A stretch of DNA of 64,000 nucleotides, from assembly GCA_030272155.1 (NCBI GenBank), contig CP126205.1, positions 2,902,501 to 2,966,500 on the forward strand. The letters are read 5' to 3'. Below, piece by piece: positions 1 through 64,000 of the stretch. Below the pieces are notes generated by a model. The model was not told the DNA's origin. It saw nothing but the letters and a program-made list of their open reading frames with translations, and did not search any database. This DNA comes from Tetradesmus obliquus. Taxonomy: Eukaryota; Chlorophyta; Chlorophyceae; Sphaeropleales; Scenedesmaceae. Within the stretch, counting starts at the first letter, position 1. Every line of letters begins with the position of its first letter. Both the position numbers and the translations under genes were made by a program.

Positions 1-453
1 TGTGGTAGCTGCTGCTGGAGCGGCTGCTGCAGCTGCAGCAGCGGAGGCGCTGCTCGCAGGAAGCGCTGCAGCTGCTGCAGACAGCACTAGGTGAGGCTCA
101 TCCAGCAGCTCACCCTCCTCTGCCTCCTCATCATATGAGTTGTGCCAGCTGCTGGGCTGCTCTGCCTCTGCGTCAAACATGCTGCAGCTTGGGCCACCAG
201 CGGCAACCACAGGTGTGGCATGTGCTTCCACGAACGCAATGATGCGGTCATACTTGCTGGCGCTGGTCGCAGCATCTGGTAGGCTGCTGCTTCTGCGGCC
301 TGCTGATGACTGACACCTGCAGGAAGCGATGACCATGTGGACAGCGGCAGCAGTGAGCAGCAGGCAGCAACCAGACACACCTAGCACCACAGCCCTACGC
401 CTGGCGCCAAGCCGCTTGCCCATGTGGCCAACTAATGTGCATGCGCGCAACAT
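1..453 (-). CDS. Unknown type II membrane protein, N-terminal part (runs off left edge)
   Basis: Not recognised as a family. Reading leftward from an ATG at 453 the frame stays open for 151 codons to the window edge; an in-frame stop lies shortly upstream of that ATG, so this is the first usable Met. The N-terminus has a basic stretch (KRLGARRR, about residues 13-20) followed by a hydrophobic segment (about 21-43, AVVLGVSGCCLLLTAAAV), the pattern of a signal anchor of a Golgi/ER type II protein. After it come a Ser-rich linker, a short segment SKYDRIIAFVEAHATP, an acidic stretch (DEEAEEGELLDEP) and an Ala-rich tail. A strong donor (G|GTGAGC near 115) means the Ala-rich end may be intronic. 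A glycosyltransferase-like topology is possible but no catalytic domain is visible. It is divergent from the exchanger gene at 2035. Confidence 0.4.
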   Translation of the reverse strand, partial: MLRACTLVGHMGKRLGARRRAVVLGVSGCCLLLTAAAVHMVIASCRCQSSAGRRSSSLPDAATSASKYDRIIAFVEAHATPVVAAGGPSCSMFDAEAEQPSSWHNSYDEEAEEGELLDEPHLVLSAAAAALPASSASAAAAAAAAPAAATT

Positions 454-2034
454 GGCTGCCTCCGTTGGCAATTCAGGCACATGCACACGGCTGGAGGTCA
501 GCAAGGCCCTCGACGTTACCCAGAGCACCCCATGCTGCCGCTATGCCCCCTGATCACCTTGCAACGCAGTTCATGTGACTGTGTGTACTCTGTGCACGAC
601 GAGACGTCGCTTGGGAACCTGCAAAGCGAAGAGCAAGGTCAGCCCCTGGTGTGTGGCTCAAAGACAGCTGCTCGAGGCGACGACTGCGCTGAAATTGCGC
701 AGCAAGTAATGCAACAAATGCACTGATTTATTACCTTGGCTTGGGCAGCTGCCCAATGCTTTGTGGGAGTGCAGCAGAGACATGTCTCAAAGTAGTCGTA
801 AGTCGTGTGGGCCGGAACGAGCTGGTAGGAGAATGATAAGGTTATGCCTCCTGATATGGCGCAAGGAGGTGAAATGGGTCGGTGGGTGTGTGGTGAAGGC
901 GCTGCCAGCAACTTGTGGGCAAGCAGGACTGCGACAGAACAGACGAAGCTCGCAGCGGAGAGCCGCTGATAAAGTCAGAGAGCTACTTTCGTGCGCGCGA
1001 AGGCTCTTGTGTGGCGCGTCGGAACTGTCGCACAGAGATGGGCACGCAGGGTTCTACAGGCAAGAAAGCAAAGAGCGGAAGAACCTTTGAAACGTTATGA
1101 AAACTCATAGATCAACCACAAGTAAACTATCAGTGGACGCTTGCGGACTGGGGATGTTTATCCTGTGATGACTACCTGGATGACTGAAGGGTGCTGACAG
1201 CACCACAATCGCCAAGTACGTACAGCTCGTCCGCAATTATGCTTCTGGTGCTTTTCTGCAACGTGCTTACATTTATCCTGCACAATTGTTTACTGTCAAA
1301 CATCACCGATGCAGGCAGATACATTCTAGCACAAGGCAGCAAGCAGCCTTGCAAGAAAAATTGCAGCCACTCACTCTCCCTACCATACATTCTGTCAGCA
1401 CTCGGTCAGCTGTTGTTGCCCCTGCCTGCAAGTATGTGACTCTAGCATGGAGCGGCTTTCTGCTCAGTGGTCATGAGCAGCAGCAGCAGGATCTGCAGGC
1501 CAGCCAGGTGCAGCTGTTGCACGCAGCACAACTTTGGACCAGCAGGAGTCACTGTGCATTGGCAAGATGGAACTGCTGCGCTGGTGCTGTAACCCACCTC
1601 CCACTGACAGTATGCTAACACATCAACATTTCACGTGTGTTTTGGCCAACATGCATCTGCAAGCTAGCATGTACCGTACACAGGGGCCCTGTAACTCGCG
1701 ATGGCATCACGTGTATACATGTTTGAAGGCTTGGGCCTACATGGATACATGATGTACGTCAGCTTTCCATAACCTGTTGGTACAGAAGCGTTTTGGCTGG
1801 CCACGCCCGTACTTGTTGAGCAGCAGCTGCAGCGTATTTGCTGGGTTTAAGGCTGCAGCTGCAGCAGCAACCAGCAAGCCATGCATCAATTGCTTCAAAA
1901 TGGCAGCCTTAATGTGTTTTGGGTGTGCAAATGACCGATATGCGATACAGTAGCTGTGCCGTGCACTAGGGTTGTCGGGTCAAAACGATTCGATCAGTGA
2001 TTGTTGCGATGTAAGGAGTGCTGTGTGTTGTTCG
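454..2034. other. Intergenic region between two divergent genes
   Basis: About 1.6 kb separating the leftward gene from the exchanger; it should hold both promoters. No conserved protein segment, RNA gene or clear TATA element was found. Short open frames here have no family resemblance. Confidence 0.5.
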
Positions 2035-5000
2035 ATGGCCAGCGCGTCGCAGCTTGAGGCGTTGGCAGTGCTGGGCCAGGTAATGCACAGCAGCTGGGCG
2101 TTTGCTGAGATGGACAGTCCATGCTCTTTCCAACAGCAGTGCTGCAGCCAGCTGCTGCTCTAGCTGCCTTGACATGACAGGCAGGCCCTTTCATCCTTCG
2201 TAACCGCATTCTATGTTTCGAATCGATAGTATGCCACAGTGTGCGGACGTCAGCAACGTCTGTGGACGTCTGCCTTATTGCTGCAGCTGGTGCTGCTGGC
2301 AGTGGCCATCTCTGTTGGTCATCATCTGAGGCGCAAGCGCGTCCTATGGATCGGCAGCGCTGGTGCAGCTCTTCTTCTGGGAGTCATAGTGGGTGTGCTG
2401 ATACGCCTTGCCCGCACAGCACCTCTGGTGCGCTCCTGGATGGTCTTTCAGGTGCGCCGCTGCACCGTGCAGAGCTGGCCATGCCATGATGCTGTACGCA
2501 CCGCGTCTGTAGGCAAAATATTGCGTACATGAACCTGTTGAGCAGGTGCCAGCCTACTGTTCAGCACCAGTAGCAGTTGTACACCTGTAACACGTGTTAT
2601 GTTCTAGGCCATGCCGCACCATCTAGCTCAGCTGCAGTCACAAGCAGCAGCTGTATGCTGTTTTGCAAAGTCAGCTGTTGCACAAGTGCTGGTGATGTGT
2701 GTGCTGCTGCCATTGCTGTGCAGAGCGAGTTCTTTTTCCTGGTGCTGCTGCCACCAATCATGTTTGATGCATGCTTCAACCTGGACTCGCGCATGTGAGT
2801 GTGGCGACAGCAAAGCAGCAGCCACCAGAGTTGCAGGAGTGATGCCCGCAGCAACTGCCAGTTGCCATGTCGCAGCAGCAGGCATGGCAGTGCAGCAGCA
2901 CTGCCTGAATACAGCAGCAGATTCACATACTGCATGGTCTGGTGTAAGCAGTTATGCTCAGGTCAGAGAGCACATTCACTCACAACGCGCCCATCAAGCT
3001 GCTGGCTGCTTTGTGCACACTTGCATCCAAATCCCAAGCAGCTGCATCCCGCACTACCCGACCCATTGCGCTGCTGCAGGTTCATCAAGAACATTGTTTC
3101 AGTATGCACCTTGGCCTTTGCAGGAACTACGATATCGACCTTTGCTGTTGGCTTGACCATGTGAGCTTGGTTCCTGGGCGATCCTTCGCCACAGCAGCAG
3201 TCAGCCCAGCCAAAGCAGTGTCTTGCAGGACACACACGGCAATGCTGCCTGTGACAGCAGCACGCTGTTCTGTTCCTGCAAGCAAGCAGCATCTCAACAT
3301 GTGCATTGCACTTGTGCAACTTGTCCAGCAAGTGCGATTGATTGTTGTCAGTTTGGGATCACGTGGCCAGCCGCAAATCATGAGCATGTGCTTGCCGCAG
3401 CAGCATCAAGGGGGCACCAGCTGCGTTCCGTGCACGTTTCCTCCCGCTCATGTGGGGCGCTGGACTGTTGGCGTTGTTTGTTAGTGATATGGAGATGCTG
3501 CTGCTGACGATGATGATGGTGTGGTTCCTGCAGGTGGGCTGCTGGCCACATGGGGCTGAGTTTCCGGCTGCACTTCTTGGAGGCGCTCACCTTTGGAGCC
3601 CTCATCAGCGCAACGGACCCCGTGAGCACGCAGCACTGCAGCAGCACTTGTTGGCAGCATATAACAGCTGTGCGTATGCGCAGCAGCTGCATTGTACGAT
3701 GCGTTGTTGCTGTTGCTGTTGCTTGCTAGGTCAACCGCTCGGCAGCTTGCAGGAACATCTCTTGGACCTGGGCTGTGCACAGCTTGCATGGCTCGGCAAT
3801 TTGTTGCAGCAGCAGCTGGCAGTGTGTGCTATTGTCATTGCCAACGAGCTGCAGAGCTTGCAGCAGAAACTATCAAGCGCAAGCTATTGCTGCAGCTGCT
3901 ATCACTCAGCTGCACAGCTGCTTTCCTGCAACCCCTGGCGCTCAGCTGCATGCGATACGGATGCCACAGACGACATTGATGGTCCTTGCGGTCCCTCACA
4001 TGTTGCTTAGGCAGCTGGCTAACACATACGCATGCTGCTGCGCCTGCCCTGTTGCTGACAGGTGACTGTGCTTGCCATCTTCCAGGCGATTGGTGCTGAC
4101 CCTGACCTGTACATAAATGTGTTTGGGGAGAGTGTACTCAACGATGCTGTGGCGATGGTGCTGTTCGAGGCCTGCAGCAGCTTTGCCAGCAAAGAGGTGC
4201 CCTTGACAGCTGCCAACATTGCAAAAGGCAAGGGTGGCACATGGGCCTGCAGTACTGCACTGCATATACAGTGATCCGAGTGATCACGCAGCTCATGCTG
4301 ATGTTGCCATATTATCTCTGAGTTTTGGGGACTCAGCATGTGCTTTGCCTTGTTGCGCCATTCATGACTTCCAAAACCATATCTCTACTCAACACACTCG
4401 TGCTCGTCGCTGCGCTGCAATGTCTGCAGCTTTCTTCTCCTTCTGGGGCATTTTCCTAGGCAGCATTGCCCTGGGGGTGCTGCTGGGTGTGGCTGCTGCA
4501 GTGCTGCTGCGCAGCCGATGGTACCATGGAGAGACAAACTTAGAGACTGGGCTCATGCTGCTGCTGGGTTATGCAAGCTACATGGCGGGCGCGGCAGCAG
4601 GTGGGCCAGGGCTGCAGGAATTGCTGAGCTGTGCGGAGCTGTAATAGTTAGTTGATGCCTGAGCAGCGGCAACTGACAACTACAACTCTGGCGTGCTTCT
4701 TGCAACACTGCACACGCGGCATCTGCATTTGGGACCGTCTAGCTGCGCTACCCATGTCAGCTTCCAACTGCTTGCAAATACAACTGCTGCCTTGCAGGTT
4801 TGAGCGGTATCGTCAGCGTGATGTTTTGTGCGATGGTGTGTGGCGTGTACTGCGCCCCGAATTTGAGCCCCGGCGGCCTCCAGGCCTCTCGCAGCGTGTT
4901 TGCTGTGCTTTCGGGCTGCATGGAGACCTTTGTGTTTGTGTACATCGGGGTGACACTCTTCATGGAGCCGCAGCAGTGGCACTGCGTGAAGTTCACGGTG

Positions 5001-6095
5001 GGTGACATGGTGCAGTATGTGAAGTTCACAGTCAGTGGTGGATGCATGGAGCCCTTTGTGTTTGTGTACATCAGCGTGATGTCATCAGCGTGGTGACAGT
5101 GACGCTGTTCACGGTGCCGCAGCAGTGACAGCACGAAGCAGTGAGATGTCCAACAGTGTCTTGCAGCAGCAGCATCAGCGGTTTGATCAGGCTGCTGGTC
5201 AGCTGTTTTGCTTGAACTGCTTGCTGTCAAGTTGTCTGCACCCTACAGGTAAGCAGATCCTGCCGACTAGGTGGCCTAGTTGAGCACAGAAGCGAAGTTG
5301 TACTAGCTTGGTGTACATTGGTTTGTATACAGCTACCTTTGTACACAGCTACCTTCACGATGCTTATGTGTCAGGCTCTTTGCCTGATGGTGGGGACAAA
5401 TTGTGCTGCTGACACGTGCTGTGCGCTTGGGTGCTGCAATGCACCTGAGGTCCACGGTCTGCTGCTGACTCATGCTACGCCTGCGACTGCAACTGCACAC
5501 GCAGCTTGTGTGCCTGTTCGGCCTCGCCTGGTCCCGTGCAGCCAACGTGCTGCCCTGCTGCGCCGCAATCAACTGGCTGCGGCCGCCACACTTGGCCATC
5601 AGCAGGGGGCAGCAGCTCGTGCTCTGGTGGAGTGGCCTGCGGGGTGCTATGGCCTTTGCACTGTCTGTGGAGGCTGCAAAGCTCTTTGGAGAGGCTGGAC
5701 AGGTTATGATGACAAGCACGTTCATCGTGATACTGATCACAGTGTTGATAAATGGCGGCAGCACGGCATACCTGCTGGATTGGTGTGGGCTGGTGCGGGC
5801 GCCAGGGGAGCGGCAGCCATCTGCACATGGAAGGGACTTGCCAGGTGGTGAACCAAAACAACAGAGCCAGCCAGGAGAAGGAGGGCAGCAGCAGCTGCTG
5901 CAGTGGCAGCAGCAGCAGGTGTTGCAGCAAGAGGACCGGGGCGGGGAGTTTGAGCAGGTGCAGCTACTGCTGCATGAGAAGCTTCGGGGAAAGCTTGAAG
6001 AGCAGGGCAGGATACAGGGCCAGGGGCCAGGCAAGCCTCATGGCTTCATCACAGTAGCTAGCAGCATTGATGATGAGACGGGCTGGCAGCGAATC

Positions 6096-6169
<74 letters not shown>

Positions 6170-7019
6170 GCATAGTTGCAGCACAGGAAAACTGGTGCTG
6201 GTGGTGGATGCTTTTGCTGAAGAGAATAGTGAAGATGGAGCAGTCCATCTCAATGGTGTGGTAGGCACTGCTGTTGCTGCTGCTGCTGCTGCACGGGTGG
6301 CATCACCAGCAGTGCTCTCAGAGGATTGTGATGCTGTGGCAGCGCCTGCGGCAGCTGCAAACTGCACCAACCTCAGGCGGCGCAGCAGTAGCAACGGCCA
6401 TGCCAATGCTTCAGCAACAGGTGCGAGTAGCTCTCTGCTGCTTGCATGTAGCTATCAGATTGCCGGAGTGACCAGTTTGCCTTCAGTTTTGCAAGTTGGC
6501 AGGTGCTATATATGCATGCTACCAAATCCAAGCGGTCTGTCTTGATGCATGCACAAGGCGGCGATTAACAGCATGCGTGCGTTAGCAGCTGAATCATTAT
6601 CATCATCTTCAGCAGCAGCAGCAACAGGCTTGTGCAAGGACCAGCAGCAACACAGCACAGCAGAGCTGTGGGGCATTGCCTGTTGCGTGTCAAAACGCAC
6701 AGCCTTTTGCGTCCTATATGCGTCACGCTCATCCATTACTGATGCCATAGCTGTAACCTGCGCTGAACCCTGCAATGGCTGCGTGTGTGTGCTGGCTGCA
6801 GATGCGTCATTCAGTGTTGCAGCAGGCGGGGGGCTAGTGCTGAATTCACAAACTGACAGCAGCAGACTGAGCCTGCTGCAGCGGCTGCGCGACGGCGGGG
6901 ATCGCTTGCAAGGGCAGCTGGATGACTGGCATGCATCAGTGCTGAGCAAGTGGCTTGTCAACCCCAATTCTGCCAGACAACACACGCTGTCTGATCCACA
7001 TGTTGTGCAGCAGCATTGA
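2035..7019 (+). CDS. Na+(K+)/H+ exchanger, NHE/NHX (CPA1) family
   Basis: Electroneutral cation/proton antiporter; the closest resemblance is to the endosomal NHX5/6-NHE6-9 class. Phase-consistent exons: 2035-2079, 2287-2451, 2724-2794, 3080-3160, 3534-3621, 4062-4227, 4430-4600, 4798-4985, 5505-6420, 6802-7019, giving 702 residues. Diagnostic segments are [18 protein letters not shown] from residue 71, [20 protein letters not shown] around 139-158, [10 protein letters not shown] with the ion-binding Asn177-Asp178, [11 protein letters not shown], and [16 protein letters not shown]. The hydrophilic tail carries a pure CAG tract (23 Gln, about residues 524-546), Ala-rich stretches and an amphipathic end. 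Intron 6 appears to use a GC donor (AAAAG|GCAAGG). The exon 8 boundary (4985) is the least certain, because the following helix is shorter than in plant homologues. Family assignment is firm; subcellular location is inferred from the subfamily. Confidence 0.9.
4915..5095 (+). repeat. Degenerate duplication of the NHE exon-8 end
   Basis: The segment coding [11 protein letters not shown] and its flank recurs about 125 bp downstream as [11 protein letters not shown], inside the intron. It is a donor-side edge duplication, diverged. Confidence 0.6.
6099..6167 (+). repeat. Coding (CAG)23 tract in the NHE tail
   Basis: Twenty-three uninterrupted CAG codons encode polyglutamine in the cytoplasmic tail. 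The frame is fixed by the upstream [11 protein letters not shown] helix in the same exon. Confidence 0.85.
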
Positions 7020-8296
7020 GCGTTGCTCTGTGAAAGTGGTCCTATGGCCTCAGCTGTTTGTAAGACGTAGTGCACTTTCTTTGTGGGTAGCACGCACTTC
7101 AATGACTGTGCAACAAGTTGCGCAACTGCATGCAGTAGGAAACGCATAAACAAAGCCAGGTAGTGAACTCGACCTTGTGCATAGTGCAATGGCTGAGGCC
7201 ACCGCGGCCGTGGCTGTCGCCAGTCAGCTGGGATGTCAAGAAGGTCCAGCAGAAGAACCTTACCTGTGCGCCTTCACCTTGTGCGACAATGCATGACCAT
7301 GTTGCAGACCAACAGTGAGTGGATAGGCAGGTGTTGCGCTGCCCAGCAGCCGCTGCGGCAGCCGCTGCTTGATGATTGTGATTATCCATTCTGCCTGAGC
7401 ATGGATTGCCTAGAATGCACACAACTTTCACTGCCAAGCTCATGAGTGGTCTGCTTGTGGGCCAGTCCCAGGATGAGATTATATCTCTTGGCAGTGTTCC
7501 TGCGTGGTTTGTTTGCTGATCAGCTTCATCCACATCATCATCTTTCTGCTGCGCATGTCGCCATCATGGCATGATGCTGATCAGCATGTGCCCGGTGCTG
7601 CAGAGGGGTTTGTCTTGCTTGTTGACATGCAGGCCTCAGGTTAACATGTCTGCACATTGAAGCAGCTGGCACCAGGATCATCTTCTGATCGATCAGAGGG
7701 GATATCCCCCAGCTGTAGCATGCACCAAATTTGGTTCTCCGCAAAAGAGTTTGTACAGAGGTTACATGCAAAAGTAGTCTCTGCATTGAAAACTCTCTGG
7801 CACACCGCAACCATCTTCAAGGCTTGGCAACCCTCCTCACAGCTTGTGCAGCAGTGTGGCAGCGTGAAGTGCACGCCGTGCGCAGGCTGGCGGGTACCAA
7901 GGTCTCGGAAGCCTTGGAGTTGACGCCCTTGCTTAGCTGAGAGGCCACACACAGTTTATAGTACATACCTATTATTGTAAAACCTGCTGCGTCGCGCTGC
8001 TGTCCTTGTTCGCACTTCTCGCTCGGCTGGCTTGTGGCACCTGGTGACAGCTACTGCGCTGCTGCGTGCATCCTTCACAGTACGTGCCCAGGCTCAGCTG
8101 TGGCAACGAAAACTATTCTAACTGCAGAACCAGCACAACGATATTCATGCATCCTGGGCAGACGCATCATCCGATGACGAAGGAATGGAGTGACACTGTT
8201 GACTGACACAGGTTGATCAGCTGCTACAAGTGCACGAGCAACAGCGGCGTACAGCTACACCTGCTTTGATTCACTGTCAAATTGTTCTTGATCAAC
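7020..8296. other. Intergenic region between NHE and FAAH1
   Basis: About 1.3 kb holding the NHE 3' UTR and the FAAH1 promoter and 5' leader. Nothing conserved is seen; short open frames do not resemble known proteins. Confidence 0.5.
7059..7063 (+). terminator. TGTAA poly(A) signal candidate for NHE
   Basis: TGTAA, the usual chlorophyte polyadenylation signal, about 40 nt after the stop codon. Confidence 0.4.
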
Positions 8297-11200
8297 ATGG
8301 CAGACTACTCGCTCGCCAAACCAAATGACCCGCCAGCGTCTGGATGGAAGTTGAGGGGCTTGGTAGCAGTAGCTGAATCACGCATTGGGTTGGCAGCGAT
8401 CAACTGGTCTAACAACAGGAGCTGCCCGGGACTGCTGCAGGCGAGCACCCACCTGTCATCGGACTTTAAGCCTGCTTGATCGTTGCGAAGCAGCGCGCTG
8501 ACCGATTATTGTTTTTTTTTTCAGAATACAAGGCAGAGGAGCTATCCAGAGGAGCCCAGGTGAGAGCATCTCGGAGTTGACTGCTGCTCGGGCCTGCGTC
8601 TGTCCTGCTGCTAATCCACTTGAGTAATCGCTTGCAGGAGCCTGGGCATCCCGCCAGCGTTTGACGTGCAGCCACAGGAGTGCGATGCGACGCCTACGCG
8701 GCCCTGCAGCAAGTGTTGCAGCGATGAGCAGCTGTCAGACAGCAAGCAGGAGCAGGTGGTTGACTCGCCGGATGCCCATGCAACGCTTGAGGCTGCACTG
8801 CACAGCTTGGGCCATTCAGGCACCACTCTGTGCAGCACAGCGTCGAATGCAAGGCCTACTGTGCTGGACTACCACTATGCATACGAGCACGGTGAGCGGT
8901 TGTACCACCGTGGGCTGTACAGCATGTTGAATTTGCCAAATGCTGTTGATGGCTGATAAATCAGGTGGTTGCACAATGAACCTGAAATTGGCCTGGATTG
9001 GTTTCTTTTCCTGTCGTGAACTGAACACAAAACCGTGAACGAAGCCGCTGTTGCGTGTTGACCGTGCCTGCCTGGCACTGCTGTGCTTGTGCAGTGCTTG
9101 GCATGCATTGGGGTGCTGGGTGCTTGCATTGTTTGGCAAGCTGTGTCATTGTTGTGCTGTGATGGCAATTGTTCAGATTTGCTGTATCACAGGCCTGCCT
9201 AGGCAGCAGCATTGCATACACCAGCGCAAGGCATACCCGCTGATGGCAGTTGCACCGCAGCCTAACTGCTGCGACAGCTGGTGGTGGCAGCAATGCGCTC
9301 GAAAGGTGCAGATGTACAATCATTGCATATGCGCCTGTCAAGAGACGAGCTCAGAAACAGTGTACGTTGTGCAAATGCATCTACGTGTTCTTCACTGTTT
9401 CTATCTCATTGCAACGAGTTGCAGAAAGCATACTTGGTAAAAGCACAATGCAACACAATGCTCACTCACATATTCCGATGGACTCCATCCATCGGGTAAA
9501 TCCCAGTCTCGCTAGATGCACAGCTCTCATTTTCACTTCCAATCACCCTACTGTCTCTTCTCGCAGGCATGATCACTCCGAGCCAGGTGGCAGACCGCGT
9601 GATCGCTTTCCTGGAGCGCCTGAACCCGGACTTCCATTTCCTGATTGCATACGACGCAGCGGACATCCGCGCGCAGGCAGCAGCAGCAACAGCGCGCTTC
9701 GCAGCCGGCAGCAGCCTCAGCGTGTTTGATGGAGTCCCATACGTGGTGAAGGACTGCCTTGATGCGCTGCCTTACGAGACCAGCTACGGCACCACCTTCA
9801 TGGGCAAGCTGTGAGTGACGCAAATAACTGTCATTTTGGTATGTTATATGTTATTTTGATTTCGATCTCGTGGAGGCCAAGCAGTGTCAACCCCAACGGT
9901 GCCTACCAGCTGTGCTGTCCTGGGTATGTGCAACCTGTATGCCTGGGTTAATGGGCGGCGGGAGCAGCTGGGTGCTCTGCTGATGCTTACTTTCTGCTCC
10001 TGCTGCTGCTGCCGCTGCCGCTGCTGCTGCTGCTGCCGCTGCCGCTGCCGCTGCTGCTGCTTCTGCTGCTGCTGCAGGCGCCCTGTCACAGCAGATTCGC
10101 CATGTGTGGCTGCGCTGCGCGGCCTGGGCGGCATGCTGCTGGGCAAGGCTGCACTGCCTGAGACTGGCGCCATGGGGCACAGCATGAACCCTCACTTCGG
10201 AGCCACAGCAAACCCGCAGGTGCGATTCATACAATATGATGAATTCAGGTTGCAGTTCGCTGCTGTCACCATCAGGCAGTTGGAGTCGGCGTGCTGCAGG
10301 CTGTGGTTGGTTGTGGTGCATGCATCGTATGGTGCGTCGCCAGCATGCACACATTGTGCCTGTTTTGGGGAGGGTGGGCTGCTGCTGGGCAAGGCTGCAC
10401 TGCCTGAGACTGGCGCCATTGGGGACAGCATGAACCCACACTTTGGGGCCACAGCAAACCCACAGGTATGATACATATGCTGTGATCTTGATGTTGAGTT
10501 CATTCGCTGCTGCACCATCATGATAGTTGCTGGCAGTTGGAGTCGGCGTGCTGCAGGCTTTGGTTGGTTGTGGTGCATGCATCGTGTGGCACGTTGCCAG
10601 TCTGCACACATTGTGCCTGTTTTGAGGAGGGTGGGCTGCTGCTGGGCAAGGCTGCACTGCCTGAGACTGGCGCCATGGGGCACAGCATGAACCCCCACTA
10701 CGGAGCCACAGCAAACCCGCAGGTGCGTTGGTTGTTGTTGTTTGCTGCACTCCTGGCGCATGGTAGTTGCCACCGGCATGGCAGTTGGCGCCGGCGTGTG
10801 CTGGCCACAGGCTTTGGTTGGTTGTGGTGCATGCATCGTGTGGTGCGTTGCCAGCATGCACGCATTGTGCTTTTGTGTAGGTGCCGTGATCTTGAAAGCC
10901 GCCATTGGTTGAACCATGCCGTTGTTGTACGTCATATGACATTGTTACATTGTTACACCTCGGTTTCACCCTCCTGCAGGACCCCACCAAAATGGCTGGA
11001 GGCAGCAGCCGGCTCGGCAGCAGCAGTGGTGGTGGGGCTGTGCCCTATTGGCATCGTCTTGAAAGCCGCCAATCATGCTGTTGTTGTACGTCATATGACA
11101 GTGTTACATTGTTACTTTCATTTTTTTGCAGGACCCCACCAAGATGGCTGGCGGCAGCAGCGCCGGCTCAGCAGCAGCAGTGGCGGTGGGTCTGTGCCCG

Positions 11201-13621
11201 ATTGCGATTGGCACTGATGGTGGCGGCTCCGCACGCATCCCAGCCAGCTTCTGCGGGGTGGTGGGCATGAAGCCAACAAAAGGACGCCTGGCTGACGACC
11301 ACGGTGCGTTGAGTGGCTGTGATGCAGTTGGTGTTCAGACCGTTGCTGTGTCTACTGTTGTTGGCTTGAAGCCAACCAAGGGGCGCCTGGCTGACGACCA
11401 CGGTGCGTCGTGATTCTCTCTTCGCTGTTTGAGGCAGCTATGGATTGTAATCCAAGGTTGTGCTGGAGTTCAAGTACGGCTGTGTCTTGTGTTGCTGCGG
11501 GTGCATATGTCTGTTCAGCAGGCTGTGTGATGTGCTTGTTTGTGGTTGGCAGGCCTAATGTGCACAGATGGTGGCGGCTTGGCGCGTATCCCTGCCAGCT
11601 TTTGCGGAGTGGTGGGCATGAAGCCGACAAAAGGACGCCTGGCGGACGACCACGGTGCGTTGAGGCGCATGTAGAGTTTGTGTTGGCCTGCGGGTTGCGA
11701 AGTGAAATGCTGCTGTGACTCAGCCAGCTTCTGCGGGGTTGTCGGCATGAAGCCAACCAAGACGCGCAGCTAAGGTTGCGGTGGTTGTTGGGTTGCAGAT
11801 GCTGTTGTGGTCGGTTCAGCTTTTGCAGGGTTTTCGGCATGAAGCCTACAATAGGGCTCCTGACTGGCAACCACGGTCCTATTCCTGGCAAAACAAGGCT
11901 TCTGTTTCGTCTTTTCACTGGCCACTGCGCCCGTCACTGCTGTGCTGTCTCTGCAGCTGCGCACGGCGGCTACTCAAGCACCATTGAGACATGCCCTATT
12001 GCTGGCAGTGTAGCAGACGCCACGCTGCTGTATGCAGTCATGGCAAACATCAGCTACCCAACCAGCAGCATGCCTGACATCAGCAGCAACAAGGCCCTGC
12101 CAAAATTGGCAGCAGCAGCAGCTGCAGAGGCGGCAAAGCAGCCGCCGCGGCCGTTGAGCCTGCCAAGGTGAGCTGTGAGGCATGTAGCTCCATAACAGCA
12201 GCAGCAGCAGCAGCCGACGCTGACGCTGCCCAGGTGGGCAGTTTTAGACAGCAGCAGCAGCAGCAGCAACAGCAGCACCACCACCACCAGCAAAGCAGCG
12301 GCATGCAGTCATGGCCAATATAGCTTATATTAGCTACCCAGCCAGCAGCATGCCAGACATCAGCAGCAGCAGCAGAAGCGGCAAAGCAGCCGCCGCGGCC
12401 ATTGAGCTTGCCGAGGTGGGTAGTCCGGGACAGCAGCAGCAGCAGCAGAGTGCCATGCATGGAAGCACAGGCTACAGGCACATTGCTGCTGGTCGCCTGC
12501 TGCAACATGCTTGCTTGCCTGCCTGCGTCTGAGTCCGTTGAACTGCTGCTCTTGCGGCTTTCTTACCACGTTGCATGTTACAATGCGCAGCAATGCACTG
12601 CCGTTATGACATTGCCGCTACACTTGCGGCTGCCTGCCTTGTCTGCAGCGAGCTGCTGCCGCTGCAGCCTGGCAGTGCAGTGACTGCAATGCATCGCCTC
12701 TCTGACGTGACTTCTCAAACTTTGGATGCGCCTACCTGGCCGCCTGCCTGGCTGCCTGCCTTGTCTGCAGTGAGCTGCTGCCGCCGCAGCGACAGCAATG
12801 CATCGCCTCTCTGACATGACTGCTCAATTGTTGGATGCGCCTGCCTGCCTGCCTGCCTGCCTGCCTTCCTGCCTTGTCTGCGTGCCTTGTCTGCAGCGAG
12901 CTGCTGCCGCCGCAGCGACAGCAATGCATTGCCTCTCTGATGTAACTTCTCAAACTTTGGATGTGCCTACCTGGCTGCCTGCCTAGCTGCCTGCCTAGCT
13001 GCCTGCCTTGCCTGCAGCAACAGCAATGCATCGCCTCTCTGACATGACTGCTCAATTGTTGGATGCGCCTGCCTGCCTGGCTGCCTGTCTGTCTGCCTGT
13101 CTGCCTGCCTTGTCTGCAGGGAGCTGCTGCCGCTGCAGCCTTGCAGTGCAGTGACTGGGGAGTATGTGGTGGAGGGGCTCACCCCCCTCAAGGGCCTACG
13201 GCTGGGAGTGTTCAGGCCGGTGAGCGAGCAGTGGCGTGGCAACTGTGTTTCGGACTGCTTCCGGCGGCGTTCAAGCAGGCTAGCAGCACCTGTGGGTGTG
13301 GGCGTGGATGTTTGTGCGCTGGACTGGGGAGTCATCAGCAGCAGCATCGACGCCATCGGCCCCGTGGCCCAGTGGAGCGGCAACAGAAAGGGAGCACTAC
13401 ACCATCATGTTTGCAAGCATTACATGGACGGGGGAGTATGTGGTGGAGGGCACTGCCCGATTGCAGCGGGCCAACCACTGCAGCCCTGCCGTGGGAATGA
13501 CCAGCAATCATTGCCCCTGTGCCGGCATGCTGTGTGCTGCTGCTGCTGTGCAGTGGGCCAACGACTGTAGCCCTGGTGTTGCTGATGCACTGAAGCACGT
13601 GCCCCTGTGCTGCCGTGTTTG

Positions 13622-13660
<39 letters not shown>

Positions 13661-13733
13661 GCAGTGGGCCAATGACTGCAGCCCTGGTGTTGCTGATGCA
13701 CTGAAAGCACGTGCCCCTGTACTGCCGTGTTTG

Positions 13734-13772
<39 letters not shown>

Positions 13773-13844
13773 GCAGTGGGCCAATGACTGCAGCCCTGGT
13801 GTTGCTGATGCACTGAAGCACGTGCCCCTGTGCTGCCGTGTTTG

Positions 13845-13880
<36 letters not shown>

Positions 13881-15159
13881 GCAGTGGGCCAACGACTGCA
13901 GCCCTGGTGTTGCTGATGCACTGAAGCACGTGCCCCTGTGCTGCCGTGTTTGTGCTGCTGCTGCTGCTGCTGCTGCTGTGCAGCGGGCCAATGACTGCAG
14001 CCCTGGTGTTGCTGATGCACTGAAGCACGTGCCCCTGTGCTGCCGTGTTTGTGCTGCTGCTGCTGCTGCTGCTGCTGCTGTGCAGTGGGCCAATGACTGC
14101 AGCGCTGGTGTCGCTGATGTGCTGAAGCAAACCCTGAGCCGACTGGAGGTGCTGGGTGCTGCTGTTGTGGACATCAGCCTGCCAGATCTGGACCTGGTGC
14201 AGGTGCGGCTCGTCAAAGTAACATGTTACAAATAGTGTTACAGTGCTGATTACTGACATTGTTAGGTCAAACTGAGTAATGCCAGCTTGCAGCAGCTGAG
14301 CGCTGCTGTTCTTGACTTCAGCCGGCCAGATCTGGACCTGGTGCAGGTGCGGCCAGTCAAACTAACATGTTTCATAATATGTTATGGTGCCAGTATATGT
14401 AGCAATGTTGTATGTCAGAGGAACCCAGAAACCCAAGCTGGAACGCCAAAGACTTGTGAGATTTACCTGCTGGTCGACAAGCGCACAACCCTTTCTGCGA
14501 CTGCTTGAACCACGTGTGCTGCACAGTGGAAGCACAGCTTGCATCCTGTCACTGTGTGCGTGTGTTTGCATTACTGCGCTGCGCTGTGTGGCTGCAGGCG
14601 GGTCACCTGGTGACATACACGAGTGAGATGGCTGCTGATGGCATGCACAACTTATGAACAAGCAAACTTGGGATGCTGATGTTTGCATGTGTGTGCAACG
14701 CTGCGCTGTGTGGCTGCAGGCGGGTCACCTGGTGACGTACACGAGTGAGATGGCTGCTGATGGCATGGCGGCTGGCTGGCTCAAGGACTGGAGCCTGCGC
14801 AGCCAGGTGCGCAGCAGCAGCATCAGCAGCAGCTAGCTGCTGCAGCAGCAGCCCTGTGACGTGAATAACAGCGCAAGCATCAGCTCCAGCAAGCATACAG
14901 CAGTACCAGCAGCAAGCAGAAGCAATGTGTTGCAGCACACTTGGAAGAGTGACAAGCAGCGGCAGCAGCAGCGAGCAGCGAGAGCTAGACACTTTTTCGT
15001 GCATGCATGCAGTGCTGAAGCAGTCGCTAACGTATGCCTGCAGAAACAAACTTGGCTTAGGTGCCATCAACTGCCTCTTAAGCTGGTCCTTACAGCCACA
15101 ATGCTGCTGTTGCTGCTGGCGGTAATGTACTGATGCTGCCACATGTGCTCCTGCGACCG

Positions 15160-15191
<32 letters not shown>

Positions 15192-15443
15192 CTCAACCTT
15201 GACACGCGGCTCTTCTACTGCAGTGCCCTCAGCTTCACTGATGATGACTACACACAGGCACAGGTGCGGCAGCAGCAGCAGCAGCAGCAGCGCCACATGT
15301 GTCAATTGTCAGCCCCTGTCTGATGTCGACCTGCCATCACTTTCGCTGCATGCTTGCCTTCATCTCCGTGCAAGCATGTGTGCTGTGCCTGCTCCTGCTA
15401 ATTCTCGTGCATACCTCCGCATGCTGCCGCAGCGCTGTGAACA

Positions 15444-15501
<58 letters not shown>

Positions 15502-18102
15502 AGCGTATGCGCACACGCGCACTGGCCAGCTTTCAGGCGGCGTTCCAGCACTGCGACATCATCGTCACACCAGCCACTCCTACAGTGGCGCCTGCCATGC
15601 CGGAGCAAGCCAACACCACAGGTGCGTGTACAGTTGCGGTGCTTTTGAGGTTTTAGGGCACTTGACGAACAGCTGCCAGCCACCCCCACAGTGCTTTGGA
15701 GGTTTTAGGGCACTTGAACAGCTGCCAGCCACCCCCACAGTGCTTTGGAGGTTTCAGGGCACTTGGACAGCTGCCAGCCACACCCACAGTGGCGTTTGCC
15801 ATGCCGGATCAGGCTGACACAACAGGTGCGTGTGCTGCCGCACTCGGCACACCCGTCTTATTTGGGCAAACGTCTATGTGTGTGGGGCAGCATTGAGCCA
15901 GCCACACCCACAGTGGCGCCCGCCATGCCAGAGCAGGCTGACGGAACAGGTGCGTGCACAGTTGCGGTGCTTTTGAGGTTTTTAGGGCATTGAACAGCTG
16001 CCAGCCACACCCACAGTGGGGCCTGCCATGCCGGAGCAGGCAGACACAACAAGTGGGTGTGTCATGCATGGAGACGGGCACATGCCGCCCTGCAGGCCGC
16101 ACCTGTGCCTTCTCTAGCTCCCTGAATCTGGCAGCAACTGCATGCAAGCCAATCTATGCAAACATAACTCTTCAGTTTGCATTTACAGTCTGTGTTTTGT
16201 ATGACTGCCGTTGCCGCTGCTGCTGCCGGTACTCCTTGCAGCAGCTCCCCAGAAGGTTGTCTGACACGAGTACATTTGATGTGGCGCAGCGCTTTACCTA
16301 TGCTGCCACTGCTGCTGCTGCTGCCGCTCTACTCTGTGCTCCGTCCTTTCAAGCAGGCGTGTTTGACATGGCGTACAGCTTTTCAGCGATCCGCTTCACA
16401 CCGGCCGCTAACTTCACCATGTACTCACGGCTCATGCTGTGTCTCATTGTTGCTGCTGCTGTGCCTCATTGCTGTGTGCAGGCGTGTTTGACATGGCGTA
16501 CAACTTCTCAGCCATTTGCTTCACCCCGGCCCTGACCATCACCCTGTACTCACGACTAGTGCTGTGTCTCATTTCTAATTGTCACTGCTGCTGCTGCTGC
16601 TGCCGTGCAGGCGTGTTTGACATGGCGTACAACTTTTCGGCGATCCGCTTCACCCAGGCCGCCACCTTCACCGTGTACTCACGACTAGTGCTGTGTCTCA
16701 TTTTCACTGCTGCTGCTGCTGCCGTGCAGGTGTGTTTGACATGGCGTATACTTTTTCACCGATCCGCTTCACCCAGGCCCTGCCCATCACCGTGTACTCA
16801 CGACTAGTGCTGTGTCTCATTGTCACTGCTGCTGCTGCTGCTGCTGATGCTGCTGATGCTGCTGCTGCTGCCGTGCAGGCGTGTTTGACATGGCGTACAA
16901 CTTCTCAGCAATTCGCTTCACCCAGGCCGCCAACTTCACCGGGCTGCCTGCGCTGGTGCTGCCAGGGGGGCGGCTGATGGGCATGTCGCTGCCTGTGGGG
17001 TGAGTGCCTGTTGCTGCTACTGCACACATCAGCATTCAACATAAGATGCTCCTTCTCTTGAAACCAAATTGATTAACACTCTCAAACAACATCTTCAGAA
17101 AGAATGTTCAAAGTTAAGACCAGCTTCACCGGGCTGCCCGCGCTGGTGCTGCCAGGGGGCCGGCTGATGGGCATGTCGCTGCCTGTGGGGTGAGTGCCTG
17201 TTGCTGCTACTTTACACATCAACGTTCAACACAAGCAACTCCTTCTCCTGGTTGTGACAATAATAATGGACTTACTCTCAAGTCAAAACTTTGCAATTCG
17301 CATTTTGTCTTTAAGATCACATTGTCCAGAGTTCAGACCACCTTCACGGGGCTGCCGGCGCTGGTGCTGCCAGGAGGCCGGCTGCCGGGCATGTCACTGC
17401 CTGTGGGGTGAGTGCCTGCTGCTGCTACTTCCCACATCAGCGTGCAACACAAGCAACTCCTTCTCCTGGTTGTGACAATATTATTGGACTTAGTTCTCAA
17501 GTAGGAATTTTCGAAAACGCATTTTGTCTCAAAGATCGCATTGGCCAGAATTAAGATTTACTTTACCGGGCTGCCCGCGCTGGTGCTGCCAGGGGGCCGG
17601 CTGATGGGCATGTCACTGCCTGTGGGGTGAGTGCCTGCTGACCTTACTTAATTTAATCAATACAAGGCTGCTACTGCTGCTTCGGCTGGTCAAGATCATG
17701 CAGCGGCAGTTGCTGCTGCTGCTGTGGTGGGTTGCGTTGCGGCTGATTTGGCGTCACTTGCTGCTGTGTGGTGTAAGTTTACCCGCCAACAAGCCGAGAC
17801 CATGGCATTCATGCCTAACACCTGCCCACTTGTCTGCCTGCCTGCCTGCAACCTGCTGCTGCTGTCGGCACTGTCCATCTCTTCCCCCTTGTCCTGTCCG
17901 CAGCGTGCAGTTCATCGGCAAGCCCTGGGCAGAGTCCAGCCTGCTGCGCACAGCAGCAGCACTGGAGCAGCAGATGCTGGAGGACGGCCTGCCTAAACCG
18001 CTGCCGGGACTGGCCATAAACCCCATCGAGTGTGCGGTCGGGGTGCACCCTAAAGCGCGCGAGCTCACTCAGAAGCTCTGGGCGGCCCGTTACAAGAAGT
18101 GA
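8297..18102 (+). CDS. Fatty acid amide hydrolase-like amidase, paralog 1 (catalytic residues intact)
   Basis: Amidase-signature serine hydrolase of the plant FAAH type, expected to hydrolyse N-acylethanolamines or other acyl amides. Phase-consistent exons: 8297-8440, 8525-8559, 8638-8891, 9567-9810, 10078-10219, 11132-11303, 11957-12167, 13120-13219, 14086-14202, 14720-14806, 15192-15263, 15504-15621, 16879-16999, 17904-18102 (671 residues). The Ser-cisSer-Lys triad is complete: Lys206 ([10 protein letters not shown]), Ser282 (GGSSAGS) and Ser306 ([10 protein letters not shown]), within one residue of the numbering I recall for Arabidopsis FAAH (205/281/305). [11 protein letters not shown] near the N-terminus also matches the plant enzyme. 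Exon 1 needs a GC donor (CAG|GCGAGC) and is the weakest part; exon 12 uses a TAG acceptor. Introns are unusually long because most contain copies of neighbouring exon edges. Tandem paralog follows at 21223. Confidence 0.88.
10137..10722 (+). repeat. Three tandem copies of the FAAH1 exon-5 end plus donor
   Basis: Copies coding [20 protein letters not shown] and ending in CAG|GT lie near 10137-10219, 10379-10467 and 10637-10722. Only the first is joined to the exon body; the others lie in the intron and keep a good donor. Confidence 0.8.
10905..11170 (+). repeat. Two copies of the FAAH1 exon-6 acceptor edge
   Basis: CAG|GACCCCACCAA(A/G)ATGGCTGG occurs at 10980 and 11132, each preceded by the same CGTCATATGACA-NTGTTACATTGTTAC leader. 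The first copy is frameshifted after GGSS; the second continues into the full exon. Confidence 0.8.
11225..11885 (+). repeat. Five copies of the FAAH1 nucleophile-exon end
   Basis: Segments coding (P)[20 protein letters not shown] recur near 11240-11303, 11345-11403, 11563-11655, 11723-11765 and 11815-11885, with increasing decay. The third has its own acceptor (TTGGCAG, exon from 11553) and donor (CACG|GTGCGT), and codes [10 protein letters not shown], with Leu in place of the nucleophile Ser. Confidence 0.75.
12170..12425 (+). repeat. Partial copy of the FAAH1 exon-7 end
   Basis: [18 protein letters not shown] of exon 7 recurs as [20 protein letters not shown] near 12300-12420, embedded among CAG-rich runs. 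Confidence 0.65.
12640..13150 (+). repeat. Array of about five ~125-bp units carrying the FAAH1 exon-8 acceptor edge
   Basis: Each unit has GCAATGCATCGCCTCTCTGA, then a (TGCC)n pyrimidine tract, then CTGCAG and GAGCTGCTGCCGC, the start of exon 8. Only the last copy (13120) continues into the exon. The TGCC tetramer expands differently in each unit. Confidence 0.8.
13530..14130 (+). repeat. Six tandem copies of the FAAH1 exon-9 acceptor edge with (CTG)n tracts
   Basis: Units of roughly 85-125 bp: (CTG)n, TGTGCAG, then sequence coding WANDCS(P/A)GVADALK, then GTGCCCCTGTGCTGCCGTG. The last copy, at 14086, alone reads on into the rest of the exon ([20 protein letters not shown]). CTG number differs between units. 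Confidence 0.9.
14130..14350 (+). repeat. Duplicated FAAH1 exon-9 donor edge
   Basis: The segment coding PDLDLVQ with its CAG|GTGCGG donor is present at about 14150-14208 and again at 14300-14352. Confidence 0.75.
14595..14800 (+). repeat. Duplicated FAAH1 exon-10 acceptor edge
   Basis: GGCTGCAG|GCGGGTCACCTGGTGA and the sequence coding [16 protein letters not shown] occur twice; the second copy (14720) continues to the donor. Confidence 0.8.
15550..16050 (+). repeat. Tandem copies of the FAAH1 exon-12 donor edge
   Basis: CCAGCCAC(A)CCCACAGTGG...ATGCCGGAGCAGGC...ACA(A)CAG|GTGCGTG recurs about five times after the first, functional copy that ends at 15621. Confidence 0.8.
16350..16935 (+). 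repeat. Five copies of the FAAH1 exon-13 acceptor edge
   Basis: CAG|GCGTGTTTGACATGGCGTA (one copy reads GTGTGTTT) starts at about 16355, 16484, 16612, 16730 and 16879, each coding VFDMAY(S/N/T)FSxIxFT. The last copy reads through into [11 protein letters not shown]. Confidence 0.9.
16925..17635 (+). repeat. Four copies of the FAAH1 exon-13 donor edge
   Basis: GGGCTGCC(T/C/G)GCGCTGGTG through CTGCCTGTGGGGTGAGTGCC recurs at about 16938, 17128, 17350 and 17570, separated by ~200-bp units that include intron sequence. Confidence 0.9.
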
Positions 18103-18335
18103 AGTGCAAGATAGTTAAATGTGGATCTGGCAGTACAAGTACCCCAGGCAGTACGATTTCCTGCCACAAATGAGCTCACTCAGAAGCTCTGGGTATCCCG
18201 TTACAAGAAGTGAGATGTTCCGTACCCCAGGTGTTGTTGATTTGGCAGTACACTTGAGTACCCCAGGCAATACGATGCCATGCCACGTGTGAGCTCGCAC
18301 AGTGGCGTGTGGGTTACAAGTATGCTTGTGGATTG
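18055..18335 (+). repeat. FAAH1 stop-codon region repeated in the 3' flank
   Basis: GAGCTCACTCAGAAGCTCTGGG through TTACAAGAAGTGA at the end of the CDS recurs ~116 bp downstream (18171-18213) and, decayed, near 18291-18325. GTACCCCAGGCAGTACGA is interleaved. Confidence 0.85.
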
Positions 18336-21222
18336 GGCGGGAGCAGTACATTGAGTGTTGCAGCTAAAAGCAGTACGGGTGGTGTTGTTAGGCAGTACGT
18401 GGCAGTACAAACACATTGGTCTCCAGCAGCTGGGCAGAGCATTTGTGTGGAAACAGGGGACCAGATGGGGGGTGCTCCTCTGTTGCTGCGGCTGCTGCTG
18501 CTGCTGCTGCTGCTGGGGGTGAAGTGTTGTGTACTACCAGCTAGTGAATGGGCCGGGGGTCAGGTGTTTGTTACTTTTTGTTACTTTTGAAGGTGTTTAT
18601 AGTGAAGCAGGTCTGCACGCATTGCTCTGTGTTGTTTTTGGTCAGTTGCAGTGAGTGGCTGTACAGGTTTTGAACAGGGTTTTGAACAGGTTTTTTGTGA
18701 AGGTATGCCGTTGATTGGGTGGCACCAGCAGCAGCGATTGCATTGGGCGTTGACGCTGAGTTGCGGGTATGGCAGCCATACAAAAACCTATCGAGGCCGC
18801 ACATGCTGTGCCGCATAGACTGGCACTGTCCGTAATGCAGCTGCACTGCAAAAGGGGTTTGACTGGGCTCTTGTTGGCGACAGACAATGTCAGCCGCCGC
18901 TGCTGCAGGTGTGTTGGGCTGGCGTATATACATCGTCTTGGCTTTGCTGCTGTAATTGGATGCTCAGAGTGTGATGGTACATTGCACTGGTTCTTACTTT
19001 TTTGCTGTTGTCTAGGGCGCTGCTGTAGTGGGAAATGTACTGCCTGATGATGGGTCCGGGGGTGCTGAGTAGCCGGCGTGCTGCTACGATGAGCATGCTG
19101 AGCAAATCACGAAAGTGTGGCCTCTGCTTGTTTGAGGACGCTGCTGCTTGCGAGGGGTGTACAGCCTGTGGATGGGTCTGGGGGGCTGAGTAGCGGACGT
19201 GCTGCGCTGCTTACCATTCAGCATGCTGAACAAAGTACGGGGGAGACACTTGCTGCCGTGGTGCCTCGCTGCCGCTTGTGAGGTGTGTACACTTTGCGGA
19301 TGGGTTGCAGGGTTTCCCTTTCTTGTCCTGGGGTGTGAACCAGCTGATGTGCTCTCCTGCTCACCATTGAGGTGCTGCAAGCTGCAACTGCTGCTGGGCT
19401 TAAACGAGTTCGAAGTGGCAGGCATGCTGAACATATGGGAAACGGTGAACTGTTGCGGAATGTTGGTGCAGTGCAGAGCACCCTAACAGACAGGGGACAG
19501 CAGGCGTGCATGCTCTCAGCTGGTGGTGTCTCCAGGCAGGCATACAAATGTTGTGGTGTTGAGAGATGGTGCGCATCATGATGTGGCCTGCTGCTTCTAG
19601 TTATGCCTGGTTGCATGCTGCCTACAAGGTTGCGTCAGCGCGGCAACAGCAGCCGGCAGCAGCCATTGCATTGGCTGCTTGTTACATTGCGTCCGTGCTG
19701 GCTGTGCGCGTTTCACTATGTAATCCAACTTTGTGCATGGTGGTTGATTTCATCAGCAACACGCGCTGGTTCTGCGCTGTCTGCAGACGAACAGGTTTGA
19801 ACTGGCTGTTATGTTTGACCGGTCATCATTCCTGCAGTCACCTTGGCTGCTGTCGTCTGTCATGTTTGAACCGCCAACATGCCTGCAGTCACCCTGGCTG
19901 CTGTCAGCTGTTTTGTTTGACTGGTCAACATGCCTGCAGTCACCGTGGCTGTCGTTGGCTCCTGCAGGGTTGCTTTGCTGCTCTGACGTCTCGTGCTGTG
20001 TGATGCTGTGCATACCATGGCTGTCTGCAAGCCGGCGCGGGCAATTGCCCCCAACTTGCACCGCCCTAAAGTATGTATTCTGGTATTTCCTTGCAGCTGC
20101 GTGCGCGCTGAGCGCCCGCAAACCATTGTGCAGTGATATACCTACTGTATCTTTGCAGGACACCGATGTGACCAGCAACGACAAGCGCGCCGTGTGATTC
20201 TGTCAGATTTTCACATGTGTGGTGGGTGCAGCAGCTGCTGGTGGTGTGGCCCGGGGGTGGGGCCTTTGCTTTTTGTTTGCAGCAAGCAATGCGCTGTGTC
20301 AGGTGTTCTAACGTCATTTGCAATAATAGCTGGCGCTATATGGCAAGAGTTCCCTTTTGTTGTCGTGCGGCAGTATTGGCGCTTATTGCAATGCTGCTGC
20401 ACCAGCCTTGAATCTTGTCTACTTCGTTGAATTGTTGCAGCCAGCGCGTATGTATTGTGTCCACTTCTTCACGTTGTTCCAGCCAGCACGTATGTATTGT
20501 ATACTCCTTGATGGTGGCATGTTTCGCTTGAATGTACATTTGGTGAAGTGCAAATGCAGGGACACACTCTTGCTTGTGCCGTGTTGGCCCAACATGCTGA
20601 GCATGTCACATCCACGTGACGACAGCAGCAATCACATAGCTGGATGTTGCTGTAACATGCTTTGGATTACTACGTGTGTGCTTCGCAGTGTCTCACATGC
20701 ATTGCACTGGCAGCTTGGGCGGGAGAAGGCACACAGCTGCATGCCCAGTAGGGTTGGCACACCTGGGCCATGATTGTGACTGACATACCCATGCTGCCTG
20801 GAGCCGTCGAGGTGAATTGCGCGGCATTTTGAATTCGCTATCATAATGCTACGATCACTAGCGGCATTTTGAGCAACCCAGACTGCTGTTCACTGGGCTG
20901 CCTGTCACCTTCGTGACACCCTCCCACCTCTCCGACACGCTTATCATACATGCCTGATTATCAGGCGCGAACTCGATTTACGATCATCATGCGTGGTGCA
21001 AACGCAGTATTGCATGGTTATGAAAGCCGTACATAACCCGGCTGGCTGCCAGTGACTAGACAACTCCCTCTGAGCCCTGGGCCACGTCTCGCTGAGAAAA
21101 CAAAGCCACTGCTGAGATAAGATCTCAAACCTTCATTTTCCTTCCTTTCAACTTTTGCCTCCCATCCCTTTATCCAGCTTGACGCTTCAACTCATCGTCG
21201 CAACAGTACCGTAGCAGCAACC
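18103..21222. other. Intergenic region between the two FAAH paralogs
   Basis: About 3.1 kb without a recognised gene. Besides the repeated CDS end it holds two diverged copies of a >100-bp unit (19065-19330, GCTGAGTAGC(C/G)G(G/A)CGTGCTGC), a 51-bp-type unit in about four copies (19800-19975) and a short doublet with AGCCAGC(G/A)CGTATGTATTGT (20437-20500). The last ~200 bp should be the FAAH2 promoter. Confidence 0.6.
19800..19975 (+). repeat. Four tandem ~51-bp units
   Basis: CCTGCAGTCACC(T/C/G)TGGCTG followed by TGTTTGA(C/A)C...CAACATG repeats head to tail. No exon match was found, so it may be a minisatellite unrelated to exon edges. Confidence 0.7.
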
Positions 21223-24200
21223 ATGCCGGAGCCCATCGTGGCACAAATCACGCTTCGCAGCGCAAATAGTATCAAAAACCAGGATGAGGTCGAGAGCCTG
21301 GCAGCAGCGCTCACTGCTGCTCTCAAGCTGAAGCAGAGCCATGCGGGCACTGCTCTCAAGCTTGCCGTGCAGCTCGGCGAAGCTCAGTCCAAGGCAGCCA
21401 CTGCCACAGATGAGGCGTTCAAGTGCTCCAAGCTGCCCTTCACGCAGGTGCGGGTCACCCGACAGCAATTGGCGGGAAAGGGCAGATATCATCTGCCACG
21501 GCGCCGGCGTATACTGGCAGTCACGCATTGAATCACATTAACCAGATAAGTGATTATTCACCTTTAGAAAACGTTTTGATGAAATGGCGTCATCGATGCT
21601 GCTGTCCTGCAGGCCCTGAAGGACAGCTTCTCGCAGGCTCGCCCTGCCACAGATGCCGAGCTGGGAGTGGCATCTAAGAATGCTGAGGAGCGCGTGGCAG
21701 CTGCACTCAAGGCCATGGGCCACAACGGCTACACACTGGTCTCAACGCCGCCCAACGTGAGGCCCACTGTGCGGGACTACCACTACTCCTACACACAGGG
21801 TGCGTGCAGCAGCGGCGCTTGCTGTTGCGTGTGCTGCAGCATGGGTGCTGCTGACAGTGCGGGCGGCTTGCTTGCACTGCAGTGCCTGTGCTACTGGCAC
21901 AATACTGTTACCTGCTAGATGATTGCACGTGCAACACCACTGAGCAAGACCGTCAAGAGCCTGCTGTGCTCTTTGGTGCTGTCAAATGCTGCTGCAAGGC
22001 ATGACTACGCAGCAGCTGCACTTCAGCACAGCTTCTTCTGCTCTGCACCAGCAGTGCATCAAGCAATCATGCAACCCCCTTCATTGCATGATCACCGCCA
22101 CCTGGTCATCTCAGTGTGTTCCACAATAATCTCACTTTCCTGCAGGCATGATCACACCCACGGCAGTAGCGGAGCGCCTGGTGTCTTTCCTGGCCAAGCA
22201 CAACAGCACCTTCAACTGGCTCTCAGAGTACTCTGCTGACCACATCAAGCACCAGGCAGCAGCAGCAACGGCGCGCTACGCAGCCGGCAAGAGCCTGAGC
22301 GTGTTTGACGGCGTGCCATACGTGGTGACAGACTGCCTTGATGCGCTGCCTTATGACACCAGCTGCGGCACCGCCTTCATGGGCAAGCTGTGAGTGACAA
22401 ATGACTGTTATATAAAAAAACTTAAGAATAAAAAGGTGATGGACCACCTGGAAGTGCTGCCCTGTGCTTGGGCCCCTGTGAATGCTACATGCTGCACCAA
22501 ACCATCTGTCACACATCAGGGTGATATGTTAGACGTTCAGTGCTCGCTTAGGATGTAAGACAAATATATGTAAGTCACCAGCACATCTCAACTGCCCCAT
22601 ACATCAGCCGTGCCGTTATATTCAGCTTGCAAGGCATGTTCTCCTGCAGCTATGTGCCAGCCTGCTTGCAGGACAGCTCCTCTCATCACCCGCACCCCTC
22701 TTTTTCCATGCTCACCATCTGACACCTCGTACATCCCTGCTGTTATCTCTCTATCCTTTTCAACACACACAACCAGCCGCCAGGCCAAGGCAGATGCCCC
22801 CTGCGTGGCGACCCTACGCAGCATGGGTGCCATTCTGCTTGGCAAGGCTTCCATGCCAGAGCTCAACTCGCCTGCAAGCTCTAGCAGCAGCACCCCCAAC
22901 CCCCACGACGCAGCCAAGACAGCCGGCAGCGGCAGCGCAGGCTGTGCATCAGCCGTGGCATGCGGGCTGTGCCCAATTGCGATTGGCGCGGATGCTGGAG
23001 GCTCCATGGGCGTTCCTGCAAGCTTCTGCGGTGTGGTGGGGCTGCGGGCCAGCAGCGGGCGCCTGGCGGAGGATGCAGGTGAGCTGCATGTTTGACCAGA
23101 TGTTGACCGGATTGTTGACCAAAGACTCCATCTTCTCTGGCAGAGCATATTGAGCAGAACTTCACTTAAGCTGTCTGCTTTGTTGGCAAGGAACAAAACC
23201 GCATAACAGTGTATCTGCTTAATGACCACTGCTAACACCAACTTGTGGTGTTTTGAACTCGCTGCAGTGGCCGCGGGCAGTCAGTCCAGCCTGACAACCA
23301 CCAACCCCATCGCCAACAGCGTGGGCGACACGCTGCTGCTGTACGCTCATCCCTTAGGACTCACTGATTACGCCTCACTCCAACCTGTTATCTTGTTGTT
23401 ATTTTCGTATTCGCTGCAGCTGCCACGGGCAGCCAGTCCAGTCTGACCGCCACTACCCCCATCGCCAACAGTGTGGGCGACACTCTGCTGCTGTACACGG
23501 CCATGGCCAACACCAGCTACCCAGGCGCAGCAGCACCCCGCAAGCTGGCCCTGCCAAAGGAGCTGCTGCCAAAGCAGGAGCGCTGTGCCGCCAACAGCGA
23601 CTGGGTGCTGGGCAGTGAGCAGCCCCTGCTGGGCAAGAAGATTGGTGTTTGCCGGCAGGTGGGTTTGAACTGGGGTCCTGGGATGGATTTGGGTTTAGGA
23701 CACTGCTGGTTGCACTGCCAACAGCGACTGGGTGCTGGGCAGTGAGCAGCCCCTGCAGGGCAAGATGATCCGCGTGTGCCGGCAGGTGGGTTCAATTTGG
23801 GGTCCTGGGATGGATTTGGTTTTAGGACACTGCTGGTTGTGCCGCCAACAGCGACTGGGTGCTGAGCAGTGAGCAGCCCCTGCAGGGCAGGAAGATCGGC
23901 GTGTGCCGGCAGGTGGGTCTTGAGTGCTGTTGAAGATGCAGTATACAACCTGACCTTGTGTTGCCACTGCTGCTAGCTGCGGCTGCGTGTTCCTCTGTTC
24001 CTGTGCCTGCAACTGTGCAGTGTCTGGATGAGAGCAGCGTGGCTGTGAGGGAGGTGCTGGCAGTGACACTGGCAAATCCTTGATCCTGACCTCATGTTCC
24101 TGCTACTGCTGCTGCTGCTGCTGCTCCTGCGCGCAGTGGCTGGATGACAGCAGCGTGGCTGTGCGCGAGGTGCTGGCTGTCACACTGGAGCGCCTGCAGC

Positions 24201-24437
24201 AGCTGGGTGCTGAGCTGGTGGACGTGAGCCTGCCAGACCTGGAGCAAATCCAGGTGGGCTGTCACTTTAGATTGCGTTACTTTAAATGTAACATTGTTTG
24301 AATGTGTGGAACCTAGCAACAGCAGCTGCTGGTGTTTGGCGTGCGCGCAGTGATGTTGCTGCATGGCCCTGCGGGGCCCCGTCAGGCACGATACGTCGGA
24401 CTAGTTCCTGCCGCCAGAGCGCATGTCCCCACCTTCC

Positions 24438-24470
<33 letters not shown>

Positions 24471-25609
24471 AGGCGAGCCACCTGGTGACCTTCTCCAAGG
24501 AGGCTGCAGCGGACGGCGCCAAGCAGGGCTGGCTGCACAAGAAGGAGCTGCGCAGCCAGGTGTGCTTCTCTTCTGTTTCTTCAGTGCTTGTCAGTGTTGG
24601 TGGTTCTGTTGCGGCGCAGTGTGTCTCTCATGCCCGCTGCTGCTGGCTGCACAAGAAGGAGCTGCGCAGCCAGGTGCATTTCTTCTGTAATGCTAGTGCT
24701 TGTCTTTGTTTTTTGTTCTGTTAAAACACAGTGTGGTGCAGCTAGCGCATCCAGCTGACCCTGCAGAATGCATGCGGCCCTGCTGACCTGCAGCTGGGCC
24801 TGGACAGGTGCCATGCTCTGGCAGTGGAACAGGTTTGGCTGCAAATGTTGCCACTGCATGCATCTAACGGGCTGCATTTGTGTTCATGGTTGCTGCCTGC
24901 AGCTTGGCCTGGACACGCGCATGTTCCTGTGCAACGCCTCCAAGGTCACGGACGCCGAGTACGCGCAGGCGCAGGTGAGCCCTGCTTGCGAGTGTGCAGG
25001 ATCCAGCAGAAGGATGGGATTTGGACGCAGGAAAGTGACTGGGGCAGGGAGTTTCTGATGAGACGCGCCGCTGGTCTGTTGCTAAAGATAATGACCACAA
25101 CCACACGTTGATGTTGGCAACATCATGTTGGCAACGCCTAGCTAGAACTGCAGCACGTGGGTGCCAAGGTGCAGGCTGGCTTTGGGAGGACCCTAGCCAA
25201 TGCACCTTTCCCATGTTGTACCGTACCGTACCGTACCGTACCGTGTGCCGTAACACCACAATTGCTTTCTTCTGCTGCTGTGCAGCGTGTGCGTGCCAAG
25301 GTGCTGGCTGGCTTTGAGAAGACTCTGGCGGAGTGTGACGTCATCCTGACGCCCGCCACTGCCAGCGTGGCTCCGGCACTGCAGCAGAACGCAGCAGGTG
25401 GGTGCCATTTAAAGCCTGTAGCAAGCCTGTAACAATCGTTCAACAACTGCCACCTCCTTCGTATACAGTCGTGTCCACAACCGGCTGTTTAGTGCAAACA
25501 CTGATGCAATAAGAGCATGCACACACACATGTGGTGGACGCGGTTGTTGCGCAGCTGTTGCAGGCCGCCACACACAGTGGACATGTGGTGACAGATGATG
25601 TATTTGATG

Positions 25610-25642
<33 letters not shown>

Positions 25643-26549
25643 AGGCTGCTACGATGTGGCCGCTGCCTCCAGCACAGCCCGCTTCAGCCTGGCCAGCAGC
25701 CTCACTGGCCTGCCTGCATTGGTCATGCCAGCTGGCAGGCGCGGCGGCGCATTTGAGCCCGCAGGGTAAGTGGGTGCAGCCGTGTGCCAACTAGGACAGT
25801 GAGATGGGCAAACAGCATGAAGCTTGACTGCTGTTGACAGCATAGCCAGCAATCAGCAGCATGACGGCCACAGCTTTTTGGAAGCTTGATCAATGCTGTT
25901 AGCTCTAGCTTCAGCCTGGCCAGCAGCCTGACTGGCCTTCCGGCACTGGTCATGCCAGTTGGCAGGCGGCGGCGCATTTGAGTGTGCAGGGGTAAACAGC
26001 AGCAGCAGCGGCAGCAGCAGCGCGACGTGGAAGGGATGAAGCTGGTTATGCCAGTGTCCAGCTTGTGTGCAGCCGGTGCAGCACAGCCAGCATCTATAAG
26101 AGGATTGTTGTCAGCGCCAGTAGGCTCGCTGCTTACTCTTGGCGGCGACCGTGCTGCAGCTGTTGGAATGAGGGGCTGGACATTCACACTTCTGTGACTC
26201 CTGTTCATGATCATTATCATCCGGATGTGTCCTTCTTGTCTCAACGCCTGCCTGCCCGCAACCTCTCGCTGCTGTCTGCACTCCCCTCTCCCTCCCCCTT
26301 GTCCTGTGCAGTGTGCAGTTCATCGGCAAGCCCTGGGCAGAGTCCAGCCTGCTGCGCACAGCAGCAGCACTGGAGCAGCAGATGCTGGAGGACGGGTACC
26401 CTGCACAGGTTGCTCGCACAGCCCTGAACCCTATCGAATGCGCGATTGGCGCTCACCCGATTGCGCTGCGCTGCACCAAGGAGACCTGGGCGACAAAGTA
26501 CTACCACGGTGACCCCAACAGAAAGAACAAGGACGCAAAGCAGCACTAA
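21223..26549 (+). CDS. FAAH-like amidase paralog 2, predicted catalytically impaired pseudoenzyme
   Basis: Tandem paralog of the amidase at 8297. Phase-consistent exons: 21223-21447, 21613-21799, 22146-22389, 22777-23078, 23420-23658, 24137-24253, 24473-24559, 24903-24974, 25286-25397, 25645-25765, 26312-26549, giving 647 residues with no interruption; most exon lengths and phases equal those of paralog 1. The first 75-codon exon (MPEPIVAQITLRSANS) has no counterpart in paralog 1. The catalytic Lys is Thr199 (VPYVVTDCLD, ACA at 22328), the cis-Ser position is Gly271 (AGSGSAGC instead of AGGSSAGS), and the Arg two residues after the nucleophile is Gly. Nucleophile Ser295 (DAGGSMG) remains. Substrate-path segments ([28 protein letters not shown]) are conserved. 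An intact frame with lost chemistry suggests a binding or regulatory role; residual or altered catalysis cannot be excluded. Confidence 0.85.
23255..23490 (+). repeat. Duplicated FAAH2 exon-5 acceptor edge
   Basis: CTGCAG followed by sequence coding (A/T)GSQSSLT(T/A)T(N/T)PIANSVGD occurs at 23267 and 23420. Only the second continues beyond LLLYTAMANTS. Confidence 0.85.
23600..23920 (+). repeat. Three copies of the FAAH2 exon-5 donor edge
   Basis: GCCAACAGCGACTGGGTGCTG through GTGTGCCGGCAG|GTGGGT recurs with a period of roughly 120-130 bp; intron spacers share GGTCCTGGGATGGATTTGG. Confidence 0.85.
24010..24190 (+). repeat. Duplicated FAAH2 exon-6 acceptor edge
   Basis: GTGCAG|TGTCTGGATGAGAGCAGCG (24021) is a diverged copy of GCGCAG|TGGCTGGATGACAGCAGCG (24137). 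The second is followed by the full exon and is preceded by a short CTG tract. Confidence 0.8.
24515..24680 (+). repeat. Duplicated FAAH2 exon-7 donor edge
   Basis: CTGGCTGCACAAGAAGGAGC through CGCAGCCAG|GTG occurs twice (ends 24559 and 24673). Confidence 0.85.
25219..25250 (+). repeat. (GTACC)n pentamer microsatellite
   Basis: Five near-perfect GTACC/CCGTA units in a FAAH2 intron. Confidence 0.9.
25685..25995 (+). repeat. Duplicated FAAH2 exon-10 end and donor
   Basis: Sequence coding FSLASSLTGLPALVMP(A/V)GR with the following GCGGCGCATTTGAG recurs about 230 bp downstream of the functional copy. Confidence 0.8.
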
Positions 26550-28589
26550 GCAGCAGCAAGGGCTGTTAGGAACAAGCGCGCCAGCAGTCTGGCAAGCGCT
26601 GCTGTTTGCGTGAGGAAAGAGCGCAAGGAAACGGCGGTTTGCGTGAAACACAATGAAGCTTGCAGGATTTGAAAAGCAGCTGGCCCCTCTGGCTGGCGTG
26701 ATTTGGTTTGTACTGTTTGCCTACGGGCGTGGGCTGTCTGTACATGTCTGTTTGGTTTGAGTGGCTACATTTTACTGAAGCAGTATGACTGCAATCAATC
26801 AGTCGCAGAGGGCGTTGCACAGTGCTACACATGCTCTACGCGCTGCGCAGCAGCTGTGTCTGGGTGCTGTTGGATTTGATGTTTGTGGGTGGTTGTGAGG
26901 ATACCATGACAGGGCAATCGGCTTTCTAAGCTGACGGCTGAAAAGGTTTTCAGACGGCTGACACACAGCACTTGCCTAGCACTTCAGTACTGTGCAGCAC
27001 GCATAGCAGCTGCGCGGGTTGTGCTGCTTACTCAACCAGTGAAGCACAAACACGCAGCGTCGACATGCGTGCTACCACGGCCATTGATTTGCTTCAGTCA
27101 ACAACACAATACTGCACGACACGCTTCATCACGGCATGGGTGCAATTCTGCTACCCAAGCATTGCCTGGTCACAAGTGATTGATTTGTGCAAAAGCGGTG
27201 TTTGTATGCAGCCGTGAATGTCTGTGCTGGTGCAGCTTGCAGCGCACAACACTGCACAAACTACTGCCGCTGCTGGCATATGTGCAGCCTCGTGTGTTGA
27301 GCCTGCGCTGTGCATGTTATCCTGCCATCGCTGCTTGCATGTTTCCTGACATCTGGAGCCAGTTTGCTGACCCATTTGCACGCATCAATCATAAAGGCAG
27401 CTTGGCGTGTATGTGCTGTATGTACCGTTTGTGACATTGTTACGTACCCGAGCTGTGTACTGTTGTATATATGACTGATACCGGGGTGCCTGACTTTGCT
27501 GGCTTCCATGTTTCAAGTGGCTGGGCAGGCATGCAGGCTTTCAAGGGGGTGGGCTTTCACTGTTACATGCTGTTGTTTAGTTTTGCATCATGTGCATCTT
27601 GCAGGAAACATACAGCAAACATACGATTGTGTATACACCTGTGGGGTGCAGAGTGCATGGTGGTTGCATGTGGTTGCTTGGTTGGTTCCCTATGAGCCTC
27701 TCGTAAGCTCCTGACTGGGGTTCCCACTCTTCGTTCGAGTGGAGCATGTAATGCAATGTAATGTATGATTCAGCTTGGCTGCTGGTGGCGTGGAGTGTGG
27801 CAATCGCCTGCCTGAGGCGGCACCTGAGGGCAGCTGTCGTCAGCTTTCACGGTCAAACTCGACAGTAACTCAAAAGTAACATACTGAAACAGAGTTGGGT
27901 GTGGTTGACTTTGCAGCTTCTAGTGTGAGAGGGTGACGTGACTTCATGCTGATGACGTGGTCCTGCAAGCGTGCTGCATGCATGCCACTGTACATGTTCC
28001 CAGCAGAAAGGCGTGTTTGACCAGGCAGGTTTGTGGCAGCCTGCTGAGCGGCTCAGCAGTGCTGCTTTGCCAAACGACTGAGTGTCTCACGGGTTGGAGG
28101 CAGCCTTTGTTGTACGCTGAGTTCAGGCACTGCCTGCAGTTCAGGCAGCCTCTGCAGTTCAGCTCATCCTGCGGATTGCGGATTGGACTCCAGATGATCT
28201 GCCACAAGAAACTCTGGAGGCGCCGCGTGTTGGCTGGTCGAATGTACCGGCTCATGTGCAGTGCCTTGGCATTGGTTGAATTTGTGCAGATGGCTTCGGA
28301 TGTTGCTGTAGGCTATCCGTGGCATGCAGCATGTGCTGGAAACAGATGGGCAACAACCCTAAACACCTGGTCCCAGTACTCGCTGACTAAGCCGATTGGT
28401 GTCGGGTCGCTATGAATCCCCACGGTTTCATTATTCCCAGTCACCATCTTGAAAATCACCACGCGTCACTACGCACACTTGCATGCCAGTGTTGCTGCCG
28501 TAGCACGCAAGCGCACTACGCCATTATCTTGTTCATCCAACGAACTCACTACACCATAATCTCACATCAGTCTCCTTGTGCGTGCTGCG
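26550..28589. other. Intergenic region between FAAH2 and the CDF transporter
   Basis: About 2 kb holding the FAAH2 3' UTR and CDF promoter/5' UTR. No conserved protein segment, tandem array or RNA gene was recognised; open frames here have no family resemblance. Confidence 0.5.
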
Positions 28590-34701
<6,112 letters not shown>

Positions 34702-36388
34702 AGGTCATCAGCAGGTATGAACTTCATCAGAGCGTGCTACAAGGCAGTGCCAGCGGCGGCCAGCTAGCACAGCGCAGCAGCAGCAGCAGCTGCTGCAGCA
34801 GCAGCAGCGGCGGTTACTTTGGCTCGCCCAAAGCTGCTGCTGCTGCTGCTGCTGCTGGGCACCTGGTGTGAACTTCTGAGTGTGAATGTTGTGCGGGTGT
34901 GAAGATGTTGTCACAGCTGTGCCAGCGGCGGCCAGCTGGCATAGCGCAGCAGTAACTCCAAATTCTGCAGCTTGCTGGAGCCTGCTGCTGCTGCTGCTGC
35001 TGGAGTTGCTGTGGAGGCAGCTTGTGTGAAGTTCGTAGTGTGGAGGTAGTCAGCGGGTGTGAACCTCACGCAGAGCCTGTTGCAGTGTGGCTTGCTGGAG
35101 CCTGCTGCTGCTGAGGGGGCTGCGGAGCAGCTGGCGTGCAGTAGAGAGTGGGAAGTTGTGGGAGTGTGCAGAAGTTCAAGCCACAGGAGCAGTTTCAGCA
35201 GTTGCCTTGTTGTGTTGCTGCTGGGCGTTCGTCTGCTGTATTGCTGCTGGTGTTTTGTTTGGGGTCGTTGACAGGAAGAAACAGCATTCATTCATGCAAG
35301 CAGGCAGCAAAACAGTATGACATGATTTTTATAATGATTCACATATGGGTGCACGCAAGCAAGACAGCAGTACTATTCAGCAAGACAGCGATACTATTCT
35401 GCAGGGTGGTACAACACGTGCAACGCCTGAGACAGCGCAGAGTCAAGGTGCTTTCTGGAGATGACTTTGCTGCCTGAAGTCCTTTCAGCGGACCGTGAGT
35501 GTGCGCTGCTGAACTGCACTATTGTGTAAGAACGGATTCAGACACCCAGTATTGTGTTGACAGTGCTTGGTCACGCATTTTGAACAAAGGATAGGTTGCA
35601 TGGCTTGCAACTTGCAACACGCGGCGTGTATGTGTCTTTGCTTTTTAACAGATGACAATGCAGCAACCGTCCTGAGCCTGATTGTCAGACGTACTCAGCA
35701 GTTGTCATGCGCTGTACAGCGACATGTTACACGTGATCACTGGGACTGCTATAGAAAGGGAAGGACTGAAGCCAGCAACGAGCTGATATCACCAACATTC
35801 AGAGTTGGACAAAGCATCGTACAAACATTTGCACAGCAAAAATGTGTGTGCTGCTGCAGCCGCTGCTGGCTGCAGCAAGCACACAGACGCGCGCAGGCTG
35901 CTTGCTTACAGCCAGTGCTGCTGCTGCAACGCCGCATCCACACAGACTGCACAGCCAGCTAGCTCAAGGCCCGCAGTTTCCGAAAACACAAAAACGCTGC
36001 AGCGGATGTCAACACCACCCAACAGCTGCAGCGCATTGCCTGCTGTGCCAGCAGCCTTTCGTTTGGATACAGCATAACTGCTGCTGCAGCTGCTGCACAC
36101 CATCCTGCTATAGCCAGCAACAGCAGCCACCTTCAGCTACCACACCATCAAGCTGCTGCTGCTGCTGCTGCTCACTGCTCCTTCTTCAAAGCGCAGCCAT
36201 GCTGCTGATGATGATGCCAGCAACTAAACAAGCCTTTTCCAGCTCCTTCAGCACCGCCATGCTGCTGCTGCTGCTGCTGCTGCTGCTCAAAAGCACTAAC
36301 GCTTGCTTACTGCTCCTTCTCCAGCTTCTTCAGCAAAACCATGCTGCGGCTGCTGCTGCTGCTCAAGATTACTAAAGCCTGCCCCTCC
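34702..36388. other. Convergent intergenic region between CDF and TRAP-beta
   Basis: About 1.7 kb holding the 3' flanks of two convergent genes. Contents are repeated gene ends on both sides and CTG/CAG-rich sequence; no further gene is recognised. Confidence 0.55.
35525..35529 (+). terminator. TGTAA poly(A) signal candidate downstream of CDF
   Basis: First clear TGTAA after the CDF stop, about 820 nt downstream; if used, the repeated stop-codon blocks would be transcribed as 3' UTR. Confidence 0.25.
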
Positions 36389-36425
36389 TTACTGCTCCTT
36401 CTCCAGCTCCTTGAGCGCTGCAGCG
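36165..36425 (-). repeat. TRAP-beta C-terminal/stop region repeated in the 3' flank
   Basis: TTACTGCTCCTTCTCCAGCT (the end of the CDS, coding LEKEQ-stop on the minus strand) recurs diverged at about 36308, 36238 and 36172, with (CTG)n on the plus strand in between. Confidence 0.8.
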
Positions 36426-38671
36426 CGCTTGCGGTCGGTGGTCTTCTGGTTCACGCTCTTGTAGGTGTTGTTGCCCACAATGGCCACAGCAGCAATGGCA
36501 GCAAGGATGGCCAGGTTGCGCCAGTGGGCGGGGGTGGTGGCCATGCCCAGAGAGGCGTACTGGCCCTGCAATGATAAATTGCAGCAGCAGCAGCAGGTTG
36601 AGGACACAAGTGTAAGCGAGGTACCAGCCATAGGGGTGGTGGCCATGCCCAGGGAGGCATACTGGCCCTGCAGCAGCAGCAGCAGGTTCAAAACAGACAA
36701 GTGTGAGTGATTTCAGCTACAGCAGACGCAGTGTTAGGAGACGAGGACATGCGCTGTAGCCAGCAACATCCGACACAACGTGCCTGGTACAGAGTGCAGC
36801 AGCAGTCTGCCCCCCTGCAGATTGCTGCTATGTGCTGCATGTGCCCCTGGCCTTGGCCAACAGCAGTGCTGCGGTGCTTCACTAGAACATCATTGGATGC
36901 ACAGTAATTAGCTGGCAGGCACACAGCTGTGTTGCCGTTAGCACGCCACTGACACCGGCACAATGCGCTGCATGCCTGTGCAGGCAGCTAGCCAGCCAAT
37001 GAAGCAGTGGCCCTGCTGCGGTGTGCTCGTCATGCAACATTTAAATAAACAAAAAAGAAAACAGCAACACGAGGGACACCCACCGCGATCAGGGCGTAGC
37101 GGGTGATCTGCTCCACTGGGCGGTGCAGTTGTGCAGTGCCTGTCATCTACCATTTGCTGCTGTGCAATGCTCATCACATCAACCCAGCAGGCATTCTGCT
37201 CACCGCGATCAGGGCGTAGCGGGTGATCTGCTCCACTGGGCTGTGCTGTTGTGCAGTGCCTGTCATCTATCATTGCTGCTGTGCATTGCTCGTCACATCA
37301 ACCCTGCTGAACATTGTGCTCACCGCGATCAGGGCGTAGCGGGTGATCTGCTCCACTGGGGTCATGATGTAGATGCCGTACGCGCTGGAGGTGGTGGTCT
37401 GGGGTTGGGGTTGGGTGATTGTCAAAGGCGGTTGGCATGAAGCATATGGCAGCATCAACAGGCGCGGCAGCAGCAGCAGCAAAGCTGAGTGAGTGCAACT
37501 GTTCAAGGGCAGTTGGACCAGGGTAACCGCAATTGCTCGTTGGCCCTGGCTGCGATGCTGCTGGTCAGGCAGTATCAATGTAACGGCACCCAAGCGCACA
37601 CGCAACACGCGGCACAGATCACAGGAGGTGCACCTTCCAGCACCTCTGCTGCCTTTGCAAGACAAGACAACAACCAAGTATCATTCATGCTAACAGCATA
37701 CTCAGCATGTTACCCTGACATATCCAAGCCCAGCTCCTCCTGCTGTAGTTCGCACTTCCCATAACATCTCCTTCTCTTAGCCATGGCAGGACAACAGCTC
37801 CCTCGCTTCCCACACGGTCTTCCAAGACAAGGTATCATCCCTTTTGACCAAGGTATCATCCCTTTTGACCAAGGTATCATCCCTTTTGACCAAAAGCACA
37901 TGTATCTGCACCCCAGATCATGCAGCGCTGAACCTAAAGCCTAAACCCACCTGCTTCTCCTTGTTCTCCAGCTCGGGCTGGTAGGTCACAGTGGCTGACT
38001 GGAACTCGGCACCGAAGGAGCCCTTCTCAGCAACCACCACGTAGCTGTGCTGCACGCTGCTGCCCACATCCACCTTGCCCAGGTGAGCCTCAAGGCTGCC
38101 ATCGATCAGCTTCAGGCCCTCAGGGAGCTCCGAGTCCTTGATTGTGACCTCGTTGGCGGTGCTGTTGCGAGCAAAGAAGCGAACAGGTTCGGATAAGAGG
38201 TGGTTGGTTGCAGGAGGGGCAGTGCAGCAGCAGTACTGCTGGTCAAGGCAACTGACTGGGGCAGCAGGACAGGTGCAGTTGGTTCACACGGCAAGCGGAT
38301 GAGGGACGATGGCATGAGATGAAAGTGTGTGCCAGCTGCTGAGCCCAAACGAGCTGAAGGGAAGCAGCAACGAACACAACGCCCTGTCTGGTAGGCTGGC
38401 CCGGCACTCACGCTGATCCGGCGTTGTAAATCTCCAGGTACACGGTCAAATTGCGTCCCTGAACACCCAGCTCATCCTTGAAGTACTTGCGCACGATAAG
38501 GTGCGCCTTGTCGGCTTCGCTGTAGTCCTCATCAAAGTCTTCTGCATCGTCGCTGGCGTCAGCAGCAGCTGCCTCGCCTGCTGCAGGAGCCTCGTCCTCT
38601 GCTGCGATACGGACCACGCTGGCAGACAGCAGCAGGCCGAAGATCACCAGCAGCTTCCAGTTCCCTGCCAT
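36389..38671 (-). CDS. SSR2: Translocon-associated protein subunit beta (TRAP-beta / SSR2)
   Basis: ER membrane glycoprotein of the TRAP complex, which associates with the Sec61 translocon and assists insertion of some signal sequences. Exons 38671-38412, 38161-37951, 37398-37324 and 36565-36389 join in phase into 240 residues. Residues 1-24 are a cleavable signal peptide (WKLLVIFGLLLSASVV), followed by an unusually acidic stretch (EDEAPAAGEAAAADASDDAE). The core matches the family: VRKYFKDELGVQGRNLTVYL with an N-glycosylation sequon (NLT), EIYNAGSATANEVTIKDSEL, a lumenal beta-sandwich, then a membrane segment near the C-terminus (WRNLAILAAIAAVAIVG) and a short basic cytosolic tail. Length is close to the human protein plus the acidic insert. 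Divergent from the methyltransferase at 39203, with about 530 bp between the start codons. Confidence 0.9.
36560..36680 (-). repeat. Duplicated TRAP-beta exon-4 acceptor edge
   Basis: CTGCAGGGCCAGTATGCCTC (36672) duplicates TTGCAGGGCCAGTACGCCTC (36568); sequence coding GQYASLGMATTP is in both, and only the second continues. Confidence 0.85.
37080..37400 (-). repeat. Three copies of the TRAP-beta exon-3 donor edge
   Basis: CACCGCGATCAGGGCGTAGC and the following GGGTGATCTGCTCCACTGGG occur at 37081, 37201 and 37321 with an exact 120-bp period. The copy at 37321 is joined to the exon body (AYGIYIMTPVEQITRYALIA). Confidence 0.95.
37820..37900. repeat. Tandem 18-bp units in a TRAP-beta intron
   Basis: AAGGTATCATCCCTTTTGACC repeats three times head to tail. 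Confidence 0.9.
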
Positions 38672-39202
38672 GGTGCTGTTTTTCGGTTGGGATCACTGGC
38701 AGGAGGCCCACAGGCTATGCTAGGTATTTCTTCCGGAATCCAGATAAAGCTATGGTGTGATGTGAGATAGTCTCGGAGTTCATAGCAAACCGACCCGGGC
38801 ACAAACCACCACGCTGCACCGCCCGGGGTTGGGGTGCATCACCGAACCATACTCAGACTTTGACTTTGAGCAACATCCATCATCTCGTTTTTGGTTCATC
38901 GGTGCTTAGCAGCGTGGGTGCCAATGGGACCGGTCAGCAGGTCACTGCAGGTCCCACTCTGCTTCTTGGACTCGACCACGGCCTCGGCCAGGCAAACTCT
39001 CTTGGACAATGTCCATAACATTTACCACTGTGAGAGCTGTTCCGGCATTGCGTGCGTCGTCAAACCTATTGCACGTGCCAGCAGCAGGCCAGTGGAAGGA
39101 CAACCCAGGACTGCAACCCCCTTGCCCCCATCCTGTCATCTCAGGCACTCCCCCATTGCGCGTGCGGCCCGCTTGCCAAGCTAATTACATCGTCTCTGCA
39201 CC
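38672..39202. promoter_or_regulatory. Likely bidirectional promoter (TRAP-beta / methyltransferase)
   Basis: Only about 530 bp separate two divergent start codons, so both promoters and leaders must fit here. No TATA box or named element was identified. Confidence 0.5.
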
Positions 39203-39452
39203 ATGGCAGCAGCAACGACTGCCATGCCACAGCAGCAGGAGCCGCAGCAGCTGGCCGTAACTGCCAGCAGCAAGGCGAGCCCCCTACGCTGGATGACCCA
39301 AGGCAACCCTACCAACTACAACATGCTGCTGTTCAGGACCATGAACAGGCAAGTTGCAGCGCAGCGTTTGGATTCTTGGGGCAACACGGCAGCAAGCGGT
39401 GCGAGTCCAGAGCTAGCAGTGGCAGTGTCAGGCTGGCCTGGTAGCAGCTGGG

Positions 39453-39488
<36 letters not shown>

Positions 39489-39974
39489 CTGCTTGCGGTG
39501 TGCTACTGCATGGCACCGCAACTTTCCTTTCTGTTCAGTGCTCTGTACCTCTTCCCCTACGCTATGAGCGCCCTGCGTCCTGTATCTGTGCTGTAACCCA
39601 GCTGCCTCCATGGCGCGTCATTAGGTCTTCTGCGTCTCCCTCATTTCCTGCAGGGAGATGGGCCACCCCAATGCCAATGACGATGACCTGGCCCCGCTGC
39701 TGCACCTGCACCTGCACCTGCACCTGCACCTGCACCTGCACCTGCACCTGCACCTGCACCTGAGTGATTATGCATCCCAATCAACACATTTTCTTCATGC
39801 CTGCAGGGAGATGGGCCACCCCAATGTCAATGACGATGACCTGGCGCCGCTGCTGCGCGACAAGCTCATGCCGCTGCGCATGTGGTGGCTGAAGAGCGTG
39901 CCAGGGGCCATGAAGCAGATGAGGGGCGCCCTGGAGCACAAAAAGCTGGGAGTGCCAGGTGGGCTGCTTGTGCA

Positions 39975-40007
<33 letters not shown>

Positions 40008-40125
40008 AAGTGCTTGCTCTGGGGCAGTAATGCATGGTTGGCGATGAGCCTGCCGGGGGCCATGAAGCAGATGAGGGGTGCCTTGGAGCAAAGAAGCTGG
40101 GCATGCCAGGTGGGCTGCTTGTGCA

Positions 40126-40179
<54 letters not shown>

Positions 40180-42126
40180 AAGTGCTTGCTGGGGCAGTAA
40201 TGCGTGGTGGCTCAAGAGCATGCCCGGGGCCATGAAGCAGATGAGGGGCGCACTGGAGCACAAGAAGCTGGGGCGCCAGGTCAGTGGTTCAGTGCCGATG
40301 GTGGATGTCTGTGTAACGGCACAGTAGTATTATGAATAGTCTGGTGTGCCCCGCTCAAGGCAGCAGATGAGGGGCGCACTGGAGCACAAGAAGCTGGGGC
40401 GGCAGGTCAGTGGTTCAGTGCCGATGGTGGATGTCTGTGTAATGGCACAATAGTGTTATGAGTAGTCTGGTGTGCCCCGCTCAAGGCAGATGAGGTGTGT
40501 GCTGGAGCTCAAGAAGCTGGGGGCACCAGGTGGGCTGCTGCTCTTGATATGCTTGCTTGTTACAGTGTGCACTAAAATGTTTGAGTCATGTTGTGCATTA
40601 AGCAAGGACTGCTTGTTGGCAAATGACATTCTGACGTTGCTGCGTTGAGTTGTATGTCGTACATGATCGCTGGTGCTGCTGTCTTTGCAGGTGTAAATAG
40701 GACGATTCTAAGCAGGTTGGTCAACTCTGTGGACGTGCACACCAAGTTGTGTGACCAGCAAATGCAGTTGTGTGCGTTAACCAACTTTGACTGCTGTGCT
40801 GCTGGCTGCGTGCAGGTGTGGTCAACTTTGTGGACGCGCGCACCAAGTGGTTTGACCAGCAGGTGCAGGTACTGTACATCAACATCTACTTTGACCGTTG
40901 TCCTGCTGTCTGTGCAGGTGTGGTCAACTTTGTGGACGCGCGTACCAAGTGGTTTGATCAGCAGGTGCCGTTCTGTACATTTATATAATACATACGTCAT
41001 TACAATGTATTCTGTTGCTGCTGGTGCTGCTGGCTGCATGCAGGTGTGGTCAACTTTGTGGACGCGCGCACCAAATGGTTTGACCAGCAGGTGCAGGCGG
41101 CGCTGACGCAGCACGGCATACACCAGGTTGTGGCGGTGGCGGCTGGCTTCGACACGCGCGCCTACAGGTGAGCAAGGTGCTGAACATGTGAACTGCTTCT
41201 ACAGTCAGTGCTGTGGTTTGACTAGGGATGCCATCACAGTGTGATATATGAAGTGTGGTTGTATGGAATCCACCAGGTGGTGGCGGTGGCGGCTGGCTTC
41301 GACACGCGCGCCTACAGGTGAGCTGCAAATCACCATCAGTTTTGATCCTGATGTACTTGGAATTGGGGGGTTGGCGGGTAACATCGATGGGATTTTGGAT
41401 GGGTGAATGTGCTGTGGCGGCGGTAGCACTTAATGCACTCCAACAGGTGGCGGGGTGGGGCGCTAGTGAGTGTCATCGCTGACGTAACATCACACACTCA
41501 TTCACCCATGATCCGCATGCAGGTTTGGCGCGCGCTACCCCGGCGCTGCGCGCTTCTTTGAAGTCGACCTGCCCCATGCGAGCGCCAAGAAGCAGCAGCT
41601 GGTGCAGCAGCTGCTGCAGCCGGAGGCCAGCCACCCCCGGCCGGTGTTCATTGGCGCTGATCTATCCAAAGTCAGCCTGGACCAGGCACTGCTGGAACCC
41701 TCTTACGCTGCCGCCAGCACGGCAGGTGCGTGGTGTTACAAGCAAAATATGGGATGCTACACGCATATTCACGAGTGCAAAGCTGATGCCTGAGGTTGCA
41801 CAAGGTGAGTGCAACTGAAACACTTGGTACTAGATGGAACACTGGCAGGCAGTGTGGTCAGGGATGACTGGAGCAGGGTCAGCCTGGACCAAGGCAAGCG
41901 CTGCTGGAGCACTCATATGCAGCCGCCAGCACACCAGGTGTGTGATGTATGCGGTATGTACTGGTGTGTGGCTCAGGCGAGTGAAACTCCACCTAGTCGC
42001 ACATTGAGATCATTGGCGCAGACCTGAGCAGGGTCAGCGTGGACCAAGCGCTGCTGGAGCCAGCAACCAGCCAGGTGTGTTCTGTTGGTGTTACTCTGAA
42101 ATACAAACCGTAGAATCCTGACGCTG

Positions 42127-42164
<38 letters not shown>

Positions 42165-43002
42165 AGGAGCTGCTGTCGGCTTTGACCCCACCCAGCCAAC
42201 ACTGTTCACTGTTGAGGGCCTCATCTACTACCTGCCCACAGCAGCGGTGCGACAGCTGTTTGCTTCGCTGCTGCGCGTGGCGGCGCCCGGCAGCCGCGTC
42301 GCTTTTGACTTCCTGCACAAGCAGGTGCGTGCAGCGTTTCAAACATCCACAAGGGCACTGAAACCCAGGCATGCTCTGAACCCTAAAGCTTGCTGCGCCC
42401 TGAATGAGCACGTGCAGCAGGCTTGGATAATGGGGGCCACAGGTGGCTCCAGCACACCAGCACAGTAGCCAGCCTGTGCATTCAGCAATGTTACAGCTAC
42501 TGACAGGGATACACACCTGACAAACTCTGTTGCTGCTGCTGCTGCACTGCTGTTGCTGCTGCTGCTGCAGGTGCTGGAAGGCTCCGTGCCACTGCCGCCG
42601 GCCTACAAAGTGACGTGACCAACTCTTTTGTTGCTGCTGCTGGTGCTGCTGGTGCTGCCGCCGCTGCTGCTGCTGCAGGTGCTGGAGGGCTCCGTGCCGC
42701 TTCCGCCAGCCTACAAGGTCACCGCGCAGTCAGTGGCCAACAAAGGAGAGCCATTCATTTCCGGCATTGACAATTACAAAGAAGCCCTCGCTGCATTTAT
42801 GGCTGGGATTGGCAGCAGCGCTGCGGCGCCAGCAGCAGCAGCAGCCGGCACACCACAGCAGCAGCAGCACAGGGAGTTCAAGCTGGTGCAGTTTATGACA
42901 CCCCAGGAGATGGCTGCTGCGCAGCTGCCGCACCTGCAGTGGGATGACAAGCTGCCTCCGATGCTGTCCTTCTACAGCTTTGCTGCTTTTGAGGTGCTGT
43001 GA
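39203..43002 (+). CDS. SAM-dependent methyltransferase, leucine carboxyl methyltransferase (LCM/PPM1-like) family
   Basis: Class I methyltransferase of the LCM superfamily (LCMT1/PPM1 and bacterial TIGR00027-type relatives); the substrate is unknown. Exons 39203-39348, 39807-39958, 41044-41167, 41523-41725, 42167-42324 and 42679-43002 join in phase into 368 residues. Motifs: RTKWFDQQV (108-116), the SAM-binding loop VVAVAAGFDTRAYRFG (128-143), FFEVDLPHA with acidic Asp156, then VFIGADLSK, FTVEGLIYYLP and APGSRVAFDF, typical of the family. It looks more like the bacterial-type LCM branch than true PP2A methyltransferase, so PP2A should not be assumed. Intron 1 uses a GC donor with a strong context (ACAG|GCAAGT). 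Almost every exon edge is duplicated in the adjoining intron. Confidence 0.88.
39654..39830 (+). repeat. Duplicated methyltransferase exon-2 start with (CACCTG)n expansion
   Basis: CTGCAGGGAGATGGGCCACC occurs at 39649 and 39801. In the first copy the exon sequence runs into about eleven CACCTG hexamers (39700-39762) in place of the downstream coding sequence; the second copy is intact. Confidence 0.9.
39885..40540 (+). repeat. About five copies of the methyltransferase exon-2 donor edge
   Basis: GCCATGAAGCAGATGAGGGG and sequence coding MRGALEHKKLG recur near 39908, 40060, 40230, 40365 and 40485, interleaved with CTG tracts. The last two share a ~117-bp unit. The first copy is the one joined to the exon. 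Confidence 0.9.
40690..41100 (+). repeat. Four copies of the methyltransferase exon-3 acceptor edge
   Basis: CAG|GTGTGGTCAACTTTGTGGA and diverged forms (NFVDARTKWFDQQ) start near 40691 (decayed), 40816, 40918 and 41044; only the last continues to the SAM-binding loop. Confidence 0.9.
41120..41325 (+). repeat. Duplicated methyltransferase exon-3 end containing the SAM loop
   Basis: TGGCGGTGGCGGCTGGCTTC through CGCGCCTACAG|GTGAGC is perfectly repeated at 41130-41172 and 41280-41322. Confidence 0.95.
41640..42075 (+). repeat. Copies of the methyltransferase exon-4 donor edge
   Basis: GTCAGCCTGGACCA(GG)CACTGCTGGA...GCCAGCA recurs near 41670-41725 (used), 41878-41938 and 42034-42074. Confidence 0.8.
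42555..42720 (+). repeat. Duplicated methyltransferase exon-6 acceptor edge
   Basis: CTGCAG|GTGCTGGA(A/G)GGCTCCGTGCC and CCTACAA are present at 42571 and 42679, each after a CTG-rich tract; the second continues. Confidence 0.9.
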
Positions 43003-43300
43003 GCAGCGCTGCTCAGCCTGGAAGCAGCGGCAGCCTCAGGCTGTAGCACTACACAAGGCATGACATGGGAACTTGCTCCGATGCTGTCCTTCTACAGCTG
43101 TGCTGCGATGCTGTCCGTTCAAGTTGAGGTGCTGTAAGCAGCTCAGCCTGCGTGCAGCCGAGCCTGATTGGAGAGCCTGATTGGATGCTGCTTTGTGAGC
43201 TTGCATGCTGCCTGTCAAGCATTTGCTGTGTTTGGGAAGGTGCCGTGAGCACCGATGCTGTCCTTCTACAGCTGTGCTGTGTTTGAGGTGTTGTGATGCA
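42945..43300 (+). repeat. Methyltransferase stop-codon region repeated in the 3' flank
   Basis: CCGATGCTGTCCTTCTACAGC through TTTGAGGTGCTGTGA at the CDS end recurs at about 43078-43137 and 43253-43292. Confidence 0.9.
43133..43137 (+). terminator. TGTAA poly(A) signal candidate for the methyltransferase
   Basis: TGTAA about 130 nt after the stop; it was apparently formed inside a duplicated copy of the CDS end, where TGTGA became TGTAA. Confidence 0.35.
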
Positions 43301-44199
43301 ATGCGTAGCTCAAGCATAGCAGCAAATGCACAGCAGTATGCAAACTCTCTGTGAACAGCTCTGCCCTGCAGCCGCCAAGCCTGTGGTGCTCGTTAAGTGG
43401 GATGTTTCCCTGATGGCTTTGAACCCTGGAGCAGGGCACAGCTGCAGCTGCAGCAGCAGCAGCAGCGCAGTGCTGCACGCATCAAAGTATGAGTCTGACT
43501 GCTGACCACAGTGGCTTGTTGTGTACGTGAGGAGTCGTGCTGGCTTGCAAGCCAAGCTGTTGGAGTGCTCAAGACTCAAACCCAGAATTGACATGGTGTC
43601 AAACTCAAAGCTTAAACGGTGATGGGAAGCTGTAGTTGCCGGCGGCCACAGTGCGCTGCGCAGCGGCAGCAGCTGCGGTATGTGGCAGTGCTACTTGCCT
43701 TGCGTTTCACTACCGCTGCGCTGCATGCGGGGTCTGTTATGACTGCAAGCCTGTGTCTAGTGACTTCTAAGGAGGCGATGCTGAGCCTCAGCAACTGGGC
43801 AACGTTCAGTTGAATATTTTAAAAAAGTTGCCTCTTGCATATATTACAAGCACAAGCAGGTTAATTGTGTGCCACAGCCTGCAGCACTCATGTTCACAAT
43901 GTACTGTTTACTCTGTGCTGTCTTGAAGCACTGTTTGCAGTTTGCTGTTTGTTTCAGCAGCCTGGCAGAGCGTTTGTTACATCAGACTGGGATATCAAAG
44001 CAGACATGCGCTGATAGTAATTCAGTTACAAGTATTTCCTATAAAACACCAACCCCGCATCATGATTGTTGCCATGGTTGCCAAGGCCTGGGCAGCGGCA
44101 GTGTTTTCTACCGAAGTGGCATCACATCTGATGTCTAGACATCTACTGCTAGCATAATACAGCAACAAGTACTCGATGAACACATGGTTAAATTGTTGC

Positions 44200-44690
44200 A
44201 CACAAGCGTGTCCTCAGAAGCAACAGCAGAAGCTGGCACAGCAGCAGACCGCAGCAGGCCGCCTTGATTCAAGATGCGCATCTGTGGCACCACAAGCGTG
44301 TGCCCAGAAGCAGCAGTAGGAGCCGGCATAGCAGCAGGCCGCAGCCAACCGCCCCAAACAACATGCCGCTATAATGCGCAGTGCGCATCTGCGGCACCAC
44401 AAGCGTGTGCCCAGAAGCAACAGTAGGAGCTGGCATATATGCTATACAGCAGCAGGCCACAGCAGGCCTCCTTAATCAGGATGCGCATCACATCTGTGGC
44501 ACCACAGGCGTCTGCCCAGAATTAACATTAAAAGCTGGCACAGCAGCAGGCCGCCGTGAGCAGAATGCACATATGTGGCACCGCAAGCACGGGCCTAGAG
44601 GTAAAATGCTATTGCTGGGCACACACTGTACAGTAGAAGCTGGCACAGCAGCAGGCCGCCTGCACCAGAATGCGCCACAACATGTCATGC
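44200..44690. repeat. Minisatellite, about five diverged ~85-125-bp units
   Basis: Each unit contains ATGCGCATCTG(T/C)GGCACCAC, AAGCGTGTGCCCAGAAGCA and GCTGGCA(CA)GCAGCAGGCCGC in that order. Unit length and order vary. No exon in this window matches. Confidence 0.8.
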
Positions 44691-46894
44691 CAACAGATCT
44701 GAAGCCATCGCCACACAATCTGATTGCAGAAACTAACACGACACGAAGCGCGTGATCTGGCACAGACATGAAGCGTGATCTGGCCCCTGCTGTACACTGC
44801 GCAATGAAGAAGCAATAGACACTTTCCAATGGCGTACATGTACGTGCACTCGAGTTGACGCGGCAGAGCCTTCCATGCGGGCCAGCTGCCTTTTGCCAAT
44901 CAAAGTAAATGTATTGAGGTGCATTACCCAGTTATTGCAGCCTCAGTGTGCAACAGGCCACCACGCGAAAGCATAGCCTGTGAACACTGACAGGGTGCTG
45001 TACGTTGAACGCGGCATACATGCGCCCGCCGAACTGGAAATACATTCTTCTGCCACAGCATCATGCATGCGCCTGCCTCTGCCTCACATTTGCAGGTGTG
45101 TTTTTTGCTGAACAAAGCACGTCTGCACCTGCCGCATGCTACATGCGCCTGCGGCACACAACATGCGCATGCGTCTGCCACGCACACATCAACTGCATCT
45201 GGTGAACAAAGCATCAAGCGCCTGCCTCATGCTGCATGCACCTGCCACACAATCACGGCATGCACCTACCACACACATCGCCCATCGCATGCACCTGTCA
45301 CTGTTACACACACATACAGCAGCATCTGCCGCCAGGACACTGCTGAGCCTGGCACGATGCATTGCACAGCCATCTCAGCATTCTGAGCAGCAGCACTGCC
45401 AGCAGCAGCAGCAGCACTCATGCATGGCCAGATGCCCCTGCATTGCTGTGCAACATTGCAGCCGCCCTTCACAGTGATAAAAGACAACACCAGGCCTGAC
45501 CAGCAGCTGGTAAGTATTTTATAACCAGTATCCACACGTCGATAAAAGAACTGTGCATGCGAGCACAAGCCACCATGTGGTATGCAAGCATGCGCAAAAG
45601 GGTCACACTACTGTTTTGGTGTGATGCATGCCGCTGCACCCAGCTGACACGTAAGTAGCAATGCGGCGCTTTGGTATCCGTAACGTAAAACTCAAAAGCA
45701 GGGCGCATGCAAGCAACAGCCACCATGTGGTATCACTGTATGCAAGCATGCGGAAAAGAGTCACAACAAACGCTCTTAGTACTACTGAATTATGGAAATG
45801 CTGACATGCATGTGGGTGTATACGTCACATGACACCACCCAAACACGTATAAACATAGCTACTCGTAGCTGTGGCGTAGTGTGAGGGAAAGCATCACGCA
45901 GAGGCCACCCAGAGACAGCACCGCACAGTGAACTGCAGCACCACGATGCACGCAGTCAACATAACATTACGTAATGTAAGATAAGTATATAGCAAAGCCA
46001 CCTAGCAATGAGGGGCAATGTGCTGCAGTACCGCCGTGCACACAGCAAATATAGGCTGTGATGCGATAGCACACATGTTATGTGGCTGCAATCAAGTTGG
46101 CAGCAATCACGTGCACAGCACAATGCTCCAACGGCAACATAACCAAACGTAGAGACTGACAGGGCCGAGAGAACAGGCGCTGCTGCTGACTGCGCGTGCA
46201 TGAAGGCACCTGACAATATCTCAAGCACTCGCTACCAGTCCAACAAGCATCCACACGAGATAGTAACAAGTGCAGGCGATGCGGCTGTAGCCAATGCATT
46301 GGCTGACGCCGCCTGACAACTCCACAAAACAAAACAACATGCACAGCAGCATGTGCAACACGGCAGGCATGCAAACAGCAGATAAGCAGCCGCTGAAATG
46401 CATGTCAGCGCATACAAACAGCAGGACAGCAGCCGCTGAAATACAAACAGCAGATAAGCAGCCGCTGCCAGTGAAATGCATGTCCACAGCCAGGCGAGCT
46501 CTTCCTTGGCCTTTCGGGGGCCACTGACAGTGAATCACAATCAGCCGCCGCCTGCACCCTAATTAATGGTATTGAGTTGCTCAAGTCACCGCTCCGAAAT
46601 GCCAATCTCACACCATGCCACGTCATCTGGCGCCCACCACAACCCACCACGCCCACGGAAATGACTCACACACAGACCGGTTCATCCCCCAGTAACCAGG
46701 CGCACCGAGTGGCCCTTCACGAGCCAAACATACTCTCAGCCGCCGCCGCAGCAGCAGCAGAAGCAGCATCCTGATCATTCTGAAGCCTCCAGGGCTGTTT
46801 AAACACACTAGCTGGCTCAGCAGACGCTGCGCAGCAAGCGCACGCCTATGTCTGCCCACAGCGCAACCGTCTGCTTCCAGCACATGGAGGAGCT

Positions 46895-49889
46895 TTACCG
46901 CACAGGCACATTTGCGTTGCAGCCCTGTTTCGGGTTGTAGGTCCTGTCCACGTTGAGCCTCTGCGCGTACAAGGCCCTCGTGCTGTTCACGATGCGGTCG
47001 ACCGTGTCGGTGAGCGTCTGGTTGTTGCCCGATTCACGAGCATCGCTCAAATCGAGCAGGTCTTTGACTTCCGGAGAACACATCGCGAGCTCCGTATCTC
47101 CCAGGGTAAGGCACAAGCCCATGCCTTCTTGGGCAGGATAGTAGTAGATCCACCAAAAGCCTGCACATGAGGGCGGGAAGATAGTTGCAGCGATGAGCGG
47201 CAGCGGTGGGGCGGACACTAAGAATGTAACATATGTTATAACATCATTCAAATGTAGCAGCTGCCCAGTGCGACGCTGATGGGGTATGGCGGTGATGCAG
47301 TGCAGGTGTGATGCTGCATGCATGGGGATGGGCTGCAAGCTAATGCTGATGCTGCTGTGGTAGCTGTCCCGTAGTGCATGTTAGGGTGTTGATGTGCAGC
47401 ACAGCATGGCTGCTGCATGCATGGGGTTGAGCAGCAAGCTGATACTGGGCATGTGCCAGCTGTCCCATAGTCCTCGCAAGGATGATGATGTGCCTGAGGC
47501 ATTGCTAGCTGCTGCACATGCACTGCCTGGGTCGCTGACAACCACTTGCTTGAATACAACTGTCATGGCAATTGAGCAGCATCTGGACATCCAGGCTGCA
47601 TCAGCTGCCACATGGTGCATGCACAGATGCGCAAGGTATGATTGAGCATGCTGTGCACTGCAAGCAGGCGCAGCCAAGGAAGGTCAAACATGCAAGCATC
47701 TGCATCCACTTACACATCTCCTCCTGCAGGTGTGTCAAGAGTAACGGTTGACATGGCGCACATGCACAGGCAGCACAGGGACAGCAGAACAGCAGGGCAG
47801 CACATGTGTCAGCACCAGCAACGCTGCGAAAATCTGATGATCGTTGCTGCACTTGCTCAGGTTCATTGGTTGACTCTTTGCTTCTGCAAGGCTCAGCTGC
47901 ACTGCTAGCACAGCACTGCCAGCACAGCACTGGTTCACAGCCACCTGTACACACCGCCTACTCAATAGTTGTGCCGGCACCGCACAACCTATGCATGTGC
48001 CTACCTGTAATGCAACTACTGCCTGTGTCTGCCTTGTGCCTGCCCCACCTGTGTGCTGAAGCCCCAGTGCTGTCAAACACACACGTCATGCTCAGCTCTG
48101 TGTGGAGAAGCCACAGTGTTCGTCCTCCCAGTGCTGTCAAACACACACGTCATGCTCAGCTCTTCGCCAGGCCCCAACACAGCCTGATCATCCACAAAAC
48201 CTAAACCCTCAAACCCCTGAACCCTGTGAGCCCGCCTCACCTGCGTGGAGAAGCCCCAGTGCGTTGTGTTCTTCCTCCCCGTGCTGTCAAACACACACGT
48301 CATGCTCAGCTCTTCGCCAGGCTCCAACACTGCCTGATCATCTGGCAGGTCAATCCAGGTCTGGAAGTTGTAGTCAAAGTGACTCAACGTGGCAAGGGGA
48401 GCGCGGGCAGCGTTTCTGCGCGTGCGCGTGGTGTAGATGGACTTGCCGAGCCCGTGCATGTGCAGCGCCTGAGCAACGAGCGTGATGTTCTGTTTGAACC
48501 TACAATGGCAGCGACAGCAGCAGCAGCAGCAGCAGGTGGCAGCAGCAAGCGTGAGTGGTATAAATGGACTTGCCGAGCCCGTGCATGTGCAGCGCTTGAG
48601 CAACGAGCGTGATGTTCTGTTTGAACCTACAATGGCAGCGGCAGCAGCAGCAGCAGCAGCAGCAGGCGGCAGCAGCAAGCTTGAGTGGTATAAATGGGCT
48701 TGCCGAGGCCGTGCATGTGCAGCGCCTGAGCAACAAGCGCTATGTCCTATTTGAACCTACAATGGCAACGGCAGCAGCAGCAGCAGGCGGCAGCAGCAAG
48801 CTTGAGTGGTATAAATAGGCTTTGCTGTGCCCGTGCATGTGCAGCGCTTGAGCAACGAGCGTGATGTTCTGCTTGAACCTGCAGCAACAGCAGCAGCAGC
48901 AGCGGAAGCAGCAGCAGCAGCAGCAGGCGGCAGCAGCAAGCTTGAGTGGTGTAGATGGACTTGCCGAGCCCGTGCATGTGCAGCGCCTGAGCAACGAGCA
49001 TGATGTTCTGCTTGAACCTACAATGGCAGCGGCAGCAGCGGCAGCGGCAGCAGCAAGCTTGAGTGGTATCAACGGGCTTGCCGAGGCCGTGCATGTGCAG
49101 CGCTTGAGCAACGAGCGTGATGTTCTGCTTGAACCTGCAGCAACAGCAGCAGCAGCAGCAGCAGCTCAGGAGGGATGGTCAGCCACCCGTACTGGATCAC
49201 AGTGCAGATCTCATTGGGCTGCAGCCTAGCCAACTGCATGATGGCGCTGCAAACCATACACATCCACGGCCCCCGAGCTGTCCCACCTAAACCAGCACAG
49301 GGTGAAATGCTCAGCAACACCGCAAGCAAATCAAACAACTCACCTTGAGGAGCACTGGCTGGGGCAGTAGGAGGTGGCTGCTCTGACCTCAGGCTGGTTG
49401 GGAGGGACGTCCAGCACAAACTGGCCCACTGTGAGGATGCCAATCTTATTGGGGCTGCAGCCTAGCCAACTGCATGGTGGCGCTGCAAATGCTGAACAGC
49501 CACAGCCCTCAGCTGTCACACTTAACCGACGCCGGGTGTATGACCAGCAACACCCAAAATAATGTAGATTTTTTAAAAGAGTCCAACAGCACTCACCCAG
49601 CAGAGCACTGGCTGGGGCAGTAGGAGGTGGCCGCCCGCACCTCACACTGCCATGAACCCTGCAGCACCTCCTCACCCTTTTCTGACCAACCCACAACCCC
49701 AAACATAACACTAAACCTTGACTCTGAACAGTTTCTCACCTTGAGGAGCACTGGCTGGGGCAGTAGGAGGTGGCCGCTCTGACCTCAGGCTGGTTTGGAG
49801 GGATGTCCAGCACAAACTGACCCACTGTCAGGATGCCGATCTCATTGGGTCGCAGGTTTTCTGTGAAGAACAGCCTCAAACCAGTGCCT

Positions 49890-49927
<38 letters not shown>

Positions 49928-49990
49928 GTGAGGATGCCGATCTCAGTGGGTCGCAGGTTTTCTGTGAAGAACAGCCTCAAGCCAGTGCCT

Positions 49991-50086
<96 letters not shown>

Positions 50087-51001
50087 TGAGGGTGCCGATC
50101 TCATTGGGTCGCAGCTGATCAGAGAAGAACAGCTGCAGCTGAAGCCCCAGCACAAAAGCAGCAGCAGCAGCTTGTGCTGATGATGGACATGGCAGCTGGA
50201 GATGATGCAGCACCACATGTGCTGCTGTCACCAGCACACTTGGTTGTCATCAGCTGGAGGTTGGCATCAGCTGGAGCCAACTCGCTGCAGCATGACGGCA
50301 CCAAGTTTTGGCAGCAACGCACACAGAACAGCACTGCATCTCTGGTTGCAAACAGAACAGCACTGCATCTCTGGTTGCAAACAGAACAGCGCTGCATCTC
50401 TGATTGCAGCAGTTCATCCGCACTACTAAAACGCCTTACAACGCCTCGCTGCCCCACTTGGCTGCTTCCACCAGTCTTACCTGGGTCACTCTCTCCTTTT
50501 AGGCCTTTGGGGTTGTTGTAGTGCACCTGTTTGTGTGAAGCAGCAGCAGCAGCAGCAGCAGCAGGGACAGCAGTCAGGCAGCGGTTCTTATGGAGATCAT
50601 GCGCACACAGTATATTTTGATTGCTTGGCATGCTGCAAAAGCAGACAGCAGGGCACTGGTGCAAGCCGCTGCAACAGCACAACACCCAAGCGACACATGG
50701 ATGCAACATCAGAGCACATCTCAGGTGCCTGCAGCAAATTGAGGGCAGCCTAGGCACTGGAGATGCACGCATGCATGCATGCTTGTTCAGCAACACTTAT
50801 GCATGCTTTTGTGGGTGTATGCTCACATGCAGGTCTGTCACTGTCATCACATGCATGCATTTGTCAAATACATCCTAACACTGTGTTGTATCCTTTAATG
50901 CCGCACCTCAATGGCAAAATACTCGTATGAGCCTTTGCCAAAGGGCAGCCCAGTGATGCTTGGGAAGGAATAGTCTGGCAGAGAGGGCGAGGTGCCAATC
51001 T

Positions 51002-51057
<56 letters not shown>

Positions 51058-52626
51058 TCAGCGAGCATGCAACAACACAGGCTTGCCGGCCTGGTGACTG
51101 CATTTGCACCCATACTCAAACACCAAACACAGCACATGACAGACAATGTATGTGTGCCGCTGCCTCACCATGTAGAATGCCTCGCACAGCTGCTTGTATT
51201 TCTTTTGGTTGTAGGGCCTTGGGCCGCTCTCTGCAATGAGCTTCTCAACGTCGGGCTATGCATTACCAGCCATTCAAAATGACAAAACAAATGACAAAAC
51301 CCGTGTCTGCGTGCTCACTGCTCGAACGTGGCCTTAGTGTGATGTTATAAAACACAACACGCACCCCAAAACAAAACCCTTTAGATGCCTCACCATGTAA
51401 AAGGCCTCGCACAGCTGCTTGTACGTCTTCTGGTTGTAGGGCCCTGGGCCGCTCTCCGCAATGAGCTTCTCAACATCGGGCTGTGCATTGTCGGTGAGGC
51501 AGGCGTAGATCACGCTGTGGTGAACCAGCGTCTTGTGGCCATACAGGGTGGTGTACTTTGTGATGTGGTAGCGCCTGCAAGGGTTTTGAGCAAAGTACAA
51601 GAACAGCATTCTCAACGTCGGCCTGTGCATTGTCGGTGAGGCAGGCGTATATCACGCTGTGGTGAACCAGCGTTTTGTAGCCATACAGGGTGGTGTACTT
51701 GGTGATGTGGTAGCGCCTGCAAGGGTTGCAGCATAACTGAAAGAGCAGCATTTTGAGAACAGAATTGTCGGTGAGGCAGGCGCAGATCACGCTGTGGTGA
51801 ACCCGCGTCTTGTGGCCGTACAGGGTGGTGTACTTGGTGATGTGGTAGCGCCTGCGTGAGGGTTTGTTTTTGCGTGGGCAGACCAACAGGCTGAACGTGA
51901 GGGGGCGGTGGTTGTTGGTGTGAGGTACTTCACGCGGCGATGCGGCAGCAGCCATGTGCCGTTGCTTGTTCATTGCAACAGCAGCAGCAGCACCATATCA
52001 CATGACCTCCACACGTAGCCCTTTCCCCTTGTGTACACACTCGTCAGTTGGCATCCCCACATAGCACGTCGTGTAGGCCAACCTTTCATGTAACCGTTAC
52101 AAGGTTTGGCTTCCATACACCCCAAACCACGCCCATAAACTTTACCTAAAACCCTTCCTGTACTCACTTGTCAACCGGCATCCTGATGTAGCACGTCATG
52201 TATGTTGTCTCCACATCCGGAATCTCCGCCACCTTGCACAGGATATCCGTGCGGTAGTTGCCGTTGCCCAGAGGCACAACCTGCGGCAGAGGAGCCTCCC
52301 CACCAGCCTTTGCAATAACTGCCTCGTCATTCTTGTCATTGCAGCTTGCGCTGTTGTGATTACAGCAATCTGTGCTGCTGCACTTGCCGGTGTTGCTCAT
52401 GACGAGCTGCTTACGCAGATTTTCGACCAGAACATGAGGCTCTGTGACTGAGGCTGCTGTTGCTGGTGTGACTGCCGGCTCTGCTGCTTCTGCGATGATC
52501 GCAACAGCACCGGCATCTGCTGCTGCTGCTTTTGGTGTGTTGGCTGGTTTCAGCAGGTCCAGGATCTGCCTGAATTGCTGGCCGCGGTCATCGCCTGTGT
52601 TGATTGATTAAAGCAATTCAGCACGC

Positions 52627-52677
<51 letters not shown>

Positions 52678-53420
52678 GTGGTGGCAGAAATGTCAGCAGA
52701 CATTTATAGGTCCGCTCATTGTGTGGCAGCAGTTATGCATGTATGCATGTGAGCTTGTAGTGGGCACTGCTATGTAACAAAGCGGTGTCTTATAGCGGTC
52801 TCCCCATGGCGTCCTCCCTGGACGCTGTCAAAACCAGTGCAGCGCTGCATGGCCGGTTGCTGCTGTACAACATGTGTCATTTGTTGTTGTTAGTTCAATA
52901 ATATGACAAGCAGCCTCAGCAACCTAGCCTCCCTGGACGCTGTCACAACCAGTGCATCGCTGCATGGCCGGCAGCTGCTATACATAAATAACATGTGTCA
53001 CTTTTGCTGTCATTTTAAATATAACAAGCAGCCTCAGCAAGGTAGCCTCCCTGGACGCTGTCACAACCAGTGCAGTACTGCAGTGTCGGCAACTGCTGTG
53101 CAACATGTGTAACTGTTACTGTGACTGCCCAAGCAGCCTCAGCAACCTAGCCTCCCTGGACACTGCCACAACCAGTGCAGCGCTGCATAGCCGGCAGCTG
53201 CTGTACAACATGTGTCATTTGTTGTTGTTAATTTCAATAATATAACAAGCAGCCTCAGCAAGGTAGCCTCCCTGGACGCTGTCATATCCATTGCAGCGCT
53301 GCATGGCCGGCAGCTGCTATACATATTGAAAGTATGTCACTTGTGCTGTTATTTAACAAGCGGTCTCACCATGGTATCGGATGCTGTCAAAGCCTTTGAC
53401 TCCATCAATGGCAGGGCCCT

Positions 53421-53489
<69 letters not shown>

Positions 53490-54619
53490 CTTGTTGATGT
53501 CGGCAATTGGTCTGCCTTGATGGTGTGTTTCAGGGGCCAGGACAGCAGGCGTCTCACCAACACAAGTAAGCAATGCATGCTGTTGGTGTATATCCTGAGC
53601 GCTGCGCTGCTGCTGCTGCTGCTGCCAGCTACTGCTGCTGCTGCCAGCTAATGCTGCTGCTGCCCAGCTGCTGCTGCTATAGCCTTTCAATTGCCGTGGC
53701 CGCATGCGCCATCAATAACATGCCAGCACCTGGTGCAACTGCTGCTGCCCAGCTGCCGATAAAAGTACCCGTCATTTTCATTATGGTTCATAGCTTCACT
53801 CACATTTGCGAAGACAAAGAAGCTGCCCAGTCCCCGCTTGATCTCAATGTCATTTTCCGGGTCACACATCAGCTGCTGTCCATCTGCAACTACAGTTGTC
53901 TTGCTGCCAGCTAGGCAGCTGCCAGACGGCTGCTGCCCCGCTCCAGGTATGCTTCGCAACATTGCACTTACATTGGTAAATACCCAAAAGGTTGTTGTTT
54001 TACAGTTCACTCACATTTGCAAAGACAAAGAAGCTGCCCAGTCCCCGCTTGATCTCGATGTCATTTTCCAGGTCACACGTTTTCATCCTGCGCACCACCG
54101 TGGCACTCATGATGCTGCCAGTCACTGCTGCATCCAGCAACTTCCAGTCCTGGATCTCATCCCTGACAGGTGTGATAAAGTCTACCGCATGGCAGTCAGT
54201 CACAGCCCATGTGCCTGCTGCGCCGCTGTCACTCCTGTGGATCATTGCAATGTCGGCACCTGCAGAGCGACAGGCGAGGGAGTGCAGTGTGTCAGCAGTC
54301 TGTTGCATTGCATGTGCCTGCTGCTCCACTGTCACTCCTGTGGATCATTGCAATGTCGGCACCTGCAAAGCAACAACACGCAAGGTGGTGCAGTATGTCA
54401 GCAGTCTGTTGCATTGCATGTGCCTGCTGCTCCACTGTCGCTCCTGTGGATCATTGCAATGTCAGCACCTGAAAAACACCAACACCAACGGGCAGAAGGT
54501 ATAGCAGGAAGGTTGTTGGCTGCTGCTGGTGGGCGCTGGTGTAGTATATGCTAACAGTAATTTTGGCACTACGTGCTGAGGAGTGTCTGTCGCATGTGTC
54601 AGGCACAGCAGCAGCAGCC

Positions 54620-54652
<33 letters not shown>

Positions 54653-54934
54653 CTCACCTTTCATGCTCCCCATCGTGCTCAGCCCCAGCGCAAACCAGCC
54701 ACGTTGGCTCGAGTCTGTCTCTCGTATCTTGAAATGAATGTACACGGCGTCGCCCTGCGCCCTCCAGAGCATTGCTGCTTTGCCAGGCTTCAGCACCAGA
54801 CAGTTCTGAAAACGCAGCCCGTTGTGGCGCTGCGTGGCTCGAAATGCCGTACAGTTCATGGCTGAAACAGATACATTGCATAACAGCGCCAATAACGCTA
54901 CGACCAGGACGCATGGGGTGCTTCGCCAGCCCAT
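46895..54934 (-). CDS. DOMON + copper type II ascorbate-dependent monooxygenase (DBH/MOXD1-like)
   Basis: Secretory-pathway copper monooxygenase hydroxylating an unknown substrate. Eleven exons join in phase: 54934-54658, 54259-54015, 53418-53370, 52594-52168, 51574-51394, 50999-50907, 50526-50481, 49887-49740, 48499-48241, 47723-47714, 47160-46895; 666 residues. A signal peptide (CVLVVALLALLCNVSVSA) precedes a DOMON domain (RGWFALGLSTMGSMKGADIA through FFVFAN). An Ala-rich linker leads to the two copper domains. CuH ligands: His351-His352 (LVHHSVIYAC) and His426 (EVHYNNP). CuM ligands: His502/His504 (ALHMHG) and Met578 (EEMC). Spacing follows PHM/DBH. Other family blocks are RPNEIGILTVGQFVLDIPPN, SHFDYNFQTW and EPGEELSMTCVFDSTG. 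No C-terminal membrane anchor is visible. Exon 9 uses a TAG acceptor; exon 3 is the least certain. The 10-nt exon is described separately. Confidence 0.92.
47714..47723 (-). other. 10-nt micro-exon encoding the CuM methionine ligand
   Basis: On the minus strand the sequence reads CCTGCAG|GAGGAGATGT|GTAAGTGG. The preceding exon ends in phase 0 (...STQ) and the final exon starts in phase 1 (GC TTT TGG), so an exon of length 1 mod 3 is required. These 10 nt supply EEM plus the first base of Cys, restoring STQ-EEMC-FWWIYYYP, the family's STxEEMC-xxYxxYYP block. Both splice sites are strong. Introns on either side are about 0.5 kb. Confidence 0.85.
48060..48340 (-). repeat. Copies of the Cu-monooxygenase exon-9 end
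   Basis: GTGCTGTCAAACACACACGTCATGCTCAGCTCT (20-base core GCTGTCAAACACACACGTCA) occurs at about 48069, 48131 and 48284; GAGAAGCC(A/C)CAGTG(T/C)G precedes each. Sense coding is LSMTCVFDSTGR. The copy at 48284 belongs to the exon body. Confidence 0.85.
48440..49150 (-). repeat. Six copies of the Cu-monooxygenase exon-9 acceptor edge
   Basis: Each copy has, in sense, (CTG/CCG)n-rich tract, ...AG|GTTCAA(A/G)CAGAACATCA, then sequence related to TLVAQALHMHGLGKSIYTT, i.e. the CuM His-x-His site. Copies lie near 48490, 48610, 48740, 48860, 49010 and 49130; the one at 48499 (last in sense) continues. Confidence 0.9.
49190..50145 (-). repeat. Copies of Cu-monooxygenase exon-8 edges with a long triplet array
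   Basis: Sequence coding LRPNEIGILTVGQFVLD(I/V)PPNQPE and ATSYCPSQCSS recurs at about 50130-50090, 49960-49925, 49887-49740 (used), 49640-49600, 49465-49340 and 49215-49180. A pure (CAG)n of about 31 triplets (49990-50083, plus strand) lies between two copies. Confidence 0.85.
51000..51060 (-). repeat. (CTG)n (sense) tract at the acceptor of exon 6
   Basis: About eighteen CAG triplets on the plus strand lie directly upstream, in sense, of the CTGCAG|ATTGGCACC acceptor. Confidence 0.85.
51160..51870 (-). repeat. Copies of both edges of Cu-monooxygenase exon 5
   Basis: Sequence coding RYHITKYTTLYGHKT(L/R)VHHSVI(Y/C)AC with its GCAG acceptor occurs at about 51855, 51715 and 51574; the last in sense is used. 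The donor edge (GPGPYNQKTYKQLCEAFYM) occurs at 51470-51394 and again, slightly changed, at 51245-51168. Confidence 0.9.
52620..52678 (-). repeat. Triplet array upstream (sense) of exon 4
   Basis: About sixteen CAG triplets on the plus strand, close to the exon-4 acceptor. Confidence 0.85.
52780..53350 (-). repeat. Five ~125-bp tandem units related to Cu-monooxygenase exon 3
   Basis: Each unit contains CCTCCCTGGAC(G/A)CTG(T/C)CA, CAGTGCAGCGCTGCATGGCC-like sequence and AACATGTGTCA. In sense they can code GFDSVQGG(Y/R), resembling GFDSIRYHG of exon 3, so they look like older copies of that exon's edge. Confidence 0.7.
53419..53492 (-). repeat. (CAG)n tract at the acceptor of Cu-monooxygenase exon 3
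   Basis: Around 23 CAG triplets on the plus strand; in sense (CTG)nCAG|GGCCCTGCC. Confidence 0.85.
53800..54085 (-). repeat. Duplicated donor edge of Cu-monooxygenase exon 2
   Basis: CACTCACATTTGC(G/A)AAGACAAAGAAGCTG and GATCTC(A/G)ATGTCATTTTCC occur at 53800-53870 and 54008-54075. Sense coding is CD(P/L)ENDIEIKRGLGSFFVFAN. Confidence 0.95.
54225..54485 (-). repeat. Three copies of the Cu-monooxygenase exon-2 acceptor edge
   Basis: TGTGGATCATTGCAATGTC(G/A)GCACCTG recurs with a period of about 108 bp (54237, 54345, 54453). In sense the copy at 54259 is last and continues through DSGAAGTWAVTD. Confidence 0.95.
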
Positions 54935-55538
54935 CTTGCTACTCGACGAAACTTCCTTGTATCCGGGTACCGTGAGAGACCGCACGAACAGGAGGAGATC
55001 TGCGCCAAAGTAGCTGTGTGGCTGGTTCAGGAGCGGCGTGAGCACTGTGCGTCCAGGCGGGTGCAGTGACTGCCTGCAGTGGCAAGGCTACAACGGTCAA
55101 GGCCTGCTTGGGGCGTCTTGGCAGGTTTAGAACAACAGCCTGTCAAAAAGTACGTGTTTTACGGTGCGTATACTGCTTCATACGGGTGTCACTGCGACGG
55201 TGGTTCTGGTATAAGAACGAGCATGCCGTCCAACAGCTCCAGCCTTGGTCCTTTCAGATTGTCGCGAGTTTTATAAAATAATGTGTACGTGAGGCTTTCT
55301 GAAGTACTCTGCAGCCTCGCACCTGCTAGCAGTACACATCTCGAGGGCACATGGCTGTCTGCGTCAACACGTTGTTGAGTTGACACACGGGACAGCACAC
55401 GGTTAAAATTATCAAATCTAAACCACTGTTGAAGCTGCCACCACAGCTTCGGAGGCGCTGCATATGAGCTCCCTGCACTCCTGCAAGCAAAGCCCATCCA
55501 GGCATCAACAACTGCCAGGTGCCTCCTGCTCCGTTCAC

Positions 55539-55579
<41 letters not shown>

Positions 55580-56018
55580 ATGCCAGTTCTCTGCTGTTGC
55601 CCAGCAGATGCGTGCATCACCAGGGAAGCTTCTCAATGGCCGACATGCCACGGTGCAGTGCAACACATTACATCTCACGGCAGAAGCCTGCCTCAGGCAC
55701 AAGCACAGCAAGCCGCTACTCTGCTCAGTGCACCTGCCGCCTGTTGCAGCGAACCCCAGCTGTTGTGCCTGCTCACAACCGCGCCAGCAGCCAGGGCGCG
55801 CAGACTCTCACGGCCCAGTCAAGCATCAGCTGCTGCCACCACCAGCTCTCCGTTGCTGCCAACCACACCACTCCCTGCTGCCGCCGGCGCACGCACATCA
55901 TCAGGCACACTCTTCAGTCGGCTGGGTGACATGCACCTGCCCCCTGTGGCCTGCTGCAGCGACCCCAGGCTGTTGCGCCTGCTCCCAATGGCACCAGCTG
56001 TCACTCCAGTGGCAACTC
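54935..56018. other. Intergenic region between FAD synthetase end and monooxygenase start
   Basis: About 1.1 kb: monooxygenase promoter/leader and FAD synthetase 3' flank. It holds a partial copy of the FAD synthetase C-terminus (55819-56018), a 13-triplet CTG array (55543-55580) and a minus-strand TGTAA at 55668-55672. No separate gene is convincing. Confidence 0.5.
55668..55672 (-). terminator. TGTAA poly(A) signal candidate for FAD synthetase
   Basis: TTACA on the plus strand, about 350 nt past the stop codon in the gene's direction. Confidence 0.3.
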
Positions 56019-56028
56019 TCAAGGTGTC

Positions 56029-56084
<56 letters not shown>

Positions 56085-56310
56085 CACGCGCGTATCATCT
56101 GGCACGCTTTTCAGTGGGCTGGGTGACATGGCCCTGCCGCCAGTGGCCTGCTGCAGCGAACCCAGGCTGTTGCGCCTGCTCCCGATGGCACCAGCTGTCA
56201 CCCCAGTGCCACCTGATAAGCTGCTGATGTCACTTTGGGCAGTTAGAAATGTGCCAGCTGGAAGCAGCTCCTTGAATCGGCCCAGCACTGAGTCCAGCCT
56301 GTCTGCCTGC
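55819..56310 (-). repeat. FAD synthetase C-terminal exon end repeated in the 3' flank
   Basis: Sequence coding [20 protein letters not shown] and MSPS(P/R)LKSVPDD occurs at 56215-56080 (CDS) and 56010-55900 (copy). The first runs into a (GCA)n tract coding Ala, then the stop. Confidence 0.85.
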
Positions 56311-59300
56311 TTCGACTCGAGCGTCACTAACAGGCGCGCGCCGTCACGCTGCGCGCTGACCTGTTGCAGCATAGCATGTAGGTGAGGTGGGAGGATGCCA
56401 GAGCAGAGGCAGCAGCAGCAGCAGCGCAGCAAAGATTATCAGGTACTTGCGCAAGGCACTGCTGTGATTCGCGTCAGTAACAGGCGCACGCCGTCGCGCT
56501 GCCCGCTGACCTGGAGATGTACATCAGGGGTGCGGTAAATGCCAGAGCAGCAGCGGCGGCAGCAGCAGCAATGGCAGCAGCAGCAGTGGTTGTCAGGTAG
56601 CTGCGAATAGCACTGCTTCAACTCGAGCGTTACTAACAGCCGCGCGCCGTCGCGCTGCCCGCTGACCTGCCACATTGCAAAGTGTGCAGGCGAGGTGGGC
56701 AGATGCCAGAGGCAGCAGCATCAGCAGCAGCGGTGATTGTTGGGTAGCCGCACAAGGCACTGCAGGCAGCGTGTGTCGGGGTGCACGTGGAATGCTGCTG
56801 CACGAAAATAGCACAAAAGCAGACCAAACACAGCGGCAACTCACCGGGTACGAGCCAATGGCTAGCTCCCCGCCCCACTCCCTGCAAGCGTGTCCAGCAG
56901 CGGCGCCAACCAATGCACTAGCACGCAGGTCGCATTGCCTGTACAGCTCGACAGCCAAGTACACTACCAGACCCCCATTGCTCAAATAAGATTGAGAATA
57001 ATCCATGCAGCTCACCGGGTAGGAGCCAATTGCAAGCTCCCCTCCCCACTCCGCTGCAAGCGTGTCCAGCAGCGGTGCCGAACGCACATCCTCTAAGTCA
57101 CTCTTTGTAAACTGCAGTCACACTCAACCCAATCCCCACCATACACATAGCTGATCATGGCTGCGACAGCAGCTCCAACAGCTCACCGGGTAGGAGCCGA
57201 TGGCCAGCTCCCTGCCCCACTCTGCTGCAAGCGTGTCCAGAGCGGCGCCAACCAATGCACTAACACGCAGGTTGCATTGCACGCAGAGCTCTACAGCTAA
57301 GTACACTACGAAACCCCATTGCTCATGTAAGATTGTTACAAGAATCCATGCAGCTCACCGGGTAAGAGCCAATCGCAAGCTCGCCGCCCCACTCCGCTGC
57401 AAGCGTGTCCAGCAGGGGGGCCACTGCCGCCTCATCATCTGCTGCCAGCCGTACCACCCTGTTGCTGAAGGGCGCTAGCTGCACCGCTGCCTGCAGCTCT
57501 AGAGAGACTGCCGCCCACTTCTGCCGCAGCAGGTGCGGCACGCCTGCAAGCAAGCAAGCAAATGTCCAGGCAGGCAGAGGAAGCACACTTGAGGTAAGTC
57601 ACAGAGTGACGCGCATACCAACTGCATAGCAGCTCCGTTCCTTTCCCTGTTCACACCCAAATGCAAGCGGCGAGCCGCTGTGTACTCGCTGCTTGGCGGC
57701 TCGCTGGCAGCACCCACCTGGCAGCACAAACACGTTGCGCACCGCCACCAGAGGGAAGGGGCTCACACTGCCGTTGTCAGCCAGGCATGGGATGAGGCGT
57801 GTGGTGTCGTCAACGCGCAACTTTGCATGGCATGTGGCCTTGCGACAGCTTGCCAAAAACAAGCCCACACGCATGTGCTACCACGCACAAGTCAAACACA
57901 CGCTCACCTGGCAGCACGAACACGTTGCGCACAGCGACCAGTGGAAAAGGGCTCACACTGCCGTTGTCAGCGAGGCAAGGGATGAGGCGCGTGGTGTCGT
58001 CCCCTGGAGCATCTGCCATCTTCAAATGCGCTGGTGTGGCGTTGTCTCCAAAGTAGCTGAGCAGCGACTGCTCCAGGTCTGGGTGCCTGCAGCCATTTAA
58101 TGTCGCAACCAGATGACAACCGTTATCATGCCAGCCGGACACACACACAGCAGCTACGCCCAGCACTATTGCAGCACGACAGACACAAATGCTGCTGTTG
58201 CCGGCCCAGCCACCAAGCGCAGGCCCCCAACCAAACAGCCCCAACAGCAAGCGAAACTTACATGCTCGCAGACATTGTGTCTCACCGTATCACGTCCACG
58301 CCGAATGCCGCTGCGATGCCCTCCATTGTCACATCATCCAGTGTGGGACCAACGCCTCCGCTGGTCAGCACAGCAGCACAGCTGGCGGACAGGCTTGCCA
58401 CCTCGCTGGCGATTGCTGACACATCATCCGGCACGCACACAACCTGCGACACAACAGAAACAGGCAGAGGGTTTGTGTTGGGCTATGCGCGGCAGCGCAG
58501 CTGGCTGACAGGCTTGCCGCCTCATTGGCAATGGCTGACACATCATCCGGCACGCACACAACCTGCGAGAACAGCATAAACAGCAGGCAGAGGGTTTTGT
58601 GTCAGGCTGTGCACAGCAGAATGGCAGCGCAGCTGGCTGACAGGCTTGCCACCTCACTGGCAATGGCTGAAACATCATCCGGCACACACACGACCTGTGG
58701 TGACAACAACAGAGACAGGTGTAAGGTTTTGTGTCAGGCTGTGCACAGCAGATTGGCAGCGCAGCTGGCTGACAGGCTTGCCACCTCACTGGCTATTGCC
58801 AAAACGTCATCAGCAACACACACTACCTGCCTGATGTCCAAAAACACAGCAGGCAGAAGGCTTTGCACCAACAACAAGGGCAGCGGGCAGAAGGTTTTGT
58901 AGTGCTGTGCACAGCAGCGCAGCAGCGCAGCTGGCTGACAGGCTGGCCACCTCACTGGCTATCGCCGACACATCGTCCGGCACACACACGACCTGTTGTA
59001 ACATGTCATGCAGCACAGACGCCGCAGGAGAGCAGGCAGAAAAGAACGTGAGTTTTTGAACGAGAGATTGCCTTTGTGCAATCGGTGACACGTCATCAGG
59101 GACGCAGACGACATGCGGTGACACAACTAAAGAAATCACAGCAGCCAAAGCAGGCAAGAATATGTTGAGTTGTGGCACGCAAGGCAGCGTGGCAGCGCAG
59201 CCAGCTGAGAGGCTTGCCACCTGGCAGTGGCTGACACATAATCTGGCACACACACGAACTGCGGTGATGCAGCCACAGCAGCTTCAACAACAGCAGATCA

Positions 59301-62300
59301 GGCATGGCAGGTATGAGCAATGTGATGTGTGCTGTGCATGTGACGTGTGTGCAAGGCTGCCACGCCACGCCCACGGTTGCCCCGCCCCGCACCTTGCGCA
59401 CCGTCCAGCCAATCCTGTGCAGCTCCCGGCACAGGAAGGGCGCATTTGAATCTTCAACCTTTCTGCTCAGCACCTCATCTCCAATGACCACAATGCCAGC
59501 AGCCCAGCTCATGCTGCTGGCCACACCGGCAGCACCACCCAATGAGGGTGCCACAAATATGAAACCCTTGTAAAGGCATGAAATCCAAGCAGGCTTACTA
59601 CAGCAACGGCACCATCGCGCCCCTCACCTTGCGCACCGTCCAGCCAATCCTGTGCAGCTCCTTGCACAAAAAGGGCGCGTTCGCGTCCTCCACTTTGCCG
59701 CTCAGCACCTCATCGCCAATCACCACAATGCCCGCAGCCCAGCTCATGCTGCTGGCCACACCGGCGGCACCACCAGATGGCAGGCTGTCGCCACGCCGCT
59801 GCCGGCAGCAACAGCAGCAGTTGTTGCAGGATAGCGGGTGGATGGCGGCGGGCGGCGGCAAGTGCAGGGTCAGAGTCTGCAGCTGATGTGCTTGGGAGGA
59901 GTTATGGAAGGTGCTGCTGCTGCTGCTGTCAGTGAGAGTGCTGCTGCTTGCGGTGCTGATGCTTGCTGCAAGCAGCAGGAGGATTGCAGGAGGCAGCAAC
60001 GGTGCATGTGTAAAGGACTGGCCTTCAGCTCAGGGTGTCAGCCATGGCTGATACCTCTATAGGCTACAGTTGAGCGCAGCCAGCTGCATCATGGATAGTG
60101 GCGGCTAGATGCAGCACAGCTGTACACACTGTGTCGCCCTCAAAATGGCAGCATGTGCTGGCACGGTCGCATCAAATTTAGTACGAAGCTTTGCATGATC
60201 ACCTGCTTGGTGGCGCGGCCGGCCCTCTCCAGCCTGCCGTATGCCAAGGTTCCCTAAAGAACAACACCTGAACCCTCGCTTAGGGGGAAATTTAGAAACC
60301 TACACCCTGGCCGCACCTGCTTGGTGGCGCGGCCGGCCCTCTCCAGCCTGCCGTCAGCCAGGATGTACGCCGGCGCAAAGCTGCCATCTGACTTCTTCAG
60401 AGCACTGCAAACAGCAGCAAAGCAGAGCACAAAGTCCTGGTTTCAGGTTCAAGGTTATGGGCTCTGGTGTGTTGGTGGCACTATGACATGTATACAGGGC
60501 TGCAGGCGACAGCAATGCAGCGCAGCGCAGCGCAGAGCAGCGCAGAACAGAACAGGGAAGAACATGATGTTTTAGCGACTTGACATTTGCGACCTCACTG
60601 TTGGTGACGGCAGCTACAGCAACGTGGATACATACATTGCCACAGCAGGAAAAGTGCAGACCTCCGGTGCGCACCTGTTTGGCAGGGTGTTGTGCACACC
60701 ACCAAGGCTGGTGTACCCCTGGTCATACAGGCAGCAGCACGGCAGGCAGCCTAGTCCCTCCCCAAACCTTAAAACAACCCTAAAACAAACAGCTCAATGC
60801 GCACCTGTTTGGCAGTGTGTTGTGCACACCACCAAGGCTGGTATAGCCATGGTCATACAGGCAGCAGTAGGGCAGGCAGCAAACCCGCAGGAAGCCTGAT
60901 CCATCCCCAAACCCTAAAATCACATAGCGCAATGCGCACCTGTTTGGCAGGGTGTTGTGCACGCCACCCAGGCTGGTGTAGCCCTGGTCATACAGGCAGC
61001 AGTAGGGCAAGATCAGGGTTTTGGAATCGGCCCGACCTTAAGCCTCCTAACCCTAACACACACCTGTTTGGCAGTGTGTTATGCACGCCGCCAAGGCTGG
61101 TATAGCCCTGGTCATACAGGCAGCAGTAGGGCAGGCAGCAGGCCCGTAGGAAGCCTAACCTTCCCAAAACCCTGAAAAACAGCCTAATGCACACCTGTTT
61201 GGCAGCGTGTTGTGCACGCCACCAAGGCTGGTGTACCCTTGGTCATACAGGCAGCAGTAGGGCAGGCAGCAGGCCCGTAGGAAGCCCCATACATCTGCGT
61301 AGCTCCAGTCCAGAATGGGGTTTATGCGCATGAAAGGGGGCCAGCCAGCGCTGCTTGGACAGAAGTACTCCTGGCCGTCAGCATTTGGGTCACCCCTGCA
61401 TTTGTAACAGTTACGTACCATGTTATGTAACATGCACTAGTCCAGAATGGATTTTATTCGCATTAACCGCGGCCAGCCAGCGCTGCTTGGACAGAAGTAC
61501 GCCTGGCCGTCAGCATTCGGGTCACCCCTGCAGATGTAACAATTACATGACATGTTATGTAATGTGTGTGGGTCCAGGTTGGCATTATGCGCATGAACGG
61601 CGGCCAGCCGGCGCTGCTTGGGCAGAACTACTCCTGACCATCGGCATTCGGGTCGCCCCTGCAGTCATAACAGTCACATAACATGCGCTAGTCCAAGACG
61701 GGGTTACTGCGCAGGCTGAGCAGGGGTTCAGGGAATGCTGAGGGGGTCGAGGGGCCATGTGCTGTGACCAATGAGGCTGGCCAGAACTTGCATGATAGGG
61801 AGTGACGGCAATGCCAAACGTTTTTGCCCTCATGAAACCAACACCATGAACTAGGCCCTGAACCCTATACCCCGCTCGCCACACCTGCGTGTGCCCAGCA
61901 CTATCGCTGTTGTGCCTGCCTGCTGCAGGGACTCCTCCAGGCCTGCCTTGCAGACATAAACCACCTGACCCCAAAACTTCACCCCAGAAATCACTCCAGA
62001 TAAACACCAACCCTGCTTGCCGCACCTGCGCATGCCCAGTACTATTGCTGCTGTGCCTGCCTGTTGCAGGCACTCCTCCAGGCCTGCCTTCCAATGAGCA
62101 TTATACATAATGGCTCAACCCTAAACCCCTTGACGCTGGTCACATTTCTCGCACCTGCGTGTGCCCAGAACGATGGCTGCTGTGCCTGCCGGTTGCAGGT
62201 ACTCCTCCAGGCCCACGCCAATGAAAACAACACCTAAACACCTCACTTCAACCTCTCAACCCTGTCTAAATTTCTCGCACCTACGCGTGCCCAGCACAAT

Positions 62301-62522
62301 AGCTGCTTTGCCCGCTTGCTGCAGGTACTCCTCCAGGCCTGCCTTCCTGCCTGCAAGGTACTTATCACCTAAACATTCAACCATGAAACCTAAACACTAG
62401 CCACACTATTCCCACCTGCGCGTGCCCAGAACGATGGCTGCTGTGCCTGCCTGCTGCAGGTACTCCTCCAAGCCTGCCTTGAAGTCTGGGTGTGTGAGGA
62501 AGTGCGTGCTGAGGCCATACCT

Positions 62523-62558
<36 letters not shown>

Positions 62559-63643
62559 GCAGTGAAGGCTTGAGGTCAATTGACAACGACTTATAAGGTA
62601 GGAGAGACGCGACAGCAGAAGGCAGGGTGGTAGCTTGGCAAGAAGTGTGCATGTAGATGTGAAAGGGAGAGGTGCAAGAGCTGGCATTCTGATTCCCAAG
62701 CTGCTGGTCCCCTTGCTGCTGGTGCCTTTGCTGCTTTTGTGGTGTTGTGTGGTAACCATACTGCAGTGATCTTGTTAAACCCCGTTGTGAAGCTTTGTGG
62801 TGCAGTGTGGCACTCACAGCGTGTCTGTGTCCAGCACAAACTGTACTGTTTGTTGTTCAGGGTCAGAGGTACCCTTGGGCTGACTGTACAACATCAAACA
62901 CCAACAGCCTCGCTCACAGCGTGTCTGTGTCCAGCACAAACTGCAGGGTTCGTGGTTCAATACATAAGTGCCCTTGGGCTGCAGCCAGCTACAGTCGGCT
63001 GACTGTACAAGATATAACAGCCACAGCCTCACTCACAGCGTGTCTGTGTCCCGCACAAACTGCCGCACTTCAGCAAAGTCATCTGCGCGCTCAAAGTAGA
63101 AGGTTGCCAGGCCACCTAGCCCTGCAAGCGAGTGCATGCACAGCAGCAGCAGCAGCGTCATCGTGTGCACACACAGCATGACACAGGACACTAGCTAGAG
63201 TGTGAGACGGTGCCTGTGTCAAAGTGCAATGTTGCCAGGCCACCTAGCCTTGCAAGCAAGTGCACACACAGCATCAGACGCACACAACAGGAGACACACA
63301 GATGAATGATTGTCAGGCAGTGGCTATGCCAATCTGTATGCAGAGTCTGGTTCCAGCAGCTGCTTTGCTAGCCATGTACATAGGCTATATGACATAGGCA
63401 GTGTCCTGTTGTGTTCAACAGCACTGCAAGGCACTGCAATGCAGCTTGCTTGCTGTTCCTTTCTCTAGTTGGAAGGCTGTGACATGCGCCAACGTTTTCG
63501 CTCTTATTGCGCAGCCTGTACAATGTAGTAGTATACTCGCCAACAGAGGTTGTGTGCGGCTGCCATGCAACATGCTGGAGCTGGCAGCGTCAGCACTGGC
63601 ACCACCGCCTGACCCACCTAGGTCTCCCCTGGCTGCTTGTGCA

Positions 63644-63689
<46 letters not shown>

Positions 63690-63757
63690 CTACGCCGTTC
63701 GCCTGCTGACTATGTTGCTGTTGTACGCTTTGCAGCTCCTGCTGCATGACATGGTTG

Positions 63758-63816
<59 letters not shown>

Positions 63817-63931
63817 GTCTGGTTGGTTGGCAGGTGACAGGTCCAACTCTGGCCGCAAGGCCACCCTCATGAGGTGCAGCAGCACCGTGGAGTCCTTGCC
63901 GCCATTAAAACTTAACGATATGTCCGAGTGT
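56019..63931 (-). CDS. FAD synthetase: PAPS-reductase-like (FADS) domain plus molybdopterin-binding-like domain (5' end off window)
   Basis: Adenylates FMN to FAD. Exons 63931-63618, 63121-63037, 62520-62416, 61395-61195, 60404-60317, 59798-59628, 58443-58286, 58086-57908, 57543-57359 and 56360-56019 join in phase into about 609 C-terminal residues. The first visible exon follows a CCGCACAG acceptor, so the true start lies beyond the edge. The FADS domain comes first: nucleotide loop [14 protein letters not shown], then [39 protein letters not shown] and [17 protein letters not shown]. The MoCF-like domain follows: [40 protein letters not shown], and a C-terminal subdomain ending in poly-Ala. 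This order matches plant homologues and is the reverse of human FLAD1. Two Gln tracts (about 18 and 15) interrupt the FADS domain after the nucleotide loop. At least nine exon edges are duplicated in the introns. Confidence 0.9.
56445..56695 (-). repeat. Copies of the FAD synthetase last-exon acceptor edge
   Basis: CGCGCGCCGTC(A/G)CGCTGC...GCTGACCTG with sense coding [15 protein letters not shown] occurs near 56670 and 56510 in addition to the used copy at 56360. Confidence 0.85.
56835..57425 (-). repeat. Four copies of the FAD synthetase exon-9 donor edge
   Basis: CAGCTCACCGGGTA(G/A)GAGCCAAT(T/C)G and sense coding [20 protein letters not shown] recur near 57353, 57180, 57009 and 56843, period ~170 bp. 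The copy at 57359 belongs to the exon. Confidence 0.9.
57715..58005 (-). repeat. Duplicated FAD synthetase exon-8 donor edge
   Basis: CACCTGGCAGCAC(A/G)AACACGTTGCGCAC and GGGCTCACACTGCCGTTGTC occur at 57716-57800 and 57905-57990; sense coding [18 protein letters not shown]. Confidence 0.95.
58400..59260 (-). repeat. Six to seven copies of the FAD synthetase exon-7 acceptor edge
   Basis: In sense, CAG|GTNGTGTG(T/C)GTGCCGGATGA and coding for [23 protein letters not shown] recur near 59255, 59110, 58995, 58830, 58695, 58565 and 58443. Only the last reads on into [13 protein letters not shown]. Confidence 0.9.
59395..59770 (-). repeat. Duplicated FAD synthetase exon-6 region
   Basis: Most of the exon ([20 protein letters not shown] through [12 protein letters not shown]) is present at 59770-59628 and again at 59532-59395, the largest exon fraction duplicated in the window. 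The copy codes [15 protein letters not shown]. Confidence 0.9.
60190..60365 (-). repeat. Duplicated FAD synthetase exon-5 donor edge
   Basis: ACCTGCTTGGTGGCGCGGCC and GGCCCTCTCCAGCCTGCCGT occur at 60202-60245 and 60316-60360. Confidence 0.95.
60675..61290 (-). repeat. Five copies of the FAD synthetase exon-4 donor edge
   Basis: GCACACC(T)GTTTGGCAG(G/T)GTGTTGTGCAC through CATACAGGCAGCAGTAGGGC recurs about every 120-140 bp; sense coding [20 protein letters not shown]. The copy at 61195 is joined to the exon. Spacers carry CCCTAAA-like motifs. Confidence 0.95.
61295..61690 (-). repeat. Three copies of the FAD synthetase exon-4 acceptor edge
   Basis: In sense, CTGCAG|GGG(T/C)GACC(C) and coding for [20 protein letters not shown] occur near 61660, 61530 and 61395; the last continues. 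Confidence 0.9.
61870..62520 (-). repeat. Five copies of the FAD synthetase exon-3 donor edge
   Basis: CTGCAGG(T/C)ACTCCTCCA(G/A)GCCTGCCTT and sense coding [17 protein letters not shown](T/M)RR recur at about 62418-62485, 62280-62345, 62155-62215, 62030-62092 and 61885-61945. The first in sense carries [11 protein letters not shown] upstream. A 13-triplet array (62523-62560) sits at the acceptor. Confidence 0.95.
62810..63070 (-). repeat. Three copies of the FAD synthetase exon-2 donor edge
   Basis: CTCACAGCGTGTCTGTGTCC and AGCACAAACTG occur at 62815, 62914 and 63033 (CCGCACAAACTG in the used copy), sense coding QFV(L/R)DTDTL. Confidence 0.95.
63648..63815 (-). repeat. Two coding CAG tracts (polyGln) in FAD synthetase
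   Basis: CTG arrays on the plus strand at about 63648-63692 and 63759-63815 read as Gln in the open frame that links SFNGGKDS to the donor at 63618. Confidence 0.8.
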
Positions 63932-64000
63932 CTGTGCGGAGGGAGTGTTGCAGTGCGTGGCATGCATGAGAAAATGTTGGTACCTCGAGATGAGTGCTGT
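63932..64000 (-). other. 3' end of an intron of the FAD synthetase gene
   Basis: Pyrimidine-rich sequence ending in CCCTCCGCACAG just before the first visible exon; an ATG here is unlikely to be the start because the plant homologue has a longer N-terminal region before SFNGGKDS. Confidence 0.5.

What the first reader, a model, noticed from the sequence alone, without database searches (positions are those of the whole stretch)
8297..63931. Introns built from tandem copies of the adjoining exon edges in essentially every gene
In the eight large genes I could join exons into complete, phase-consistent models using one copy of each exon. In nearly all of those genes the introns hold 1-6 extra copies of the neighbouring exon edge with its splice site (unit 50-250 bp, from near identical to strongly decayed). 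Acceptor-side arrays have the full exon attached to the last copy, donor-side arrays to the first, so the extra material falls in the intron. Most acceptors read CAG|GT and most donors CAG|GT, so a duplication across an AGGT site supplies new splice sites. This fits the known tandem-duplication model of intron gain, but here it appears to act as a general, continuing mode of intron growth. It also creates dozens of decoy or alternative exons.
Basis: partly seen in the sequence, partly recalled or inferred. Interest (0 to 1): 0.92.

Follow-up and report, generated by a model that had tools for sequence, protein, structure and literature searches.

The report
Introns filled with copied exon edges
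In this green alga many introns are padded with extra copies of the neighbouring exon's edge, splice site included, so genes carry look-alike splice sites that the cell must ignore; this helps to explain how introns grow.

Summary
The core observation is real and not confined to the window. The genome is Tetradesmus (Scenedesmus) obliquus or a close strain: a gene matches the crystallised D1 protease. In the window 36 of 70 introns, and in four other stretches 66 of 176, hold at least one copy of their own exon edge (my gene-finder models). Copies are local, spaced about 124 nt, up to six per junction, mostly diverged, with GT kept in 61 of 73 and AG in 56 of 63. Junction-spanning clusters number 132, intron-only 5; simulated random duplication with selection and detection predicts about 40% edge, observed 96%. 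Two reader claims fail: CAG|GT acceptors are 48 of 246, and the AGGT intron-gain signature appears in 3 of 246 per side (0.7-0.8 expected). This is intron growth, not gain. In D1 protease only the last copy is in the protein. New: the outermost copy often loses homology within 12 nt of its splice site, and two of three stop-codon copies end at the stop codon. I infer short tandem duplications whose exon block stays alive because one copy is under selection; weighs against that.

The parts
2760..6949 (+). Na+/H+ exchanger gene: control gene with no edge copies; one exon-internal duplication (4914-4953 / 5040-5079)
   Evidence: PF00999 on a fragment; models; clusters
8638..18102 (+). FAAH-A (amidase) gene, ten junctions with edge copies, and a copied stop-codon edge at its 3' end
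   Evidence: paralogue of FAAH-B by DNA similarity; my gene finder joined it to the exchanger gene
10126..10881 (+). donor-edge array ([31 protein letters not shown]), 2 extra copies, true donor after 10219
10890..11204 (+). acceptor-edge copy ([12 protein letters not shown]...), true exon starts 11132
11211..11877 (+). donor-edge array ([17 protein letters not shown]), 4 extra copies, true donor after 11303
13535..14129 (+). acceptor-edge array, 5 extra copies spaced 99-112 nt, CTG tracts before the acceptors
15570..16061 (+). donor-edge array, 3 extra copies, true donor after 15621
16353..16941 (+). acceptor-edge array ([19 protein letters not shown]), 4 extra copies
16930..17640 (+). donor-edge array ([23 protein letters not shown]), 3 extra copies spaced 190-219 nt
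18061..18302 (+). copy of the last coding exon's end with its stop codon (TGA 18100-18102), no splice site involved; homology runs on past the stop
21223..26549 (+). FAAH-B gene, hand model of 11 exons, 6 of 20 junctions with edge copies
23251..23496 (+). acceptor-edge copy, true exon starts 23420
23590..23918 (+). donor-edge array, 2 extra copies spaced 127 and 127 nt
24017..24188 (+). acceptor-edge copy, true exon starts 24137
24528..24735 (+). donor-edge copy with 64 nt of homologous intron flank, true donor after 24559
25149..25329 (+). acceptor-edge copy, true exon starts 25286
25681..25991 (+). donor-edge copy, true donor after 25765
28590..34871 (+). cation-efflux (CDF-type) gene, 9 of 26 junctions with edge copies
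   Evidence: PF01545 on a fragment
31676..32265 (+). donor-edge array, 2 extra copies spaced 239/238 nt; inner flanks identical, terminal flank unrelated
33239..33389 (+). young donor-edge copy, 42 nt at 97.6%, homology ends 8 nt inside the intron
37081..37360 (-). donor-edge array of the TRAP-beta gene, 2 extra copies spaced 120 nt, edges 100% identical over 37 nt
   Evidence: PF05753
39878..40539 (+). donor-edge array of an LCM-domain methyltransferase gene, 4 extra copies
   Evidence: PF04072 on a fragment
48428..49165 (-). acceptor-edge array, 5 extra copies spaced 117-139 nt
51467..51855 (-). acceptor-edge array, 2 extra copies spaced 142/135 nt
56836..57423 (-). donor-edge array, 3 extra copies spaced 171-172 nt
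   Evidence: PF00994 on a fragment
60668..61286 (-). donor-edge array, 4 extra copies spaced 124-135 nt
61869..62484 (-). donor-edge array, 4 extra copies spaced 126-141 nt

Best explanation
SHOWN: introns of Tetradesmus obliquus contain local, tandem, mostly decayed copies of roughly 124-nt units that straddle the boundary between exon and intron; the copies usually keep their GT or AG; many arrays have the form (edge + spacer)n + edge, the outermost copy lacking homology beyond its splice site. INFERRED: (1) an ordinary short tandem duplication of about 100-150 nt arises near an exon. (2) Selection removes events inside exons; an event across an exon edge is tolerated because the copy falls in the intron. 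(3) The exon copy cannot decay, because it codes, so it remains a standing master sequence: unequal exchange and occasional gene conversion between it and its copies keep re-making the exon-derived block, while the purely intronic part drifts away. (4) Recognisable homology therefore ends where selection on the master copy ends: at the splice-site consensus, or at a stop codon. (5) Duplications without an exon edge have no master copy and fade, so surviving arrays sit at exon edges and introns grow from their ends. (6) The spliceosome uses the copy joined to the full exon, probably by exon definition.
For: Edge preference: 132 edge, 5 intron-only, 5 exon-only, 10 intergenic, 2 flank clusters; random-duplication simulation gives edge fraction 0.38-0.42, observed 0.96. 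Spacing of the 85 pairs in the 80-170 nt range: mean 124, sd 18, the same whether homology stops within 12 nt of the junction or runs on (123 and 124), with exon part and spacer negatively correlated (-0.68), as for one tandem unit. Regular arrays, for example five spacings of 129 nt and five of 149-152 nt. Inner copies share 81 or more nt of outward flank in 31 of 57 arrays, the outermost copy 12 nt or less in 33 of 57. Divergence of the exon part does not predict whether flanks are alignable. Stop-codon edges are copied too, 3 of 18, two of them with homology ending at or about 4 nt past the stop codon, which a splicing-based mechanism does not predict. Copies are not coding-constrained: 50 of 58 indels break the frame, stops 10 of 2848 codons against 14.3 expected at 6% divergence. 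In D1 protease the mature protein contains the last copy only; gamma-COP joined without copies is collinear with 5a1u_E.
Against: In young decoy pairs with clearly homologous flanks, edge and flank diverge almost alike (7.4% against 10.7%, n=19, p=0.03), so ongoing re-making of the edge must be infrequent. Some young single donor copies have unrelated flanks (33239/33348 at 97.6%), easier to explain if only the edge was copied. Start-codon edges show none of 21, though predicted starts are uncertain. Gene conversion was never observed directly. Third-position changes in the true exon seem to exceed what a neutral copy should allow, unexplained. The stop-codon cases are only three. All sample-wide counts rest on my own small gene finder.
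Confidence: 0.45

Rival explanations
1. Edge-bounded copying: the primary event copies only the exon edge plus the splice-site consensus into the intron (templated filler at a break, or a template switch that returns), so the terminal flank was never homologous; arrays then grow by unequal exchange.
For: In ten arrays that I picked, outermost copies with edges 79-100% identical to the inner ones (seven of ten above 90%) have flank identity 0.465-0.574 against a mean of 0.469 for random 70-mers. Single donor copies lose homology within 12 nt in 22 of 36. Young donor pairs with no flank similarity exist.
Against: Nine of 36 single donor copies have more than 30 nt of homologous flank (the control's 99th percentile is 38 nt, so a few may be chance). 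Four of the ten terminal flanks exceed the random 95th percentile of 0.533, a hint of decayed homology. Spacing is the same for both kinds; two stop-codon edges show the same kind of boundary; it gives no reason why donors and acceptors should both be cut at the consensus.
Confidence: 0.22
2. Plain random tandem duplication plus purifying selection plus longer visibility of copies whose partner is a conserved exon; nothing else.
For: Predicts loss of exon-internal events and the geometry; intergenic duplications with offsets of 99-200 nt exist.
Against: Simulation gives 38-42% edge, observed 96%. Where the noncoding part itself is recognisable over 40 nt or more, edge 59, intron-only 4, intergenic 8. 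In FAAH-B (6) and the gamma-COP region between 3.3 and 10.6 kb of the C1 stretch (11) all 17 clusters are edge clusters; that they sit at homology-supported exons I judged by eye.
Confidence: 0.12
3. A lesion or break hot spot at exon edges (chromatin, R-loops or nicks near splice junctions) targets duplication there.
For: Edge enrichment among young arrays: 27 against 16.1 expected, maximum 26 in 300 shifts; short duplications from staggered breaks are an established mutation class (PMC8355091, abstract and passages).
Against: CTG or CAG tracts near a junction do not favour copies (Fisher p=0.54 for CTG at acceptors, 0.84 for CAG and 0.41 for CTG at donors; CAG tracts at acceptors are rarer where copies exist, p=0.003); stop edges are hit as well.
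Confidence: 0.13
4. The copies are functional: decoy or alternative exon edges kept for splicing regulation.
For: GT kept in 61 of 73 and AG in 56 of 63; decoy exon parts diverge less than flanks (10.1% against 26.1% over 202 decoy pairs; 7.4% against 10.7% where flanks are clearly homologous).
Against: Retention is close to 0.94 x 0.94 = 0.88, my arithmetic from the 6% first/second-position mismatch; frameshifting indels 50 of 58 and near-neutral stop frequency; D1 protease and gamma-COP use one copy only.
Confidence: 0.06
5. Assembly artefact: collapsed or expanded repeats.
For: A few inner arrays are near identical.
Against: Best pairs range from 66 to 100% identity with a mean exon-part mismatch near 9% and lie in many gene models on five contigs; a published annotation of another assembly gives the same 462-nt mean intron.
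Confidence: 0.02

Closest known systems
Intron gain in a potato RdRp gene by a duplication crossing an intron-exon boundary (PMC4974935; abstract, introduction and results sections read)
   Same: A tandem duplication that spans an existing junction and carries its splice signals.
   Different: One event, and the copy became a new spliced intron with an added exon piece; here many junctions, arrays, and the copies stay inside one intron.
AGGT tandem-duplication intron gain (Rogers 1989; Hellsten 2011; seen only as described in PMC4974935)
   Same: Short tandem duplication supplies extra GT and AG sites.
   Different: Its signature is near background here (3 of 246 introns per side); existing introns lengthen instead.
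Internal gene duplications (Gao and Lynch 2009; seen only as cited in PMC4974935)
   Same: Duplications inside genes, some including introns.
   Different: The array law, unit size and density found here I could not compare with it.
Small tandem duplications from fill-in at staggered breaks (PMC8355091, abstract and passages; Schiml 2016 and Vaughn and Bennetzen 2014 seen only in its reference list)
   Same: Local direct duplications, a plausible source of the first copy.
   Different: There mostly under 100 bp; the passages seen mention no bias to exon edges and no (edge+spacer)n+edge arrays.
Introners (PMC9860276, passages)
   Same: Mass change of intron content in algae.
   Different: Copies here are local, not a dispersed family.

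Membership tests
AGGT tandem-duplication intron gain | surroundings of donor and acceptor of the same intron are copies of each other | tested here: not met
   3 of 246 introns above the 99.5% control level per side, 0.7-0.8 expected; two strong single cases were printed there
AGGT tandem-duplication intron gain | intron absent from relatives | not testable with these tools
   no relative of this alga is held; FAAH-A has two introns that FAAH-B lacks (by eye), not polarised
Junction-crossing tandem duplication (as in potato RdRp) | duplicated unit contains an existing exon-intron boundary | tested here: met
   132 of 154 clusters with at least 15 exon and 15 noncoding bases
Junction-crossing tandem duplication (as in potato RdRp) | the copy is spliced as a new intron and exon | tested here: not met
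   only for the two genes compared with proteins: D1 protease, gamma-COP
Introners | similar introns dispersed through many genes | tested here: not met
   13 non-local hits within the 224 kb sample: 3 between the FAAH paralogues and 10 of one dispersed element
Alternative-exon duplication | whole exon copied and kept in frame | tested here: not met
   exon part of the unit median 53 nt of about 120 (85 pairs); 50 of 58 indels break the frame
Staggered-break small tandem duplication | short, local, direct and adjacent copies | tested here: met
   no offset below 60 nt (search floor 30), 121 pairs at 90-150 nt
Staggered-break small tandem duplication | breakpoint chemistry (overhang fill-in, end joining) | not testable with these tools
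   needs new mutations or repair mutants

The most novel reading that the evidence does not exclude
A standing master copy under purifying selection re-seeds tandem copies in the neutral DNA beside it, so homology in the copies ends exactly where selection ends, whether that is a splice consensus or a stop codon. If general, repeat boundaries map the limits of selection, and introns grow from their ends by repeated budding of exon edges.
Probability: 0.4. Interest if true: 0.86.

Novelty: new variant of a known kind. Interest (0 to 1): 0.76.

Why it matters
It offers a concrete, dateable source of intron DNA that could account for much of why this alga's introns are about 1.5 to 2 times as long as those of three relatives (462 against 230-302 nt). 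It also gives a natural test bed for splice-site choice: at 130 of 492 junctions the spliceosome faces one or more recognisable copies of the true edge, most with an intact GT or AG, and must choose by context. Long-read cDNA from a common laboratory alga would answer it directly. Gene annotation is affected as well: of 378 exons called by my own gene finder, 64 were flagged as shorter copies of a neighbour, and other gene finders may do the same.

Tried and rejected
Triplet-repeat driving: CTG or CAG tracts next to a junction do not favour copies. Coding constraint on the copies: suggested by true-versus-copy mismatches at codon position 3 (62% in 123 pairs, 36% in 13 further 'mid' pairs, 57% overall) and by slower first and second positions in triples, but sister decoys are nearly even (23/17/30 over 13 junctions) and indels and stops are near neutral; the third-position excess stays unexplained. 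Dispersed element as source of the spacers: one 587-nt array finds only itself in the genome. A splice-footprint mechanism looked strong when homology ended within 12 nt of the junction; part of that came from my masking of triplet tracts at acceptors, and two stop-codon copies behave alike, so I ranked it second. The circular-shift test lets shifted repeats land in exons and so is not the selection null; the simulation is closer, but it has no exchange between copies. In 'noncoding' includes decoy exon parts, so arrays with several decoys are easier to see. Counts differ slightly between calls because clustering rules differ (edge 132). Rows dropped: of 378 predicted exons 13 under 24 nt, 64 shorter copies and 4 equal-length copies of a neighbour, one pair that could not be mapped, introns outside 60-1500 nt in the intron counts. 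In one search further pairs were dropped whose exon side was not aligned within 8 nt of the junction or whose copy lay on the exon side. Rfam at gathering scores found nothing in the window.

Full report
What was checked. The window lies at G000:C15:2902501-2966500 of a 104.66 Mb genome in 17 contigs. The organism is Tetradesmus (Scenedesmus) obliquus or a very close strain: an exon of a gene on C3 is identical over 65 residues to PDB 1fc6/1fc7, photosystem II D1 protease, and the other exons of my model match that chain apart from stretches the gene finder misjudged; a paper's table lists 1fc6 as Scenedesmus obliquus (PMC2868010, passage). GC and mean intron length agree with published T. obliquus figures (57%, 462 nt; PMC5966456 passages).

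The repeats. Self-BLAST of the window gave 153 direct-repeat pairs within 4 kb. I read the DNA of FAAH-A and FAAH-B and joined FAAH-B by hand into 11 exons, complete and in phase. I then wrote a small HMM gene finder trained on these sequences (it recovers 10 of the 11 FAAH-B exons exactly, shortens one and adds two copies as exons) and ran it on the window and on 40-kb stretches of C1, C3, C4 and C5 taken at arbitrary positions (the C2 stretch is withheld and unused). It merges some neighbouring genes. Predicted exons that are shorter copies of a neighbour were set aside. All counts below depend on these models.

How common. Of 246 introns of 60-1500 nt, 102 hold at least one copy of one of their own edges: window 36 of 70, C1 26 of 44, C3 8 of 54, C4 12 of 39, C5 20 of 39; 130 of 492 junctions in all. 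Gene models differ strongly: 20 of 48 junctions in gamma-COP, 2 of 56 in one C3 model, 0 of 16 and 0 of 12 in two others. Inside the window the Na+/H+ exchanger has none.

Edges, not interiors. Of 154 clusters of repeats, 132 contain both exon and noncoding sequence, 5 intron only, 5 exon only, 10 intergenic, 2 gene flank. Shifting the repeats along the stretches gives 74.7 edge clusters on average (maximum 99 of 300 shifts), observed 129; for repeats of at least 90% identity over 80 nt 27 against 16.1, maximum 26. A simulation of random duplications with selection for exon integrity, substitution, indels and a comparable detection threshold gives an edge fraction of 0.38-0.42 against 0.96 observed. 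To reduce the advantage of having a conserved partner, I asked in which clusters the noncoding part alone is still recognisable over 40 nt at 85%: edge 59, intron-only 4, intergenic 8; multi-copy arrays may still favour edges there. In FAAH-B and in the gamma-COP region with homology support all 17 clusters are edge clusters.

Anatomy. Copies are local: across the sample only 13 non-local hits exist, 3 between the FAAH paralogues and 10 of one dispersed element, and a whole array finds only itself in the genome. Among pairs spaced 80-170 nt the distance between true edge and copy averages 124 nt, sd 18, with exon part 58 and spacer 66, negatively correlated; no repeat offset is below 60 nt, and offsets peak at 90-150 nt with a second rise at 210-280 nt. 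Copies keep GT in 61 of 73 and AG in 56 of 63 cases and lie on the intron side in 128 of 136.

The array law. In the 57 arrays with two or more copies the inner units repeat edge and spacer: outward flank homology reaches 81 nt or more in 31, and 12 nt or less in 12. The outermost copy's homology stops within 12 nt of its splice site in 33 of 57, and that of single copies in 40 of 73. Unrelated donors share a median of 3 nt (95th percentile 13); unrelated acceptors share up to 43 (95th percentile), probably because of common CTG tracts, so acceptors are less informative. In ten arrays that I picked, inner-to-terminal edge identity was 0.79-1.00 while the terminal flank was 0.465-0.574, near the random mean of 0.469; four of the ten exceed the random 95th percentile of 0.533, which hints at remnants of homology.

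Similar behaviour at stop codons. Three of 18 coding 3' ends are copied. In two of them homology ends at the stop codon or about 4 nt past it (C1 16588-16670, C5 5410-5474); the third (window 18061-18183) runs on. There is no splice site there. None of 21 predicted start codons is copied.

Fate of the copies. Exon parts differ from the true edge by about 9% in 123 pairs (15% in 13 more); 62% of the mismatches in the 123 pairs, 57% of all, are at codon position 3. In the copies 50 of 58 indels break the frame and stop codons number 10 of 2848 against 14.3 expected at 6% divergence, so they are not maintained as coding sequence. Whether flanks are alignable does not depend on exon divergence. 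Yet in young decoy pairs edge and flank diverge almost alike, 7.4% and 10.7% (n=19, p=0.03), which argues against frequent homogenisation.

Which copy is used. In D1 protease an acceptor-edge copy starts at C3:3736749, 91 nt before the true exon at 3736840; the solved protein contains only the version of the last copy, joined to the full exon (the copy's reading was taken by eye). That the PDB sequence reflects the mRNA is an inference. Gamma-COP joined with one copy of each exon aligns with 5a1u_E over 429 of 432 residues without repeat-sized gaps.

Interpretation. My preferred reading is that short tandem duplications across coding edges are kept recognisable and re-amplified because one copy is held constant by selection, so homology ends where selection ends. 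It accounts for edge enrichment, equal spacing of complete and decayed units, uncoupled divergence and the stop-codon cases, but the result and some young copies with unrelated flanks count against it; copying of the edge alone is a serious rival. Nothing here shows splicing of the copies or exchange between them directly.

Literature. The listings of searches showed no paper that describes this pattern in a green alga; the library lacks most subscription papers, and I read only a few of the listed ones. In the passages seen of PMC5966456 (12 of 40 places) it is not mentioned; the main text of PMC7590803 contains no 'intron'.

Noticed in passing
window 27688-27765: A dispersed element of about 80-125 bp: 40 other places scored genome-wide at 85-95% identity (463 candidates at first look), in both orientations; also at C3, C4 and C5 in the sample. 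Possibly a SINE or MITE (guess); no Rfam match in the window.
   Followed up: partly
all stretches: Triplet tracts are strand-biased: CAG-type in exons (3.6% of exon bases) and CTG-type in introns (3.4%); 87 of 246 acceptors have a CTG tract within 70 nt.
   Followed up: partly
window 10220-11131 and 12168-13138: FAAH-A has two introns that its neighbour FAAH-B lacks at the matching positions (by eye), and both are rich in edge copies; gain or loss not polarised.
   Followed up: no
C3:800001-840000 (L011-L014): Gene models here are almost free of edge copies (8 of 108 junctions); expression level or age might explain it.
   Followed up: no
true exon edges, all stretches: Third codon positions of true edges seem to have changed more (about 10%, inferred) than the copies did at first and second positions (about 6%) since duplication; unexplained.
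   Followed up: partly
predicted start codons, all stretches: No start-codon edge is copied (0 of 21) while stop-codon edges are (3 of 18).
   Followed up: no
C2:700001-740000 (L007-L010): The whole stretch reads N (withheld); not pursued.
   Followed up: no
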